A stretch of 64,000 bases of DNA from Pararhizobium gei. GTDB lineage: Bacteria; Pseudomonadota; Alphaproteobacteria; Rhizobiales; Rhizobiaceae. The DNA is taken from positions 4,144,501-4,208,500 of the forward strand of contig NZ_CP119409.1 of assembly GCF_029223885.1 (NCBI RefSeq). Direction: 5' to 3'. Each line of letters begins with the position of its first letter. Positions within the stretch are counted from its first letter, which is position 1. Under the pieces are notes generated by a model. That model made no database searches. It saw nothing but the letters and a program-made list of their open reading frames with translations, and was not told the origin of the DNA. Both the position numbers and the translations under genes were made by a program. Of the stretch, positions 1-64,000 are shown one piece after another.

Positions 1-1
1 C

Positions 2-406
2 GCCGAATATGAAAAGGCGCTGGCCGAAGCCTTCGCGCCATTTCCGGACAGCTGGGCCGGGATCCGGGCTGAAAACCTCGGATATTTCTCCTACTCGCTG
101 ACGGCAAAGGGCAGATCGGCCAAGGCAGATCGCTCCGCAAGCCTCGACAGCTTGATTGCCGATGGCCTGGTCCAGTTCGATCCCATCGTCTATGAGGATT
201 TTCTGCCCGTCAGCGCCGCCGGTATCTTCCAGTCAAATCTCGGTGACGACGCGGCGCAGGAATTCGTGGCGAGCCCGAACCAGCAGCGGTTCGAAGAGGA
301 TCTCGGCGCAAAGGTGCTCAACGAGTTCGATCATTATGCAGCGATCGAGCAGGCCTCGATCGAGGAATGCCGCCGCTTGCTGTCATCCGTTGCCGCCGCC
401 GAGTAA
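2..406 (+). CDS. hglS: 2-oxoadipate dioxygenase/decarboxylase (DUF1338, HglS-like), C-terminal part
   Basis: The reading frame is open from the window edge, so only the last 134 residues are seen. They resemble the DUF1338 family, whose member HglS converts 2-oxoadipate to D-2-hydroxyglutarate with non-haem iron and oxygen in lysine catabolism. The family-like stretch is YEDFLPVSAAGIFQSNLG, about 65-75 residues from the end. From memory, the substrate-specifying Val-Ser pair of Pseudomonas HglS lies at this distance from the C-terminus, which fits. The next gene starts 9 bases downstream and encodes a flavoprotein able to oxidise the product, and an ALDH7 gene follows. That context makes the lysine role much more likely than a generic YdcJ annotation. 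The start and N-terminal metal ligands lie outside the window. Confidence 0.8.
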   Translation, partial: AEYEKALAEAFAPFPDSWAGIRAENLGYFSYSLTAKGRSAKADRSASLDSLIADGLVQFDPIVYEDFLPVSAAGIFQSNLGDDAAQEFVASPNQQRFEEDLGAKVLNEFDHYAAIEQASIEECRRLLSSVAAAE

Positions 407-415
407 TCCGACCGA

Positions 416-1837
416 ATGATCGATCAAGAGCACATTGCAGCACTGGCCGGGATTGTCGGTGACAAGGCCATTGTTCCCGGGAACAGTGGCATGGCTGCCT
501 ACCAGTCCGGTGCGCGCTATGATGAAGGACGCGCGGCACTGGTGATCCGGCCGCAGACGACGGAGGACGTGTCGGCGGCCCTTGGCTATTGCGTCCGCAA
601 CGGCATTGCAGTCATTCCGCAATCCGGCAACACGGGACTTGTGTCCGGCTCGACGCCCGACGCGTCCGGCGGGCAGGTTGTCCTCAGCCTCGATCGGATG
701 ACACAGCGTTTCGACATCGATCTCGACAATCGCACGCTGCATGCGGGTGCCGGTTTCCGGCTGTCGGACGTCAATGGCAAGCTCGAAAAACACGGGCTTT
801 TCTTTCCGATCGATCTCGGTGCCGATCCGCGTCTCGGGGGCATGCTTGCCACCAACACGGGCGGCTCGCGCTTTCTGAAATATGGCGACGTGCGACGCAA
901 CACGCTCGGCATCAAGGTCGTTCTGGCTGACGAGCAGGGCACCATCCTCGACCTCACATCTCAACTGCGCAAGAACAATACCGGCATCGACTGGAAACAG
1001 GCATTCATCGGGACATCGGGGGCTTTCGGTGTCATTACCGAATGCGTTCTCAACCTCGAATATCTCCCGAAGCAAGTTGCGACCGCATATCTGGTGCCAT
1101 CAAGCGGCGCCCATGTCATGCCCCTGCTGCGCGCCATGGAAGACAGGCTTGGCGCTTATCTATCCGCATTCGAGGGGATTTCGGGAAACGCCATCGCAGC
1201 CACGCTCGATCATGTGCCGTCGCTCAGAAATCCGTTCCAGGGCGGCGGCGTGCCGGATTATGTCATCCTTGCGGAAATCTCCCGCACCTGGGAACCGCGG
1301 CAAGGCGAACAGAGCCTCGATTCGGTTCTCGAAGCCGTTCTGGCGGAAATCTGGGAGACGGATGAAGCACCGCTGGCCGACGCCTTTGTTGGCCCGGCAC
1401 ATGAAATGTGGGCACTCCGGCACGCGCTGTCGGAAGGCGTCAAGCATGCGGGAAAACTGATCGCCTTCGATCTGTCTTTCCGCAGGGGTGATATCATGGC
1501 TTTTTGCGACCGCATGAAGAGCGAGATGCCGAAAAATTTCCCCGAGGTAACCATCCGCGATTTCGGCCATATCGGCGACGGCGGCGTCCACTTCAATCTG
1601 ACGGTGCCGAAAGACAGCGCCTCGGCGACAGAGCCGGATTTTGAGAGGCGCCTGCGCGACTGGGTGTTTGCCGTCGCCGTCGATGATTTCGACGGCAGCT
1701 TCAGCGCCGAACATGCCATCGGCCGGAAAAACCAGATCTATTACGACCTATATACCCACCAGAAGATCAAGGACATGGCCCAGGGCCTCAAAGCGATGAC
1801 ATCACCGGGCGATCTCGGCTCGGTGCGCTTTGGATAG
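416..1837 (+). CDS. FAD-binding oxidoreductase, D-2-hydroxyglutarate dehydrogenase-like
   Basis: This 473-residue protein has the two-domain layout of the FAD-linked D-2-hydroxyacid dehydrogenases. An N-terminal FAD_binding_4 domain (about 40-215) carries the SGNTGLVSGS and LGGMLATNTGGSRFLKYG pyrophosphate/flavin motifs. A C-terminal FAD-oxidase domain carries GHIGDGGVHFN (about 388) and FSAEHAIGRKN (about 435), where the family's metal and catalytic histidines sit. Known relatives oxidise D-2-hydroxyglutarate to 2-oxoglutarate and pass electrons to a quinone or flavoprotein. Lying between the HglS-like gene and the ALDH7 gene, it most likely consumes HglS product; that assignment is inference from context. 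The ATG at 416 follows the previous stop by 9 bases, indicating an operon. A D-lactate or other D-hydroxyacid substrate cannot be excluded. Confidence 0.85.
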   Translation: MIDQEHIAALAGIVGDKAIVPGNSGMAAYQSGARYDEGRAALVIRPQTTEDVSAALGYCVRNGIAVIPQSGNTGLVSGSTPDASGGQVVLSLDRMTQRFDIDLDNRTLHAGAGFRLSDVNGKLEKHGLFFPIDLGADPRLGGMLATNTGGSRFLKYGDVRRNTLGIKVVLADEQGTILDLTSQLRKNNTGIDWKQAFIGTSGAFGVITECVLNLEYLPKQVATAYLVPSSGAHVMPLLRAMEDRLGAYLSAFEGISGNAIAATLDHVPSLRNPFQGGGVPDYVILAEISRTWEPRQGEQSLDSVLEAVLAEIWETDEAPLADAFVGPAHEMWALRHALSEGVKHAGKLIAFDLSFRRGDIMAFCDRMKSEMPKNFPEVTIRDFGHIGDGGVHFNLTVPKDSASATEPDFERRLRDWVFAVAVDDFDGSFSAEHAIGRKNQIYYDLYTHQKIKDMAQGLKAMTSPGDLGSVRFG

Positions 1838-1859
1838 TCCATAGAAGGAGTTACCCATC

Positions 1860-3392
1860 ATGAACATTGCAACGAAGACGGTGAATGTCGTTCAGGAAAC
1901 GGCCGCTCTCCTTGACAAGCTCGGCGTCCCCAGGGAGCTTTACACGGGCGGCAGCATGGCCTCCTATTCGCCCGTTACCGGCGAGCAGATCGCCAGTCTG
2001 AAGACGGTTTCGGCCGACGAAGCCGCCGAAAAGATCGATGCGGCCGACGCGGCCTTCCGCGCCTGGCGTCTCGTGCCGGCGCCCAAGCGCGGCGAGCTGA
2101 TCCGCCTGCTGGGTGAAGAACTGCGCGCCAGCAAGGCCGATCTCGGCCGCCTCGTGTCGATCGAGGCCGGCAAGATCACCTCCGAGGGTCTCGGCGAAGT
2201 GCAGGAAATGATCGACATCTGCGATTTCGCCGTCGGCCTATCCCGCCAGCTTTACGGTTTGACGATCGCAACCGAGCGCCCCGGCCATCGCATGATGGAA
2301 ACCTGGCACCCGCTCGGCGTCATTGGCGTCATCTCCGCCTTCAACTTTCCGGTTGCCGTCTGGGCCTGGAATTCGGCGCTGGCCCTGGTCTGCGGCAATG
2401 CCGTGGTCTGGAAGCCGTCGGAAAAGACCCCGCTGACCGCACTTGCATCGCAGGCTATCCTTGATCGCGCCATTGCCCGCTTCGGCGATGCGCCTGAAGG
2501 TTTGACGCAGGTTCTGATCGGCGACCGCGCCATCGGCGAGGTCCTGGTCGATCATCCGAAGGTGCCGCTGGTCTCGGCGACCGGCTCGACCCGCATGGGC
2601 CGGGATGTCGGTCCGCGCCTGGCCAAGCGCTTCGCACGCGCAATCCTCGAACTCGGCGGCAACAATGGCGGTATCGTCTGCCCTTCCGCCGATCTGGACA
2701 TGGCCCTGCGCGCCATTGCCTTCGGCGCCATGGGGACTGCCGGCCAGCGCTGCACGACGCTGCGCCGTCTCTTCGTCCACGAAAGCGTCTATGATGCGCT
2801 GGTTCCGCGCCTGAAGAAGGCTTATGCGAGCGTTTCGGTCGGCAACCCGCTGGAATCGGCGGCCCTTGTCGGCCCGCTTGTGGACAAGCCGGCCTTCGAG
2901 AATATGCAGAAGGCAATCGAAGAAGCCAAGGCACACGGCGGCATGGTGACCGGCGGAGAACGCGTCGATCTCGGTCATTCCGACAGCTACTATGTCAAGC
3001 CGGCTCTGGTGGAAATGCCGAAGCAGCATGGCCCTGTTACGGAAGAAACCTTTGCGCCGATCCTCTATGTCATGAAGTACAGCGATTTCGACGCTGCGCT
3101 CGCCGACCATAATGCGGTGGGTGCGGGTCTCTCCTCATCGATCTTCACACTCGACCTGCAGGAGGCCGAGCGCTTCCTCTCGCCGGATGGCTCCGACTGC
3201 GGCATCGCAAACGTCAATATCGGCACATCAGGCGCCGAAATCGGCGGCGCGTTCGGCGGAGAGAAGGAAACCGGCGGCGGCCGTGAATCCGGCTCGGATG
3301 CATGGCGGGCCTATATGCGCCGTGCCACCAACACCATCAACTATTCGAAAGCCTTGCCGCTCGCACAGGGCGTCTCCTTCGACATCGAATAG
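1860..3392 (+). CDS. amaB: L-aminoadipate-semialdehyde dehydrogenase (ALDH family 7)
   Basis: A full-length 510-residue NAD(P)-dependent aldehyde dehydrogenase of the antiquitin (ALDH7) group. ALDH7 signatures are the segment TERPGHRMMETWHPLG (about 140-155), FNFPVAVWAWN (about 162), the glutamate motif ELGGNNG (about 264) and the catalytic cysteine in GTAGQRCTTLRR (about 300). AmaB oxidises aminoadipate semialdehyde/piperideine-6-carboxylate to 2-aminoadipate, the step that feeds 2-oxoadipate to HglS. The ATG has a clear ribosome site (AGAAGGAG) and lies 22 bases after the flavoprotein gene, so the three genes are probably one lysine-degradation operon. The substrate is inferred from family and context. 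Confidence 0.88.
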   Translation: MNIATKTVNVVQETAALLDKLGVPRELYTGGSMASYSPVTGEQIASLKTVSADEAAEKIDAADAAFRAWRLVPAPKRGELIRLLGEELRASKADLGRLVSIEAGKITSEGLGEVQEMIDICDFAVGLSRQLYGLTIATERPGHRMMETWHPLGVIGVISAFNFPVAVWAWNSALALVCGNAVVWKPSEKTPLTALASQAILDRAIARFGDAPEGLTQVLIGDRAIGEVLVDHPKVPLVSATGSTRMGRDVGPRLAKRFARAILELGGNNGGIVCPSADLDMALRAIAFGAMGTAGQRCTTLRRLFVHESVYDALVPRLKKAYASVSVGNPLESAALVGPLVDKPAFENMQKAIEEAKAHGGMVTGGERVDLGHSDSYYVKPALVEMPKQHGPVTEETFAPILYVMKYSDFDAALADHNAVGAGLSSSIFTLDLQEAERFLSPDGSDCGIANVNIGTSGAEIGGAFGGEKETGGGRESGSDAWRAYMRRATNTINYSKALPLAQGVSFDIE

Positions 3393-3409
3393 TCGAGAGT
3401 GACCATTGA

Positions 3410-3442
3410 GCAACGAGATGGACTTGGCATCTGTCTCGTTGC
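3410..3442. terminator. Hairpin between convergent genes
   Basis: A perfect 9-bp inverted repeat (GCAACGAGA / TCTCGTTGC) with a 15-base loop lies in the 112-base gap where the ALDH gene and phnN converge. An inner AGATG/CATCT pairing is possible. There is no strong T-run on either side, so it is a bidirectional terminator or mRNA-end structure only by position. Confidence 0.5.
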
Positions 3443-3504
3443 CTTCAGGTGCCAACCAGACTCCTGCATCGCCTGTGACGGGCAGGCAATGGCAGTATAA
3501 TCAA

Positions 3505-4101
3505 TCAAGCCTCGGAAGCGTTGCGCCTTGATCGTCGCAGCGCTTCGATCAGTTGCACGAAATGCGTACCCGCCGTTTCCAGCGGGCCGCTATTGTCGAT
3601 CGTCGTGACGTCGGCGGCTTCCAGAATGTCGGGAGCCTGACGCTGCAGACGCTTGAGGATATCCGCCTCGCTTTCGCGTCCCCGCGAGACCAGACGCGCG
3701 GCAAGGACCTGCGGCGAGACGGTGACGTTGACGATCCTGACGGCGGGAAAGACCAGCCGAAACTGATCGAGGACTGCACGGCTGCCGTTGGCGACCACGA
3801 TCTGCCCCGCCCGAACCCTGTCCAGCGCTTGACGGGGTATGGCATATTTCAACCCGTGGGCCTGCCAGGCGACCGCAAAATCGCCAGCCTTCAGGCGGCT
3901 TTCGAACAGCTCGTCCGAAACGCTCTCGTGATCCTCACCGCCGGCATCGGATGGCCTGGTGATGACCCGGCGCACGATGTCGACATCGTCGCAGCCTGCA
4001 AATCGGCTGGCGGCAAAGCCGATGACGCTGTCCTTTCCGGCCCCGCTCGGGCCGACGATGACGATCATGGTGCCGGGGCTGTCCGCCGATGCGCGATGCA
4101 T
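3505..4101 (-). CDS. phnN: Ribose 1,5-bisphosphokinase PhnN
   Basis: A 198-residue P-loop kinase of the guanylate-kinase-like PhnN family, with Walker A GPSGAGKDS near residue 16 and the VRRVITRPSDAGGEDHESV segment typical of PhnN (about 43-61). PhnN phosphorylates ribose 1,5-bisphosphate to PRPP, the last salvage step of carbon-phosphorus lyase phosphonate degradation. Its ATG shares one base with the phnM stop (TGATG), so translation is probably coupled. A second possible start (MIVIVG) lies 11 codons in. The core phnG-L genes are not in the window, so the pair may serve a C-P lyase cluster elsewhere or general ribosyl-phosphate salvage. Confidence 0.9.
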   Translation of the reverse strand: MHRASADSPGTMIVIVGPSGAGKDSVIGFAASRFAGCDDVDIVRRVITRPSDAGGEDHESVSDELFESRLKAGDFAVAWQAHGLKYAIPRQALDRVRAGQIVVANGSRAVLDQFRLVFPAVRIVNVTVSPQVLAARLVSRGRESEADILKRLQRQAPDILEAADVTTIDNSGPLETAGTHFVQLIEALRRSRRNASEA

Positions 4102-5240
4102 CAGGCGACCCGCCGACCTTCGCGCCAGACCGAGCGAACAACCGGAATGGTTTCGCTTCGCTGGACCCGGACAATATCGCCGCGCAAGCCGATGGCAATG
4201 CGACCGCGATCATCGAGACCGACAGCGCGGGCCGGCGTTGCCGTGACCATGGCCAGCGCCTGGGGCAAACTGACGGTTTCGACCTCGCCGGCCAGAACAA
4301 AGGGCGCGTGAATGAGGCTGAACGGGACATAGTCGGATGACAGCACATCCAGAACCCCACGCTCCGCCAGATCCCGGGCGGCGATATTGCCGGAATGGGA
4401 CATGCCACGCACGATATTCGGCGCGCCCATCAGCACACTCAACCCCGCGGCGTGGGATGCCTCGGCGGCTTCGAAACTGGTTGGAAATTCGGCGAGGCGA
4501 ATGCCATAGCCAACGGATTCCTCGACATGGGCAAGCGTCGCATCGTCGTGACTGGCCAACGGAATTCCCCGCTCCGCGCAGGCTTTCGCAATCTCGGCCC
4601 GATGCGGGGCGGAATATCGCGCCGAAAGAGCCTGCTGGCGGGCGCAGAATTCCGCGAAAGCGTCGTCGGACAGACCGCGCTTGGTCTTATAATAGAGCGT
4701 GTATTGGTCCATGGTTTGAAATTGACGCTGGCCCGGCGCATGATCCATCAGAGAGACAAGGCCGACCTGCGGATCGTTTTCGAATTGCTCGAAATGCGCC
4801 AGGACGTTTTCAGTCGAAACTTCGCAGCGCAGATGGATACGGTGATCAGCGCGCAACCGGTTCTCCCGTCCCGCCTGCGCGAGCGTATCGGCCATATCGC
4901 GCATCTCGCCCTGCTGGAATCCCCCTTCGTCATCGGAGCCCATGCGCAGACAATCGAAGACCGTCGTGATCCCTGACCCGGCCACTTGCGTGTCATAGGC
5001 CTGGATGGCGGCCATCTTCACCCACCGCACGCCGGGGCGTGGGGCGTAGTGGGCTTCGAGATGATCGGTATGAAGTTCGACGAGACCGGGGATGAGGTAG
5101 TCTCCCTCGAAGTCCTCGCCGACGCGGCTGGAGCCTTCACAGATATCGGCAATCCTGCCGTCTCGAAGAAGAACGGAACCCGCGATGATCCGGTCTTCGA
5201 GAACGATTTGCGCGTTGGAGAAAACGGTTTCCGCGGTCAT
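4101..5240 (-). CDS. phnM: Alpha-D-ribose 1-methylphosphonate 5-triphosphate diphosphatase PhnM
   Basis: A 379-residue amidohydrolase-fold enzyme of normal PhnM length. The metal-site motif HTDHLEAHYAPRPGVRW (about 57-73), SHDDAT and SSDYVP match PhnM. It removes pyrophosphate from ribose-1-methylphosphonate triphosphate, making the substrate of the C-P lyase core. The frame stays open far upstream, but the start at 5240 is chosen because it has a GAGAG ribosome site and gives the family N-terminus. It sits 26 bases after the DUF1045 gene and overlaps phnN by one base, forming a three-gene operon. Confidence 0.93.
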   Translation of the reverse strand: MTAETVFSNAQIVLEDRIIAGSVLLRDGRIADICEGSSRVGEDFEGDYLIPGLVELHTDHLEAHYAPRPGVRWVKMAAIQAYDTQVAGSGITTVFDCLRMGSDDEGGFQQGEMRDMADTLAQAGRENRLRADHRIHLRCEVSTENVLAHFEQFENDPQVGLVSLMDHAPGQRQFQTMDQYTLYYKTKRGLSDDAFAEFCARQQALSARYSAPHRAEIAKACAERGIPLASHDDATLAHVEESVGYGIRLAEFPTSFEAAEASHAAGLSVLMGAPNIVRGMSHSGNIAARDLAERGVLDVLSSDYVPFSLIHAPFVLAGEVETVSLPQALAMVTATPARAVGLDDRGRIAIGLRGDIVRVQRSETIPVVRSVWREGRRVA

Positions 5241-5266
5241 ATCATGATCTCTCTCGTTTGGATGTT

Positions 5267-5950
5267 TTAACCGAGCGGCAACGTGGAATGGACGGCAAAC
5301 GCTGCGCCGCGCGCTTGCTCGATAAACAGGGCAAGCGATCCAACAGCAAGCGGCTTGCCGATGAAGGGCGCAAACATCTCGAGAAGCACGGCCTTCATGG
5401 CAACCTGCCGCTCCTCCGGCACCGGCCCCGTCAGTGTCATGTGAAAGCGGAACTGGTCGAAGACATAAGGATAACCGAACGAGATGAGGTTCGCCCTTTG
5501 CGCATCGCTGAGGAGTTCCAGTTTCCGGCGCACAAAATCCTGCGGCGAGAGGGGTGCGCGGAACGGTTCGAAATGACGAACCGTCGCATCGGCCAACGCC
5601 TGCAGGTCCGGACACTCCATGGCCGGAACGAGCGCGAAAAACGGCCCGAGTTGCCCAACCGTCATTGCCGGGATCTCGAAAGGGACGGCTTGCGCGGCAA
5701 AGTCCGCAAAAGCTGCAAGAAGTTGCGCCTCGTTCTTTTCGGCTGCCAGCGCAAAAGGCGCCTTGATCGTGCCGTGGAAACCATAGCGCCGCGGATCGGC
5801 CGTCAGGGCTTCCAATTCGGCAGCCTGAAAACCGGACCTGGAACGCAGTTCGACGGCTTCCCCGGTAAAGGGATTGCGTCCCAGCCAATCCGCCGCGGCA
5901 AGCGTCAGGGGGTGGTCGCGCTCGGGCGTTATGTAACAGGCGTAGCGCAG
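5267..5950 (-). CDS. DUF1045 protein of phosphonate operons (2H-phosphoesterase-like)
   Basis: A 227-residue protein of the family often found beside phnM/phnN. Two HxT motifs, FHGTIKAP and FHMTLTGP, are the hallmark of 2H phosphoesterases, so a cyclic-phosphodiester substrate from phosphonate breakdown is a reasonable guess. The conserved N-terminus (RYACYITPERDHPLT, then WLGRNPFTGE) begins directly at a CTG codon at 5950. An AGAGGA ribosome site lies 6 bases upstream, and there is no in-frame ATG, GTG or TTG before it back to a stop near 6020. The next usable start, TTG at 5815, would delete 45 conserved residues. I therefore annotate a CTG start; a sequencing error or recent start-codon mutation is the alternative. 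Confidence 0.82.
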   Translation of the reverse strand: MRYACYITPERDHPLTLAAADWLGRNPFTGEAVELRSRSGFQAAELEALTADPRRYGFHGTIKAPFALAAEKNEAQLLAAFADFAAQAVPFEIPAMTVGQLGPFFALVPAMECPDLQALADATVRHFEPFRAPLSPQDFVRRKLELLSDAQRANLISFGYPYVFDQFRFHMTLTGPVPEERQVAMKAVLLEMFAPFIGKPLAVGSLALFIEQARGAAFAVHSTLPLG

Positions 5951-6089
5951 GGTCAGTCCTCTGGTGGCGACGGGCGGCCCATCAGACCGTTTGTGCGTCG
6001 CTAACCGTCCTTCGTGACATTATCGTGATGTGGATCGAGCAAAAGGCACCCTCGAGCTGGCCGGGACCAGATTCGCGCCCGCACACCGT

Positions 6090-7136
6090 CTACGCTGCCG
6101 TCGAATATGCCTTTGCCATATCCGGCAGACGCTTGACGCGGATTTTCGAGGCCTGGCCGGCAGTATTGAAGGCGATGAAACGCTCCCTGCACACATCGAC
6201 CATGCGCGCCGTCGCCGGCTTCAGATAATTGCGGGGGTCGAAATTATCCGGGTTTTCGAGATGATGCTTGCGGATCATGCCGGTGAAGGCGAGGCGCAGG
6301 TCGGTATCGATATTGACTTTGCGCACGCCCAACGGAATGGCCTTCTGGATTTCGGCAACCGGCACGCCCCAGGTCTGCTTCATCGTTCCGCCATTGGCGG
6401 TGAACAGGTCCTGCAGATCCTGCGGCACCGATGACGAGCCGTGCATGACCATATGGGTGTTCGGCAGCCGCTTGTTGATCTTCGCGATGGTCTCGATCGA
6501 CAGAATGTCCCCATCCGGAGCACGGGTGAACTTATAGGCCCCGTGGCTGGTACCAATGGCCACGGCAAGCGCATCGACGCCGGTTTTCTCGACGAAATCG
6601 AACGCTTGTTCCGGGTCGGTCAGCAACTCCTCGCGCGACAGCTTGCCCTCGAATCCATGGCCGTCCTCCTTCTCGCCGGCTCCGGTTTCCAGATTGCCGA
6701 GGCAACCGAGCTCGCCCTCGACGGAGACGCCGGCGGCATGGGCGATCTTCACGACGTCCGCCGTGACGCCGACATTGTATTCATAGCTGGCAATGCTCTT
6801 CCCGTCGGCGAGCAGCGACCCGTCCATCATCACGGAGGTGAAACCATTGGTGATCGCCGAAATGCAGGTCGAGGGCTGATCTCCATGGTCAAGATGCAGA
6901 CAGACCGGAATATGGGGATATTCTTCGGTCGCCCCGAGGATAAGATGCCTGAGGAAGGCATCACCGGCATAGGCGCGGGCTCCGCGGCTCGCCTGGAGGA
7001 TGACGGGAGAATCCGTCGCATCGGCAGCCCGCATGACAGCTTGAATATATTCCAGATTGTTCACATTGAAGGCCGGCAACGCGTAATTGTTCTCGGCCGC
7101 GTGGTCCAGCAGTTGCCGCAAGGTGATCAATGCCAT
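6090..7136 (-). CDS. fba: Fructose-bisphosphate aldolase, class II
   Basis: A 348-residue zinc aldolase of the Calvin-cycle-type class II subgroup, splitting or forming fructose 1,6-bisphosphate in the cytoplasm. Zinc and phosphate-site segments are visible: HLDHGDQ (about 83), EGELG (about 140), GTSHGAYKF (about 196), MHGSSS (about 230) and KVNIDTD (about 270). The frame extends upstream, but the ATG at 7136 has a GGGAG ribosome site and gives the family N-terminus [13 protein letters not shown]. It is followed on the same strand, after 139 bases, by the DUF1045-phnM-phnN genes. No other Calvin-cycle genes are nearby, so a glycolytic or gluconeogenic role is likely. Confidence 0.95.
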
Positions 7137-7879
7137 TAAACTCTCCCGTTCATCACACCGCCCGTTCATTGGCGGCTTGTTGTTCTCAATTCGAGCAGAT
7201 TCCAGTGCAGGCCTTCGCCGGACAAGCCTCCCGCCGCGCGGATTATTGCAGCACCTTAATTGATGATCACGGTTTGGCAACCGGGAACGACGCGGATTTG
7301 CGTTTGTCGAAACGATGAAAGCGACCCGTGCCTTGAGCACGACATAGACCGATGGCCGCGCATTTTCTTGGCCGTCTTTGAATAGACCGCACCCAACTGA
7401 TTGCAGACCGCTTCAAATGAGTCGCACTCGGTTTTTTCGCGCCATTTGCAGACCGGGCTGCCGCTCCAAGTAGATCCATCAACAGGATTTCACGCGTTTT
7501 CGACAGCCTTGGATATTCATCTCGAGATTGCGCCGGGATACCCGGCTTAATCACCCTGCCTCGGACTTAGCTGCAGGGAGAAAATAAAGTGTTGAAACGC
7601 TTTCTTTCGCCTCAGGGCGCTACGCCACATGACATATTACGTAAACTGCTCGAAATTGATCTTAATCTGTCGCGACGCTGCGGCTGCATCCGCGATGACG
7701 GTATTTTAGCCAGTCGGAAAGCAGGGGAGAATAATGGCGCAAAGACAACCAGAGAGCGATCGACACCGTCCCCATAACGACACAGCCAATCATCGGAAAC
7801 CGACAAACGGCCTTGCTTTCGGTAGAAAATTGGCATTCTCTCGCCCCTTCGCAACCTGAAAGAGGGGAAGGATAACAAA
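7137..7879. other. Intergenic region between divergent fba and oppA
   Basis: This 743-base stretch separates two divergently transcribed genes and should hold both promoters. Frames here (for example 7267-7554 minus and 7589-7777 plus) match nothing I recognise and lack convincing ribosome sites, so I call no gene. The distal end is relatively AT-rich (about 7570-7700), as expected for an oppA promoter. A GAGGGGAAGGA ribosome site precedes the oppA ATG. I could not assign -35/-10 boxes with confidence. Confidence 0.5.
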
Positions 7880-9478
7880 ATGACTTTGGCGAAAATCAAC
7901 CTCCGCACAGCGGCACTGCTCGCGTCGTTCATCGTCGGCGCAAGCCCGGCACTCGCAGAAACCGTGCTTCACCGCGGCAATGCCGGAGAGCCTCAGACGC
8001 TTGACCAGGCCCACACCTCGATCAATATCGAGGAGTTCATCCTCAAGGATCTCTACGAGGGCCTCACCATTTATGATGCCGCCGGCCAAGTTGTGCCGGG
8101 CACTGCCGAAAGCTGGGAATTGTCCAGCGACGGCCTGGTCTACACCTTCAAGCTGCGCGCCGACGCCAAGTGGTCGGATGGTTCTCCGGTCACCGCCGGG
8201 GACTTTGTCTTCTCGCTCCAGCGCGTCGAGGATCCGAAGACAGCGGCCGGCTATGCCAATATCCTTTTCCCGATCAAGAATGCCGAAAAGGTCAACAAGG
8301 GCGAAGTTCCGGTGGATCAGCTGGGTGTGAAAGCCGTCGATGAAAAGACGCTGGAAATCACCCTTGAACGTCCGACACCCTTTTTCCTCGAATTGCTCGC
8401 GCATCAGACCGCCCTGCCGGTTTCCAAGGCAAGCGTCGAAAAGAACGGCGCCGATTTCGTCAAGCCCGGCGTCATGGTGTCTAACGGTGCCTACAAGCTT
8501 GTCGCCCATACGCCGAACGACAGCCTGACCGTCGAGAAGAACCCCAGTCACTGGGATGCGGCCAACGTCAAGATCGACAAGGTTATCTTCTACCCGATCG
8601 ATGACCAGGCAGCCTCCGTCCGCCGGTTCGAAGCCAAGGAAATGGATCTCGCCTATAATTTCTCGGCCGACCAGCTGGAGCGGCTACGCAAGTCCTACGG
8701 CGCGCAGGTGCATGTATCGCCGACGCTTGCGACATATTATTACGCCTTCGACACGCGCCAGGAGCCCTATAGCGACGTGCGCGTTCGCCGTGCCCTCTCC
8801 ATGGCCGTCGATCGCGACTTCCTGGCCAAGGAAATCTATTCCGGCTCGCAGCTGCCATCCTATTCCATGGTGCCGCCGGGCATGGCGAGCTATGGCGATC
8901 CGGCAAAGGCCGATTTCGCCGACAAGTCGCAACTCGACCGCGAGGACGAAGCGCTGAAGCTCATGAAGGAAGCCGGCTACGGCGAAGGCGGCAAGCCGCT
9001 CGACATCGAGATCCGCTACAACACCAACCCGAACCACGAGCGCGTGGCGACAGCCGTCGCCGACATGTGGAAGAACACCTTTGGCGCCAAGGTGTCGATG
9101 GTCAATCTCGATGTCTCCTCGCACTACGCCTATCTGCAGGAAGGCGGCAAGTTCAACGTTGCCCGCGCCGGCTGGGTTGCCGACTATGCCGATGCCGAAA
9201 ACTTCCTTGCGCTCAGTGTATCGACCAACAAGACCTTCAATTACGGCCATTTCGAAAACAAGGATTTCGATGCCTTGATGAAGAAGTCCTACGAGGAGAC
9301 CGACCCGGCCGCACGCTCCAAAACCCTTCATGAAGCCGAGGCGCTGATGATGAAGGAACAGCCGGTGGCTCCATTCCTCACCCAGGCCGATCTCTGGCTC
9401 GTCTCCGACAAGGTGAAGGGTTGGCAGGATAACGCCGTCAACGCGCATCTCAGCCGCTTCCTGAGCGTTTCCGAGTAA
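7880..9478 (+). CDS. oppA: Oligopeptide ABC transporter substrate-binding protein (OppA-like)
   Basis: A 532-residue periplasmic binding protein (SBP_bac_5). Residues 1-26 form a Sec signal peptide ending in SPALA, consistent with periplasmic export. The body contains the family stretches LRADAKWSDGSPVTAGDFVF (about 93) and RVRRALSMAVDRDFLAKEIY (about 302). The region around DFVFSLQRVEDPKTA resembles enterobacterial OppA more than DppA, so oligopeptides are the likely ligand. It is the first gene of a complete importer operon oppA-B-C-DF. A 33-base hairpin follows the stop, which would favour higher OppA than membrane-component levels. Confidence 0.9.
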   Translation: MTLAKINLRTAALLASFIVGASPALAETVLHRGNAGEPQTLDQAHTSINIEEFILKDLYEGLTIYDAAGQVVPGTAESWELSSDGLVYTFKLRADAKWSDGSPVTAGDFVFSLQRVEDPKTAAGYANILFPIKNAEKVNKGEVPVDQLGVKAVDEKTLEITLERPTPFFLELLAHQTALPVSKASVEKNGADFVKPGVMVSNGAYKLVAHTPNDSLTVEKNPSHWDAANVKIDKVIFYPIDDQAASVRRFEAKEMDLAYNFSADQLERLRKSYGAQVHVSPTLATYYYAFDTRQEPYSDVRVRRALSMAVDRDFLAKEIYSGSQLPSYSMVPPGMASYGDPAKADFADKSQLDREDEALKLMKEAGYGEGGKPLDIEIRYNTNPNHERVATAVADMWKNTFGAKVSMVNLDVSSHYAYLQEGGKFNVARAGWVADYADAENFLALSVSTNKTFNYGHFENKDFDALMKKSYEETDPAARSKTLHEAEALMMKEQPVAPFLTQADLWLVSDKVKGWQDNAVNAHLSRFLSVSE

Positions 9479-9486
9479 CGGATTTC

Positions 9487-9519
9487 TGACGCGCGGCCGC
9501 TGTTGGCTGCCGCGCGTCA
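9487..9519 (+). promoter_or_regulatory. Intercistronic hairpin between oppA and oppB
   Basis: A perfect 11-bp inverted repeat (TGACGCGCGGC / GCCGCGCGTCA) with an 11-base loop occupies most of the 59-base gap between oppA and oppB. There is no T-run, so it is more likely an mRNA-stabilising or partial-attenuation structure, as commonly seen after binding-protein genes, than a full terminator. Confidence 0.6.
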
Positions 9520-9537
9520 CGGTCAGAGAGCAAAACC

Positions 9538-10461
9538 ATGATCTCCTTTGTCCTGCGCCGCCTTGCGAGCGCCGTGCCGACCCTGTTCATCGTCGTCACG
9601 ATTTCCTTCTTCCTGATGCGCTTCGCTCCGGGCGGGCCTTTCAATCTCGAACGGCCGCTACCGCCGCAGACGATGGCGAACCTGATGGCGACCTACCATC
9701 TCGACCAGCCGCTGTGGAGCCAGTATCTTTCCTATATCGGCAATGCAGTGACCGGCGATTTCGGGCCGAGCTACATCTACAAGGACAATACGGTCGCCGA
9801 ACTGATCGCCAAGGGCCTGCCCTATTCGATGGAACTCGGGTTCTACGCGCTGCTTCTGGCCTTGATCGGCGGGGTGCTGACCGGCACGATCGCGGCGCTT
9901 CGGCAGAACAGTGCCGTCGATTTCCTGGTCATGTCGGTCTCGACCGTCGGCGTTACCGTGCCGAACTTTGTTGTCGGCCCTGTGCTGACGCTCGTCTTCG
10001 CGATCACGCTGGCCTGGCTTCCTGCCGGCAGCTGGGGGGACGGTTCGCTGCGCTTCCTGATCCTGCCGATGATCGCGCTCGCCCTGCCGCAGCTTGCAGT
10101 CTTTGCCCGGCTGACGCGCGGCTCGATGATCGAGGCGCTGCATACCGACCATATCCGGACCGCCCGCGCCTATGGCCTTCCGTCGCGCGTCGTCGTCGTC
10201 ACCCATGCGATGCGGGCGGCGATGCTGCCGGTCGTTTCCTATCTCGCACCCGCCGCCGCCGCCCTGCTCACCGGCTCGGCCGTCGTCGAGACGATCTTCA
10301 CCATTCCCGGCGTCGGCCGGTACTTCGTGCTGGGTGCGATCAATCGCGACTATACGCTGGTCATGGGAACCGTGGTGCTGATCGCCATCTTCGTCATCGT
10401 TTTCAATCTTCTGGTCGACATTCTCTACGGCCTGCTCGATCCGAGGGTTCGCCATGACTGA
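9538..10461 (+). CDS. oppB: Oligopeptide ABC transporter permease OppB
   Basis: A 307-residue inner-membrane permease (BPD_transp_1) with the OppB/DppB pattern. The first membrane span (about 9-30) is followed by the FAPGGPFNLERPLP periplasmic segment, then five further spans. The cytoplasmic EAA coupling loop (about 200-220, HIRTARAYGLPSRVVV) contacts the ATPase. The C-terminus FNLLVDILYGLLDPRVRHD is typical of OppB. The stop overlaps the oppC start by 8 bases, so the two permeases are translationally coupled. Confidence 0.93.
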   Translation: MISFVLRRLASAVPTLFIVVTISFFLMRFAPGGPFNLERPLPPQTMANLMATYHLDQPLWSQYLSYIGNAVTGDFGPSYIYKDNTVAELIAKGLPYSMELGFYALLLALIGGVLTGTIAALRQNSAVDFLVMSVSTVGVTVPNFVVGPVLTLVFAITLAWLPAGSWGDGSLRFLILPMIALALPQLAVFARLTRGSMIEALHTDHIRTARAYGLPSRVVVVTHAMRAAMLPVVSYLAPAAAALLTGSAVVETIFTIPGVGRYFVLGAINRDYTLVMGTVVLIAIFVIVFNLLVDILYGLLDPRVRHD

Positions 10462-11581
10462 TATCGTCACAACCCCGCTGCCGCACGAGACTGCAAGCCG
10501 AAGCCTGTTTCAGCTCGCCACCCTGCGTTTTCGCCGAAACCGCGCCGCCATGGCCGGTTGCGTCATGCTGACGCTGATTGCCCTGTTCTCGTTCCTCGGA
10601 CCCTATTTCATCAGCCATGGCTACGATCAGGTTTTTCCATCCTATGTCTCGATCCCGCCGAGCCTTGAGCCGCGGCCCGACGCGTCGAGCCTGCAGGAGG
10701 TGATGGAGAGCGTTGCCTCCCGCGCGCGCGTCGATCTGAAGGAATTCGCCGTTGAGGGTCAGGCCTTCACGGCCACCGTGACATCGGCCTCACCGATCGA
10801 TCCCCGCACGACCCGCTATTTCGACCGCGCCAACGAATTCGACAATACCCAGGTCACCGCCACCGAAGACGCTGGTAAGACACTGAAACTGGCCGGCAAC
10901 GTATCCCGGGAATATTTTCTGTTCGGCACCGATTCCAACGGCCGTGACCTCATGGCGCGGGTCATGCTTGGCGGCCAGATCTCGATTGCCGTCGGCCTGC
11001 TCGCCAGTCTCGTCTCGCTCTCGATCGGCGTTCTCTACGGCGCAACCTCCGGCTATATCGGCGGCCGCGTCGACAATGTCATGATGCGATTCGTCGAAAT
11101 TCTCTATTCGCTACCCTTCGTCTTCCTCGTCGTGGTCCTGGTCGTCTTTTTCGGCCGCTCCTTCGTCCTGATCTTCCTCGTCATTGGTGCGGTAGAATGG
11201 CTTGATATGGCCCGCATCGTGCGCGGCCAGACGCTGGCACTGAAACGGCGCGAGTTCATCGGTGCCGCGCAGGCGTTGGGTCTGACCGACTGGCAGATCA
11301 TCCGCCGCCATATCATTCCCAATACCATCGGGCCCGTCGTGGTCTTCGTCACCGTCGTCGTGCCGAAGGTGATCCTGCTCGAAAGCTTCCTGTCCTTCCT
11401 CGGACTGGGCGTGCAGGCGCCTCTGACCAGCTGGGGCGCGCTGATTGCCGAAGGCGCCAACAATATCCAGTCGGCACCCTGGCTTTTGATCTTCCCGGCG
11501 ATCTTCTTCGTGCTCACCCTGTTCTCGCTCAATTTCGCCGGCGACGGCCTGCGCGATGCGCTCGATCCGAAGGACCGCTGA
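10454..11581 (+). CDS. oppC: Oligopeptide ABC transporter permease OppC (extended periplasmic insert)
   Basis: A 375-residue permease, longer than the roughly 300 residues usual for OppC. The extra length is an insert of about 90 residues between the first membrane span (about 30-52) and the FLFGTDSNGRDLMARV motif (about 156). It is predicted periplasmic and rich in charged and Thr residues. After it come the normal OppC spans, the EAA loop (REFIGAAQALGLTDWQII, about 271) and the conserved end FNFAGDGLRDALDPKDR. The insert may shape docking with OppA; that is inference. It pairs with OppB upstream and the fused ATPase downstream. Confidence 0.92.
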   Translation: MTDIVTTPLPHETASRSLFQLATLRFRRNRAAMAGCVMLTLIALFSFLGPYFISHGYDQVFPSYVSIPPSLEPRPDASSLQEVMESVASRARVDLKEFAVEGQAFTATVTSASPIDPRTTRYFDRANEFDNTQVTATEDAGKTLKLAGNVSREYFLFGTDSNGRDLMARVMLGGQISIAVGLLASLVSLSIGVLYGATSGYIGGRVDNVMMRFVEILYSLPFVFLVVVLVVFFGRSFVLIFLVIGAVEWLDMARIVRGQTLALKRREFIGAAQALGLTDWQIIRRHIIPNTIGPVVVFVTVVVPKVILLESFLSFLGLGVQAPLTSWGALIAEGANNIQSAPWLLIFPAIFFVLTLFSLNFAGDGLRDALDPKDR

Positions 11582-11582
11582 C

Positions 11583-13184
11583 ATGACTGATACACGGGAA
11601 ACAATTCTCGCTGTCCGAGACCTTAAAGTGTCCTTTTCGACACCGGACGGAACGGTGCAGGCGGTCAAGGGCATCGATCTCGACATCAAGGCCGGCGAAA
11701 CCCTGGCCGTGGTGGGCGAGAGCGGGTCCGGCAAGAGCCAGACGATGATGGGCATCATGGGACTGCTTGCCTCCAACGGAACCGTTGCCGGCTCGGCCAG
11801 ATATCGCGGACAGGAACTGGTGGGGCTGCCTGCAAAGGCACTCAACAGCGTGCGAGGCGCAAAGATCACCATGATCTTCCAGGAGCCGATGACCTCTCTC
11901 GACCCGCTCTACACGATCGGACGGCAGATCGCCGAACCGATCGTCCACCATCGCGGCGGCACGTTCAAGCAGGCGCGTGCCCGCGTGCTGGAACTCCTCG
12001 AACTGGTTGGCATTCCCGATCCGGGACGGCGGATCGACAGCTACCCGCATGAAATGTCCGGCGGTCAGCGCCAGCGCGTCATGATCGCCATGGCGCTGGC
12101 CAACGAGCCCGACATCCTGATTGCCGACGAGCCGACCACGGCGCTCGACGTCACCATCCAGGCGCAGATCCTTGATCTGCTCAAGACCCTGCAAGCGAAA
12201 TTCGGCATGGCGGTGGTGCTGATCACCCATGATCTCGGCATCGTTCGCCATTTTGCGAACCGTGTCGCCGTTATGCGCCGGGGCGAAGTGGTTGAGACCG
12301 GAACAACCGAGGAAATCTTCGAGCGGCCTCAGGCCGACTATACGAAGATGCTGCTTGCCGCCGAACCGAACGGCCGCAAGGACGCACCGGCGGAGAATGC
12401 CCCGACCATGCTGGAGGGCATACATGTCGCGGTAGACTACGCGACAGGCGGCGGACTTTTCGGCAAGCCGGCAGGCGTCTTCCGGGCCGTCGATGGCGTG
12501 AGCATCCGCCTGCGGGAGGGACAGACCATCGGGATCGTCGGTGAGTCCGGCTCCGGAAAATCGACGCTCGGCCGGGCCTTGCTCCGGCTGATACCAAGCA
12601 CCGGGCGCTACAGGTTCGGCGCAACCAATATTTCCGATTTCGACCGGTCAGCCATGCGACCCCTGCGGCGTCAGCTGCAGCTCGTCTTTCAGGACCCCTA
12701 CGGCTCGCTGTCGCCGCGCCAGACTGTCGGCGAAATCATCACCGAGGGTCTCTATGTTCACGAACCGCAACTCGGTCGAGCCGAACGGGATCGAAGGGCT
12801 ATTGAGGCGCTGAGGGAGGTCAGGCTCGATCCGGCTGCCCGCAACCGCTATCCCCACGAATTTTCGGGCGGCCAGCGGCAGCGCATCGCGATTGCAAGGG
12901 CGATCATTCTCAAGCCGAAGGTCGTCATTCTGGACGAGCCGACCTCTGCGCTCGACCGCTCCGTCCAGGGCCAGGTCATCGACCTGCTGCGCGACCTGCA
13001 GAAAGCCCACGGCCTCTCCTATATCTTCATCAGCCACGATCTGGCCGTGATAAAGGCCATGTCGGACTATGTGATCGTCATGAAGAACGGCACCATCGTC
13101 GAGGAGGGCCGGACGGACGAAATCTTCGATACACCCCGGGAAGCTTATACACAGACGTTGATGAAAGCTGCTTTTACCGCGTGA
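11583..13184 (+). CDS. oppDF: Oligopeptide ABC transporter ATPase, OppD-OppF fusion
   Basis: One 533-residue polypeptide carries two complete ABC ATPase domains. Domain 1 (about 1-255) has Walker A GESGSGKS, signature MSGGQRQRV and Walker [13 protein letters not shown]. Domain 2 (about 275-530) has Walker [10 protein letters not shown], signature FSGGQRQRI and Walker [12 protein letters not shown]. Both have a histidine switch (LITHD, FISHD). Separate OppD and OppF subunits normally pair, so the fusion alone can power the OppB-OppC channel. The ATG at 11583 lies one base after the oppC stop. Confidence 0.93.
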
Positions 13185-13250
13185 TGCCGAGTTGAACCAA
13201 AAGGATAGACAAGCGTTGAGCAGCTGTAACGCTGATGACGGAGACCTGAG

Positions 13251-13436
13251 ATGACAATTCCACCCGACCCTCTTCCAGACGTGCCTGGCGTACCACCCCT
13301 CGGTCAGCCCGATCCGCCGATCGGAGAACCTGAGCCAGATCGTCTGCCGGACGAAGATCCTGTTCCCAATCCGGATGAAAACCCGCAGCCGCCCCAGTAT
13401 GTCGGGCCGCTCGATGCACTTCGCGATCTGAGTTAG
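13251..13436 (+). CDS. Small proline-rich protein
   Basis: A 61-residue, very acidic protein with about one third proline (PDP, PEPD, PNPDE patterns) and no membrane span or recognised domain. A good ribosome site (GGAGA, then 7 bases) precedes the ATG, which supports translation. Small Pro/Asp/Glu-rich proteins of this kind are common in rhizobia, with no known function. It follows the opp operon by 66 bases on the same strand, but nothing ties it to peptide transport. Confidence 0.55.
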   Translation: MTIPPDPLPDVPGVPPLGQPDPPIGEPEPDRLPDEDPVPNPDENPQPPQYVGPLDALRDLS

Positions 13437-13556
13437 GACAAATCGTCGGGCAGGCGCGAGGTTTGACGATCCGTCAATCGCAATCCCAGTGGGCGATTTT
13501 TTAGCTTTGCTTCATTTTTATAGCCGATAGTCTCCGCTTGGGAGGAGACAACTGCG

Positions 13557-15512
13557 ATGCGCGGGCGACTGAAAGCATTTTTTGCCGTCGATGAAAGCAA
13601 TCCTGCTTTGATTCAGGCACAACACGCCGCGTTTTCACAGCAGATCCCGCTCCTTTATTTCATGCTGCTGACCAACACGGTGGCATTGTCTCTGACACAC
13701 CTGAATTCCGCGCCGCGGTATTTGACGGTCTATATTCCGGCGATGCTTGGCATTGCATGCATCATCCGCGTGTCGATGTGGTGGCGAACACGCTTGCGGG
13801 TGATCAGTGATCGGATGGCTGCGGCTCGTCTCCGCTCCACGATCAGGCTTGCGGGCATTCTCGGTTGCAGCTTCACCGCATGGGCCCTCGCTCTCTTTCC
13901 TTACAGCGAAGGACTGGCCCGGGTTCACGTGGCCTTCTACATGGCCGTGACGGTCATCGGCTGCATCTTCTGCCTGATGCATCTCCGCTCGGCAGCCTTG
14001 CTGGTGACGGCCATTGTTCTGACACCCTTCACGCTGTTCTTCGCTTTGACCGGCGAGCCGGTTTTCCAGGCGATTGCGATCAACATGGTGCTTGTCGCAG
14101 CGTCGATGATATACATTCTCTTGACCCATTATCGCGACTTCGTCGATCTGATCGAATCTCAGAAGGCACTCACCGCCAAACAGGAGGAAACGCAAAAGCT
14201 GAGCGATGAAAATCGCAGGCTTGCCAATATCGACAGCCTGACGGGCCTCGCCAACCGCCGGCGCTTTCAGGACGAGTTCCATGTGCGCATTGAGGCCGCA
14301 GCGCAGCATCATGAGCGCCTGGCCATCGGCATCATCGATCTTGATGGCTTCAAACCCGTCAACGACGCCTTTGGCCATGCAGTCGGCGATGCCGTGCTGA
14401 TCGAGGCAGGCAGCCGGCTGAAAACCTTCGAGAACGAGGGCGTTTTTGCTGCACGTCTCGGCGGAGACGAGTTCGGTCTGATCGTAAAAACGGGAGACAA
14501 CATTGCCCTGACGGAGTTGGGGCAGCGAATATGCCATATGTTGCATGTTCCCTGCCACGTGCGCGGCATATCGGCAAAGGTTGCGGGCTCTCTCGGTTTC
14601 GCTGTTTTTCCCGATGCCGGGACACAGGCGTCTGTGCTGTTCGAACGCGCGGATTTTGCACTTTACCACGCAAAAGAGCATCACCGCGGCCAAGTCGTGG
14701 TTTTTTCCGAGCACCATGAAAGTGAAATCACCCGTCTCAGCCGTATTCAGCAGGAATTGCAGAACGCCGAGTTCGAACGGGAGCTCAAGGTCGTCTTTCA
14801 GCCTTTTGTCGATATGGACACGAGCAGGGTCATCGGGTTTGAAGCACTCGCACGATGGCACAGTCCCGCACTCGGCGCCGTCCGGCCTGATATTTTCATT
14901 CCGGTTGCCGAGCGTTGCGGGATCATTGCTGCCATGACGCCGGTGCTTTTCGAAAAAGCACTGCAAACCGCCGTCCAGTGGCCTGCAGATACCCGGCTCT
15001 CCTTCAATCTGTCCACAAAGGACATCATGTCTGAAAAGACGGTCTCCGCGCTGATCGATATACTTTCAACGAGCGGCTTTGATCCATCCGCGCTGGATTT
15101 CGAAGTGACGGAAACCAGCGTCATGTCGAACTTTTCGCTCGCGCTGGAGAATCTCGACCGGTTGACCGCGACCGGAGCCGGAATTGCGCTGGACGATTTT
15201 GGTGTTGGGCAGTCCAGTCTCGGCTACGTGCATCGGTTGCCGCTGCGCAAGGTCAAGATCGATCGAAGCTTCGTGGTCGATATCTGCACGAACATCTTCA
15301 GCCAGAGCATTGTAAGGACGATCGTCGACCTCTCCCGCAATATCGGCTGCACCTGTATTGTCGAGGGCATGGAGACAGCGGAACAGGCGCTTCTGCTGCG
15401 CAGCCTCGGCTGTCGCGTCATGCAGGGTTATTATTTCGGCAGGCCGATGGACGGACCGGATACTTTCTTACGCCTGGGTATGTCCCACCCTTCGGCGGCA
15501 CTGGCCTTATAG
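13557..15512 (+). CDS. Membrane-bound GGDEF-EAL cyclic-di-GMP enzyme
   Basis: A 651-residue protein with about six N-terminal membrane spans (residues 30-200), a short coiled linker (about 205-225), a GGDEF domain with the intact motif GGDEF (about 302-306) and an EAL domain starting at EALARW (about 429). EAL active-site positions look complete: EALAR, FNLS, FEVTET, DDFGVG (usually DDFGTG), VKID, VEGMET and QGYYFG. The RxxD product-inhibition site before GGDEF is absent, the corresponding residues being NEGV. It may make and/or degrade cyclic di-GMP, and the preserved EAL residues favour phosphodiesterase activity. The surrounding polysaccharide genes are a plausible output, but this link is inference. 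Confidence 0.93.
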   Translation: MRGRLKAFFAVDESNPALIQAQHAAFSQQIPLLYFMLLTNTVALSLTHLNSAPRYLTVYIPAMLGIACIIRVSMWWRTRLRVISDRMAAARLRSTIRLAGILGCSFTAWALALFPYSEGLARVHVAFYMAVTVIGCIFCLMHLRSAALLVTAIVLTPFTLFFALTGEPVFQAIAINMVLVAASMIYILLTHYRDFVDLIESQKALTAKQEETQKLSDENRRLANIDSLTGLANRRRFQDEFHVRIEAAAQHHERLAIGIIDLDGFKPVNDAFGHAVGDAVLIEAGSRLKTFENEGVFAARLGGDEFGLIVKTGDNIALTELGQRICHMLHVPCHVRGISAKVAGSLGFAVFPDAGTQASVLFERADFALYHAKEHHRGQVVVFSEHHESEITRLSRIQQELQNAEFERELKVVFQPFVDMDTSRVIGFEALARWHSPALGAVRPDIFIPVAERCGIIAAMTPVLFEKALQTAVQWPADTRLSFNLSTKDIMSEKTVSALIDILSTSGFDPSALDFEVTETSVMSNFSLALENLDRLTATGAGIALDDFGVGQSSLGYVHRLPLRKVKIDRSFVVDICTNIFSQSIVRTIVDLSRNIGCTCIVEGMETAEQALLLRSLGCRVMQGYYFGRPMDGPDTFLRLGMSHPSAALAL

Positions 15513-15693
15513 GTTGAAAGTCCGAAGCGCAGCCAACAACCATCAACCACGCAGCCGGACAGCAAACAAGGCTCACGCAAGCTCGACTATGGATAACGGT
15601 CCGGCCTGCAGAACTGAATGAGCGCGCCGACCCGTTGCCTGAACCCGCAACCCGCTCAGCCAGTCGCAGATCACATGCTCGATGGAGGGTTCC

Positions 15694-15948
15694 ATGTTTC
15701 AGCCACTCGACGGAAATGCAGCGCTTGAGGCGGAGGATCTCAACCTTCTGCAAAGCTTCCTTGAAGCCTGGTGCGAGGAAAATGCTGCCGACATTCGCAG
15801 CGAAGCCGCGAGCGAGGTCGCAGCCGGGCTCATCGCCTGGTATCAGTCCGGCGTCAGCGACCGCATCCGGTTGCAGGCTATGTTCAAGGATGACGTGGTT
15901 CTGACCGACCGCATCGATACCCTGCTTTGGGAACTGTCGGCGCTCTGA
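15694..15948 (+). CDS. Small acidic orphan protein
   Basis: An 84-residue acidic, probably helical soluble protein (segments LNLLQSFLEAWCEEN and AASEVAAGLIAWYQSG). The ATG at 15694 is preferred over an ATG 12 bases earlier because a GGAGGG ribosome site sits 4 bases before it. No domain is recognised. It stands alone, 181 bases after the GGDEF-EAL gene and 206 bases before the polysaccharide locus. Confidence 0.6.
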   Translation: MFQPLDGNAALEAEDLNLLQSFLEAWCEENAADIRSEAASEVAAGLIAWYQSGVSDRIRLQAMFKDDVVLTDRIDTLLWELSAL

Positions 15949-16154
15949 ATCCCGGATGTTATAACGGCTTGTCAGGCAATCAATGTCCGAACAACTGCAA
16001 CGACCGCGTCGCCTGATCGTCAGCGGCTCGCCTTTACAAATTGTCAAACCGGTCCCATTTTGCATCGCCTCCAAGCAATGCTATCGGCAGGTACACGCAA
16101 CATAATTTTGAACCTGCGGGCGCAGGTCAATGCTATCACAGCACTGGAAGCCTC

Positions 16155-18827
16155 ATGAGTTCACTGGACGAGGTCGAGCGACTGAAGGGACTGGGCCGGT
16201 GGCTCGAAGCAAGCGCTGTTTACGCGAGCCTCCTTGAAAGCGACATCGAGTCAAGCCCGCGCTGGGTGCAACTGGGGCATATGCTGAAAGAGGGCGGGGC
16301 ATCGGCGGATGCTGAATTTGCCTACCGCTCGGCCATAAGGGCAGATGGCACCGATCCGGACCCCCGGCTGCATCTTGCCCATCTTCTGAAGAATCTCGGG
16401 CGGCTTGAAGAGGCTTTGACGGAATTCGAAGCGCTGGACCGGCTTCCCCACGAGACGAAGGTTTCCCAGGAAATTGCAGGCCTGCGCGTCGCTCTGGCGC
16501 CGGAGAACCGGCAGTTGCGTCCGGCATCGGCAGATCTTCTCGACACAGTGGCAAAACTCGAACCGCACCGATCCAGTATCGATCGGTTGAAATCACGACA
16601 GACCCAGATCGCCGAGCGTGAGCGCGACGCTTTGTTCGCCGAAACGCCAACTCCGGCGAAGCCAAGCGGCGGTGCCGCAGCACTCTACAAGGCGGCATGC
16701 GGACGGCGGCTCGATGTAAAGCTCGTTCCGAAGGCCAATCTGATCGTCAGGAACGGCACCTTCATTGCAACGACGCCCAATCCACGTTTCGACCTGCTGT
16801 ACGAAGACGGCGGCCCACCCGGTGGCTGGATCGAGATCGAGTTTGGCATCGAGGGGAAATTTCCCTCTGTGGACCCAATTCTCTATGTCGAACACAGTCC
16901 GCATTGGCAGGCATTCTCGTTCTACCGGCTTTCGCAACACGACGGCCGGTTTTACGCCTTATGTCTCCTGACAGCGCCAGTGCTGTCGATGCGGCTCGAC
17001 CCGGTGCAGTTCGAAGGCGCCTTTAAGGTGACGGTCTTCCAGATGAAACAGAGAGGCCTGCCGGGCGCCCTGCGTGCAGCCTGGAGGATCGACCGCCGTT
17101 CTGCCCGAGCCGCACTTTCCAGCTGGCGCACGCACAGACGTCTGAGCCAGCTTGAAGACGACATCAGCAACATACTCGCGTTCAAAGGCCCCGATTTATA
17201 TCAACGCTGGATCGGCAGACATGGCACGCCTAAGCCTGAGCAGATCGGCGCGCGACAGAGAATGTCCGAGAGATGGTCGAAGCCGCCGCGTATCACCGTG
17301 CTGATCCCGTTCGACCTGCAGCAAACGGATGCGTTGAAACAAAGTCTTCTCTCGCTATCCGGCCAGATCTACCGCCACTTCAAGGTGCAGTTCATCACCG
17401 CCGCATCGTCTTCAGATGCGGATGAAACGACGCTATCCGTTTTTCTGGAAGAAAAACACCGACTGCCGCCAGTGGACAGTCTACCGGCCGCGATTGCGGG
17501 GGGGGACGATGATTTTATGCTGATGCTCGAACCGGGTTCGACGCTCGCGCCCGGGGCCTTGTTTGCCTTCGCAGAAAAAATCGTCGCCAACCCTTCGGTG
17601 GATCTTCTTTATGGCGACGAGGACAGTCTCGAGGACGGCCGGCGCTGCAATCCCCTGTTCAAGCCCGATTGGGATCCCGACTACGAGGCGGCAACGGGCT
17701 ATCTCGGCAACTTTGTCGCCATCAGGTGCAACCGGTTGAAAGCGGCACTGGAGGCAGCGCCCGCACCCGCCCCTCACTGGTTCGACCTTACGATACAAAC
17801 CGCCTATACGATCAAGCCACACCAGATCGTCCATATTGCCGCCGTTCTCGGCCATATGGACAGCCGGCTACCGTCAATTGCGTCGAGGGCTTTTACCGCC
17901 GAGGGGCAGGAACTGCTCGCGCAAGCCATCGGCACACCCGGCATCAGGATCGTAGCAGACGGCCCCGGGCTCAACCGCATCGTCAGGCCTGAACCGCCGG
18001 AATGGCCTCACGTCACCCTGATCGTTCCGACACGCGACCGGGTAGACTTGCTTCGTCAATGCCTTCACTCTCTCTTGTCCATGACGGCCTATCCGAGCTT
18101 CGATATCATCATCGTCGACAACGACAGTTCCGAGCCGGAAACTCTTGCCTATTTTGCCGAGCTTGGTGGGCAACCGGACATATCGGTCCTGCCTGTTCCG
18201 GGTCCCTTCAATTTTTCGGCGCTCAACAACGCGGCCGTGCAACAGGCGCGCGGCTCCATCGTCGGTCTCGTCAACAATGACATCGTTGCCGTGGAGGAAG
18301 GCTGGCTCAAGGAAATGGTGCTCGAAGCCGCCCGCCCGGAGATCGGCGCCGTCGGAGCGAAGCTTCTATATCGGTCGGGGCATGTTCAGCATGCCGGCTT
18401 CGCCTGCGGCATCGGACTGGTGGGGGGACATCCCCACAAGTTTCGCGGGCGCGATGATGCCGGCTACATGATGCGACTTGCAGCGGCGCACCGCGTCTCA
18501 GCGGTGACGGCAGCCTGCCTGATCGTGGAAAAACGGAAGTATCTCGATGTCGGTGGCCTGGACGAAAGCCTGGCCGTCGCCTTCAATGACCTCGACTTTT
18601 GCCTGAAGCTTGGAGCGGCAGGCTATTTCAACCTGTTTACGCCTCGCGCGCAATTGATCCATCTTGAAAGTGTCACTCGCGGACTGGACACCACGCCAGA
18701 GAAAGAGAAGCGCTATCGCGACGAGGCGAGCATCGTCCTGGGCCGCTGGTCGAAAATCGTCAAAAACGATCCCTACTACAACATCAACTTGACCAGGGAA
18801 CGCGAGGACTACTCCATTGGCCCATGA
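16155..18827 (+). CDS. TPR-tandem glycosyltransferase family 2 fusion
   Basis: An 890-residue cytoplasmic protein. Residues 1-110 are TPR-like helical repeats (WVQLGHMLKEGG, LHLAHLLKNLG). After a spacer comes a GT-A-like region (about 379-600, from RITVLIPFD) and then a clear GT2 domain (about 615-885, from VTLIVPTRDR, with NNDIV at about 707 and the acceptor-side segment VAFNDLDFCLKLG). Enzymes of this architecture add sugars to lipid-linked surface polysaccharides such as rhamnan or O-antigen. The frame opens earlier, but the ATG at 16155 has a GGAAG ribosome site. The stop overlaps a possible rfbC start (ATGA). The TPR part resembles that of the protein at 22423, on the far side of the rfb genes. 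Confidence 0.85.
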   Translation: MSSLDEVERLKGLGRWLEASAVYASLLESDIESSPRWVQLGHMLKEGGASADAEFAYRSAIRADGTDPDPRLHLAHLLKNLGRLEEALTEFEALDRLPHETKVSQEIAGLRVALAPENRQLRPASADLLDTVAKLEPHRSSIDRLKSRQTQIAERERDALFAETPTPAKPSGGAAALYKAACGRRLDVKLVPKANLIVRNGTFIATTPNPRFDLLYEDGGPPGGWIEIEFGIEGKFPSVDPILYVEHSPHWQAFSFYRLSQHDGRFYALCLLTAPVLSMRLDPVQFEGAFKVTVFQMKQRGLPGALRAAWRIDRRSARAALSSWRTHRRLSQLEDDISNILAFKGPDLYQRWIGRHGTPKPEQIGARQRMSERWSKPPRITVLIPFDLQQTDALKQSLLSLSGQIYRHFKVQFITAASSSDADETTLSVFLEEKHRLPPVDSLPAAIAGGDDDFMLMLEPGSTLAPGALFAFAEKIVANPSVDLLYGDEDSLEDGRRCNPLFKPDWDPDYEAATGYLGNFVAIRCNRLKAALEAAPAPAPHWFDLTIQTAYTIKPHQIVHIAAVLGHMDSRLPSIASRAFTAEGQELLAQAIGTPGIRIVADGPGLNRIVRPEPPEWPHVTLIVPTRDRVDLLRQCLHSLLSMTAYPSFDIIIVDNDSSEPETLAYFAELGGQPDISVLPVPGPFNFSALNNAAVQQARGSIVGLVNNDIVAVEEGWLKEMVLEAARPEIGAVGAKLLYRSGHVQHAGFACGIGLVGGHPHKFRGRDDAGYMMRLAAAHRVSAVTAACLIVEKRKYLDVGGLDESLAVAFNDLDFCLKLGAAGYFNLFTPRAQLIHLESVTRGLDTTPEKEKRYRDEASIVLGRWSKIVKNDPYYNINLTREREDYSIGP

Positions 18828-18913
18828 CCGAGTGGCGAACAACTTGCCGGTTGCTTCGAGTTTCAGCCAACGGTAAGACTGCACCCAAACCACCGCTTGA
18901 ATGGAAACAGACA

Positions 18914-19480
18914 TTGATCTTCTCGCCCCTTTCGATTCCAGACGTCGTCCTTATCCAGCCGAAGAAGATTGGCGATGACCGCGGCTACTTCATGGAAACC
19001 TTCCGCCAGTCGCTGTTCGAGGAACAGGTCGCAGCGGTCGATTTCAAGCAGGACAATCAGTCGCTCTCCGCTGATGCCGGAACGGTGCGCGGCCTGCATT
19101 TCCAGCTCGAGCCACGGGCCCAGGGCAAGCTCATCCGCTGCATTGCCGGCGCCATCTTCGACGTCGCCGTCGATATCAGGGTTGGCTCTCCGACCTATGG
19201 AAAATATGTTTCGGCAGAACTGACGGCACAGAACGGTCATCAGCTCTGGATACCGGCTGGCTTTGCCCATGGTTTCTGTACATTGCAACCGGCAACCGAG
19301 GTCAGCTACAAGGTCACGGACTATTACAGCCCGGAGCATGACCGCGGCCTGCGATGGGATGATCCGGCGATCGGCATCGATTGGCCGGACGTGACCAGGA
19401 CTGCCGTGGTTTCCGGCAAGGACAAGGTCCAGCCGCTCCTTACGGAGCTGTCAGAAAGCTTTTCATACATTCAAAAATAA
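18914..19480 (+). CDS. rfbC: dTDP-4-dehydrorhamnose 3,5-epimerase
   Basis: RmlC-type cupin epimerase, third enzyme of dTDP-L-rhamnose synthesis. Family stretches are [28 protein letters not shown] (with the catalytic histidine), [15 protein letters not shown] and [13 protein letters not shown]. The TTG at 18914 gives 188 residues and the normal family N-terminus [10 protein letters not shown]. An ATG at 18824, overlapping the preceding glycosyltransferase stop, would add 30 residues with no family likeness; it remains possible because it would couple translation. First of the rfbC-B-D-A run. Confidence 0.93.
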
Positions 19481-19515
19481 TTCATCATAATCTCTTTCAA
19501 TACAGGTTTACCGAT

Positions 19516-20583
19516 ATGCGCGTTATTGTCACCGGAGGAGCTGGCTTCATTGGTTCGGCTGTCGTTCGTCATCTTGTCCTCGACAAGGGATACGAAGTTC
19601 TCAACATCGATAAACTCACCTATGCCGGCACCTTGTCGTCTCTGGCGAGCTTGGACAATCAGGCCAATCACCGCTTTTTGCAGGCGGACATCTGCGACAG
19701 GAATGCCATTCAGGAAGCTTTCGACACATTTCGTCCCGATCGGGTAATGCACCTGGCTGCCGAAAGCCATGTCGACCGGTCGATTACAGGGGCTGCCGAT
19801 TTCGTGCAGACCAATGTCATCGGCAGTTTCACCATGCTGGAAAGCGCGCGGGCCTATTGGAACACCCTGGCAGGAGACGCGAAGGCGGCATTCCGGTTCC
19901 TCCACGTCTCCACCGACGAAGTCTACGGCTCTCTTGGTGAGAATGGGCTGTTCACGGAAACGACGCCCTACGACCCGAGTTCGCCCTATTCGGCCTCCAA
20001 GGCGGCCTCGGATCATCTGGCCAAGGCATGGACCCGGACCTACGGCCTGCCTGTGGTCGTGTCCAATTGCTCGAACAATTACGGCCCCTATCATTTCCCT
20101 GAAAAATTGATCCCGCTGGTCATCCTGAATGCGCTCCATGGCAAGAGCCTTCCCATTTACGGCAGCGGCAGCAATATTCGTGACTGGCTGTATGTCGAAG
20201 ATCATGCACGGGCGCTTGACCTGATCGCCGAACGCGGCGCGATCGGCGAGACCTATAATGTCGGCGGCCGCAACGAGCGGCGCAATGTCGATGTCGTGAC
20301 CCGCATATGCGAGTTGATGGACAAATTCCGGCCGCAGGGCAAACCGCATTCGCAGCTTATAGAATATGTTGCGGACAGACCTGGACATGATGCGCGCTAC
20401 GCAATCGATGCGACCCGCCTTGAAACGGAACTCGGTTGGAAAGCCTTGGAAAATTTCGATACCGGCATCGAAAAAACGGTTCGCTGGTATCTCGACAATG
20501 AATGGTGGTGGCAACCGTTGCGCGATGGCTATGACGGTCGGCGCCTGGGGCTTCTGCAGGGTGAGGTTCCTAAGAAATCATGA
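19516..20583 (+). CDS. rfbB: dTDP-glucose 4,6-dehydratase
   Basis: A 355-residue extended short-chain dehydrogenase, second step of dTDP-L-rhamnose synthesis (dTDP-glucose to dTDP-4-keto-6-deoxyglucose). It shows the NAD motif GGAGFIG at the N-terminus, [12 protein letters not shown] (about 83), the [11 protein letters not shown] active-site region (about 134) and the YSASKAASD catalytic Tyr-Lys (about 158). The start ATG at 19516 lies 35 bases after rfbC. The stop overlaps the rfbD start by four bases (ATGA). Confidence 0.97.
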
Positions 20584-21476
20584 CGCGGAAAAAAATTCTC
20601 GTCACAGGCCGGGAAGGCCAGGTTGCTCGCTCGCTGCTTGCGCGCGCTGAAAACCATCCAGATATCGAGATTGTGATCCTTGGCCGGCCTGAGATTGATC
20701 TTGGCGAGCCGGACACGATTGTGAGCCCGCTGAAGGCGATCAGGCCGGATTTGATCGTATCCGCCGCGGCCTACACGGCCGTCGACCAGGCCGAGAGCGA
20801 AGAGGATCTTGCTCGACGGGTTAACGGGGATGCGCCGGGGGTGCTGGCCCAAGCCGCAGCCGAACTTGGTATTCCAATCCTGCAGATCTCCACGGACTAT
20901 GTTTTCGACGGCAGCAAGACCGGCGCCTATGTCGAGGATGATCCGGTTTCTCCGCTTGGCGCCTATGGCCGTTCGAAGCTTGCCGGCGAGCTTGCAGTTG
21001 CAGCGGCAACGGACAACCACGTCATTCTGCGAACAGCCTGGGTCTACAGCCCCTACGGCAAGAACTTTTTGAAGACCATGCTTCGCCTGGGCGCTGATCG
21101 CGACCTGATCAAAGTGGTAGCCGATCAGTATGGAACGCCGACATCCGCGCATGACATCGCTGACGCCGTTCTGACGGTGGCCGGCAATGTTCTCCAGAGC
21201 GGAGACCCCGCGTTACGAGGAACATTTCATCTGACGAATGCCGGTAGGGCAAGCTGGGCAGAGTTTGCCGAGGCTATTTTCGAGACGTCGAAGATACAGG
21301 GCGGACCGTTTTGCAATGTCGAGCATATTCCTTCGAGCGCTTATCCGACACCGGCGCAACGGCCGGCAAATTCGCAACTCGATTGCAGCAAGCTCGCTGA
21401 TAAGCACGGTGTTTCCATGCCGAATTGGCGGGAGGCCGTGAAGCCGGTGGTCAAACAGGTTTTAAAAACAGTTTAG
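20580..21476 (+). CDS. rfbD: dTDP-4-dehydrorhamnose reductase
   Basis: A 298-residue RmlD-type reductase that completes dTDP-L-rhamnose synthesis with NAD(P)H. The nucleotide motif [11 protein letters not shown] is at the N-terminus. ISTDYVFDG (about 103) and YGRSKLAGE (about 131) mark the catalytic region. The ATGA overlap with rfbB implies coupled translation. Confidence 0.96.
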
Positions 21477-21494
21477 TTTTGGGAGTATTTGAGT

Positions 21495-22361
21495 ATGAAG
21501 GGAATTATTCTCGCGGGCGGCAGCGGTACCCGGCTTCATCCGATGACGCTGGTGACATCGAAACAACTGATGCCGGTCTACGACAAGCCGATGATCTATT
21601 ATCCGCTTTCGACGCTGATGCTGGCCGGGATCAAGGATATCCTGATCATTTCGACACCCCATGATCTGCCCAGCTTTCAGCGCCTGCTCGGAGACGGCAG
21701 CGATTGGGGCATTCAGCTGAGCTATGCCGAACAACCGTCACCCGATGGTTTGGCCCAAGCCTATATCATCGGCGCCGATTTTGTTGGATCGGACCCGTCC
21801 TGCCTTATCCTCGGAGACAATATCTTCTATGGGCACGGCATAACCAGCCTGTTTGAAAATGCGGCTGCGCGTCAGACCGGCGCGACGGTTTTTGCCTATC
21901 ATGTGGCCGATCCCGAGCGCTATGGCGTGGTCGAGTTCGATGATCAAATGAAGGCGTTGTCGATCGAGGAAAAGCCGCCGCAGCCGAAATCGAACTGGGC
22001 CGTGACCGGCCTGTATTTCTATGATGCCGACGTCGTTGATATCGCCGCCAATCTTGCCCCCTCGCCCCGGGGCGAACTTGAAATTACCGATGTCAACCGG
22101 GCCTATCTGGAACGCGGCTCCCTGAATGTCGAACTGATGGGCCGAGGCTATGCCTGGCTCGACACGGGAACGCCCGACAGCTTGTTGGATGCCGGCGAAT
22201 TCGTCGCAACGCTGGAGCGCCGCCAGGGCTTCAAGATCGCCTGCCCGGAAGAAATTGCCTATCATCAAGGCTTCATTTCTGGCGAGCAGCTGGAAAAGCT
22301 GGGCAAAAAGCTGGGCAAGAGCACCTATGGCAAATATCTTCTATCGAAGGTTTTGGCTTAG
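21495..22361 (+). CDS. rfbA: Glucose-1-phosphate thymidylyltransferase
   Basis: A 288-residue nucleotidyltransferase, first enzyme of the rhamnose pathway (glucose-1-P + dTTP to dTDP-glucose). It has the signature [39 protein letters not shown] and the metal-site region [23 protein letters not shown] at 21495 is chosen over a TTG two codons earlier, since it gives the standard N-terminus MKGIILAGG and a GGGAG site lies 9 bases upstream. Last gene of the rfb set. Confidence 0.97.
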
Positions 22362-22422
22362 GTGACGGTTAGCGGCTGAAGCCGGCTTGTCTGAAGCTTT
22401 TTTCAATACCGGGAATTTCAGT

Positions 22423-25077
22423 GTGCGGAAAAATTTTTCTACGTTTTTCGGAAGTGCCAATTCGAGCCTTTCCAAAGCCATCCAGCAGGGCGATAGGTTC
22501 AATCAGGCGCGCAACTGGCCCGAAGCCGCTCGATATTATCAGCTGGCCGTGAGCATAGACGACACCCGCGCGCCCATATGGGTTCAGCTCGGCCATGCGC
22601 TGAAGGAAACGGGAAATTTCGCAAAGGCACAGGAAGCCTACGCAACAGCAGCAGAACTCGACCCCAAGGATTCGGACGCCTATATCCATCTCGCGCATCT
22701 CTTGCGCCGGACGGGCGACACCTGGAACAGTTTTCTTACCTTCCTGAAAGCCATCGATGCTGACGGAAACGAGGAAGCTGATCGGGAAGTTGTGCGGATG
22801 ATCGGATCGGACAGATCCTATCAGGAGACGCTTGGCCTTTTGAAGCAAGTTTTCGATGGTGAAGACTATCTCAAGATAAACCCGGACATCCGGCAGGCAG
22901 GCGTCGATCCGACAAAACATTATCTATTGCATGGCTGGAAGGAAAAGCGCGTTCCTTCCCGCTATTTTGATCCCTGGTATTACGAACAAAAGTATCGCAG
23001 GGCCTTGAAGAAAGGTACTATCCCTCTGGTTCACTATGCTGAAAACCGGCACAAGGGCTTCAAGGGAAATCCGATCGGCGAAAAAATGTGGTTCGTGCCG
23101 GTGGCACCGAGTGAGCAGGAATGGGCGCGTATCGAACCTGCATGCCGCTCCAGCGAGACGAGAGCTGTCGTTATCATCCCCGTTTACAAGGGATATGATG
23201 AAACCCTTGCGGCGGTTTATCATGCAGTCGCGGCGCGGGGGCAGTCGAACTACAGCCTTCTTGTCGTTAATGATTGTGGCCCGGACCTGCAGCTGAACGC
23301 CGAGCTTGAGAAGCTCGCGGCGCGCAATATGTTCGACTACCATGTGAACGACCGGAACCGTGGCTTTGTGCAGACCTGCAATTATGCGATTGAGGACCTG
23401 TCAGGATCTCTCGATGTCGTACTTCTGAACTCGGATGCTTACGTCTTCGATGGTTGGTTCGACCGCCTTGTCGCCCATGCCGACAGGGATGAAAAGATAT
23501 CCACGATCACGCCGCTGTCCAACAATGCGACGATCTGCAGCTACCCGCTGACCGATCGGGATAACTTTCTTGCATTGGAGGTGACGCCGGCCGAACTGGA
23601 CAAATTTGCCGCTGAAGCCAATGCCGGCATCTCCGTTGAGACGCCCACGGGAGTGGGCTTCTGCTTTTATATGCGCCGCAGCGTGATCGAACAGATAGGG
23701 GCGCTGGACTCGAAGACCTTTGCGGTGGGGTATGGTGAAGAAAACGACTTCTGCATGCGTTCCCTGAACGCCGGCTTCAAAAACGTCATCGCCTGTGACG
23801 TTTTTGCTTTTCACGTCGGCTCGGTATCCTTTTCCAGCATCAAGGAAACCAACTTCGATGCGGGCCAGAAAGGCCTGTCGCGCAAGCACCCGAATTACGT
23901 TCCGCTCGTCACCTACCATGTCGCAGCCGATCCGGCGCTGCATTACCGCCGGCAGCTGGATCTCGCCCGTCTTGCTCACTATGCCAAGGGCTGCGTGCTG
24001 GTCGTCACCCATGAATGGGGAGGGGGAATCGAGACCTATCTGAACAACAAGGCTGAGGAATTCCAGGAAATCTCGCCTTCCATTTTAACGATGACAGTCT
24101 CGGGCAGACATTATGCCAGCTTCTCTTTCCAATCCGACAGTGAGATCTTCATACCCAATCTTTCGGGGATAGATCTGCGGGTGGATCTCGATTTTATCGA
24201 GGAAATCATCGGAACGATTGCGCCGGGACTGATCCATGTCAACAGCTTTGCGGGACTGGCCTGGACGTTTCATTCCGCATTGCTCGACATTCTTGGCAGA
24301 TCTCCCGCGCGAAAGCGGTATGTCGTCCATGATTATTCGCCCGTATCCCACAATTTTCAACTGATCAGGCCAGATTATATCTATACCGGCTTGCCGTCGC
24401 AGGACATGTTGCGATCCTGGGCTCGCATGAAATCCTCCGACCCGGTGGATGTCTGCGACCCCTCGGTCCGGCATGAAGCATACAGAAAATTCTTTGCCCT
24501 TACTGAAGTCGAGGCCCCGAGTAAAGCGGCAGCGGACATTATCAATATCTACTATCCCGACGTAAAGATCGAGGTTGTTCCGCATGTCGAGCGAGATATG
24601 CCCCTTCCGCTGAAGAAGGAACACCGCGTCGTCGGCCAGCGTCTTCACATTGCGTTGATCGGAGCGATCGGCCCGCACAAGGGATCGAATGTTCTACTAG
24701 CACTTGCAAAGGATGCTCAGGAGCGCGGCTTGCCCATCGATTTCAGCGTCGTGGGCCACACAAATCAGGATGACGCACTGAAGCAATACGGCGTAAAGAT
24801 TACCGGGCGTTATTATTCAGAGGAGGATGCCGTGGAGCAGCTCGCCGAGTTGGCGCCGGATTTTGCCTTCATTCCCAGCGTCTGGCCTGAAACCTATTGT
24901 TATACACTCTCCTTGGCATTTCATATGGGGATAGAACCGCTGGCCTTCGATCTCGGCGCCCAGGCCGAAAGGATCAAGGCCTCCGGCACGGGCCACTGCC
25001 TGCCGACGAAGCTGATTAACGACCCCGTCGCTCTTGCGGATCATCTCCTGACGCTCCACCGGCCTTTGTCCTCGTGA
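22423..25077 (+). CDS. TPR-GT2-GT4 bifunctional glycosyltransferase
   Basis: About 884 residues with three parts. TPR-like helices come first (about 15-110, WVQLGHALKETG, IHLAHLLRRTG). A GT2 (GT-A) domain (about 247-500) follows, with VVIIPVYKG, LLNSDAYVFDGW and GYGEENDFCMRSLNAGF. A GT-B/GT4-like region (about 522-884) has THEWGGGIETY, IALIGAIGPHKGSNVL and a C-terminal lobe, PSVWPETYCYTLSLAFHMG. It could therefore add two sugars to one polysaccharide intermediate. The GTG at 22423 has a GGGAA site 7 bases upstream; a TTG at 22387 would add 12 residues. It follows rfbA by 61 bases and is probably part of the same operon. Confidence 0.85.
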   Translation: MRKNFSTFFGSANSSLSKAIQQGDRFNQARNWPEAARYYQLAVSIDDTRAPIWVQLGHALKETGNFAKAQEAYATAAELDPKDSDAYIHLAHLLRRTGDTWNSFLTFLKAIDADGNEEADREVVRMIGSDRSYQETLGLLKQVFDGEDYLKINPDIRQAGVDPTKHYLLHGWKEKRVPSRYFDPWYYEQKYRRALKKGTIPLVHYAENRHKGFKGNPIGEKMWFVPVAPSEQEWARIEPACRSSETRAVVIIPVYKGYDETLAAVYHAVAARGQSNYSLLVVNDCGPDLQLNAELEKLAARNMFDYHVNDRNRGFVQTCNYAIEDLSGSLDVVLLNSDAYVFDGWFDRLVAHADRDEKISTITPLSNNATICSYPLTDRDNFLALEVTPAELDKFAAEANAGISVETPTGVGFCFYMRRSVIEQIGALDSKTFAVGYGEENDFCMRSLNAGFKNVIACDVFAFHVGSVSFSSIKETNFDAGQKGLSRKHPNYVPLVTYHVAADPALHYRRQLDLARLAHYAKGCVLVVTHEWGGGIETYLNNKAEEFQEISPSILTMTVSGRHYASFSFQSDSEIFIPNLSGIDLRVDLDFIEEIIGTIAPGLIHVNSFAGLAWTFHSALLDILGRSPARKRYVVHDYSPVSHNFQLIRPDYIYTGLPSQDMLRSWARMKSSDPVDVCDPSVRHEAYRKFFALTEVEAPSKAAADIINIYYPDVKIEVVPHVERDMPLPLKKEHRVVGQRLHIALIGAIGPHKGSNVLLALAKDAQERGLPIDFSVVGHTNQDDALKQYGVKITGRYYSEEDAVEQLAELAPDFAFIPSVWPETYCYTLSLAFHMGIEPLAFDLGAQAERIKASGTGHCLPTKLINDPVALADHLLTLHRPLSS

Positions 25078-25088
25078 GACCCATGGAA

Positions 25089-25115
25089 TGGGACAGCCTA
25101 TACGTGGCCGTCCCA
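25089..25115. terminator. Hairpin between convergent genes
   Basis: TGGGACaGCC and GGCcGTCCCA form a 9-bp stem with one mismatch and a 7-base loop, centred in the 104-base gap where the TPR-glycosyltransferase gene and the KpsT-like gene converge. No T-run follows, so this is a terminator candidate mainly by position. Confidence 0.45.
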
Positions 25116-25181
25116 AATCGGCTGCCGTTACCGTGCCTGAAGGTGACCGAAACCGCAGGATGAGTAGGCGAGCGGCGATAT

Positions 25182-25916
25182 CTACATCATCTCGTTGTTC
25201 TCTTCTCTCTCTTCTTTCTCCTCCACATTGGCGACGCTATCCAGTTCTCCGTCACCATCTTTAAGCTTGTCCTTGCCAAACCAATTTTCCGCCTCGTCGG
25301 CTGAGTTCACTTCGTGAATTTGGAAATCGTCTATAACAAAGAAATCATTGCAATATTTTCTCAGCAGGTTCGGCGAGGACGTCACGATGATGAAGCCGGC
25401 AGATTGCATCCGGTCTTTGACGAGTTCCTCGCATTTGTTTCTAAAGGCGCCGCGCCCACCAATAATGCTTTCATCGACGATGTAAGTCTCGAACGGAATG
25501 GCGTAGCACGATGTAAACAGAAGCCTTGTGCGTTGATCTCGATTGAGATGCTTGAACGGCTTGTCGAGCGCATCGCCGATTTCCGTGAAATCCAGCACGA
25601 AACGAATGATTGGAACCGGATCGAATCCGAAGACACGGCAAAGGAACGCCAGGTTCTCGCGACCTGTCAGAGATCCGTTGAAAACACCAGGAGCGGCAAC
25701 CGGAAACGACACCAGAGAGGACCGTTTTACTCGCCCCGTATCGGGACGTAGTTTGCCCGTCGTCAGGTTGGCGACGGTCGATTTTCCGGTGCGCGGCGGT
25801 GCAAGAATTCCGGTCAGTCGGTCAGGGTTGAATTCCACGTTGGCGCCCTCGAGCACCTTGGTCCGGTGGGTTTTCTGCCTGAGGGTTTTGTGGACATTGA
25901 TGAATTCGATCGTCAC
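25182..25916 (-). CDS. KpsT-like polysaccharide-export ATPase with degenerate motifs
   Basis: A 244-residue ABC ATPase-like protein whose overall pattern fits KpsT/BexA, the ATPase of capsule exporters. Key motifs are eroded. The Walker A region reads APPRTGKST, keeping GKST but losing the early glycines. The signature position reads LNRDQRTRL, where KpsT proteins have a Ser-Ser-Gly motif. The histidine switch is replaced (IVTSSPN). Walker B TYIVDES keeps the Asp-Glu pair. The last 45 residues are a highly acidic, lysine-containing tail (EEKEEREENNE). A GTG start at 25916 follows the GT4 gene by 17 bases. It may be the partner of the KpsM-like permease at 32227, or a regulatory pseudo-ATPase; which is unknown. 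Confidence 0.75.
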   Translation of the reverse strand: MTIEFINVHKTLRQKTHRTKVLEGANVEFNPDRLTGILAPPRTGKSTVANLTTGKLRPDTGRVKRSSLVSFPVAAPGVFNGSLTGRENLAFLCRVFGFDPVPIIRFVLDFTEIGDALDKPFKHLNRDQRTRLLFTSCYAIPFETYIVDESIIGGRGAFRNKCEELVKDRMQSAGFIIVTSSPNLLRKYCNDFFVIDDFQIHEVNSADEAENWFGKDKLKDGDGELDSVANVEEKEEREENNEMM

Positions 25917-25933
25917 GTTCAGTCTTTCACCTG

Positions 25934-27094
25934 TTAATGGCCAGACCCGCTGCTGCGTGCAGCAATCTCTTTGAGCCAGGCAAAGCCGTCCAGCGGGCTC
26001 AGAAAAATTGTACCCGGCGGTGCAATCTCGCGAAACACCGGAATGTCAGAGGCGATGGATGGCACCCCCAAGGCCGCCGCTTCCAATATAGGGATGCCGA
26101 GCCCCTCGGCAAAGGAAGGAAACAAGAGCGCCTTGGCCTGGCGCAATATCGTTTGAATTTCGAAATCCGAAAGACCTGAGAACTCGAACACCGAGTTTCC
26201 GATCACCTCGCACCGGTCAAGCATATCTATCACATTTTCGTTTTCCCAGCCACGTTTCCCGATAATGCAAAGACGGGGCGGATCCTGCCGCTGGGCAAGT
26301 TCACGCCATATTTGCAGCAAAAGAAGATGGTTTTTTCGGGGTTCGATCGTTCCAAGCACAACGAAGAAAGGTCTTTGGTCCGCCAGAAATGCATCGACAC
26401 GCGGCGAAAGTGGCCTTTGCGGCGCGCTTTTGAACTCCAACGTCGGCACGACCACGTCGCTTTCCTTCAAGGTCCAGCCGTTTCGCGATGCGAATGAGGA
26501 AACCCGCCTGTCTGTGTCCCATGAATTGCTGACGGCGATGATCGGAACATCCGTCAGTTCTTTCAGAAAGCCAAGAAACTGCCGCTTGGTTTGCGGTCTT
26601 TGGTATTCGGGATATTCGATGGGTATGAGATCGTGAAAATAAATGAGGCGCTGCATTTTCTGCTGCGGATCGAGGCGTCGCATCCCTCCCTTAACCTTGC
26701 CCACACCCGAATGCGAAGCGACGACATAGGTCGTTTGCTCGGCGACGACATCTTCCCCCGCTGAAAGGAAGCGTCGTAGGAAAGGCTCAATATTCAGACG
26801 CGGCCCGACAAACAGCCGTCTGCTCGCCCCGCGTGCTTCGCCGTTCCAGGCATGCCGCAGGGCTTCAAGAACACTCTCTCCCAAAGTCCTCGGTAGAATG
26901 CAGACCCCATGCATGCCCGCATGGACGAAATGACAATTCGGGCCAAATCGCTGGGAAAGGTCCAGACCAATGGCCAGATCAATCCGGTCCACCCCTGTGC
27001 CAAACGGTTTTCCATAACTGCGGACCAGCCGTGAAATATCGAAAAGGACGCGAGGCGTTTCAATCGAAAGGGGCCGCATTGAAAGACGATACAT
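25934..27094 (-). CDS. Glycosyltransferase family 4
   Basis: A 386-residue GT-B enzyme. The C-terminal donor domain contains FFVVLGTIEPRKNH (about 255) and the EX7E motif in PSFAEGLGIPILEAAALG (about 325-342), which binds the nucleotide-sugar phosphate. The N-terminal acceptor domain has RLIYFHDLIPIEYPEY. It likely builds the polysaccharide repeat at the cytoplasmic membrane face. The frame opens at 27145 with a GTG lacking a ribosome site; the ATG at 27094 is chosen for its weak AGG site. Transcribed with the KpsT-like gene and divergently from the first pyruvyl transferase. Confidence 0.85.
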   Translation of the reverse strand: MYRLSMRPLSIETPRVLFDISRLVRSYGKPFGTGVDRIDLAIGLDLSQRFGPNCHFVHAGMHGVCILPRTLGESVLEALRHAWNGEARGASRRLFVGPRLNIEPFLRRFLSAGEDVVAEQTTYVVASHSGVGKVKGGMRRLDPQQKMQRLIYFHDLIPIEYPEYQRPQTKRQFLGFLKELTDVPIIAVSNSWDTDRRVSSFASRNGWTLKESDVVVPTLEFKSAPQRPLSPRVDAFLADQRPFFVVLGTIEPRKNHLLLLQIWRELAQRQDPPRLCIIGKRGWENENVIDMLDRCEVIGNSVFEFSGLSDFEIQTILRQAKALLFPSFAEGLGIPILEAAALGVPSIASDIPVFREIAPPGTIFLSPLDGFAWLKEIAARSSGSGH

Positions 27095-27293
27095 CGATGC
27101 CTGCAATTCCAGATGCTGTTCAAACGATGGGAAACGCCACAGCACACACTGAAGAGTTCAACATGCGCCTCCCACAAGCGCCACTTTCGCATATTAAACC
27201 GGTATGGTATACGCCGCCGCAACTGAAACGGCGGTTGCATCCTTCGGAGACAATGGAACCGGAGCCTGTATCGTCATCTAAGTATGGTGAAAT

Positions 27294-28367
27294 TTGTCGC
27301 AAGCACTTCTTGATATCGTCCGCTCGAAAGGAACGATTCCCCTTTCATGGGTGACCACCCGCAGCGATCAGAGTTATCTCAATCTTGGCGATGCCTTGTC
27401 GCCGGTCATCGTTTCGATGATGTCCGGTCTTCCGGTCGATCATACGGCGACCAAGACGAATGCGGTAAGGCTGGCAGCCGTCGGCACGATCGGCCATATG
27501 TTCGCCGGTGGCGATGTGTCTTTCTGGGGAACGGGAACATCTCCCAACCTCAACCCCAATCAATCGGACCAGCCGAAAATCGCCTATACCCGGCCCGGCA
27601 ATACACGATTTCACACCTATGCAACACGCGGCCCCTTCAGCCGGCGTATTCTGGCACCGGACGCGACCGGCGCTGCGGTTTATGGCGACCCCCTATGGCT
27701 TCTTCCCCGCTTCCACGAGGCACCGAAGGAGAAAACCCATGAGCTGGGTGTGATTTTGCATTTGTCGGAGCTGGCTGACCGCGAACATGCGGCGCATCCC
27801 AAGCCTGACTCGATGCGCCATGTCATCGATGCCGCCGACCGGCAGACGGTGAAACTGATCAATACGGTTACGCCCGTATCGATCGATGGCTTAAGAGACA
27901 GGCTAGACGAGATCCTGGCGTGCAAGCGTATCGTTTCGACCAGTCTTCATGGAATGGTGTTTGCGGAATCCTATGGCATTCCGTGCCTCTATTTTTCGCC
28001 GCGATCCAAAACACCGGGGCTGGGGCGCATTGATTTGACGCTCGAGGAAGGGCTCGATCTGCGATTTGTGGATCTCTACCGGGGCCTTGGGCAGGACCAT
28101 CTGGATGTGTGGTATCAGCCGCGCGGCGTCAAGACGGATTGGAATGCGCTGATCCAGACAATCGACCGCGTCTGGGAACAGAAATATCTTGACGAGGATG
28201 CGCTGATCGAATCTTTCCCGCTTCCTCTCTCCATGCTGGAAAAAGGCCAAACGGGCAGCGCATTCGATCACCCCCTGATTCGAAGCGCTCCGGTTGTCCG
28301 CGAGCCCAATCTCATCGAACGCGCCACGAACGGCTTTCTCTCGCGTTTTTTTAAGCGGACACGATAG
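27294..28367 (+). CDS. Polysaccharide pyruvyl transferase family protein (copy 1)
   Basis: A 357-residue protein of the PS_pyruv_trans family, which transfers a ketal pyruvate from phosphoenolpyruvate to a sugar of an exopolysaccharide. Diagnostic stretches are YLNLGDALSPVIVSMMSG (about 28) and RIVSTSLHGMVFAESYGIPC (about 205). The first available start is a TTG at 27294, immediately after an in-frame stop, with only a weak GGTGA site. The N-terminus aligns with residue ~20 of the paralogue at 36837, so about 20 leader residues are missing here. The next paralogue starts 2 bases after its stop. Confidence 0.82.
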   Translation: MSQALLDIVRSKGTIPLSWVTTRSDQSYLNLGDALSPVIVSMMSGLPVDHTATKTNAVRLAAVGTIGHMFAGGDVSFWGTGTSPNLNPNQSDQPKIAYTRPGNTRFHTYATRGPFSRRILAPDATGAAVYGDPLWLLPRFHEAPKEKTHELGVILHLSELADREHAAHPKPDSMRHVIDAADRQTVKLINTVTPVSIDGLRDRLDEILACKRIVSTSLHGMVFAESYGIPCLYFSPRSKTPGLGRIDLTLEEGLDLRFVDLYRGLGQDHLDVWYQPRGVKTDWNALIQTIDRVWEQKYLDEDALIESFPLPLSMLEKGQTGSAFDHPLIRSAPVVREPNLIERATNGFLSRFFKRTR

Positions 28368-28369
28368 AA

Positions 28370-29425
28370 ATGGTGGTCGCCATGGGCTTAGAAACAGCAA
28401 AGCGCTTGCTGGGCCGTAAAACCTTGCCGGCTGCCGGCGTTCTGTCCAGGGATAGAACCAGCCGCCAAAAACGAATTCGCTTGTCCTGGGTTTGGACCAC
28501 GCAGCAACATCCGGATGCCAACCTCGGCGATGCGTTGAGCGCCGTCATGGTGTCGGCCATATCCGGACTGAAAATCGATCCCTCGGCTTTCAATCAGAAA
28601 AGCGAGCGGATGACCGCGGTAGGCACCATCGGCCATGCGCAGCGTGGAGGAAAAGTCCATGTCTGGGGCACCGGCTTCGATTTGAACCGCGACCCCACCG
28701 GCGCCGTGGGTGAATACCGGGTGCCAGAGGATACGACCCTGGTCGTTCACGCTGTGCGCGGCAAGCAGACGGCGGCGGGGTTGCGCAAACTCGGGGTCGA
28801 TGTTCCTGATATTTTCGGCGATCCCGTCTGGTTCCTGCCGCGCATCTTTCCCTTTGCCAGCCTGGAGAAGAAATACGAACTCGGAGTCATCGTTCATATT
28901 TCGGAACTGGATGAGGCGACGGCTCAAGCCACCGTGCGCAAGAATCTTCTGCGCTACAATATTCCCTTGGAACTTTCCAAGGAAATCAAGATCATCAACA
29001 CCTACACCGGTGCAAACCTCGCCGGAATGCACGACAAGATCGAGGAAATTGTTTCCTGTCGCCGCATTCTGTCGACCAGTCTTCACGGTTTGGTCATTGC
29101 TGAGACCTACAATATTCCCTGTGCCTGGTTTTCCACCAATCAGGGCGAGTCCGGGTTTTTGCCCATCGACGGATCACGGCCGATCGATCATCGCATGATC
29201 GATTTCTATGGCGGCGTCGATAGGGACGCGGTCTTGAGTTATCTGCATCCGCACCACAAGGAAACGGCCTGGGAAAAAGCGATCGCGTTTATCGATACGC
29301 ATTGGCAACCATTAACCTATACGGGAGAGGCTCTTTTCAACGCATTTCCATTGAAACACGCCGTTCGATTCCAGGATAATGTCTGGAATTGCTCACCAGA
29401 GGTGTTGCAGGGAAACCGTTATTGA
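28370..29425 (+). CDS. Polysaccharide pyruvyl transferase family protein (copy 2)
   Basis: A 351-residue paralogue of its upstream neighbour. Shared marks are NLGDALSAVMVSAISG (about 45), VGTIGHAQRGGKVHVWGTG, the GDPVWFLPR segment and ILSTSLHGLVIAETYNIPC (about 228). Sequence between these blocks differs enough to suggest a different acceptor sugar. Two starts are possible (28370 and an ATG four codons later); the first lies 2 bases after the preceding stop, so coupling is likely. Confidence 0.85.
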   Translation: MVVAMGLETAKRLLGRKTLPAAGVLSRDRTSRQKRIRLSWVWTTQQHPDANLGDALSAVMVSAISGLKIDPSAFNQKSERMTAVGTIGHAQRGGKVHVWGTGFDLNRDPTGAVGEYRVPEDTTLVVHAVRGKQTAAGLRKLGVDVPDIFGDPVWFLPRIFPFASLEKKYELGVIVHISELDEATAQATVRKNLLRYNIPLELSKEIKIINTYTGANLAGMHDKIEEIVSCRRILSTSLHGLVIAETYNIPCAWFSTNQGESGFLPIDGSRPIDHRMIDFYGGVDRDAVLSYLHPHHKETAWEKAIAFIDTHWQPLTYTGEALFNAFPLKHAVRFQDNVWNCSPEVLQGNRY

Positions 29426-29585
29426 TGGCCTTTGATGCGCTTGGTGTGTCGCTTTTAACTAAAAATTGCTGTTTTTGTCGACGTGGCTTTGATGTGATTG
29501 TCTAGGCAGGTGCTTTGCGATATCCAGTGCGCACCTGAGATCGAGTGAAATGGCTTGGATACAAGCCGACAAGTACAGGGTTACC

Positions 29586-30746
29586 ATGGGGCATTTGGAC
29601 AAATTCACCAAGATTTCATTGACCGCGGTCTGTGTTGCCCTGTCATCGTGCACGATGCCAAGTTCCGGGCCGAGCGCCAACACGATCCGGGCGGAAGCTA
29701 AAGAGAAATACGCACCTTACACGTTGATCAATGTCAACTCCGGCGTCGCTTCCATTCTGGATCAGGCTCTGGACCAGCAACTTTCGGTATCGCTTGGAAA
29801 CAGTAAAAAGCGAAGTTCGTCGCTGATCGGCGTGGGCGATACGGTAGCGATTTCCATTTGGGAAGCCTCCCCTGATGGCTTGTTCTCCAGCGGCGCCGGC
29901 CGTGGTGGCGGAACGCAGATCCCCGAACAGCCGGTTTCGGAAGCCGGCACTATCTCGGTTCCCTATGCGGGTGTCATCAAGGCCGCGAACCGGACCCCCG
30001 ACGACGTTAAACAGTTGATCGAGCAAGCTCTCGTCCGCATGGCCGTCCAGCCGCAGGTTCTTGTCAGCGTCATCAAGAACGTGTCCAACACGGTCACGGT
30101 GACTGGCGAAGTGGCAAATAGCGGACGAATTCCCCTCTCGCCGCGTGGCGAGAAATTGCTTGACGTTATCGCAACTGCAGGCGGTCCGCGCATTGAATCC
30201 CACCAGCTCTCCGTGCAGATCACGCGAGGCAGGCGGACAGAAACCATTCCTATGGAACGCCTGATTTCGGATCCGAGCGAAAATATCTACGTTCAGTCAG
30301 ATGATGTCGTGGCGTTGATCCGGCAACCCCGCAGCTTCACAGTGTTTGGCGCAACCACCGCCAATGCATCGGTGCAGTTCGATGAATCGAAGCTCTATCT
30401 CAACCAGGCACTTGCGAAGGTCGGTGGCTTGAATGACGATCGGGCAAATGCAAAGGGCATATTCATCTACCGGTCGGAATCGACGAGTTTGCTTCGCCGA
30501 CTGATGCCGCAAAAGGATTTTTCGGCCTACGGCTCGACGACGAACGTGATCTATCAAATCGACTTGACCGATCCGAGCGGGTTCTTCCTGCTCAAGGAGT
30601 TCACCATGCGGAACCGGGATTTGATCTATATCGCCAATTCCTCGCTTGCCGAAGTGCGTAAGTTCGCAACGCTCGTCAGTTCGACGGCCGCGCCGATCGC
30701 ACAGGCGGCTTCTGTGACCAATGCACTTTCGGACCTGGGCAAGTAG
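29586..30746 (+). CDS. Polysaccharide export lipoprotein (KpsD/Wza-like)
   Basis: A 386-residue exported protein of the Poly_export/SLBB group. The signal sequence ends in a lipobox, VALSSC, so the mature protein should be lipid-anchored in the outer membrane. The poly-export core begins at IGVGDTVAISIWEASPDG, followed by SLBB-type repeats (VTVTGEVANSGRIPLSPRGE; FTVFGATTANASVQF). Such proteins form the outer-membrane channel for capsule or exopolysaccharide. The frame opens earlier, but the ATG at 29586 with an AGGG site gives the correct signal peptide. A strong hairpin follows the gene before the KpsE-like gene. Confidence 0.88.
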   Translation: MGHLDKFTKISLTAVCVALSSCTMPSSGPSANTIRAEAKEKYAPYTLINVNSGVASILDQALDQQLSVSLGNSKKRSSSLIGVGDTVAISIWEASPDGLFSSGAGRGGGTQIPEQPVSEAGTISVPYAGVIKAANRTPDDVKQLIEQALVRMAVQPQVLVSVIKNVSNTVTVTGEVANSGRIPLSPRGEKLLDVIATAGGPRIESHQLSVQITRGRRTETIPMERLISDPSENIYVQSDDVVALIRQPRSFTVFGATTANASVQFDESKLYLNQALAKVGGLNDDRANAKGIFIYRSESTSLLRRLMPQKDFSAYGSTTNVIYQIDLTDPSGFFLLKEFTMRNRDLIYIANSSLAEVRKFATLVSSTAAPIAQAASVTNALSDLGK

Positions 30747-30788
30747 CCACAAAAGGCTTCGCCTCAAAGCCGCCCAGTTGTTGCAGTT

Positions 30789-30819
30789 AAAGCTCCATCG
30801 GTAACGCCGATGGAGCTTT
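30789..30819 (+). terminator. Strong hairpin after the export-lipoprotein gene
   Basis: A perfect 13-bp stem (AAAGCTCCATCGG / CCGATGGAGCTTT) with a 5-base loop lies in the 157-base gap between the KpsD-like and KpsE-like genes. It is followed by GCGTTTG rather than a long T-run, so termination may be partial. It separates the export genes into two expression units. Confidence 0.7.
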
Positions 30820-30903
30820 GCGTTTGATGCACTTTTTCAAGTTGCATATTCGTGTTATGAAACATGCTCGTTGTGGCAAAGCGCCCAATTCAGGAGATGA
30901 AAT

Positions 30904-32193
30904 TTGAAGGACGTGTCCGGGTCGGCGAAGCTAGACAAAACAAAAACGCGACCGGAGGATACCGGCGCACTGGTTTTGCGGCTCGATGATGTAAGACCTG
31001 CGCGGCAGAAGACCAGCGCGGTTCCTGCCACCAAGGAATTCCCCCGGAAAACGACGGTTACGTACAAATCCGCGCGCATGACGGGCATGGTCGCCAAGGC
31101 GAAGGGTGGCATATCCGGCACGTGGATTTCATTTTTCCTGATGGTAATCGTGCCAACTGTTATCGGCGCGCTCTATTTTGCCTTTGTCGCGTCTCCTCAG
31201 TATATGTCGGAGTTCCGTTTTTCCGTGCGCCCGACGGATGGTGCCGCAATGTCTTCGTCCGTCGCCGCAGATGCGGCGCTTGCCATGTCGAACAGTTTTA
31301 TCGTGTCCGACTACGCGTTGAGCCGGGACGCCGTGGAATCGCTTGAAAAGACCATCGGCCTGCGTGACATTTATGCGGGAGAGACAATCGATCATTTTTC
31401 ACGGTTGCCGCAAGACGCCTCACTCGAATCGCTCGTGGATTACTGGCGCGATCATGTATCGACGAGCTATGACCTCATGACCGGCATCAATGTGATCGAA
31501 GTTACGGCCTTTACGCCGGCAGACGCTCACAAGATTTCCGTCGCCTTGCAGGCGCTGTGCGAACAACTGGTCAATGATATCTCCGAAAAGGCACGCCAGA
31601 CACAGATGGCTTTTGCCAAGGGCGAACTCGATCGCTCGGAGCAGAGGCTCAAGGATGTTCGTCAGCGTGAAACGGAACTGCGCTCCGGAGAGAAAAGCAT
31701 CGATGTCAGGAAGGAGGCCGAAGGCAAGCTTCTTTTGAACAACAGGCTTCGCGGCGATCTGGCGAACTTGGAGGCTCAGTATTCCGCACTCTCAAGCTAT
31801 ATGGACGCGACTTCGCCGCGCTTGACTGTCCTGAAGAACCAGATTGCGGCCGCACGCGAGCAGATCGAGAACCTGCAGACGCAGGTGTCCACGGTTGCTG
31901 GCTCGACGCCGGGTATGCTTGATGATGCCCAGCGCATAACCAAATACGATCAGTTGCAGACCGATGTCGAGATCGCCACGAAGCTCTACAGCTCGTCTTT
32001 GACGAATTATGAAAATGCCCGTATGCGTGCCAACAACAGCCAAACCTATCTGGCAACCTATGTTCAACCGAGCATCGCACAGGTCGCATCATATCCCCGC
32101 GTGTTTGTGGATACGCTGCTGTTGCTCTTGTCGGCCATTGGTATCTGGGTTGTATCGACGCTGATCTATTACAGCATCCGCGATCATGCTTGA
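30904..32193 (+). CDS. Capsule export inner-membrane protein (KpsE/RkpR-like)
   Basis: A 429-residue polysaccharide co-polymerase. A cytoplasmic N-terminal tail of about 73 residues precedes a membrane span (WISFFLMVIVPTVIGALYF), then SPQYMSEFRFSVRP, a long periplasmic coiled coil (about 230-330) and a second span near the end (VDTLLLLLSAIGIWVVSTLI). This is the KpsE/BexC/RkpR layout that bridges the inner-membrane ABC exporter to the outer-membrane channel. The TTG start is well supported: AGGAG lies 7 bases upstream and no in-frame ATG fits. The KpsM-like permease follows after 33 bases. Confidence 0.9.
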   Translation: MKDVSGSAKLDKTKTRPEDTGALVLRLDDVRPARQKTSAVPATKEFPRKTTVTYKSARMTGMVAKAKGGISGTWISFFLMVIVPTVIGALYFAFVASPQYMSEFRFSVRPTDGAAMSSSVAADAALAMSNSFIVSDYALSRDAVESLEKTIGLRDIYAGETIDHFSRLPQDASLESLVDYWRDHVSTSYDLMTGINVIEVTAFTPADAHKISVALQALCEQLVNDISEKARQTQMAFAKGELDRSEQRLKDVRQRETELRSGEKSIDVRKEAEGKLLLNNRLRGDLANLEAQYSALSSYMDATSPRLTVLKNQIAAAREQIENLQTQVSTVAGSTPGMLDDAQRITKYDQLQTDVEIATKLYSSSLTNYENARMRANNSQTYLATYVQPSIAQVASYPRVFVDTLLLLLSAIGIWVVSTLIYYSIRDHA

Positions 32194-32226
32194 TCGGGAC
32201 ATCGGACCGGGTTTGGGACAGTTTTA

Positions 32227-33018
32227 ATGAATGCGATCGCCATCGGCCTTTCCCGTCAGGTAAGAATCGTCAGTGCGCTGACGATTCGTGAAGTTCGGTT
32301 GCGCAACAGCAAGCACGCCTTCACGCAGTTGTTCGATCTGCTGGAGGCGGTCGTTTTCATTGTCGTGCATTACGCTATTTTCAAATTTCTTGGGCGGCAT
32401 ATCCCCATCGGAGATAGTCTGCTTCTTTTTATCAGCACGGGCATTCTCCCCGTGCTGTTTTTCCGCACCATAAGCATTCGAGCAGCATCGGCCATAGAGG
32501 CGTCCAAAGCCGTGACGGCTATCCCGTATATTGAGGCAATCGACTACGCTATTGCACGAAGCTTTGTCGAATTCCTTTCATTCGTTATTGCTTTTGCGGG
32601 CTTTTTTGCGCTGATCGGTGTTCTCGACCTTTCGCGTCTCGCGGTTCCATACAACCCGATTGCGATCGTTCAGTTTTTGATTCTGATTTCACTCTTCGGC
32701 TTCGGCATCGGCCTGATCAATTCATTCCTGGCGTTTCTTTTTCCCCTATGGACATTCATCTGGGGAATGATCTCCCGTGTTCAGATTTTCTTCAGCGCAG
32801 TCTTCTACATTCCGGAATATATGCCGCCGCAGATGAAAGAGATTTTGGTTTACAACCCTATAATGCATTTCGTCGCGCTGTTTCGTACCGCTTTTTACTC
32901 CAATTATCCGACACACATGCTTTCAATGAACTACATGATCGGCTGGACTTTTGGTGTTATGCTCGTCGGTCTGGCACTCGAAAGAGCGCTGCGAAACCAC
33001 AGGGCCAACGGACACTGA
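32227..33018 (+). CDS. Capsule polysaccharide ABC exporter permease (KpsM/RkpT-like)
   Basis: A 263-residue ABC2-type permease with about six membrane spans, the size and pattern of KpsM. Family-like segments are LTIREVRLRNSKHAFTQLFD near the N-terminus and FFSAVFYIPEYMPPQMKEIL (about 195), followed by YNPIMHFVALFRTAFY. It should form the inner-membrane pore for lipid-linked polysaccharide. The only KpsT-like ATPase in the window lies 6.3 kb away on the other strand and has eroded motifs, so either that protein or one encoded elsewhere drives it. Confidence 0.9.
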   Translation: MNAIAIGLSRQVRIVSALTIREVRLRNSKHAFTQLFDLLEAVVFIVVHYAIFKFLGRHIPIGDSLLLFISTGILPVLFFRTISIRAASAIEASKAVTAIPYIEAIDYAIARSFVEFLSFVIAFAGFFALIGVLDLSRLAVPYNPIAIVQFLILISLFGFGIGLINSFLAFLFPLWTFIWGMISRVQIFFSAVFYIPEYMPPQMKEILVYNPIMHFVALFRTAFYSNYPTHMLSMNYMIGWTFGVMLVGLALERALRNHRANGH

Positions 33019-33136
33019 GGGCAAGCGCAACATCGTGTAGCCCTTCGGCTGGTGGGTGCCGGTAAGACTACCGGGTTCGGTCATTGTTCGGCCAAACGCT
33101 CGAGACGCGATTGCCTGAGGCTGCAGAGGAATATTC

Positions 33137-34564
33137 ATGTCTTCGAAAATCGTGCCGGTCATAATGGCTGGCGGCAGGGGAACGCGGCTTTGGCCGCTGT
33201 CCCGATCAGCATCTCCCAAGCAATTTCTTCAGTTTCTCGGCGATCACTCCCTGTTTCAAAGAACCTTGCAGCGCATTTCAAACTCCGAGCTATATGCGCC
33301 GCCGATCATCGTCACCAATTCCGAGTTCCGCTTTATCGTTGCCGAACAGGCTATGACGGTGGGGGTTCCCCTTTCAGCTATCCTGCTTGAGCCGGTGGCA
33401 CGCAACACAGCCCCGGCACTTGCGGCGGCGGCCTTTATCGTCCAGCGCGACCATGGCAGCGGCGCCATCATGCAGGTTATGGCCTCCGATCACGAGATCG
33501 ATGCCTCGGCGCACTATTTCGATTGTATTGCGGTCGCGCGCGCGACAGCAGAATCCGGCAGGCTCGTGACCTTCGGCATCGCCCCCACCGAGGCGGCCAC
33601 GGGCTACGGATATATCGAAATTGGCGTCGACCTCGATACCGGCGCCAAGACGGTGGCCCGGTTTGTCGAAAAACCGGATCAGGCCCGCGCCGCGCAATTG
33701 CTCGAGAGCGGACGGTATCTCTGGAATTCCGGAATGTTCATGCTGCCGGTTGGACTATTTTTAAGTGAGCTTGCCACCTTCGTTCCGGCAGTCCATGCAG
33801 CCGTGCAGAAGGCCGTCGAAAACGCAGCTGCCGATCTCGACTTTGTCCGTCTCGATAGCGCTTCCTTTAGCGAAGCACCGGACATTTCGGTCGACTATGC
33901 CGTGTTTGAAAAAACTGGCCATGCGGCTGTCGTGCCCTCATCTTTCTGTTGGTCCGACCTCGGCAGCTGGGATTCCGTCTGGGCCATTGGTGACAAGGAT
34001 GCTTTCGGCAACGTCATCGGCCCGCAGGCCACGGTTTCCAACACCAGAAATTCGCTCATTTTATCCCGGGACATCCATCTTGCCGTCCACGGCCTGGACG
34101 ATATGGCCGTAATCGCCAGCGAGGATGCCGTCTATGTCGGTCGCTTGGCCGACAGCCAGGATGTCGGGCAGATCGTCAAGCAACTGGCGAAAACGCCAGA
34201 GACCCGCAAGCTTGCCGAAGTTCATCCCACATCCTACAAGCCATGGGGAGCGGTTGCCTCGGTGCTGAGCGGTGAACGTTTCGAGGTCAAAAGGCTGCAT
34301 GTCGCTCCGGGACGGAAAATATCCCTCCAGAAGCATCATCATCGTTCGGAGCACTGGATTGTCGTGCAGGGCACGGCCGAAATCACCATTGGAAACGAGA
34401 TCCGCCTGTTGCACGAAAATGAGTCGATCTACATTCCTCAGGGCGAAGTTCACAGATTGAGCAACCCCGGGAAATTGCCCCTGGAACTGATCGAGGTGCA
34501 AACCGGCTCCTATCTCAAGGATGATGATATCGTTCGTTTGGACGATGAGTTCGGCCGGGCGTGA
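33137..34564 (+). CDS. manC: Mannose-1-phosphate guanylyltransferase / mannose-6-phosphate isomerase
   Basis: A 475-residue bifunctional enzyme. The N-terminal nucleotidyltransferase (1-340) has the signature GGRGTRLWPLSRSASPKQFL and FVEKPD. The C-terminal cupin (about 355-470) has KPWGAV, KISLQKHHHRSEHWIVVQGT and IYIPQGEVHRLSNPG, matching type II phosphomannose isomerase. It supplies GDP-mannose for the surface polysaccharide. A good AGAGGA ribosome site lies 6 bases before the ATG. It is 118 bases downstream of the KpsM-like gene. Confidence 0.96.
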   Translation: MSSKIVPVIMAGGRGTRLWPLSRSASPKQFLQFLGDHSLFQRTLQRISNSELYAPPIIVTNSEFRFIVAEQAMTVGVPLSAILLEPVARNTAPALAAAAFIVQRDHGSGAIMQVMASDHEIDASAHYFDCIAVARATAESGRLVTFGIAPTEAATGYGYIEIGVDLDTGAKTVARFVEKPDQARAAQLLESGRYLWNSGMFMLPVGLFLSELATFVPAVHAAVQKAVENAAADLDFVRLDSASFSEAPDISVDYAVFEKTGHAAVVPSSFCWSDLGSWDSVWAIGDKDAFGNVIGPQATVSNTRNSLILSRDIHLAVHGLDDMAVIASEDAVYVGRLADSQDVGQIVKQLAKTPETRKLAEVHPTSYKPWGAVASVLSGERFEVKRLHVAPGRKISLQKHHHRSEHWIVVQGTAEITIGNEIRLLHENESIYIPQGEVHRLSNPGKLPLELIEVQTGSYLKDDDIVRLDDEFGRA

Positions 34565-34767
34565 CATCCGTGCCAGCCCGTTGATGAGCCCCCGCCTGCC
34601 CGGCAACAGATGAGGTTGCTTCCAAAATGGTGATCGCCTAGATAGCAATTAATCGCTCTCGTCATCGGCTGCGCTGATCCTCTCTGAAGCAGTCGGCCGG
34701 TGACATCGGTTAAGCCTGCGGCCAATCCGGATCTGGTTCGGCCGACAACAAATTAGGATTAGTTTTC

Positions 34768-36096
34768 ATGTCCAGTGCCCGCATCATGGTCGATGGCTAC
34801 AATCTCGCGCTGGAAAAGGGAACGGGCATTGCCACCTATGCTCGTAACTTGAGCGAGCAATTGTCAGGACTTGGCCATCAGGTCGACCTGATGTACGGGG
34901 TCCGGTCGTCGGCTGGGAAGAATGAGCTTCTTGCGGAAGTCAGCTTCTTCGACCCGTCGACGAAATCGATGCAGGCCCACGAAGTCATAAAGCGTCTTAT
35001 CACCTCGCCTATGGGTGTCAGCGCCAGACAGGTGCCGATCACGGGCAAGGTCATCGCCAGAACGACCGCTGGCGGACTTCCCGTGCATGACCGGATTTTC
35101 AACGCGCGCGACCTCTATACGCTATCGCGTTGGCACTTCAGAACCTACGGCCAGTTTCTGAACGTTGACTATCCCGGCGCCGCCGATATTGCCCATTGGA
35201 CCTATCCGCTGGCCGTGACGCTCAAGAATGCAGCCAATCTTTACACGATCCACGATCTGGTACCCTTGCGGTTGCCCTATACGACGCTCGACAACAAGAA
35301 GGAATTCCTGAAGAAGGTCCGGCGGATCAGCGAAAAAGCCGATCATATCGTCACAGTCTCTGAAGTTTCCAAGAGGGATATCGTCGAACTTTTGGGTGTC
35401 GATGAAAGCCGCGTGACAAACACCTATCAGGCGGTCAATCTCCCGAGCTACATCCTGAACCGCCCTGAACATGAGGTGCGTCAGGAGGTCCAGTCCATAT
35501 TTGGTCTGGAGCACAAGGAATACTTCCTGTTTTTCGGCGCGATCGAGCCGAAGAAGAACGTCGCCCGCATTATCGAAGCCTACTTGGCCAGCCAGACGAA
35601 CCGTCCGCTTGTCATCGTCGGCCAACTGGTTTGGAAGAACGCCAATGAACTGCGTCTCCTCGGCGTGCCCCAGGACACTGGGAAATCGCGCCGGAGCCAG
35701 TTTTCCGATCCGACGATCGGTCATGCATCGAAAACGGCTTCCGTCGTCCGGCTGGAATATCTCCCTCTCAACCTGCTGACATCACTGATCCGCTGTGCTC
35801 GGGCCGTAGTCTTCCCTTCGTTGTACGAAGGATTTGGACTGCCGATCCTCGAAGCCATGCAGTTGGGCACGGCCGTGATCACGGGCAGCGAAGGCGCGAA
35901 CCCCGAGGTCGCCGGCGACAGCGCGTTGATCGTCGATCCTTACGATGTTAATGCAATTACGCAGGCCATAAAAGATGTTGCACATGATGACGGACTGGTG
36001 GAGCACTATCAGACAGTCGGCCTTGAGAGGGCGAAGCTGTTTTCGCCGGAGAGATACGGCGCCCGCCTGCAGGAACTCTATGCAAAACTGAAATAA
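34768..36096 (+). CDS. Glycosyltransferase family 4 (mannosyltransferase-like)
   Basis: A 442-residue GT-B enzyme starting with MVDGYNLALEKGTGIATYAR, a glycine-containing acceptor-domain loop. The donor domain shows YFLFFGAIEPKKNVARIIEA (about 250) and the EX7E motif in PSLYEGFGLPILEAMQLG (about 350-367). The adjacent manC suggests GDP-mannose as donor, as inference. A 203-base gap with nothing recognisable separates it from manC. The hypothetical gene at 36144 follows by 47 bases. Confidence 0.88.
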   Translation: MSSARIMVDGYNLALEKGTGIATYARNLSEQLSGLGHQVDLMYGVRSSAGKNELLAEVSFFDPSTKSMQAHEVIKRLITSPMGVSARQVPITGKVIARTTAGGLPVHDRIFNARDLYTLSRWHFRTYGQFLNVDYPGAADIAHWTYPLAVTLKNAANLYTIHDLVPLRLPYTTLDNKKEFLKKVRRISEKADHIVTVSEVSKRDIVELLGVDESRVTNTYQAVNLPSYILNRPEHEVRQEVQSIFGLEHKEYFLFFGAIEPKKNVARIIEAYLASQTNRPLVIVGQLVWKNANELRLLGVPQDTGKSRRSQFSDPTIGHASKTASVVRLEYLPLNLLTSLIRCARAVVFPSLYEGFGLPILEAMQLGTAVITGSEGANPEVAGDSALIVDPYDVNAITQAIKDVAHDDGLVEHYQTVGLERAKLFSPERYGARLQELYAKLK

Positions 36097-36143
36097 GCTA
36101 TTCGGACCGTAAGCAAAATTGTGATCCAAGAAGCAGGCCGTCG

Positions 36144-36818
36144 ATGACAGATCCGAAATCGTCTTTGAATGATCTTCTCGCAAGGGCACGAGAAGGCGCG
36201 CTGGCATCGGCCGACAAGAATGCATCGGCGCTTCTTCTGGAAATTTGTGCCGCCACATCGGCCCTGATCGCCGAACAGGACGATATCCGCAAGGAAGCTT
36301 TCCGGGACGGAATCCGGGGCGCCGCGAAAGTCATTCGAAACCGGCAAGCCGCTCCCGGGTCGGCGCTGTCCGAACTGTTTACGGGCGAGAACAGCAATCC
36401 GGATCTTTTTGCCGAGGAATTGAACGGGATAGCCGATAATTTGACGGTGACCGTGGCGGACCTGCGCAAACTCCGTCAGAAGATCAATTCCGCACCGGAT
36501 GGCAGCGATGACATCGATGACGATATTCGCCGGGTCTATTATTCGGTGATGAACGAGCGCAATCCGACCTCTGCAGACGTGTTACCGCCGGGCTCACCGT
36601 CGCGCTCGCTCGACGTTGCAACCTTCGTTATCGAAAAGATACTCCGCAAGGGCTGGTGGACGCTCGGCAATAGCGGCGTGGATGCCGATGACAAGCCTGT
36701 CGGCAAGGTCGGCATCAGCCCAAGTGAGAGCTCCAAGCCGCAGACCGCGGCAACCACGCCTCTGACTTTGCTGTCCGCCCTTGTCCTCGCCTTGATTGAA
36801 AACAGCAAGTCGCGCTGA
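36144..36818 (+). CDS. Hypothetical acidic protein in the polysaccharide locus
   Basis: A 224-residue soluble protein with no recognised domain. The first half is helical and charged (ARAREGALASADKN, LLLEICAATSALIAEQDD). The C-terminal end is Ser/Thr/Pro-rich and closes with a short hydrophobic stretch (LTLLSALVLALIENSKSR) that may associate with the membrane. It lies directly after a GT4 gene, so a capsule-related role is possible but unproven. Its stop codon sits inside the stem of the terminator hairpin shared with the convergent pyruvyl-transferase gene. Confidence 0.7.
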   Translation: MTDPKSSLNDLLARAREGALASADKNASALLLEICAATSALIAEQDDIRKEAFRDGIRGAAKVIRNRQAAPGSALSELFTGENSNPDLFAEELNGIADNLTVTVADLRKLRQKINSAPDGSDDIDDDIRRVYYSVMNERNPTSADVLPPGSPSRSLDVATFVIEKILRKGWWTLGNSGVDADDKPVGKVGISPSESSKPQTAATTPLTLLSALVLALIENSKSR

Positions 36819-36843
36819 GGTCACATATAGGTGGCCTCAGCGC
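36812..36843. terminator. Bidirectional hairpin containing both stop codons
   Basis: GCGCTGAGG (36812-36820) pairs with CCTCAGCGC (36835-36843). Four more inner pairs (one G-T) leave a 6-base loop. The left arm contains the stop of the 36144 gene and the right arm the stop of the minus-strand gene at 36837, so one stem ends both transcripts. There is no T-run. Confidence 0.65.
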
Positions 36844-37937
36844 TCGGTACGCATCTTGTCCGCGCGTATGAGTTCGTTCACATCGTGTTGCAGCTTTAGC
36901 CTTTGAAGCACCGGATGATCCCATATCGTTCCGCCGCTTGGGGCGGACAAAGGTTCAAGGTCAAGCGGAAAGGCTGCGAGAAGCCGCTCCGCGTCGAAGC
37001 GTTTCGGCGTCCAGGCACTGTCGATGGCAGCCATAAGCTCGTCCCAATCAGTCATCTGCCGATGCGGCTGCGCGTAGACGGCCAATTCGCTCATTCCGAG
37101 ACCCCGATAGAGATCGATGATCCGGGAATCGAGGGAACAGCCGTCTCCGAGATTGCGAACATGAAGGCCGTCCGGACCCTGGGTCGGAAAAGGCAGACAC
37201 GGAATGCCGTAGCTTTCGGCGAAAACCATACCGTGCAGGCTGGTCGAGACAATCCGTTCGCAGGCCAGGATCTCATCGATCCTGTCCTTGATCGCCGTCA
37301 TTCCGATCGGGGTTACGGTATTGATCAGATGAACGTCATTTTTGAGATGTTCGGGAATGGAATAGCGGAGAAGATCCGCTTTGACATGGGCTTCGGGGTC
37401 ACGATCCGCCAACTCGGAGAGGTGAACGATAACCCCCAGCTTCCACGTCTTGACGGGTCGCGGCGCATAGAAGCGGGGCAACAGCCAGACAGGGTCGCCA
37501 TAGACCCCGACCGTCCCTTCCACCTTGCCCGTCAGAAGATTTTCCGACAAAGGTCCGCGGGTTGCCGTCACGGTAAAGCCCGTTTCGCCGGAAACATCGA
37601 AGATCACCCGCTGGTCCGCAGGCGCGCCGGGATTTTTCCATGGTGAGGCGCCGGTTCCCCAAAACCAGACTTTGCCGCCTTCGACCCCGTGCCCGACCGT
37701 GCCGACGCAGGCCATCCGCAGGGAATTCGACTTCGAGGGAACGCGCTCTATGTCGCGCCCCGACAGAAGCGCGACCATGACGGCGCTCAACGCATCGCCG
37801 ATGTTCAGATAATCCATCGTAGAGGTGGAACCCGCCCACGCCAGCGGCACCTTTCCATGGCGACGGACATACTTGGCGAGCGCATTCGATTTTCTGCCGT
37901 CCGTTAATCCCAACAGCGACTTCAAAAAGGATTTCAC
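36837..37937 (-). CDS. Polysaccharide pyruvyl transferase family protein (copy 3)
   Basis: A 366-residue third paralogue of the two proteins at 27294 and 28370. It shares YLNIGDALSAVMVALLSG (about 46), VGTVGHGVEGGKVWFWGTG, GDPVWLLPRF and RIVSTSLHGMVFAESYGIPC (about 226), and is closest to copy 1. The GTG at 37937 is chosen because AGGAG lies 7 bases upstream; a TTG at 37952 would add five residues. It is transcribed towards the capsule operon and converges with the hypothetical gene at 36144. Confidence 0.85.
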   Translation of the reverse strand: MKSFLKSLLGLTDGRKSNALAKYVRRHGKVPLAWAGSTSTMDYLNIGDALSAVMVALLSGRDIERVPSKSNSLRMACVGTVGHGVEGGKVWFWGTGASPWKNPGAPADQRVIFDVSGETGFTVTATRGPLSENLLTGKVEGTVGVYGDPVWLLPRFYAPRPVKTWKLGVIVHLSELADRDPEAHVKADLLRYSIPEHLKNDVHLINTVTPIGMTAIKDRIDEILACERIVSTSLHGMVFAESYGIPCLPFPTQGPDGLHVRNLGDGCSLDSRIIDLYRGLGMSELAVYAQPHRQMTDWDELMAAIDSAWTPKRFDAERLLAAFPLDLEPLSAPSGGTIWDHPVLQRLKLQHDVNELIRADKMRTER

Positions 37938-38049
37938 CAAACTGCTCCTCAACCATCATATGGAAGCTGTGTCCTAGGGACAGTTCTGTCCCGAGGCAAG
38001 ATGAGGCGACGAGCGCCTGCATTATTGTGAGGCTTGCCGGCCCACCGGG

Positions 38050-38256
38050 CTATTCGCCGATCAGGCCGTCGAAGACTTCCACGAGGGCGTCGCTGATCGC
38101 CCTTCCCAGCTTCGCTGCCGTATCGGCCAGGGCTTCCTCATTCATATCGCGGGCGGCCATGGCCAGTCGCGCGCCTTCATTTGTCAGAATTTCCTGTGAG
38201 CGCTGTACGGCCCAAAGGGCGAAGTCGGCGCGGCTGCCGATCTCGGTCGTTTCCAT
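38050..38256 (-). CDS. Small helical orphan protein
   Basis: A 68-residue protein (METTEIGSRADFALWAVQRS start) that looks all-helical and soluble. The ATG at 38256 has a GGAG ribosome site 7 bases upstream, so the longer open frame is not used. No family is recognised. It is divergent from the small gene at 38381 across a 124-base region containing a short palindrome. Confidence 0.6.
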   Translation of the reverse strand: METTEIGSRADFALWAVQRSQEILTNEGARLAMAARDMNEEALADTAAKLGRAISDALVEVFDGLIGE

Positions 38257-38342
38257 GGATGTTCTCCGTCCTGTTGAATGAGATTGTGTCATGGACCGAA
38301 ACACGCAAAATCGCCAGCGGATACCAAGCGTTAACCATATGG

Positions 38343-38356
38343 TTCCTAAATAGGAA
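38343..38356. promoter_or_regulatory. Perfect palindrome in a divergent promoter region
   Basis: TTCCTA-AA-TAGGAA is a perfect 6+6 palindrome with a 2-base centre, 24 bases before the ATG at 38381 and 86 bases before the divergent start at 38256. Size and place suit a regulator operator, but no known consensus is matched. Confidence 0.35.
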
Positions 38357-38380
38357 TCACGAACATGGAGAACCGCCGGA

Positions 38381-38695
38381 ATGAGTATTGCGTTGAAGGA
38401 TGTGCGTTTTTCGGATTCCGATAACAAAGTTTTGTCTTTCCCGCTGGCCGGACAGGTCAGTGCCGTCAGACGATGCGCCGGCGAGCTGGAAAATATCCAC
38501 GGTGAGGCAGCGCTCCTTTACTGGAAGACCGAATGCCGGGCGCTTGCAGCCCGTCTCAAGAAACTTGGTATCGCCGACGAGGCTATTTCGCAGCAGGTTC
38601 TGGCCTTCCAGACGGAAGTTCAGGTGGAAATGATGCGACGCTATTCCGACCGTCTTGCCGCGGAGGCATATGATGGTTTCCGCCTTCACCCTTAG
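38381..38695 (+). CDS. Small rhizobial protein, DUF6074-like
   Basis: A 104-residue protein with LSFPLAGQVSAVRRCAGEL near the start, then HGEAALLYWKTECRALAARL and AISQQVLAFQTEVQVEMMRR. This order (FPLA motif, a YW pair, amphipathic helices) fits my recollection of DUF6074, a small family of Rhizobiales with no known function. A GGAG site lies about 10 bases upstream of the ATG. Confidence 0.6.
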   Translation: MSIALKDVRFSDSDNKVLSFPLAGQVSAVRRCAGELENIHGEAALLYWKTECRALAARLKKLGIADEAISQQVLAFQTEVQVEMMRRYSDRLAAEAYDGFRLHP

Positions 38696-38774
38696 GCAGG
38701 ACTTGTATCGGAAGACCGGAAAGACATTTTTTCAGATCATACGGTCAATTTTCTAACTGCGCGGGCTTCGCTCG

Positions 38775-38924
38775 TTAGACGCTGAGCGCTGCAGGGCAAT
38801 TGTAAAAGCCATTAATCGCCGGTTCGCGGTGCAGCCTGTCAGCGATAGCCCGGCCGACGACGTGGCGAGAGAGCAGATCGATGACAACGGCAGGATTGAG
38901 CCCGCCCTCATGGGTCCAATACGC
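38775..38924 (-). pseudogene. Remnant of an IS3-family transposase (OrfB, rve region)
   Basis: Read on the minus strand, this stretch encodes AYWTHEGGLNPAVVIDLLSR and then HVVGRAIADRLHREPAING before a stop. IS3-type OrfB proteins have the pattern [DITY]xxTxEGWLYLAVVIDLFSRxVVGWAMSDR around the second catalytic aspartate, so the match is clear. The upstream bases keep D-P-S-Y in another frame, suggesting a frameshift. No start and no inverted-repeat ends are visible, and the rest of the element is gone. It lies between the DUF6074-like gene and the GreA-like gene, just outside the accessory block beginning at 39.6 kb. Confidence 0.6.
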
Positions 38925-38959
38925 AAGAGTAAGAGGGGTCATCCGAGCCTCGAGGTCCT

Positions 38960-39442
38960 TTACGCGATAACGAGGATCTCGATCTCCTGGCCATCGATAT
39001 CGGCGACATCTCCAACACCCTTTCCCATCAAAGCACGCGCCACGGGGGAGACGAAGGACATCGATCCCGTCTTAGGATCGGCTTCGTCTTCGCCCACGAT
39101 ACGGTAGGTCTGCACGCGACCGTCGTCACGGCCGAAGGTCACGGTGCTTCCGAAGGCAACGCTGTCGGTTGATGCCGGGGCGGTCATGAGCTGAGCAGAT
39201 TGCACCCGGGATGCAAAATAGCGCGTATCCCGCAAGGGACCCGCCGTTTGCCGACGCCGTTCGTTCACGTCGTCGATCCTGTTCGCGACATCGTAGTCTG
39301 CCCGGGCCTGCCGAAGCTGAGCCTCCAGAGCGTTCAATCCTGCCTGTGTGACGAGGTTGGGGTGAGGCGAAATCGGACGGTCGGGCAAAAAGGTTTCCGC
39401 AGCCGTTTCCGAGCTTTCTTCCTTGGTAAAGGCGACACTCAC
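38960..39442 (-). CDS. GreA/GreB-family transcription elongation factor
   Basis: A 160-residue protein with the rhizobial GreA-like layout. An N-terminal segment (SVAFTKEESSETAAETFLPD) is followed by a coiled-coil arm (LVTQAGLNALEAQLRQARAD, about 34-53) and the C-terminal FKBP-like domain (FGSTVTFGRDDGR, YRIVGEDEADP, SPVARALMGKGVGD). Gre factors rescue backtracked RNA polymerase by stimulating transcript cleavage. The GTG at 39442 has a GGAG site. The frame opens 66 bases earlier without support. It is probably a second, accessory Gre protein rather than the housekeeping copy, since it stands alone. Confidence 0.85.
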   Translation of the reverse strand: MSVAFTKEESSETAAETFLPDRPISPHPNLVTQAGLNALEAQLRQARADYDVANRIDDVNERRRQTAGPLRDTRYFASRVQSAQLMTAPASTDSVAFGSTVTFGRDDGRVQTYRIVGEDEADPKTGSMSFVSPVARALMGKGVGDVADIDGQEIEILVIA

Positions 39443-39608
39443 TTTACTCTCCGTGCTTGGCTCCTGTCCTTGTGACGCAATGGACGATGCTCTGACAAGA
39501 GGTCGCACCCAAAAATCGATTTAGCCACAGATCCTGAAGAGATAGTGAGTCATCTCGATGTAGCAAGGCTGAAATGCCAAACAGAGGACGGCCTTGGCCC
39601 GCGAAAAA

Positions 39609-42600
39609 TCATGGAGTCAATGGTACAATATCCGTAAAGACGACCCTTTCTGTCAGTTCGTCTGCGGTTCCGGTTTGAGCTGGGAATGACGCCCCGGGGC
39701 CTCCGATAAGCTCCACTTCACGGATTCTCAGGCGCAGAAATTCCTGATCCATCGGTAGCGGCAAGGAAATTGTTCCGCCACCGAGCTCGATATGCTGGAT
39801 GCCGTTCAAAACCGGCTGCCAGGCGGGTGCATCCATCGGCGATGTCGCGTGAGCGGTGAGCGCAGCGGATTGGGTTGCCGATGTCTCCAGGATCACATCC
39901 ACACGGTTGCGGCGCGGGGCAATCGGCCCAAGTCCGTCAACGCCGACCGTAATACGTCCCGACGACCGTGTGACGGTCACTTCGCGGTCGGGGTAGAGCT
40001 GGACCATGTCGGTGAGGACGACCGGCGACAGTCTCCGATCGGATCTGTCGTCGACAACACTTTCCGGCTGGTACCGGCACACGGCAAGTTGCACGAACGG
40101 ACAGTAGGAGAGGTTGGCGATGTTTTTCAGAATGACGTCCGCATACCAGCGATTGTCGTGAAACCAGGGCTCGAAGGGCAAGGCGACAACAGTGTCCGAG
40201 ATTTCATCCAGTCTGACGCTGCCCCCTTCGCCTGAAAGCCCTGCGAAATCGGCGGGTCCGAGCCAGGCCAGCGGCAGATCCGTCCGCCAGATCGGATCCG
40301 CTCCCACACGGCTGAGAAAGCCAAAGGCCAGCGGTGGCGGGCTTTCGCTGTTTGGCCAGACGATGACTGCGAGCTTTTCGCCCTCTCCGGTCTGGAACCA
40401 GGGCCTTTGCAATTCGATACGGATACGTCCGCCCAGCCGGCGCCTTACGATCGTTCCGCTGGCGGTATCGCCGCTTTCCTCCCATAGAAAGGATGGGCGT
40501 GTCGACAGCAAGATCGGCGCAGGTGGCCTGACCGAACTGGGAATACTGACCCGGCTCTGCCCGATGCTGCCCCTCGCGACGAACCGCTCGGGCGCCTCGC
40601 TTGCATCGAAATAGCCGCGAAAGCGGGAAACGGCGGTTGCCTCATAGGCGATGACGCGATGTTTTGTATCGCCAAACGCGTGTCTTATCGGCACACCAAA
40701 ATCCGCGTCCTGGCGGGAAAGCAGGACCGACTGCACGGGAATCGCCGCCTGCAACACCCTCTGGTCGTCGGAAAACTCTGTCCAGGTCGCTTCTATATCG
40801 ACCTGGGCGGTGCTGTCGGGATCGACGCCGAGGCGCGGCGTATCGGCGACCAGCGTCGTGAATGTTTCACCAGGATTGCGGTGCGCTGTCAGCTTGCCAA
40901 CGGGATCTCTCAGTGGTTTGCGGACGGCATGCGTAAAGGTGACGGCGGTTGCCGGCGTAACCAGCGGATGACGCCCGGCTGCGAAAGCATCGACGGATGC
41001 GCCCGGGATCGGTTGGAGCGCGAAATGCGCCATCATCTCGCCGACCGGGAATGAGGAAAGATCGAGTGTCACCTGGGCCGCCGGCGGAAGCGCCACGACC
41101 AGATGTTGCGGTCCTTCTCCGTTCTGCCAGCCGATCGTTGCGGGCTGCCCCGCAGCACGTTCCTGCAGTTCGACCCGTTTGGAAACGGTGTTGGGCCACT
41201 GCCCGGTCCAGGGCCGGTCGCTCGACGGTGCCGCAAATCCCCCCGTGTCGCGGCGCACGAAGACGCGAACGCCTTGCGCTGCCACATCCGGCAATGTCGA
41301 TTCCGCTCCACGGCCTGCGGCGGCGATTGCGCTGTGCACCCGTTCCCAGACATCCTCGGAGTCCAGATCGTCCAGTGCGCCATGCTGCTCTGCAAGGGCG
41401 AGCGATGCGCGTGGTGGCCCCAGGTTGCGGCGGCTGTGGGTGCCATAGCCTGGATTGGCTGCGGCAAAGGCGGCGACAGTCATACCGCGGTCACTGCGAA
41501 TGACCACCACATGCGCCGTCTCCGACGGTCCGAGACGCCCATTTTCAGGGGCCTCGCCCGGCACCGTCACCTCCGGCGAGGCAATAGGCTCGTAGCGCAG
41601 GTAGGGCACCCGATCGGTGAAGCATCGTTCGGCCGCAGGGTCGTCGAGAGAGAGGCCGCCGCCTGCGACATCGGCGACGCGGGCACGGAAGCTGTAGCTG
41701 TGCGAAAATCTCAATCGCGGCAGGCTTCCGGCAACAGGCGCAAAATCCCAGGAAAACTGAAAGGGAACGTTGTCGATTCGTCGTCCGGAAGTCCGGGCGC
41801 CCTCGGATGCATCGAAGGCCGGGCGCGGCACGGAGAGCCCCCAGCCATCCCAGCGGGCAACGACCTCGTCGGCCCGCAGCATGTCGCCGCCGTCATCGAC
41901 CGCAGCATTATGCTTCAAATGCCCCTCTTCGACGATCGCTCCACCGGCCACCGCACTCTCGTCAGATGAACCGCCCACGCGGTAGCTGGCCCGTCTCTGA
42001 TGCAGTGATTGCCAGCCTTTGCTGGCGGTGTCCCTGACATCGATACGGTAGCCAATGACCAGATCATCCGCACCGAGCACAACATCCTCAAGTGAGGCGC
42101 GCGCGGCATTTTCCGCTGCCGCCCGCCGACGGTTGGCGAAGTCATCTGCCCGGCCCTTCTTTACCAGCATCATGCCGGCCGACCGCAGGGTCGGCATCGT
42201 GACGCGCGGGGTGGGCAGGCCTGCTTCGCCGGCTCCGTTGTCAAGTTTTCGCGCTGCCTGTCGCAGCCGCTCGACGCCATTGTCGACATCGAACGTGACG
42301 ATCCTCCAACCTTTGTCACCGTTGGCGACACGATCGTCGGTGAGCATCACCATGCCGCTGCTGATAGTGGAGGATGAAGCCGGTCGAAAGTCTGGACCAT
42401 ACAATGTCCAGGGCGAGGCGATTTGCGGCAGGAAGTTTGGCGCATCCGCGCAGGTGACGCGCAGGCTCGGCGCGCTTCCATCACGGGGAATTGCCGCTGC
42501 CGGAATGTCTATCTCGAAAATAAGGCCGAGACTTTTCAGCACCGCCGGATGTTCGCGCAACAGCGCAAGCACGCGGTGAAAGTCAGCGGGTTCCGGAACA

Positions 42601-43106
42601 CCGACCGCGGTGGACGGCCGTTTCAAAACGGGCTCCGGATCCTGCAACCAGTCTTTTTGAAGATTTGACGTGACGGCAATCTCCAGCTCTGGATTGACGT
42701 CGAGATCGGCGTGAACGGGCATCGAAGCGGCCTGCACGAATGCGTGCGAAACCCTGTCTGCAAGGTCGGCAGTCGGCACGATCTGCAGGTCTTTAACCTG
42801 GCGTTTTTCACGCAGTCCGGTCGGTTTCACGGCGATCCCACCCCCGAAGAAGCGATCCCAGACGCCGTCCTCGGCAACGATGTGAGGGGGGCTGATTATA
42901 AGAGGAGGCATGGGCGGTGTATTGCCGTCCGTCCGAAACTCGACCTCAAGACGTGCGCCCGAAATCTCGGGAGGCGGCCAATTTGCAAGACCGGCCTCGG
43001 CAAGGTTCGTCGTCGTCAATCGAGGTGAGATCAAGACTCGCAGCCTGGCGCTTGATCCGTCCGCCAAAAAGCCGTTCGGGACGGCAATCCATACGAGTTC
43101 GCTCAT
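39609..43106 (-). CDS. Giant protein of unknown function (1165 residues), last gene of the accessory block
   Basis: A 1165-residue protein with no domain I recognise. It starts MSELVWIAVPNGFLADGSSA and has no signal peptide or membrane span. It looks mostly beta-rich, with many short Val/Ile/Arg strands and Pro/Gly turns, and contains paired Arg-rich segments (about 385-400). The start at 43106 is set by an AGGAGG site about 9 bases upstream and by a one-base overlap (TGATG) with the 1110-residue gene, which implies equimolar, coupled synthesis of the two. Length, lack of secretion signal and neighbours suggest a structural or scaffold component. Function is unknown. Confidence 0.8.
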   Translation of the reverse strand: MSELVWIAVPNGFLADGSSARLRVLISPRLTTTNLAEAGLANWPPPEISGARLEVEFRTDGNTPPMPPLIISPPHIVAEDGVWDRFFGGGIAVKPTGLREKRQVKDLQIVPTADLADRVSHAFVQAASMPVHADLDVNPELEIAVTSNLQKDWLQDPEPVLKRPSTAVGVPEPADFHRVLALLREHPAVLKSLGLIFEIDIPAAAIPRDGSAPSLRVTCADAPNFLPQIASPWTLYGPDFRPASSSTISSGMVMLTDDRVANGDKGWRIVTFDVDNGVERLRQAARKLDNGAGEAGLPTPRVTMPTLRSAGMMLVKKGRADDFANRRRAAAENAARASLEDVVLGADDLVIGYRIDVRDTASKGWQSLHQRRASYRVGGSSDESAVAGGAIVEEGHLKHNAAVDDGGDMLRADEVVARWDGWGLSVPRPAFDASEGARTSGRRIDNVPFQFSWDFAPVAGSLPRLRFSHSYSFRARVADVAGGGLSLDDPAAERCFTDRVPYLRYEPIASPEVTVPGEAPENGRLGPSETAHVVVIRSDRGMTVAAFAAANPGYGTHSRRNLGPPRASLALAEQHGALDDLDSEDVWERVHSAIAAAGRGAESTLPDVAAQGVRVFVRRDTGGFAAPSSDRPWTGQWPNTVSKRVELQERAAGQPATIGWQNGEGPQHLVVALPPAAQVTLDLSSFPVGEMMAHFALQPIPGASVDAFAAGRHPLVTPATAVTFTHAVRKPLRDPVGKLTAHRNPGETFTTLVADTPRLGVDPDSTAQVDIEATWTEFSDDQRVLQAAIPVQSVLLSRQDADFGVPIRHAFGDTKHRVIAYEATAVSRFRGYFDASEAPERFVARGSIGQSRVSIPSSVRPPAPILLSTRPSFLWEESGDTASGTIVRRRLGGRIRIELQRPWFQTGEGEKLAVIVWPNSESPPPLAFGFLSRVGADPIWRTDLPLAWLGPADFAGLSGEGGSVRLDEISDTVVALPFEPWFHDNRWYADVILKNIANLSYCPFVQLAVCRYQPESVVDDRSDRRLSPVVLTDMVQLYPDREVTVTRSSGRITVGVDGLGPIAPRRNRVDVILETSATQSAALTAHATSPMDAPAWQPVLNGIQHIELGGGTISLPLPMDQEFLRLRIREVELIGGPGASFPAQTGTADELTERVVFTDIVPLTP

Positions 43107-46100
43107 CAGCCAAAAGCCTCCTGGTAGCGGCGCCATTGCGCGCGTTGCATCTCCTGCCTGCCTGCATCTCCCATAGGCGGCGCGGCAGATGCGGTGATGA
43201 ACTGTCTGTCGGCCTCGAGCGAGCGCGTTTCGTCTCCCGCCAGCACCCATTCGCCGCTGTCCAGTTCGACCGATTCCGAGAAGAGTGTCAGATCCACTTC
43301 GATGACCAGCGTCGCCCGGCCCACAAGGCGATTGCGCTGCTGCAATCCCAGAACAGGATCGACGACCTGTTCTTCGATGTAATCCAGCGTGATGACAAGC
43401 TCGACGGAAACCGAAACCAGACCCAGCACGCTGAGGCTTCCGCCGATGCGCAGGAACGCCGACAGCGATACCGCACCGTCGGCCAGTTCGAAGCGTATCC
43501 CGCCGAGAGCATGGACTTCGCCCGATGCGACAAGAAAATCGACGGCGACGGCAGCGCCGAATTCCATCGAGGCCTCCAGTCCCGTCAGGCCTTTTGGCCC
43601 GATGGTGAAGTCGATATAGCCTCCGCCGCCGAACATCAGGACGCTCAGATTGAACGGATTGTCACGCCGGGCAAAACCGAGCGAGACGGTCACGGGCTTG
43701 CGTCTGAAGGGAACATCGACGCCGATATGGATTGCGACATTGCGCATGGCGAAGACGCCGGAGCTCACACTGGGGACGGTGAGCGTATAATCAGCCGTTA
43801 CACCGTCCGTCGTTGCCCGGATGGCTGGCCCTCCCGACCCGACAAGGCTGCTGACCTTATCCAGCAGCGGCTTCAGCAATTTCAGAGCGCCGAAGAACGA
43901 AACGTTCAGTCCGCCCATCGCCATGTCCGGCATTTTTCCAGGCGCAAGGGTAAGCGCCAGCGTGCGAAAATCGAGGCGGACAAGCGGACTTGCCTCGGGA
44001 ATGGCGAGGGCGAAATCATCGATCCGGCACACCGTCTCGGAGATTGGGGCCGAGCGGATGACAGTCAAGTCCATCTTGCCGTTTGGTCCTGCCTTGAACA
44101 TCCCCGACGAGCGAAGTGGCAGCGCCCATTTCATCTTCACGCCCGATGGTATGGTGCCGTTCAGGATGGGGACGATCTCGGGTGTTCCGGGCAGGTCCGG
44201 GAGGGTACCTGCGACGAGGTCGCGCATTGACAATCCGAGCAGGGTCGTGTCGTTCAGCACACTGCTGAGATCGCTCCCGAAGTCTGGCAGGGCAGCCTTT
44301 GCGATGGGGCCAAGGTCTGGAGAGATGACATCCGCAACAAAATTTGGAACGACCAGTCCCCCGGAGCGGTCTGCATTGTCTTGAAAGTCGATGCCGACCG
44401 GCACCCGCGGCCTCAAGGCAATCGCGGCCTCCAGTCCCCGATCGAGAAAGTCTTCGGTGAATTCGAGGGGAACAAGGCCGATTTTTTCGGGAAGCAGTGC
44501 GCGCAGCGCAGGCAATTCGGCCAGCACCTGATCAATCACGGCGCGAAATCCGTCGCCGTGCGGCACGGCGGCAAAATTCATTTGATGCACTTCGTGAACG
44601 TCGCCGGGGCGCTGCACGACGGCACGAACGAGGTCTATCCGCTGCCCGTCAAGGGGAACGATGCCGCTCGTGCCCCACATGTCATGTACTCTCGACAGAA
44701 TATCGTCGTTGGATAGTGCTCTGAATCCAAAGAATTCTTCGGTGTCCGGAATATCGATATCGCGAATGAACACGGCCTTGACCGTGAACCGTATATCGCC
44801 GTTTGTCCCGGCAGCCCGCACCGGGAGGACCAGTGCATCGGCAGAGACTGTTTTGGGCGCGAAAAAAACGGGGTGACTCGCATGCGTTGCCGCAATGGCG
44901 TCCAGTCTTGCCTGTATCTCGATCGATGCCAGTGCTGCTGGATCGCCGAGGGCAGCCAGCGCGTTTATATCGCGCGGAAGCATTGCGAATTCCTGCTCCA
45001 CATCAGCCTGAGCCTGGGCGCGCGATGCTCCGGCGCTGGCGATTTCTGCCTCCTTTGCCCGGATCAAAGCAAATAGCTGCGCGGGAATGAAGCCCGAATC
45101 CGACATTATCGGCATGTCCGGAAAAACGGGCCGATCGGAGCCGATGACATCCGCTTCGATGAACTCCGGCGGCGGCGGTGGCGGATCGACTGGAGGGTCC
45201 GGTGGAATCGAAGCAATCAAATCGGCGAGCTCGGACTGCAACTGAGCCAAGATCCCATCCCAACTGTTGAGAATTGGCACCGACCCCATCTGCAGTTCGA
45301 AATACTCCGCAAGGGACCGCGGTTGAGCAAACAGGGTTTCGAACACCTGCCGTTTGAATTCCGTCAGGTTTGACCGGAGTTTTTCCAGAAACTCCGAATT
45401 CTGAGCCTGTGTATGCGTCTCCCAGTTCGGCTCGGCGATCTCGAACTGGCTTCCCATGATCTCGATTGCGTCGAACGGAAGCCTGCGCGCAAGTCGAGGA
45501 TCAGACGCCGGACCGACGACGGGTTGAAGCACGGAGAGAATGGTGTGTCCACGCAGACCGGCGACTGCCCGCTCCTGCGAACCTCGAACAGGGGCGAAGC
45601 CTCGCACCGCGCTTTCCACGACCCTTGCCCTATGGCCGAAGGGATAGAGGACACCGGTTGTAACGACCTGCACATTCATGTCGCGGCCGAGAACCGTGTT
45701 GTGGGTCCAGTCGAAATCAGGCCTCGACAACCCTGTCATGAGGGAGCCGCCAAGGGCCGAGAGCTCCATGTTTTTCAGCCAGGGCAACGCTCCGCCGCCA
45801 GTCTGCGCAAGCGCGACGATTCCGCCGCGATGGGCAGCCGACAGCGGCGAAAAACCCGGGATTTCCTCGCCCGGCATAAGGTCTGCCAGCGGCAACAGGG
45901 ACAACGCCGCCTCGCCGCGAATCGGGTTCAAGCTGCGCAATCGCGCGCGCCACAGTCCAGTCGTTCTATCGGCAGACGATACCGGGAATGCCGCGCATTC
46001 CACACCGAGCCGCGACTCGCCGTCTGAGGCCAGGATCGAGGACACGAGACGCCAGGGCAATTCGATCCGCGTTGGGGCGTCCGGTGTCGCGTTTCCGCCC

Positions 46101-46438
46101 TGAAGCTCGGTGTCGACATCACCGAGTGCTGCCAGAATTCCCTCGATGGTGAGCGAAATTTCGCGAGTGGCCGGCGGCCGGAATGTCAGGACGCTTGGGC
46201 CGGACAGTCGCGCTCCCGGATCGCGCAGGGGCTCTCCCTGAATGAGGTTTTCCAATTCACTGGCCGAGAATTTTCCCTCCCCGACGGCTTGCGGCGGGAA
46301 GGTCAGCGAAATCGTCGCGTCGGCAGTTCTGGGAACAAGCCGGGAGGGAACACCGGGCGCGACGTCATAGCCGGCCCAGGACACGCCCAGAACGACGAGA
46401 TCATCGCTGCGGGTCAGCAAATATTGCGGTAGCAACAT
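43106..46438 (-). CDS. Giant protein of unknown function (1110 residues), polyproline hinge and Gly-rich beta region
   Basis: A 1110-residue protein without signal peptide. A proline hinge (PPDPPVDPPPPPPEF, about 410-425) separates two large parts. The second part ends in a repetitive hydrophobic, glycine-rich region (about 880-1060: LMFGGGGYIDFTIGPKGLTG, LEASMEFGAAVAVDFLVASG, FLRIGGSLSVLGLVSVSVEL). This alternating pattern suggests amphipathic beta-strands, possibly membrane-interacting. The ATG at 46438 is chosen for the AGAGGAG site 7-8 bases upstream; the frame opens slightly earlier at a TTG. It is translationally coupled to the 1165-residue protein. I do not recognise the family. Confidence 0.8.
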   Translation of the reverse strand: MLLPQYLLTRSDDLVVLGVSWAGYDVAPGVPSRLVPRTADATISLTFPPQAVGEGKFSASELENLIQGEPLRDPGARLSGPSVLTFRPPATREISLTIEGILAALGDVDTELQGGNATPDAPTRIELPWRLVSSILASDGESRLGVECAAFPVSSADRTTGLWRARLRSLNPIRGEAALSLLPLADLMPGEEIPGFSPLSAAHRGGIVALAQTGGGALPWLKNMELSALGGSLMTGLSRPDFDWTHNTVLGRDMNVQVVTTGVLYPFGHRARVVESAVRGFAPVRGSQERAVAGLRGHTILSVLQPVVGPASDPRLARRLPFDAIEIMGSQFEIAEPNWETHTQAQNSEFLEKLRSNLTEFKRQVFETLFAQPRSLAEYFELQMGSVPILNSWDGILAQLQSELADLIASIPPDPPVDPPPPPPEFIEADVIGSDRPVFPDMPIMSDSGFIPAQLFALIRAKEAEIASAGASRAQAQADVEQEFAMLPRDINALAALGDPAALASIEIQARLDAIAATHASHPVFFAPKTVSADALVLPVRAAGTNGDIRFTVKAVFIRDIDIPDTEEFFGFRALSNDDILSRVHDMWGTSGIVPLDGQRIDLVRAVVQRPGDVHEVHQMNFAAVPHGDGFRAVIDQVLAELPALRALLPEKIGLVPLEFTEDFLDRGLEAAIALRPRVPVGIDFQDNADRSGGLVVPNFVADVISPDLGPIAKAALPDFGSDLSSVLNDTTLLGLSMRDLVAGTLPDLPGTPEIVPILNGTIPSGVKMKWALPLRSSGMFKAGPNGKMDLTVIRSAPISETVCRIDDFALAIPEASPLVRLDFRTLALTLAPGKMPDMAMGGLNVSFFGALKLLKPLLDKVSSLVGSGGPAIRATTDGVTADYTLTVPSVSSGVFAMRNVAIHIGVDVPFRRKPVTVSLGFARRDNPFNLSVLMFGGGGYIDFTIGPKGLTGLEASMEFGAAVAVDFLVASGEVHALGGIRFELADGAVSLSAFLRIGGSLSVLGLVSVSVELVITLDYIEEQVVDPVLGLQQRNRLVGRATLVIEVDLTLFSESVELDSGEWVLAGDETRSLEADRQFITASAAPPMGDAGRQEMQRAQWRRYQEAFG

Positions 46439-46549
46439 CAAACGACTCCTCTCGTCGCATTTCAAGCGCGCACCGGGAACTGTGCCGGAACCCGGGTTTC
46501 GATTATCCTGCCAAAACCGGGTGTCGGCAGTGACCTCCCCGTCATTGGG

Positions 46550-46936
46550 CTATTCGACAATTTCCAGATTGCTGTTGCTGTTGACGGCGCCGTCGACGGT
46601 ATTTCCGTCCGCGATGACGCGGCAGATGAGATCGACATGGGTTCCGGCCTGAAGGAAACCTGCGATATCGGCCGCAATCGTCAGCGTCTCATTCGGCTGG
46701 ATCGTAACGGGATCGCTCATGACTGAAAAGCCGGCAAAATCCTGATCTGTCGTGAAGAAGCCGTCCGGCTTGATTTCGAACTCGATCGTCACCTCGACAT
46801 CGGTCACGTCGCAAACATAGGAAATGGTCGTGACCGCATGGGTGAGCATGCTTGCCTTGAAAAACGAGGCGCAGCTTGATCCATCTTCGGAAAAACAGGG
46901 CGCCTGAACCTGGAAGCAATCGGTAAAGTCGGTCAT
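46550..46936 (-). CDS. Small Cys-containing beta-rich protein (128 residues)
   Basis: A 128-residue acidic protein beginning MTDFTDCFQVQAPCFSEDGS, with five cysteines (DCF, APCF, SSCAS, YVCD, LICR) and a likely immunoglobulin-like beta pattern (VEVTIEFEIKPDGFF, DPVTIQPNETLTIAADI). An AGGAG site lies 7 bases before the ATG. No signal peptide is present, so the cysteines may be reduced or bind a metal. It sits between the hemopexin protein and the 1110-residue giant, 31 bases after the former. It is perhaps a small subunit or ligand of one of them; this is inference. Confidence 0.7.
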   Translation of the reverse strand: MTDFTDCFQVQAPCFSEDGSSCASFFKASMLTHAVTTISYVCDVTDVEVTIEFEIKPDGFFTTDQDFAGFSVMSDPVTIQPNETLTIAADIAGFLQAGTHVDLICRVIADGNTVDGAVNSNSNLEIVE

Positions 46937-46967
46937 GGGAAACTCCTCATGGTTGGGATGAAGTCGG

Positions 46968-48254
46968 CTAATGCGAGACGGTCGGCCCGATCTGCATGTG
47001 GATATGGTTGTTATGGTCGTGGCGAAGACGTTGGTTGTCGGCGCTTCCGTCGCCCCAGTAGTCCGGGCAGATAACGAAACCGCCTTCGCCGATTTCTGTC
47101 GGAGGCCAGACATTCCCGCGGTTGCATTCGCACTCGTAGGTGCCGAAGGCGTAGGCGCGCTTGAAGAGATTGTGCGCAACGGGCGCCGTTGCCGCGTCCA
47201 GCCTGTATGTGCCCATCGGACCCTCCGGCCGGGCGCCCCAGTCACGCGTGACCTGCAGGTCGAATGCCGCATCGTCAACGGAGCCGCTAAGGCCAGACAG
47301 ATCCAGTGCTCTTCCCTGGTTGTGGCAATCGTTGGGATTGGAGCCGCCGTGGCCGATGCCGAGATGGCGGATCTCGGTGACGGTGGGATGGTCCGCATTC
47401 ATCCATCGCCCGAGCCGCTCGAGCGCCACCAGCATGCGGGGATCGAGATTGTCGATCGTCTGGCTCTGCAGGTTGAGGTCGTTGACATACTCGACCATGC
47501 CGATGCGGCGCGGCTCGACGGTGGCCGGCTTGTTCGGATTGAGCGAAGCGACGCTGCCATCCGCAGCGTGTGTAACCGCAGTCCAGGCTGTCTTGAACTG
47601 GTAGAACCCGCTGTTTGCCTGCCAGACTGCGATCTTGGCGGCATCGTCCCGCGACAGGTCACGCGCCGGCGTCAGCAATCCCCTTGGCACGCCAGCGGGA
47701 GCGAAGGATGCAATCGGCCGGTCGACACCGTCGCTGGTATCGGCGGCGATATCGAAGATGCGAAAGACCTGCCCCTTGAAGAAATAGACCTCGTTGCCTC
47801 CGGGGTAGAGGGCGGCATCGACGCCATCGGCCCATATGCCGTTCCACGCACCGGCAATGGCACGGGGATATCCCTCATCCATGCGGTCGAAGCCGATGTC
47901 CCAACGCACATAGTCGCTGCCGCGGAAGATGTAGAGCTTGCCGTTGGTCCAGTTGATGCAGGCCTCGATGCCACTGGTCCACAGGCCCGGCCAGAAGTCG
48001 ACGATGGGGCGGATGTAATCGACCGTGTCGGTTACGCAGTCGTAACGGCAATAGTCGGAGCCTTTGAAAAAGAATGCCTTGTTGTAACCCCAGTAGACGC
48101 CGGCATCGACCCCATCGGGCCACAGAGTGCCCCAGGCGCTCGAGATCGCCACGTCTGTGGCCTCGCAAACGCCGGTCAGGGCGTCCCAGCGCTGATAGGT
48201 GGAACCGGAGAACAGGTAATGTTTGCTGTTTGGCCAGGCGATTGCTGCGTCCAT
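46968..48254 (-). CDS. Hemopexin-repeat protein with C-terminal M15-like peptidase motif
   Basis: A 428-residue protein. Residues 1-189 are four hemopexin-type repeats of about 47 residues, each with the pattern DAxxxWxxxKxYxFxGxxYxRxD followed by a WxGLW-like end. After a linker, residues about 250-428 carry CHNQGRALDLSG (His311, Asp318) and a terminal HNNHIHMQIG (His417/His419). That spacing matches the HxxGxAxD ... HxH zinc site of M15 D-Ala-D-Ala peptidases. Hemopexin propellers bind proteins or ligands, so this looks like a targeted peptidase or structural adaptor. No signal peptide. The ATG at 48254 has an AGGA site, 10 bases after the preceding gene's stop. The peptidase assignment is motif-based only. 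Confidence 0.75.
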   Translation of the reverse strand: MDAAIAWPNSKHYLFSGSTYQRWDALTGVCEATDVAISSAWGTLWPDGVDAGVYWGYNKAFFFKGSDYCRYDCVTDTVDYIRPIVDFWPGLWTSGIEACINWTNGKLYIFRGSDYVRWDIGFDRMDEGYPRAIAGAWNGIWADGVDAALYPGGNEVYFFKGQVFRIFDIAADTSDGVDRPIASFAPAGVPRGLLTPARDLSRDDAAKIAVWQANSGFYQFKTAWTAVTHAADGSVASLNPNKPATVEPRRIGMVEYVNDLNLQSQTIDNLDPRMLVALERLGRWMNADHPTVTEIRHLGIGHGGSNPNDCHNQGRALDLSGLSGSVDDAAFDLQVTRDWGARPEGPMGTYRLDAATAPVAHNLFKRAYAFGTYECECNRGNVWPPTEIGEGGFVICPDYWGDGSADNQRLRHDHNNHIHMQIGPTVSH

Positions 48255-48264
48255 GGTCTGATCC

Positions 48265-49578
48265 TCATACGGTTGGGAGATTGGGGTCGCCGGCAGGCGG
48301 AATGACGGGCATGCGTTCGCATAGCCAGCCGATCGACTGCATGCCGGAGACCGTAATGGCCGCCGAACCGGCATCGTAATCGCGCCCGAGCAGCGACAGC
48401 GGACCGAGCGATGCCGAACTGGACAGCGCCTCGCGGTCGTCGTCGGTCCACTGACCCTTGATCTGGAGGTCGCGGATCAGGATGCAGCCGGTCGGGACCA
48501 GCGCCATGGGCGCCGTCAGCGAAGATGCATCCGACAGGCTTCCCCTGGCGAAGCCCGGCAAGTACCAGCCCGGCAGGCTCAGCAGGGACTGCGAAAGCCA
48601 TGGCCGATGCAGTTGCACCAGACACAGCCGAAAGGAGATGCTGAAGGAATCCGTCGAGACAGGTTTCGGCGTTGCATTGGCAAGCACCAGGTCGTTCAAC
48701 GCACTCAGACGTTCCGCGGTAAAAAGCCGGCGTTTGTCCATCCGGTGGTTGCGCACCAGTCGTGGCGCGGGCTCGACGGCCACACGGGCGGCATCGCGCC
48801 TCATTGCAACACGCTGCGCAGTCAATGAGCCCACCCGTGTGATGGGAGATTCGACGGCTTCGACCTGGCGCAGGAAGCGGGCATCGATCGCGCCCGAACG
48901 TTGCAACCGGGCATGCGGCTGAAGAGGTTGAACCAGATTCAAGGGAGCATCCGCACCAAGGAAGGACGGTGTTTCCGTCGCGTCGAACAGTTGGATATCG
49001 AGCGGTTTCGACAGGATCTGGCGTTCGGTGGAAGGCAGCGTCTGCCACATCGTCAATGTGGATGCGTAGCGCCCCGGCACCCGCTGCGTCGGCGGCGGAT
49101 CATCCGCGGCGCCAATTCTGATCGTCGTCCAGTTGCCGTCGGCAGAGAGATCGTACCAGTTGGCGGGCGTTGCCATGACCGGCCGGTAGCCGCCCATGCC
49201 AGGTTGCAAGGCCTGGACCTCCACATCGAAGTCATCACTTGCAATGCGTTTGACGGCGCCCAGCATTTCGGTCGTCGCAGGGTCGATCGGCGCGGCGCCG
49301 GAAAGGAGCACGCCATATTGGTTTTCCACCGTCAGCATCCGGCGCGAAAACAGAGAGTCGATCACCTCCGGGAAGGTATCGGCATGGGCCGAGATGAATT
49401 CACGCGCAAGCTCCGGCGACAGCGTGCGAGCCTCGTCGGCCAGCCTGAAACTCTGGTCGGGAATGGGCGTGCCGGGCTCGAACGCAATAAGTTTCGAATT
49501 GCCCGCCACGCCCGCTCCCCCGAGATGGTCGAGAACGGTGTCGCGCAGTGCGTCAAAGACGTGTTCGATGGTCGACAT
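48265..49578 (-). CDS. Unknown protein (437 residues) sharing a C-terminal module with its upstream neighbour
   Basis: A 437-residue protein without signal peptide or known domain. Residues about 311-437 align with residues about 375-547 of the protein encoded upstream. The shared pattern is RLCLVQLHRPWL...GWYLPG versus GLCTIVRPWL...NWYLVG, then ILIRDLQIKGQWTDDD versus LVVRNVSIHSTDWGED, and finally QSIGWLCERMPVIPPAGDPN versus QIIGFLSDVVPAGPDKDDP. Its N-terminal 310 residues differ. The ATG at 49578 has a strong GGAGGAGG site. The two probably form a hetero-complex or parallel effectors. Confidence 0.72.
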   Translation of the reverse strand: MSTIEHVFDALRDTVLDHLGGAGVAGNSKLIAFEPGTPIPDQSFRLADEARTLSPELAREFISAHADTFPEVIDSLFSRRMLTVENQYGVLLSGAAPIDPATTEMLGAVKRIASDDFDVEVQALQPGMGGYRPVMATPANWYDLSADGNWTTIRIGAADDPPPTQRVPGRYASTLTMWQTLPSTERQILSKPLDIQLFDATETPSFLGADAPLNLVQPLQPHARLQRSGAIDARFLRQVEAVESPITRVGSLTAQRVAMRRDAARVAVEPAPRLVRNHRMDKRRLFTAERLSALNDLVLANATPKPVSTDSFSISFRLCLVQLHRPWLSQSLLSLPGWYLPGFARGSLSDASSLTAPMALVPTGCILIRDLQIKGQWTDDDREALSSSASLGPLSLLGRDYDAGSAAITVSGMQSIGWLCERMPVIPPAGDPNLPTV

Positions 49579-49610
49579 CGCGTCCTCCTCCAATCAGATG
49601 TTGCCTTGCT

Positions 49611-51254
49611 TCAAGCGAGTGTCGGATCGTCTTTGTCAGGGCCGGCGGGAACGACGTCGCTGAGGAAGCCGATGATCTGGGTGCCCCTGATCGACAGCGT
49701 CTGGCCATCGAACGTCGCGCCGTAATTCGACGTGCTGTCGTTTGCCGCCCAGCCGGACGATTGGCCCGAAGAGTTTGAGCGCGACGTCTTTCCCGTGCCA
49801 CCGAAATTCAGGAAGCCGAGGGCGACGCCAACCGCGGCGCCAGCGCCACTTTGGGAGCTCTCGTCAGAGCCCTGGCCGCCGCCATAGGCGTTCTGAAGGG
49901 TCTGTCCGTCCTCGCCCCAGTCGGTCGAATGAATGGAGACGTTGCGCACCACCAGGAACTGCTGCGGGATCATCGGCAACAGCTTTTCCTGGCTGTCCGC
50001 CTGGCCGTCGATTGTTCCGTCGCTGACCGAGTTCTTCTTGGTACCGACAAGGTACCAGTTCTTCAGGAAAAACAGGTCGCTGATCAGCCAAGGCCGGACG
50101 ATGGTGCACAGGCCGTATTCCAGGCTGATCGTCATTCGCTTGGCGGAATTCTTGAAGTTGCTGGTAAAATGCGACTCGCTCGAATTCTGCCAGGAACCGC
50201 CTGAGCTTGAGGAACTGCCGGTTGCGCCGACGGTGATAAAACCGAGCGAGACACCCGCGCTGCCCGACTTGCTCTTGGCATGGCGCTCCCAGGACTGCTG
50301 GGACTTTGAATTCGCCTGGGCGTCGGAATGGCGGGAGTAGGAGCTGCTGTCGACCGTCAGCACCTCAAAACCCTGATTGTCCTCGAAGTCGCACCAGTTG
50401 GTCGGCAGGATCAGTGAGTAAGGCATTGCACCGGGCACGATGCCCGACAGTCCGAGGTTCCAGTTGTCGTAAACGTCTTTTGCCTTGGAGATCATATGCG
50501 CCTGCATCGGGACGCCCACCGATGTGATGGTGTCGAGGGCGCGCTCGACCTTTGGCCCGCCCTCCGTCTGCAGCGCATCGCGCGCCTGATTGACAGCCTG
50601 CTGGTAGGTGGCCGACACGACCGGCCAGGCCTGCGCCTTGGCAGGATCGAGCAAGGCCGACTGGTTGGCGGTGGCGTAGTCGGCCTTCGCCTTTGCCAGC
50701 GCCTGCGCATTGGCGACATAGTTTCGGTAAATTTTGGTCTTGCCGATGATGGCGCCGTCCTCGTCCTTTTCGAAGAGGATCTTTTCGGCGGTCTCCACCC
50801 GCTCCTTCACGTCCGGAGCCATCTCTGCTTCCGTCCCGGGCTGCATCCCCTTCAGGATCGACTCATAGGCGATGTCGAGGTGGCGGCCTGTCGGATATTC
50901 GCGGTAGGTGCCGTCGGTCGTCAACTCGAGCATGGTCCGGCACAGCATGGAGGTTTTCCACGCGGCCTGCATCGCTTTCAACATCCGCGGGTCCGGCGCC
51001 GGAACCGGCGGAGCGCCTTCGACAGCAGCTGCCGGCACCGCACCATTGGCAACCGCGTCCTGAAGCGAAGCGCCGCCGGCGGGAGACCATGGACGGTGGT
51101 AGTCGTCCTTCCATATCGGCATGCCCAGCAGAAGCTGCGAGTAGACCATGCTGCCCAAGGGTTTGTCATCGGTGCGAGCCGGCGACATCTGCTTGATCCG
51201 GTCGACAAGCTCGTCAAAGATCGTGAGAACTGCTGCTCCAGGTTCGTTGCTCAT
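49611..51254 (-). CDS. Unknown protein (547 residues) with duplicated Gly/Ser-rich motif
   Basis: A 547-residue signal-less protein. The N-terminal half is helical (about 90-260, Ala/Lys/Glu-rich, including AKAKADYATANQSALLDPAK). The C-terminal half is beta-rich and contains two copies of a Gly/Ser motif: GVSLGFITVGATGSSSSSGG (about 334-353) and VGVALGFLNFGGTGKTSRSN (about 475-494), each inside a Ser/Asn-rich stretch. Residues 375-547 form the module shared with the 437-residue neighbour. Alternating small polar and hydrophobic residues in such loops recall membrane-insertion hairpins of pore-forming proteins; this is speculation from pattern only. It is the first gene after the terminator at 51.55 kb. 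Confidence 0.72.
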   Translation of the reverse strand: MSNEPGAAVLTIFDELVDRIKQMSPARTDDKPLGSMVYSQLLLGMPIWKDDYHRPWSPAGGASLQDAVANGAVPAAAVEGAPPVPAPDPRMLKAMQAAWKTSMLCRTMLELTTDGTYREYPTGRHLDIAYESILKGMQPGTEAEMAPDVKERVETAEKILFEKDEDGAIIGKTKIYRNYVANAQALAKAKADYATANQSALLDPAKAQAWPVVSATYQQAVNQARDALQTEGGPKVERALDTITSVGVPMQAHMISKAKDVYDNWNLGLSGIVPGAMPYSLILPTNWCDFEDNQGFEVLTVDSSSYSRHSDAQANSKSQQSWERHAKSKSGSAGVSLGFITVGATGSSSSSGGSWQNSSESHFTSNFKNSAKRMTISLEYGLCTIVRPWLISDLFFLKNWYLVGTKKNSVSDGTIDGQADSQEKLLPMIPQQFLVVRNVSIHSTDWGEDGQTLQNAYGGGQGSDESSQSGAGAAVGVALGFLNFGGTGKTSRSNSSGQSSGWAANDSTSNYGATFDGQTLSIRGTQIIGFLSDVVPAGPDKDDPTLA

Positions 51255-51551
51255 GGGATCGCCCTTTGTGTTGGTGTTGACTGATATCGGCAGAGACGCG
51301 ACGCGCATTGCACCAGCAGTGGGGCAATCACATTGTTGCTTCTTCTCTGTTCTGTTTGCTGTTCGTCAAAACGGGTTCGCCGGGATGGCACGGCGGCTGA
51401 GATACGTCGTCCCGCACGGTCTTTTGCTCGATTGAGCTGCGCGCCGGACTGAACCTGCTGTCTATGGGAAGATACTAAGCAGGCGGCGTTTCCTGAACGC
51501 TATCTGGCCGTCAACGCAGCGTCAAAAGCGCAGGCTGAATAGACTTTCAAT
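51255..51551. other. Intergenic region upstream of the structural genes of the accessory block
   Basis: About 300 bases without a credible gene, lying downstream (minus-strand sense) of the terminator after the protease gene and upstream of the 547-residue gene. By position it should hold the promoter of the six-gene set running down to 39.6 kb. I see no box pair that I would defend. Confidence 0.4.
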
Positions 51552-51579
51552 AAAAAAGGACCCGCGAGCGGATCCTTTT
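51552..51579 (-). terminator. Intrinsic terminator after the S8 peptidase gene
   Basis: On the minus strand, AAAAGGATCC pairs with GGTCCTTTT (one bulged base) across a 7-base loop, and the right arm runs into TTTTTT. It lies 22 bases after the protease stop codon. It should stop transcription coming from the regulator, phosphatase and protease genes. Confidence 0.8.
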
Positions 51580-51601
51580 GACGAAAGACGTCAGAGCGTG
51601 T

Positions 51602-53302
51602 TCAAGCGGTCAGCGCAGCCTGCACGGCCTTCGCCGCATCCAGCAATCCAGCGCCGAAGAAATAGCTTGGGTCGATGACGTCTTCGTTGTCCTCGTTCAT
51701 GCAATCGGGCGTCAGGGGCCGGAAGCCCGGGGCCACATGGCTGCTGCAACTCGACGCCGCTTCCAGAATATGTTTCACCGCAACACCGTCCAGCTTCACC
51801 GCTCCGCTATGCGCGGCACGATGAGCCCGCTGCACCAGAGCCGCGACGCCCCCGACAAGGGCCGCCGCTCCGGACGTTCCGCCAAAGCTCGTATAATAGC
51901 CGCCGCCAATACCGGGATTGTTAGCGGAGGGGAGCCGCGACGACCAGGGCGCCTTGCCCTCGTCATAGCCAAAGACGCCCGGGAGATCCGTTGTCAGAAG
52001 ACTGAAGTAGGAATGGCAATATTCCTTTCCGGAACCTGCGGTATACAAATGACTGCCGACGAAGGGGGAAAGACGATCGACGCGCAACTGATGCCGGTTG
52101 AAAACTTCGCTGTCATCGGAAGGCGCCACGAGGGTCAGTCCCTCTCCATAATTGCTGTACCCCGCTCGAAAACCTTCGACCGTGACGGCCCCGACCGCGA
52201 CAATGCCATTGTCGGCAGCTGCCAGGCTCGCCGGATAGATCAGCTGGCTTTCGCCGCTGTTGCCCGCAGCACAGATGACCGGTATCTTCCGGCTCACGCC
52301 GATAATGACGCGCTTGAGGATTTTCCATAACCTGTCGGGATTGCAGCCTGGCTGCGGTGCTTTCGGCTCCAGTTCAGCCGGTCCCTCTTCGGCAAGGGCA
52401 ATCCGCGCGAAGAGATCCGCGGCATCACGACTGGCCCAGCGTTCCAGATCTGCTTTGAGGTCATTTTTCGGCTCGATGACGCCCCTTCGCGGATCGGGGA
52501 TGCCGCGAGGCACGACGATGACATCGACATTCTGAAGATAGGCATAGAGAAACGCCGCGATAAACTGTTTGGCATCCTGTTCAAACGACGTCCGGATGTT
52601 GAGAAGGCGGGAAAAGGGATCGGCGCCGAAATAGGGTAAAAGATTGAGATTTTTGTTGGGCCGCGCTTCGGTCGAACCGGGACCGGTAAAGATATCCTCG
52701 GGTGGTGAGGGACTGCCGCTGTCCGGGAAGAAGACTGCGGAGGGCTCTCCGGCAATCAATCCGGCGCAGGCCGTGCCATGGGAGGCGAACAGACCATTGA
52801 CATCGAGAAGGCGACGCAAGACACCCTCCGAAGACACGTATTCTGCCACGATATCGTCCAGATATTCCTTGTCGTCGTTTGACAGGCCGAAATTTCCAAG
52901 CGCCGATATATCGAGCCCTGAAAAGAAATGCTGTTTTTGCTCCCGGAAAGCGCTGTCCGTATCGTCAAGTATGTCGAGCGTGCGGGCACCATAATTGTGC
53001 GTCGTCAGATCGATCGAAGCGCCGTGGTCGATCCGGGTCGCAAGGTTGGGATGATCGGGTGAAATTCCCACGTCGATGAGGGCCACCCTTGCCGGCGACA
53101 CCGGACCGGCATCAGCGATCGCATCCCATACCGTGGTACTGATGACCGGCGACGGACTGTTGCGCAGCGCACTGTCTGAGGCAGCGGGCACCGCCGTGGG
53201 TGCGGCCCCGAAGTCGGCGTTGACAATGCCGAGGGCTGCCAGATGCCAGAGATAATAATACCCGACAGGCGCGGGCTGCATTTCATCCGATTGCGGTGCC
53301 AT
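51602..53302 (-). CDS. Subtilisin-like serine peptidase (S8) without signal peptide
   Basis: A 566-residue S8-fold peptidase with all catalytic elements: Asp77 in VALIDVGISPDHP, His175 in SHGTACAGL, the oxyanion Asn348 in AAGNSGE and Ser477 in GGTSGAAALVGG. A large insert of about 100 residues lies between the Asp and His motifs, and another of about 170 between His and Asn. There is no signal or propeptide, unlike secreted subtilases, so it acts in the cytoplasm or leaves the cell by an unknown route. Proteolytic maturation of the neighbouring proteins is a plausible role. The ATG at 53302 has an AGG site 7 bases upstream. An intrinsic terminator follows the gene. Confidence 0.9.
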   Translation of the reverse strand: MAPQSDEMQPAPVGYYYLWHLAALGIVNADFGAAPTAVPAASDSALRNSPSPVISTTVWDAIADAGPVSPARVALIDVGISPDHPNLATRIDHGASIDLTTHNYGARTLDILDDTDSAFREQKQHFFSGLDISALGNFGLSNDDKEYLDDIVAEYVSSEGVLRRLLDVNGLFASHGTACAGLIAGEPSAVFFPDSGSPSPPEDIFTGPGSTEARPNKNLNLLPYFGADPFSRLLNIRTSFEQDAKQFIAAFLYAYLQNVDVIVVPRGIPDPRRGVIEPKNDLKADLERWASRDAADLFARIALAEEGPAELEPKAPQPGCNPDRLWKILKRVIIGVSRKIPVICAAGNSGESQLIYPASLAAADNGIVAVGAVTVEGFRAGYSNYGEGLTLVAPSDDSEVFNRHQLRVDRLSPFVGSHLYTAGSGKEYCHSYFSLLTTDLPGVFGYDEGKAPWSSRLPSANNPGIGGGYYTSFGGTSGAAALVGGVAALVQRAHRAAHSGAVKLDGVAVKHILEAASSCSSHVAPGFRPLTPDCMNEDNEDVIDPSYFFGAGLLDAAKAVQAALTA

Positions 53303-53350
53303 GTGTAACCTCATTCGCGCGTGAGCAGTCGGTAAGGAAAGGGATGCGTT

Positions 53351-54334
53351 TCACACCCACTCCTTGTGTACGGCATTGAAACTGGCGGTGAATGCGTCCC
53401 TCAGATAGGGGGCAAACCGCCGGGCGAGATCACGGCCGGCAGCCGTATCGCTTGGATAGTGGAGGCCCGCCCATTCCCGGTTTTCTGCAACATTCTGCGC
53501 AATTTGCGTCAGTTCTTCCGTCGCTGGGTGTTCCGGAAGGATCGTGTTGAACGCAAACGCGATCGAAAAGCACTGGAATGCATGGTTGCTCGGATAAGCC
53601 TCGTGAGCAGGCACCGCCAGAAGCGGTCTCAGGCGCGGTTCGAACTGATTGGGCCGCAGCCGATTGAATTTGCTTTTGTAGAGAAGCCCGACATATTCGC
53701 ACGCCGTCAGGATGCTCTGGAAGAGACCTTCGGTTTGCTCGTAGCCGCCAATATTCTCGATATAGAGCGGTCGCGAAAACTCGCTGACGGAAAGCGACGC
53801 CTCCTGCTGGATATCCGATAGCCGCCGCGCCCGCTCACGGTCGCGCTTTTGCATCGACAGGAGAACTTTGGTTTCCAGCCGTGTGAAATCCGGGCCGGGT
53901 GGCGGCGGGATATCCAGCATTTCCCACGTGAACCGCGCTGCCGCCGTAAAGGCGTTTCGCGAGGGTTGTTGGTGCAGCCGGCGCAATTCGAACGCCGGAA
54001 TCAAGGAGGCGTCGCCAGAACCGGATTCGCCGAAGGTCACCTTGTTCTTGTTTTTATTCTTGTTCTTGTTCTTGTTTTTATTCTTGTTGAGGGACGCCTT
54101 GTTCAGCACCGACTGGTTGGCGACGCCGGCGCTCATGACGCCGGCCGTATGCAAGACAGCCGCGGCCATCGGTAGAGCCGCGATGTCGGGCTGGTCCTCT
54201 GCCGGCATCGCCAATTCCGGCACGATCGAAAGGACCGGCATGGGAACACATGGCGATACCTGGTCAGCGTCCACCTGAAAGCGATACCTGTTCAAGAACT
54301 GAACCAGAGATGTTGTCGGCGTTCCGTCGGCCAT
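53351..54334 (-). CDS. PAP2 / vanadium-haloperoxidase-fold phosphatase with Asn-Lys repeat
   Basis: A 327-residue protein with the three PAP2 motifs: K220-x6-R227-P228 (KSKFNRLRP), PSNH (248-251) and R286-x5-H292-x3-D296 (REWAGLHYPSD). Enzymes of this fold hydrolyse phosphomonoesters or, with vanadate, oxidise halides. It lacks membrane spans and a signal peptide, so it resembles the soluble acid-phosphatase/haloperoxidase branch. Residues 83-98 are eight Asn-Lys pairs encoded by a tandem repeat. It lies 48 bases upstream of the protease gene and 43 bases downstream of the regulator gene, likely co-transcribed with both. Confidence 0.85.
   Translation of the reverse strand: MADGTPTTSLVQFLNRYRFQVDADQVSPCVPMPVLSIVPELAMPAEDQPDIAALPMAAAVLHTAGVMSAGVANQSVLNKASLNKNKNKNKNKNKNKNKVTFGESGSGDASLIPAFELRRLHQQPSRNAFTAAARFTWEMLDIPPPPGPDFTRLETKVLLSMQKRDRERARRLSDIQQEASLSVSEFSRPLYIENIGGYEQTEGLFQSILTACEYVGLLYKSKFNRLRPNQFEPRLRPLLAVPAHEAYPSNHAFQCFSIAFAFNTILPEHPATEELTQIAQNVAENREWAGLHYPSDTAAGRDLARRFAPYLRDAFTASFNAVHKEWV
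54041..54088 (-). repeat. Tandem 24-bp duplication of hexamers encoding (Asn-Lys)8
   Basis: Forty-eight bases consist of two perfect 24-bp copies, each made of four hexamers in the order CTTGTT, CTTGTT, TTTATT, CTTGTT (plus strand). The period is a multiple of three, so copy-number change would lengthen or shorten the Asn-Lys tract without a frameshift. Confidence 0.95.
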
Positions 54335-54377
54335 GATCTGTACCCTTCATGTGGAAAGCGGATTGATCTGAAGGAAA

Positions 54378-56210
54378 CTACCGGAGCTTCACGCCAGCCT
54401 TTGAGAGGCCGGCAATCAGCATCCTGCCGCCGGCAGTGTTCAAAAGCGGATAGCGATTGTCTTGCAGAGCCTCGATCGAAAAGTTTGGCTCGACCTTTTC
54501 CAGTCGCTGGACGCAGTCTCTCGCAAGGTCCATTTCATTGCGATGCGCGTAGCTTGCGGCGAGATACCGCAAAAGAGAATTGAAGTCGGGCCGCATCCTC
54601 AACGCCTCCTGGCCTGCCGAGATGGCTGCGGCGTGGTCGCCCGCCAGCGCCGAACTGATGCATTTTGTCGTATCGAAATAATATTTGTGGGCACTGTAGT
54701 ACCCGAGATTCTGCACCCAGTTGGCCATGGCCGCCGCGTTTTCAGGCTGCCCGGCATAGCAATGCAACATGGAATAGAGATCCCAGCCGAGCGGTTGGAC
54801 CGGGTTGAGACGTATCGCCCTTTCGAACAGGCCGGCGGCATAGTCATATTCGCAAAACAGGAACGAGTGCACATGCCCGATAAGAGCAAGCGCCACGGAA
54901 TTATTCATATCGAGTTCCAGTGCTTTCCGGGCATAGAACTGGGCTTCCTCGACGATTGTCGAGTCGTATGCATTGAATCGCTGACCAACGCGAAAGGTTC
55001 TGATGAAGGCAAGCCACGCATAGACGGACGCGCTTGGCCGATCGGACGCAAGGGTGTGCAGGATGATCTCGGCTCGATTCAGATCGTCCCGGGACAACCG
55101 GAAAATCAAATTCACCGCTTCGACCAGACTGGTCTCTCGCTCTAGGTCTCCTCGTTCGGGCCGAAACAGAAAAAAGGCGTGGACCTGATCGATCATGTGG
55201 TTGATCAGGCCATGCACTTGGTGGGTTTCACCCCGCTCCAGCCGCCGCATTTCCGCGATGCAACTGTCCTTCCAGACCAGACTGTTATCGGCCAGCCGCA
55301 GGACCCTCAGGACGATCAGGGCCGTTTGACCGGAAAGCGTCAGTTCCAGTTGTATGCCAATCGGTGTTGCCAGTGAAACCCCGCCGTCGAATTGATCGCC
55401 ATGGGGCAAACCCGCCCATCCTCCGCCGCCAAAGGAGAAATCGGTAACGCGGATGTCGGCCCCGTCAGCGATCGTCTTTGCGACCAGGCTCATCATTTCG
55501 GACGCAAGAATCTGTCCGCCATCGCTGCCTGCCGCTATGCGCGGCGGCAGGAGTGCAACGACCCATTGGCTTGATTTTGCTCCGACGATCGGGCTTGAGG
55601 AACCTGTTCCAAGACTGGAGCCTTCGCCTGCCGTCCTGTCGGTCTCCGGCCTTGTGGTGGTTGCCGGCACGAGGGGTGTTCGCTCCCTGTCATCGCGTGC
55701 CAATTCAAGTTTCGGTTCGAATTTGTGCTGGAGTTGCCCCTCCTCGTATCGACGCTGCCAGACCTGTCTTTCCAGCATCAACCATTCTTCGAACTCCGGG
55801 TCGCGCACGTCCACGCCTTCCAGGAAATGTTCGGCGGCCAGATCGTCCTGACCGCCCGCATGGGCGTTCGCAAGAATGTCGTCGGTATCCAGCCCGACGA
55901 GGTCCATCCGAAGGGAAACGGTATTCTTGTCGGTCACCAGGAGATCACGGGCGTGGCCCAGGCACTTGCGGATATCCAGCAGGGCCTGGCGAAGGCTTGC
56001 GGATGCCTGATCCTCAGGCCTGTCGCTCCATAGCTTGTCCCGGAGCCAGACCCTGGAGCGTGATCCCCTCAGGGAAAGGGCCAGCATGGCCAGAACGGCC
56101 TGCGACTTTTGCGACCGTGGAGTCAAAGCCTTTCCCGCACGGTCAGTGATCGCGAAGGGTCCGATCAGATACATGCGATAAGCCGCTTCTGGCTGCTGCC
56201 TGCGGTCCAT
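54378..56210 (-). CDS. SARP-like transcriptional regulator (winged helix-BTAD-TPR)
   Basis: About 610 residues. The N-terminus has an OmpR-type winged-helix DNA-binding domain (about 12-100: MYLIGPFAITDRAGKALTPR, SQKSQAVLAMLALSLRGSRS, WLRDKLWSDRPEDQASASLR). A BTAD-like helical domain follows (about 105-165, FLEGVDVRDPEFEEWLMLER). A middle region is of unknown role, and a TPR-type C-terminus (about 430-580) contains VALALIGHVHSFLF and LFERAIRLNPVQPLGWDLYS. Such proteins activate accessory clusters and sense ligands or partners through the TPR part. The frame stays open to 56615; MDRRQQ at 56210 is chosen because it directly precedes the DNA-binding domain, but its ribosome site is weak. First gene of the accessory block. 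Confidence 0.82.
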   Translation of the reverse strand: MDRRQQPEAAYRMYLIGPFAITDRAGKALTPRSQKSQAVLAMLALSLRGSRSRVWLRDKLWSDRPEDQASASLRQALLDIRKCLGHARDLLVTDKNTVSLRMDLVGLDTDDILANAHAGGQDDLAAEHFLEGVDVRDPEFEEWLMLERQVWQRRYEEGQLQHKFEPKLELARDDRERTPLVPATTTRPETDRTAGEGSSLGTGSSSPIVGAKSSQWVVALLPPRIAAGSDGGQILASEMMSLVAKTIADGADIRVTDFSFGGGGWAGLPHGDQFDGGVSLATPIGIQLELTLSGQTALIVLRVLRLADNSLVWKDSCIAEMRRLERGETHQVHGLINHMIDQVHAFFLFRPERGDLERETSLVEAVNLIFRLSRDDLNRAEIILHTLASDRPSASVYAWLAFIRTFRVGQRFNAYDSTIVEEAQFYARKALELDMNNSVALALIGHVHSFLFCEYDYAAGLFERAIRLNPVQPLGWDLYSMLHCYAGQPENAAAMANWVQNLGYYSAHKYYFDTTKCISSALAGDHAAAISAGQEALRMRPDFNSLLRYLAASYAHRNEMDLARDCVQRLEKVEPNFSIEALQDNRYPLLNTAGGRMLIAGLSKAGVKLR

Positions 56211-56622
56211 GGGGGCTGACCTGATACTATCGTTGTAGGGAGACTTATCCTTGCCAAAATACGCGTCGCGCAAGTGTGGCACAAAACCTGGCTTTAGCAA
56301 GACGAGCGGCGATGCAGAGGCCGCTTGAGGGTAAACGGAAGCGACTATCTCCGACTGTTCGTGCACCGTTCCGCTCCATTTGCTTGGCTGCGCTACAATT
56401 ATGCTGGAATACGATTCGACCGCTATTTCAGCGTGAAAGAAGCGTGAATAGTTGCGGGAAACGTGGTCAACGACGGCTACACAGTTTCCGAACGCCGTTT
56501 CGGCATGAGACGGGGAAGAAGTGCGACCAAAGGGATGATGAAGGGCACGGAGCAAACCCGTTGACGATGGCGCCTTCGCCCCTCCGCCCCGTCCCGTATA
56601 CGATTTTGAGGGCAAATTTATC
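56211..56622. other. Divergent intergenic region upstream of the SARP-like gene
   Basis: About 410 bases between the regulator start and the amiC promoter. The regulator's frame remains open through most of it, so an N-terminal extension is possible. A plus-strand frame (56276-56626) has no recognisable product. Promoters for the accessory block should lie here. I could not identify an operator. Confidence 0.4.
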
Positions 56623-56652
56623 TTGACAAGCAGGTTCTGCCTGTATGTTAAT
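56623..56652 (+). promoter_or_regulatory. Candidate sigma-70 promoter of the amiC operon
   Basis: A perfect -35 box TTGACA (56623-56628) is followed by GTTAAT (56647-56652; four of six matches to TATAAT) with 18-base spacing. It would start transcription near 56660, giving a leader of about 120 bases before the amiC ATG. Confidence 0.6.
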
Positions 56653-56717
56653 CACGCAATAAGATTAGGCAGTTTCGTTCTCTTTCACATGACCCTCGTG
56701 GTCGCCGGGCAGTTTGG

Positions 56718-56764
56718 CCTCATGACGTCCCGTTCCCCACGGGAACCGCGTCATGGGGTTTTTT
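56718..56764 (+). terminator. Leader intrinsic terminator before amiC (attenuator)
   Basis: CCTCATGACG (56718-56727) pairs with CGTCATGGGG (56749-56758; nine Watson-Crick pairs and one G-T) and is followed at once by TTTTTT (56759-56764). An inner GTTCCC/GGGAAC stem with a CAC loop stacks inside. It ends 16 bases before the amiC ATG, so it must be bypassed for the operon to be expressed. This is the arrangement expected for control by the ANTAR antiterminator AmiR encoded downstream. Confidence 0.85.
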
Positions 56765-56780
56765 GATTTTTGGCGGGTTC

Positions 56781-57917
56781 ATGCGCGACGCAGTAAAGAT
56801 CGGCATTCTCTACTCCACCACCGGTCCCTACGGATCGATGGGGCGCGACGCCTGGGATGGGGCGGAATTGGCCATCGAGGAGTTGCAGGCAGCGCATGAA
56901 GACCGCATCGCGCCTGTGTTTATCGATCCGCAAGCCAGTATTCCGGGTTACCTCGAAGGAGCGCGGAGCATGCTGCGCGATCGGGGCTGCCGGCATATTG
57001 TCGGCACCATCACCTCGATTGCCCGCAAGGAAGTTCTCCCGCTGGTCGAAAAACACGACGGGCTGCTGTGGTATATGTGTCCCTACGAAGGCTTCGAGGC
57101 AAACGAGAACGTCGTCTATATTGGCGGCTGTCCCAATCAGCATTTGCTGCCAGTGTTCGATTACCTGCTGCCACGCTATGGCAGCCGGCCCTATCTTGTC
57201 GGTGCAAACTATGTCTGGGGCTGGGAGATGAACCGGCTGGCGCGGGAATTGATCGGCGCTGTCGGCGGCGAAGTTCTGGGCGAGCGTTACCTGCCGTTCG
57301 AGGAAACGGCTGTGGAACGCATCATCAGCGATATCGAGCACCGTCGGCCGAGCTTTATTCTAAACAATCTCGTGGGCCCGTCGAGTTACGCCTTTCTCGC
57401 TGCCATAAAGGCGCTTGGCGCGCGCGACCCGGCTTTCCGTCCCGAAAATTGCCCGGTTGTAAGCTGCGACCTGACCGAGTGCGAACTGTCGGACATCGGC
57501 ACCGGCGTGGCGACCGGGCAGCTTTGCGCAGCGGCCTATTTCGACAGCATCGGCACCCCGGAAAACCTCGATTTCAAACGGCGTGTCGCGGCGCGGTTCG
57601 GACCGGAACGTCGGATTTCGAGTGTCTTCGCCTGCGCCTACACATCGCTGAAACTCTGCGCGGATGCGATCATTGCTGCCGGTACCGACGAGCCGGAGGC
57701 CGTGCGCCAGTTCTTAACCGCAGCCCCGTTACACACCGTGCTCGGCCCGATCCGCATCGATTCGGACACCCATCATGCGGCCCTGCCCTTCCATCTCGGC
57801 CGCATCACCGCAGATAACGGTTTCGATATCATCGCATCGCAGACGGCCATTGCTGCCGACCCCTATCTGACAGGGCGCCAGAGGCGCCTCCCGACACAGC
57901 TCCGGGTCGTTTCATGA
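56781..57917 (+). CDS. amiC: AmiC-like cytosolic amide sensor (periplasmic-binding fold)
   Basis: A 378-residue type I periplasmic-binding-fold protein of the AmiC/UrtA group (Peripla_BP_6), with IGILYSTTGPYGSMGRDAWD at the N-terminus, VGTITSIARKEVLPLVEKHD (about 80) and LYWRL-free YPCEGFE-like ligand region LLWYMCPYEGFEANENVVYI (about 101). It has no signal peptide, unlike transporter-binding relatives. In Pseudomonas, AmiC binds amides in the cytoplasm and releases AmiR. The directly overlapping downstream gene encodes an ANTAR protein (ATGA overlap), which makes this role likely. ATG at 56781 follows a GGCGGG ribosome site. Confidence 0.88.
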   Translation: MRDAVKIGILYSTTGPYGSMGRDAWDGAELAIEELQAAHEDRIAPVFIDPQASIPGYLEGARSMLRDRGCRHIVGTITSIARKEVLPLVEKHDGLLWYMCPYEGFEANENVVYIGGCPNQHLLPVFDYLLPRYGSRPYLVGANYVWGWEMNRLARELIGAVGGEVLGERYLPFEETAVERIISDIEHRRPSFILNNLVGPSSYAFLAAIKALGARDPAFRPENCPVVSCDLTECELSDIGTGVATGQLCAAAYFDSIGTPENLDFKRRVAARFGPERRISSVFACAYTSLKLCADAIIAAGTDEPEAVRQFLTAAPLHTVLGPIRIDSDTHHAALPFHLGRITADNGFDIIASQTAIAADPYLTGRQRRLPTQLRVVS

Positions 57918-58495
57918 GGGAAACACCGAATTTCAATGGCTGGCGTGCAACGATCCTGCACCGCGAAGACAGCATGACGGAGCGTCTGGCGCGCCAACTC
58001 AGGCTGCTCGGGTTGTCCGTGACGCTGCAATGGCAGCCGCTCGCGCCGAACGCGCTGCCGGATATCATCCTCGTCGATGCCGACCAGGGCTGGGATGGGC
58101 TGTTACCCTGGAAGGGAGAGGTGGCACCCCGTCCGCTCGTGGCGCTCCTCGGCTCGGAAGCCCCCGGCCGTATCGCCTGGGCAATGCAGCAGGGGGCCGG
58201 CGCGATCATCGCAAAACCGCTTTTGGTTTCTGCCGTATATCCGGCTCTCGTGATGGCTCTCGGCATTCACAGCGAGCGCACCGCCGTTCTGGAAAAGGTT
58301 CATCATCTGGAGGAGCGCGTTCGGCTGCGACCGCTCGTTCATGCAGCCGTGCTGCAGATCATGGCTGCGCGCAAGGTGGACGAACACGACGCCTATACGA
58401 CCCTGCGCAACTGCGCCATGAAACGCCGGCTGCCTATGGAACAACTGGCAGCCTCGATTGTCGGCGGCGCCGAGCCCATGCCGGAGGCCGGCTGA
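57914..58495 (+). CDS. amiR: AmiR-like ANTAR antiterminator
   Basis: A 193-residue protein with an N-terminal pseudo-receiver domain (ATILHREDSMTERLARQLRL; PDIILVDADQGWD) and a C-terminal ANTAR RNA-binding domain (about 128-185: LRPLVHAAVLQIMAARKVDE and HDAYTTLRNCAMKRRLPMEQ). The usual phospho-acceptor environment is poorly kept, as in AmiR, which is controlled by AmiC binding rather than phosphorylation. The expected target is the leader terminator at 56718-56764. Its start overlaps amiC by four bases and its stop overlaps the next permease gene by one base. Confidence 0.88.
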   Translation: MRETPNFNGWRATILHREDSMTERLARQLRLLGLSVTLQWQPLAPNALPDIILVDADQGWDGLLPWKGEVAPRPLVALLGSEAPGRIAWAMQQGAGAIIAKPLLVSAVYPALVMALGIHSERTAVLEKVHHLEERVRLRPLVHAAVLQIMAARKVDEHDAYTTLRNCAMKRRLPMEQLAASIVGGAEPMPEAG

Positions 58496-59343
58496 TGCGC
58501 GTGATGAAAACAATGGCGCGCCAGCCCGCGGCGCTGTTCGGTCTGTTGATCGTCGTCCTTGTCATGCTTCTGGCGATCGCGGCACCGCTGATTGCCCCCT
58601 ATAGCCCCGACGAACAGATGTTCGACGGCCTGACGCTCGAGGGGGCACCCATGCCGCCAGGTGCGCAGTTCCTGCTCGGAACCGACACACTCGGCCGCGA
58701 CCTGTTCTCCCGGCTGCTGTATGGCGCGCGCACCTCGCTGGTGATCGGCCTCGTCGCCAACGGCGTGGCCGTCTCCATCGGACTTCTGATCGGTATTCTC
58801 GCGGGTTATCTGCGCGGCATCGTCGGCAATCTGCTGATGCGCTTCACCGATCTGATGATGGCCTTTCCCGCCCTGCTGCTTGCCATCGTTCTGGCAGCAC
58901 TTCTGCGCCCCAGCCTCTGGATCGTCGCCATGGTGATCGCGCTGGTCAACTGGGTGCAGGTCGCGCGCATCGTCTACACGGAGACACGTGGACTCGTGGA
59001 GCGTGATTTCATCGTGGCGGAGCGCTCGCTCGGCGCTGGACATACCCGTATCCTCTTTCACCATATTCTGCCGCATCTGATGCCGACGGCGATCGTCTGG
59101 GGTACGCTTGGCATTGCAACGACCGTGCTTCTGGAAGCCACGCTGTCGTTCCTTGGCATCGGCGTGCAGCCACCGCAGCCCTCCTGGGGCAACATCATCT
59201 TCGAAAGCCAAAGCTATTTCCAGGCCGCCCCATGGCTGGTTTTCATTCCCGGTGCGGTGATCCTGCTGACCGCCTTGTCCTTCAACCTCGTCGGCGATGC
59301 GCTCCGCGACATCCTCGATCCGACGCAGCGCGGGAGGGGCTGA
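58495..59343 (+). CDS. ABC transporter permease, DppC/OppC type
   Basis: A 282-residue inner-membrane permease. The first span (about 12-35) is followed by APYSPDEQMFDGLTLEGAPM and the family motif FLLGTDTLGRDLFSRLLYGA (about 61), then five spans and the EAA loop (RDFIVAERSLGAGHTRILFH, about 167). The conserved end is LSFNLVGDALRDILDPTQRG. The ATG shares one base with the amiR stop. It pairs with the DppB-type permease two bases downstream. The usual order (B before C) is reversed here. Confidence 0.92.
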   Translation: MRVMKTMARQPAALFGLLIVVLVMLLAIAAPLIAPYSPDEQMFDGLTLEGAPMPPGAQFLLGTDTLGRDLFSRLLYGARTSLVIGLVANGVAVSIGLLIGILAGYLRGIVGNLLMRFTDLMMAFPALLLAIVLAALLRPSLWIVAMVIALVNWVQVARIVYTETRGLVERDFIVAERSLGAGHTRILFHHILPHLMPTAIVWGTLGIATTVLLEATLSFLGIGVQPPQPSWGNIIFESQSYFQAAPWLVFIPGAVILLTALSFNLVGDALRDILDPTQRGRG

Positions 59344-59344
59344 C

Positions 59345-60265
59345 ATGGCGTTTCTGGTTGCCCGCCGTCTCGTCCAGACGCTGCTCATCCTGTTTGGCGT
59401 CGCTGCGATCACATTTCTGCTGCTTTACGCCTTTCCGGCGGATCCGGCACGCATGATCGCCGGCCGTAGCGCGACAGCGCAGACCGTCGCCAATATCCGC
59501 CACGAGCTTGGCCTGGACCAGCCGCTTCCGGTGCAATTCCTGACCTATCTGCAGGGTATCCTACAAGGCGATCTCGGCCGCTCCTACGCCCAGAAAACCG
59601 ATGTCGGCACGCTGATCGCCGCGCGCCTGCCGGCAACACTTCTCCTGATGGCCGCCGGCATCTTCATCGAGGTGATGCTCGGCGTCTTCTTCGGCGTCGT
59701 CGCCGCGCTCCGCCGGGGCGGAACGGTGGACCGTGTCGTGATGATGGCATCCTTCGTCGGGGTTTCCGCACCGCAATTCGTGGCTGCCCTGCTTATGCTC
59801 TATGTCTTTGCCGTTACGCTCGGCTGGTTTCCAATGAGCGGCTTCGGGAGCTTTGCCCATGTCGTTCTGCCCGCCGCCACGCTCGGCATTCTTGGTGCCG
59901 GCTGGTACGCCCGCATGGTCCGGTCGACGATGATCGACGTGCTCAATCAGGATTATGTCCGCACTGCACGTGCAAAGGGTCTTTCTTCCGCCCGCATCGT
60001 ACTTCGCCATGCGCTGCCCAACGCGCTTTTGCCTGTCATCGCCATGATCGGCATCGATATCGGCCAGTTCATGGGTGGCGTCGTCGTGGTCGAGGCGGTC
60101 TATGGCTGGCCGGGTATCGGCCAGCTTGCCTGGCAGGCCATCCAGCAGGTCGATATTCCAATCATCATGGGCGTGACGCTGGTCTCTGCGCTTGCCATCG
60201 TTCTCGGCAACCTCGTTGCCGACGTTCTCGCACCACTCATCGATCCGCGCATTCGAGCGCGTTAA
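59345..60265 (+). CDS. ABC transporter permease, DppB/OppB type
   Basis: A 306-residue permease with LVQTLLILFGVAAITFLLLY as first span, DPARMIAGRSATAQTVANIR, HELGLDQPLPVQFLTYLQGI, the EAA loop (DYVRTARAKGLSSARIVLRH, about 203) and the end LGNLVADVLAPLIDPRIRAR. It forms the translocation pore with the DppC-type subunit encoded just upstream. The binding protein follows after 37 bases. Confidence 0.93.
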   Translation: MAFLVARRLVQTLLILFGVAAITFLLLYAFPADPARMIAGRSATAQTVANIRHELGLDQPLPVQFLTYLQGILQGDLGRSYAQKTDVGTLIAARLPATLLLMAAGIFIEVMLGVFFGVVAALRRGGTVDRVVMMASFVGVSAPQFVAALLMLYVFAVTLGWFPMSGFGSFAHVVLPAATLGILGAGWYARMVRSTMIDVLNQDYVRTARAKGLSSARIVLRHALPNALLPVIAMIGIDIGQFMGGVVVVEAVYGWPGIGQLAWQAIQQVDIPIIMGVTLVSALAIVLGNLVADVLAPLIDPRIRAR

Positions 60266-60302
60266 CCCATCCCAAAGCAGCAACCAAAAAGGGGAACTCA
60301 TA

Positions 60303-61922
60303 ATGTTCAAACGCTGGCTTCGACATACAACTGTAGCGGCGGCGCTCGCCTTCGCACCGCTTACCGCCTTCGCGCAGGACGCACCCAAACAGGGCGGCGA
60401 TATCGTCATCACCTACAAGGACGACATCGCCACACTCGATCCCGCGATCGGCTATGACTGGGTTAACTGGTCGATGATCAAGAGCCTTTATTCCCGGCTG
60501 ATGGACTATACGCCGGGCACGCCGGATCTCATTCCTTCGCTGGCCGAATCCTTCGAGGTCGCGCCGGATGGACTGACCTACACGTTCAAGCTGCGCAAGG
60601 GGGTCACGTTCTCGAATGGCCGCGAGGTCGTCGCATCCGATGTGAAATATTCGATCGAACGCGCCGTCAACCCGAAGACGCAAGGCCCCGGCGCCGGCTT
60701 CTTCGGCGCGATCAAGGGCTTCGACACGCTGTCGGGCGGCACGTCGGAGACGCTGGAAGGCATCGAGACGCCGGACGATGCGACTGTCATTTTCCGTCTC
60801 TCGCGTCCCGATGCAACCTTCCTGCATGTACTCGCCATCAACTTCGCCTCCGTTGTTCCGAAAGAGGCCGTTGAAGCGGCAGCTGGCGATTTCGGCAAGA
60901 ATCCGGTCGGTTCCGGCACTTTCGTGCTGAAGGAATGGACCATTGGGCAGCGTCTCGTCTTCGAACGAAATCCCGACTATTTCGTCAAGGAGATGCCCCA
61001 TATCGACAAGTTTACGGTGGAGGTCGGCCAGGAGCCGCTGGTTGCGCTGCTGCGCCTGCAGAAGGGCGAAGTCGATATCGCCGGGGACGGCATTCCACCG
61101 GCAAAATTCCTCGAGATCAAGAACGCGCCGGAAGGCGCCGACGTGATCGTCGATGGTGAACAACTGCACACCGGCTATGTGACGCTCAACACAAAAGTAA
61201 AACCGTTCGACGACCTGAAGGTTCGCCAGGCTGTCAACATGGCGATCAACAAGGAGCGCATCACCCGCATCCTCAATGGTCGCGCAACCGCGGCCAACCA
61301 GGTGCTGCCACCGTTGATGCCGGGCTACGACAAGGCCTATGCCGGCTATGCCTATGATGTCGAGAAGGCCAAGGCGCTGTTGGCGGAAGCCGGCCTTGCC
61401 GATGGTTTCGAGACCATCCTTTACTCGACCAACACCGATCCGCAGCCGCGCATCGCCCAGGCAATCCAGCAGGATCTTGCCGCCATCGGCGTCAAGGCCG
61501 AGGTGCGGGCATTGGCACAATCGAACGTCATCGCAGCAGGCGGGACCGAAGGCGAAGCGCCGATGATCTGGTCGGGCGGCATGGCCTGGATCGCAGACTT
61601 TCCGGATCCGTCGAATTTCTACGGGCCGATCCTCGGCTGCGCCGGTGCGGTCCAGGGCGGCTGGAACTGGTCGTGGTATTGCAACAAGGACCTTGACGCG
61701 CGGGCAATCGCGGCCGATTCGATGTCCGATCCGACAAAGTCGGCCGAGCGCACGGCCGCCTGGGAGAAGATTTTCACAGATGTCATGGCTGATGCGCCGT
61801 GGATCCCGGTGACGAACGAACGCCGGGTTGTCGCCAAGTCGCCGCGCATGGGTGGCGAGGGCAATATCTACATCGACCCGACCCGGGTCATCAACTACGA
61901 CGCAATCTTCGTCAAGGACTGA
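60303..61922 (+). CDS. ABC transporter substrate-binding protein (SBP_bac_5)
   Basis: A 539-residue periplasmic binding protein. Residues 1-24 form a Sec signal peptide ending in LTAFA, with cleavage before QDAPKQGG. Typical stretches are ATLDPAIGYDWVNWSMIKSL, YTFKLRKGVTFSNGREVVAS and LKVRQAVNMAINKERITRIL. The ligand is not evident. The AmiC/AmiR genes and the acetamidase-family gene in the operon point to an amide-containing compound or short peptide rather than a general oligopeptide. A clear GGGGA ribosome site precedes the ATG. Confidence 0.9.
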   Translation: MFKRWLRHTTVAAALAFAPLTAFAQDAPKQGGDIVITYKDDIATLDPAIGYDWVNWSMIKSLYSRLMDYTPGTPDLIPSLAESFEVAPDGLTYTFKLRKGVTFSNGREVVASDVKYSIERAVNPKTQGPGAGFFGAIKGFDTLSGGTSETLEGIETPDDATVIFRLSRPDATFLHVLAINFASVVPKEAVEAAAGDFGKNPVGSGTFVLKEWTIGQRLVFERNPDYFVKEMPHIDKFTVEVGQEPLVALLRLQKGEVDIAGDGIPPAKFLEIKNAPEGADVIVDGEQLHTGYVTLNTKVKPFDDLKVRQAVNMAINKERITRILNGRATAANQVLPPLMPGYDKAYAGYAYDVEKAKALLAEAGLADGFETILYSTNTDPQPRIAQAIQQDLAAIGVKAEVRALAQSNVIAAGGTEGEAPMIWSGGMAWIADFPDPSNFYGPILGCAGAVQGGWNWSWYCNKDLDARAIAADSMSDPTKSAERTAAWEKIFTDVMADAPWIPVTNERRVVAKSPRMGGEGNIYIDPTRVINYDAIFVKD

Positions 61923-61935
61923 CGAAAGGGCACTG

Positions 61936-62063
61936 CCCCTCATCCGCCCCTCTTTCACCCAAAGGGGCGGGCACCTTCGCCCCGTAAACGGGGAGAAGGA
62001 CGAGCGGCGAACTCCGAGCCAGTTCCCTCTCCCCGTGCGCGGGGAGAGAGCTGCGATGAGGGG
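61936..62063. repeat. RIME-like rhizobial intergenic mosaic element
   Basis: A 128-base element bounded by a 9-bp inverted repeat (CCCCTCATC / GATGAGGGG). Inside are three more hairpins: CGCCCCT/AGGGGCG, CCCCGT/ACGGGG flanked by CCTTC/GAAGG, and CTCTCCCCG/CGGGGAGAG. This closely resembles, from memory, the palindromic RIME repeats scattered between genes in Rhizobium and Sinorhizobium. It lies between the binding-protein gene and the amidase gene and could act on mRNA stability or 3'-end formation inside the operon. Confidence 0.8.
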
Positions 62064-62100
62064 CAAGCCTCACAGTTAAAAATCAATACGGGGAAACACC

Positions 62101-63041
62101 ATGTGCGTCGCCTGCACCTATACCATTCACCGCGCCCAGCACAATTTCGGCTGGAACAGGGACTTCGAACCGGCTGTCATCGCCAGGCCGGGCGAAACGA
62201 TCCATTTCGAATGCCTGGATTCCTCCGGTGGCCAGCTGGGGGCCGGCTCGACGCTGGAGACGCTGGCGGCACTCGACTTCGGCAAGATCAATCCGGTCAC
62301 CGGGCCGGTCTATATCGAAGGGGCTGCGCCGGGCGATGCGCTGAAGGTCACCATCCGCCGTTTCATCCCCTCCGGCATCGGCTGGACAGCAAATATTCCC
62401 GGTTTCGGGCTCCTCGCCGATCAATTCAAGGATCCGGCCCTGCATATGTGGTCCTATGACGCCAACACCATGGCGCCGTCTCTTTTTGGCCCCGGTGGCA
62501 AGGTTCCGCTAAAACCCTTCGCCGGCACGATCGGCGTCGCACCGGCCGAGCCTGGATTGCATTCCGTGGTACCGCCACGCCGCGTCGGCGGCAATCTCGA
62601 CATCCGCGACCTGACGGCAGGCGTCACGCTCTATCTGCCGGTCGAAGTCGAAGGCGCCCTCTTTTCGATCGGCGACACGCATGCCGCCCAGGGCGATGGT
62701 GAGGTCTGCGGTACGGCGATCGAGAGCCAGATGGAGGTGGAGGCGACGATCGAACTGGTCAAGGATGCCCGGCTGCAGAGCCCGCGCTTCACCACCACCG
62801 AACCCGTGACCCGGCATCTCGATGGCATGGGCTATGAAGTGACCACCGGTATCGGCCCGGATTTGATGACCGGTGCGCGGGAAAGCGTCATGCGCATGAT
62901 TGACCTGCTCACCACCGAACACGGCATGAATCCCGTTGATGCCTACATGCTCTGCTCGGTCTGCGGCGATCTCAGGATCAGCGAAATCGTCGACATGCCG
63001 AACTGGGTCGTATCCTTCTACTTCCCCAGGATCGTATTTTC

Positions 63042-63045
<4 letters not shown>
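62101..63045 (+). CDS. Acetamidase/formamidase family protein
   Basis: A 314-residue enzyme of the FmdA/AmdA family, which hydrolyses short-chain amides to acid and ammonia in the cytoplasm. Family features include ARPGETIHFECLDSSGGQL, the GPVYIEGAAPGDALKVTI strand (about 77), RRVGGNLDIRDLTAGVTLYL (about 160), SIGDTHAAQGDGEVCGTAIE (about 191) and DAYMLCSVCGDLRISEIVD near the C-terminus. Together with AmiC/AmiR and the transporter it suggests import and deamidation of an amide. Its stop overlaps the next ATPase gene's GTG start (GTGA). Confidence 0.93.

Positions 63046-64000
<955 letters not shown>

Follow-up and report, generated by a model that had tools for sequence, protein, structure and literature searches.

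Tc toxins and extracellular contractile injection systems are large multi-protein assemblies that contain binding parts and can swap their enzymes. A nine-gene block of Pararhizobium gei, located in a window of 64,000 nucleotides (the whole stretch of DNA analysed), may work like them in combining a multi-protein assembly, binding parts and swappable enzymes; unlike in these systems, its two giant proteins g8 and g9 have no sequence match in Pfam, NCBIfam and PHROGs. Hemopexin-repeat proteins (PF00045) share three hemopexin stretches with g6, whereas the family proper possesses neither the tail with LAS-like motifs nor the adjacency to g8. Rhizobial cassettes, represented by RefSeq/GenBank annotations only, carry relatives of g1–g3 in the same order as here; elsewhere they are followed by HEXXH/ThiF genes, a stump of g4 or neither, and in the stretches fetched never by g4–g9. 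Titles and opening lines of abstracts yielded no publication on the cassette or on the g8–g9 pair. The features of the block are as follows:

54378..56210, minus strand: g1, SARP-like regulator of 610 aa, AfsR-like N-terminus, C-terminal TPRs
53351..54334, minus strand: g2, 327-aa member of the PAP2 superfamily, acid-phosphatase type
51602..53302, minus strand: g3, S8 subtilase of 566 aa, no signal peptide evident
51554..51579, minus strand: putative intrinsic terminator after g3 (inverted repeat and RNA fold)
51255..51601, minus strand: g3–g4 gap of 347 bp (from coordinates), supposed site of a promoter for g4–g9
49611..51254, minus strand: g4, 547-aa member of an unnamed family
48265..49578, minus strand: g5, 437-aa paralogue of g4
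46968..48254, minus strand: g6, hemopexin propeller plus C-terminal domain, 428 aa
46550..46936, minus strand: g7, 128-aa protein of no named family
43106..46438, minus strand: g8, 1110-aa giant with coiled-coil-like centre and conserved C-terminal region
39609..43106, minus strand: g9, 1165-aa giant, constant neighbour of g8

The nine minus-strand ORFs (610, 327, 566, 547, 437, 428, 128, 1110 and 1165 aa) fill positions 39609–56210, in agreement with the initial annotation, including the four protein sizes it had given. The tight spacing throughout that it described does not hold: calculated from the coordinates, the spacers from g1 to g9 measure 43, 48, 347, 32, 10, 31, 111 and -1 bp, and of the one-base overlaps claimed, the one between g8 and g9 is the single overlap in the block. 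The 347-bp gap contains, just past the stop of the S8 gene, an inverted repeat of 12 nt with 92 % complementarity, the RNA of which is predicted to form a hairpin with a U run (-22.6 kcal/mol, z -3.4; equalled by 1 of 200 shuffles). A similar sequence occupies the same position in loci L069 and L057. A consensus scan listed neither this hairpin nor any promoter in the gap, and terminators found by it in the whole region were no commoner than chance (16 versus 16.6 in shuffles). On account of the predicted terminator and the gap, g1–g3 and g4–g9 are likely, though not proven, to represent two transcription units rather than one tight operon. Three modules are visible in the block: the cassette g1–g3, the paralogues g4/g5, and g6 and g7 with the giants g8/g9.

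Relatives numbered 127 for g8 (alignment of 24 rows) and 166 for g9, and a g9 partner was present in 42 of 42 loci that had been gathered by g8 alone and span four phyla. Both genes always share the strand, with a gap of <700 bp in 33 loci and one WD40-type gene between them in the other 9; gene starts in the compared loci stem from a purpose-written gene caller. From originally 43 loci, L048 was dropped for lack of a match to either the g8 or the g9 profile. L061, outside the 42, harbours a g8 fragment and a neighbour without match to the g9 profile, and counts against a universal pair. The distance matrices of g8 and g9 correlate with r = 0.94 over 41 pairs (none of 2000 permutations as high) and with 0.87 in the 32 closest pairs, values to which shared descent contributes. 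Besides this rhizobial genome, the pair is found as far away as Streptomyces, Bacillus and Hymenobacter; among relatives it is rare and patchy (g9 in 3 of 151 genomes and g8 in 4 of 385, P. gei itself included). Based on this pairing, g8 and g9 are inferred to be in physical contact, as the two large subunits of a single conserved complex. The earlier proposal of two coupled giants is borne out by the one-base overlap and the constant partner, and neither singly scattered homologues nor a clear match to a known system was seen for them. The idea of one assembled machine under dedicated control is supported for the giants (42 of 42 loci, r = 0.94, propeller fusions), but not for the complete set of nine genes.

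Neither giant is matched in Pfam or NCBIfam (E up to 1), PHROGs or PADLOC, so the function conserved with the pair is unnamed in the four family libraries scanned. PDB searches gave no meaningful match for either; the 60 matches listed for the g8 profile (best E 2.7e-4) include spike, keratin and helical toxins; they all fall within profile positions 304–533 and are interpreted as a resemblance to coiled coils. An origin of g8 and g9 as paralogues was rejected (hhalign probability 0.6 %). The g9 relative P0269 bears the UniRef name 'Baseplate protein J-li...' and yielded no Pfam match at E up to 1.

Comparison with known machines was likewise negative, and Pfam, NCBIfam, PHROGs and IMG/VR concur with the initial view that the block matches no phage-tail, contractile-injection or toxin-complex cluster. 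By sequence, no relatives of sheath, tube or baseplate were detected; in PHROGs, g2 and g4–g9 had no match, g1 touched a tail family (E 0.07) and g3 a protease family, and g8 had no relative in IMG/VR or phage records. A Tc toxin was rejected, as g8 and g9 matched neither TcA/TcB/TcC domains nor anything else in Pfam and NCBIfam at E up to 1. An anti-phage defence system was rejected as well, PADLOC giving only a subtilase model for g3 (E 2.5e-4).

A beta-propeller near or fused to the g8–g9 pair was recognised in 21 of the 42 loci, and none in the other 21. WD40-type proteins (Pfam recognises WD40 in the L014 copy) are fused to the C-terminus of g8 in L028 and L044 and to the N-terminus of g9 in L022; DUF346 exceeded the Pfam cut-off at the g8 N-terminus in 7 of 10 extensions scanned, and the g8 relative P0035 represents a hemopexin fusion. 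Judged from sequence, the complex would often include a beta-propeller protein as third component, which is hemopexin (g6) in P. gei and WD40 or DUF346 elsewhere; the fusions to either giant predict a three-part complex. The propeller-type binding protein of the initial annotation is confirmed by g6, which is above the cut-off for Pfam hemopexin (PF00045; E 2.3e-17, three hemopexin stretches) and has the hemopexin domain of gelatinase A as its closest PDB match. In L008 and L034, a hemopexin gene immediately precedes g8 on its upstream side. The C-terminal domain of g6 presumably carries LAS/M15-like zinc motifs, read by eye; the M15-like enzyme claimed for it found no backing in database searches, the tail having no Pfam match and an unrelated chain as best PDB match (E 1). 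The hemopexin protein of L034 has a tail without any Pfam or PDB match. The g7 ORF yielded one Pfam match below cut-off (SEN1_barrel, E 0.034).

As stated initially, signal peptides are not evident in g1–g9: a crude hydropathy screen of the first 60 residues revealed no strong hydrophobic stretch (highest 14-residue mean 1.56). The same applies to the 71 best-ranked g8 relatives, none of which showed an export signal in the crude screen. Tat-like signals, read by eye, were found in 10 of the 120 g8 relatives listed, all ranked 72nd or lower, and in one further relative on a Streptomyces plasmid; a distant branch of the g8 family hence bears apparent Tat-like export signals. Many loci have no same-strand gene adjoining the pair. 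Where present, such neighbours (82 at gaps <400 bp, reduced to 68 by exclusion of very short ones, of the L028/L044 propeller genes and of a 1706-aa neighbour in L061) include 3 astacin, 3 PG_binding_1, 2 trypsin-like, 2 M23 and 2 hemopexin proteins next to 2 short-chain dehydrogenases, related loci (L020/L038) being counted twice. Ten hand-picked neighbours, a set without control counterpart, additionally revealed S8, C70 and extensin-like C-terminal domains. With 25 families listed per scan, these enzyme families were absent among the 25 of 91 listed for 63 distant control genes (84 before removal of short or locus-edge-cut ones), which comprise one thermolysin-type and one CAP protein.

The SARP-type regulator proposed for g1 holds only in part. 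Its match to the NCBIfam AfsR model (E 3.3e-5, 22 bits) stays far below the cut-off of 1430, TPR_19 passes with 25.5 bits (Pfam cut-off 25), and g1 is 76 % identical to a Phyllobacterium zundukense protein that RefSeq labels 'SARP family'; a BTAD domain (PF03704) was not found at E up to 1, with 0 matches genome-wide, and repeats upstream of g1 are not readable as a SARP site. The PAP2 and S8 assignments stand, both above Pfam cut-offs: g2 with 29.8 bits (PF01569, cut-off 27.2) and a PDB match to acid phosphatase 7f17 (E 7e-12), g3 with 62.5 bits (Peptidase_S8, E 5.4e-17, cut-off 21.8) and what we take to be subtilase catalytic motifs, recognised by eye. Relatives of g3 are present on plasmids, with 71 records in all and an identity of 60–80 % in 69. 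The cassette was found in order at 10 further loci in rhizobia with other genes behind it, and without g8/g9 in the 19–26 kb fetched for each.

For g4, 237 relatives were detected. No Pfam family exceeded its cut-off in g4 or g5; below it, g4 matched DUF7776 (E 0.01), as did 7 of 28 family members, and DHFR_1 (E 0.27). Their proposed paralogy is corroborated by phmmer (E about 1e-5) and hhalign (A2 versus A4; 97.9 %, E 3.7e-13), and kinship of g4 with g9 was rejected (hhalign probability 0.1 %). In Neorhizobium petrolearium, the gene behind a g4 relative is 30 % identical to g5; a g4/g5-type pair adjoins a SARP-like gene at one locus on a Neorhizobium plasmid, with no giants in the 19–26 kb fetched. 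L057 and L069 retain the cassette followed by a stump of g4 behind S8; from their sequences, the first two modules appear to be old companions. Behind the stump lies a 78-aa gene, for which a search of the P. gei genome returned an uninformative empty answer.

We tentatively favour, as possible rather than probable, a reading in which three older modules would have been joined and the giants form an export-competent complex that is propeller-aimed at a surface and carries wall- or protein-degrading enzymes. The g8–g9 complex would be assembled folded and act outside the cytoplasm, the propeller would bind a surface ligand, and an enzyme that is fused or encoded nearby, in this block the zinc-peptidase-like g6 tail, would attack the cell wall or a protein of the target thus bound, probably another microbe. 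Control and processing enzymes would come from the SARP-PAP2-S8 cassette, and g4 and g5 would be paralogous accessory parts. More doubtful is the generalization that g8–g9 constitute the core of an undescribed particle class with a target-picking propeller and exchangeable hydrolase or protease cargo, exported folded (via Tat in one branch, by another route or lysis in this one) and standing here behind the cassette. Should the complex act on other cells, soil bacteria would have a new means of reaching them.

It is improbable that the cassette instead serves maturation, processing whatever might lie downstream, be it HEXXH/ThiF peptide-modifying genes or g4–g5 and the giants. HEXXH and ThiF genes do follow it in L070, L072 and L073 (annotated) as well as in L080 and L081, but L082 and L083 have no such gene downstream within the stretch fetched. 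Just as improbable is a remodelling of the own envelope under control of g1, in which the proteins would stay with the cell that makes them and its surface would be altered by PAP2, S8 and the tail of g6. PAP2, subtilase and LAS-type proteins are known from envelope biology, signal peptides are not evident, and glycosyltransferase and pyruvyl transferase genes reside within a few kb; however, g2 is nearest to soluble acid phosphatases and the pair is too rare and patchy to resemble housekeeping envelope genes.

A more serious, albeit still rather unlikely, competitor of the export-competent complex is a chance mosaic, in which g8–g9 are self-sufficient and cassette, g4–g5 and giants stand side by side without cooperation. 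The earlier expectation that the S8 and 437/547-residue genes co-occur with the giants failed, as cassette (10 loci) and g4–g5 (one locus) occur without g8/g9 in the stretches fetched. By phmmer, the hemopexin protein alone among the seven other block proteins has relatives of full-length type in giant loci (two of the 42), g1–g5 and g7 having no full relative there. Among the relatives listed, g4 and g9 have 0 contig sizes in common versus 12 for g8 and g9, and the longest contigs of 120 g4 and 120 g8 relatives share one size, 139700. This single match, on the other hand, suggests one contig with close relatives of both g4 (99 %) and g8 (76 %), and the two relatives that keep the cassette with a g4 stump support the block being more than chance. 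Furthermore, g4–g9 are co-oriented with mostly short gaps, and a g4-like N-terminus (E 1.9e-11) is located just upstream of the giant pair in the Streptomyces locus L014.

The nine minus-strand genes of the block at 39609-56210 (g1-g9 in reading order) were borne out, as were the four protein sizes given in the initial annotation. Pfam families above the cut-off were detected in the SARP-like regulator g1 (TPR), in g2 (PAP2), in the subtilase g3 (S8) and in the 428-aa g6 (hemopexin). No Pfam family exceeded the cut-off in the 547- and 437-aa paralogues g4 and g5, the 128-aa g7 or the 1110- and 1165-aa giants g8 and g9, with matches below it for g4 and g7. NCBIfam, PHROGs and PADLOC did not name any of g4-g9, and g4 received two weak NCBIfam matches far below cut-off. 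The G+C content of the block is 0.575-0.64 (2-kb steps), and no tRNA gene locates within the window. Of the flanking genes scanned, those on one side encode a pyruvyl transferase and a GreA/GreB-type protein; those on the opposite side form a transporter set. Close to the block, at 34768-37952, genes encoding glycosyltransferase and polysaccharide pyruvyl transferase suggest a surface-polysaccharide region.

The block probably comprises two transcription units, split behind the S8 gene. Intergenic gaps from g1 to g9, calculated from the coordinates, are 43, 48, 347, 32, 10, 31, 111 and -1 bp, the 347-bp gap lying directly behind g3. An inverted repeat is located immediately 3' of the S8 stop; its RNA folds with a U run at -22.6 kcal/mol vs a shuffled mean of -13.0, and sequence similar to it occupies the same position in two relatives. 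A consensus scan listed neither this hairpin nor a promoter within the gap, and terminators were not in excess in the region.

The giants g8 and g9 form a pair that is conserved across Actinomycetota, Bacteroidota, Bacillota and Pseudomonadota. With g8 as the sole query, named genomes yielded 43 loci, 42 of which match the g8 profile; in all 42, g9 is encoded on the same strand. The two genes are less than 700 bp apart in 33 loci, of which 16 show a 4-base overlap; one WD40-type gene stands between them in nine. Outside this set, locus L061 carries a g8 fragment whose neighbour does not match the g9 profile. Distances of g8 and g9 agree (r 0.94, 41 pairs including the window copy and two genomes from outside the 42 loci), and among the longest contigs of 120 listed relatives each, g8 and g9 share 12 sizes, g8 and g4 one, and g9 and g4 none. 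By sequence alone the pair is set apart from known systems; kinship with one of these at the level of fold is possible. The window copy joins Hymenobacter and Bacillus in the tree (support 95/94), and Sphingomonas and Bradyrhizobium copies stand apart from it with a Mycobacterium bin. Among the window's relatives, 3 of 151 genomes have g9, and 4 of 385 genomes of the class have g8 (own genome included in both), one of the four g8 matches covering just 368-486. Transfer of the giant genes is likely. In Rhizobium ruizarguesonis (L065:3836-16103) the g8 relative is divided between two separate genes; past g9, with one small gene intervening, lies a gene for a patatin-like phospholipase.

Propellers often accompany the pair. 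A WD40-type protein of ~690 aa was recognised in 13 of the 42 loci with a profile built from ten such proteins: between the giants (nine loci), fused to g8 (L028, L044), fused to g9 (L022) or ~3.2 kb upstream (L024). Its WD40 identity derives from a Pfam match of the L014 copy. DUF346 repeats, which we take to be a lectin-type propeller, exceeded the cut-off at the g8 N-terminus in seven of ten scanned extensions, with an eighth (L037) narrowly below. Hemopexin genes are found immediately upstream of g8 in L008, where the protein has the g6 tail in common, and in L034, where the tail differs from that of g6 and looks amidase-like by eye; a PDB match to this latter tail was not found. In total, a recognised propeller is present in 21 of the 42 loci, some of the neighbours and extensions having been scanned. 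A 1685-aa protein of Catellatospora (L030:1610-6667), ~3.3 kb upstream of g8 and with repeated WD40-type profile matches, was left out of this count.

Of 120 listed g8 relatives, ten carry a twin-arginine motif and a hydrophobic stretch at the N-terminus, as read by eye, all ranked 72nd or lower (P0072, P0075, P0081, P0085, P0091, P0095, P0099, P0102, P0107, P0110); the same screen detected no such signal in the 71 top-ranked relatives. A g8 copy on a Streptomyces plasmid likewise has motif and stretch. Among 68 same-strand neighbours of the giants, astacin, PG_binding_1, trypsin-like, M23, hemopexin and short-chain dehydrogenase families appeared two to three times each (best 25 of 82 families). 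These enzyme families, and those of the hand-picked neighbours below, are absent among the best 25 of 91 families listed for 63 distant control genes, which include one thermolysin-type and one CAP protein. Ten hand-picked neighbours, scanned without a counterpart in the distant-gene control, include M23 and trypsin-like (L020), S8 (L030), C70 (L024), extensin-like C-terminal (L061) and PG_binding_1 (L016) proteins. Enrichment of wall- and protein-degrading enzymes beside the giants is thus suggestive, not the outcome of a test. We infer physical contact between g8 and g9; their complex would act outside the cytoplasm and would attack wall or protein of another cell. In Hymenobacter, a gene three positions upstream of the giants (L009:7323-8804) encodes a 493-aa protein that appears perforin-like by eye, its sole Pfam match (TrkA_N) being below cut-off.

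The first three genes constitute a cassette (SARP-PAP2-S8) of their own distribution, and g1 would control the block. Relatives of g3 were found in 71 plasmid records (62 from Rhizobium) and those of g2 in 104 (66 from Rhizobium); at E 1e-60, g3 is present in 5 of 199 family genomes, own genome included. The g2-g3 order is kept in all ten cassette loci (five plasmid regions via g2, four genomes via g3, one via g4). A g1 relative precedes it in nine, split in two pieces in L071, and was not found in L082. Four of the five plasmid copies are 54-76% identical to g1; of the fifth, one piece matches it at 46% over 377 residues. The closest PDB matches of g2 are acid phosphatases (7f17, E 7e-12). 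Its N-terminal part repeats Asn-Lys eight times (54041-54088), and the g2 relative in L057 has a similar run. Downstream of the cassette, HEXXH 'peptide modification' and ThiF genes occur in L070, L072, L073, L080 and L081, a short ThiF fragment in L071, neither gene in the stretches fetched of L082 and L083, and a stump of g4 in L057 and L069:

L070:11973-14590, HEXXH and ThiF genes behind the cassette
L057:9872-10006, g4 stump (~35 codons) after the cassette
L069:12057-12236, g4 stump (~35 codons) after the cassette

The HEXXH/ThiF loci with their cassette possibly represent a peptide-modifying cluster; a small Cys-Cys-containing ORF accompanies these genes in L070 and L072.

In Phyllobacterium zundukense (L069) and a same-family genome (L057), conservation extends from the cassette through the hairpin and intergenic DNA into the start of g4, with DNA identities to the window of 72-74% over the cassette and, at g4, of 92% over 38 bp (L069) and 74% over 121 bp (L057). 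In both, g4 ends abruptly and a similar 78-aa gene follows. Since g4 relatives keep this N-terminus within a whole protein, loss of g4 is the simplest reading, and both losses may trace to one event. The cassette and the g4-g5 module are old neighbours. Between S8 and the stump, both relatives contain a stretch reading as a similar small ORF, of which no counterpart was seen in the window gap.

A C-terminal region is common to g4 and g5 (hhalign 97.9%). The protein collection holds 237 g4 relatives; in whole genomes g4 is rare, occurring in 2 of 297 of the family (own, and a stump in G295) and 2 of 397 of the order (own, plus G796 with a partial match). A Neorhizobium petrolearium plasmid carries, one after another, a SARP-like gene (BTAD and Trans_reg_C matches, both below cut-off), a 149-aa gene and relatives of g4 (36%) and g5 (30%), with g8 and g9 absent from the 25.6 kb fetched. 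Outside the window, g4 is tied to the giants in two cases only: a g4-like N-terminus of 63 residues directly upstream of the pair in Streptomyces (L014), and two relatives, one of g4 (99%) and one of g8 (76%), whose longest contigs both measure 139700 bases and which are therefore probably on one contig.
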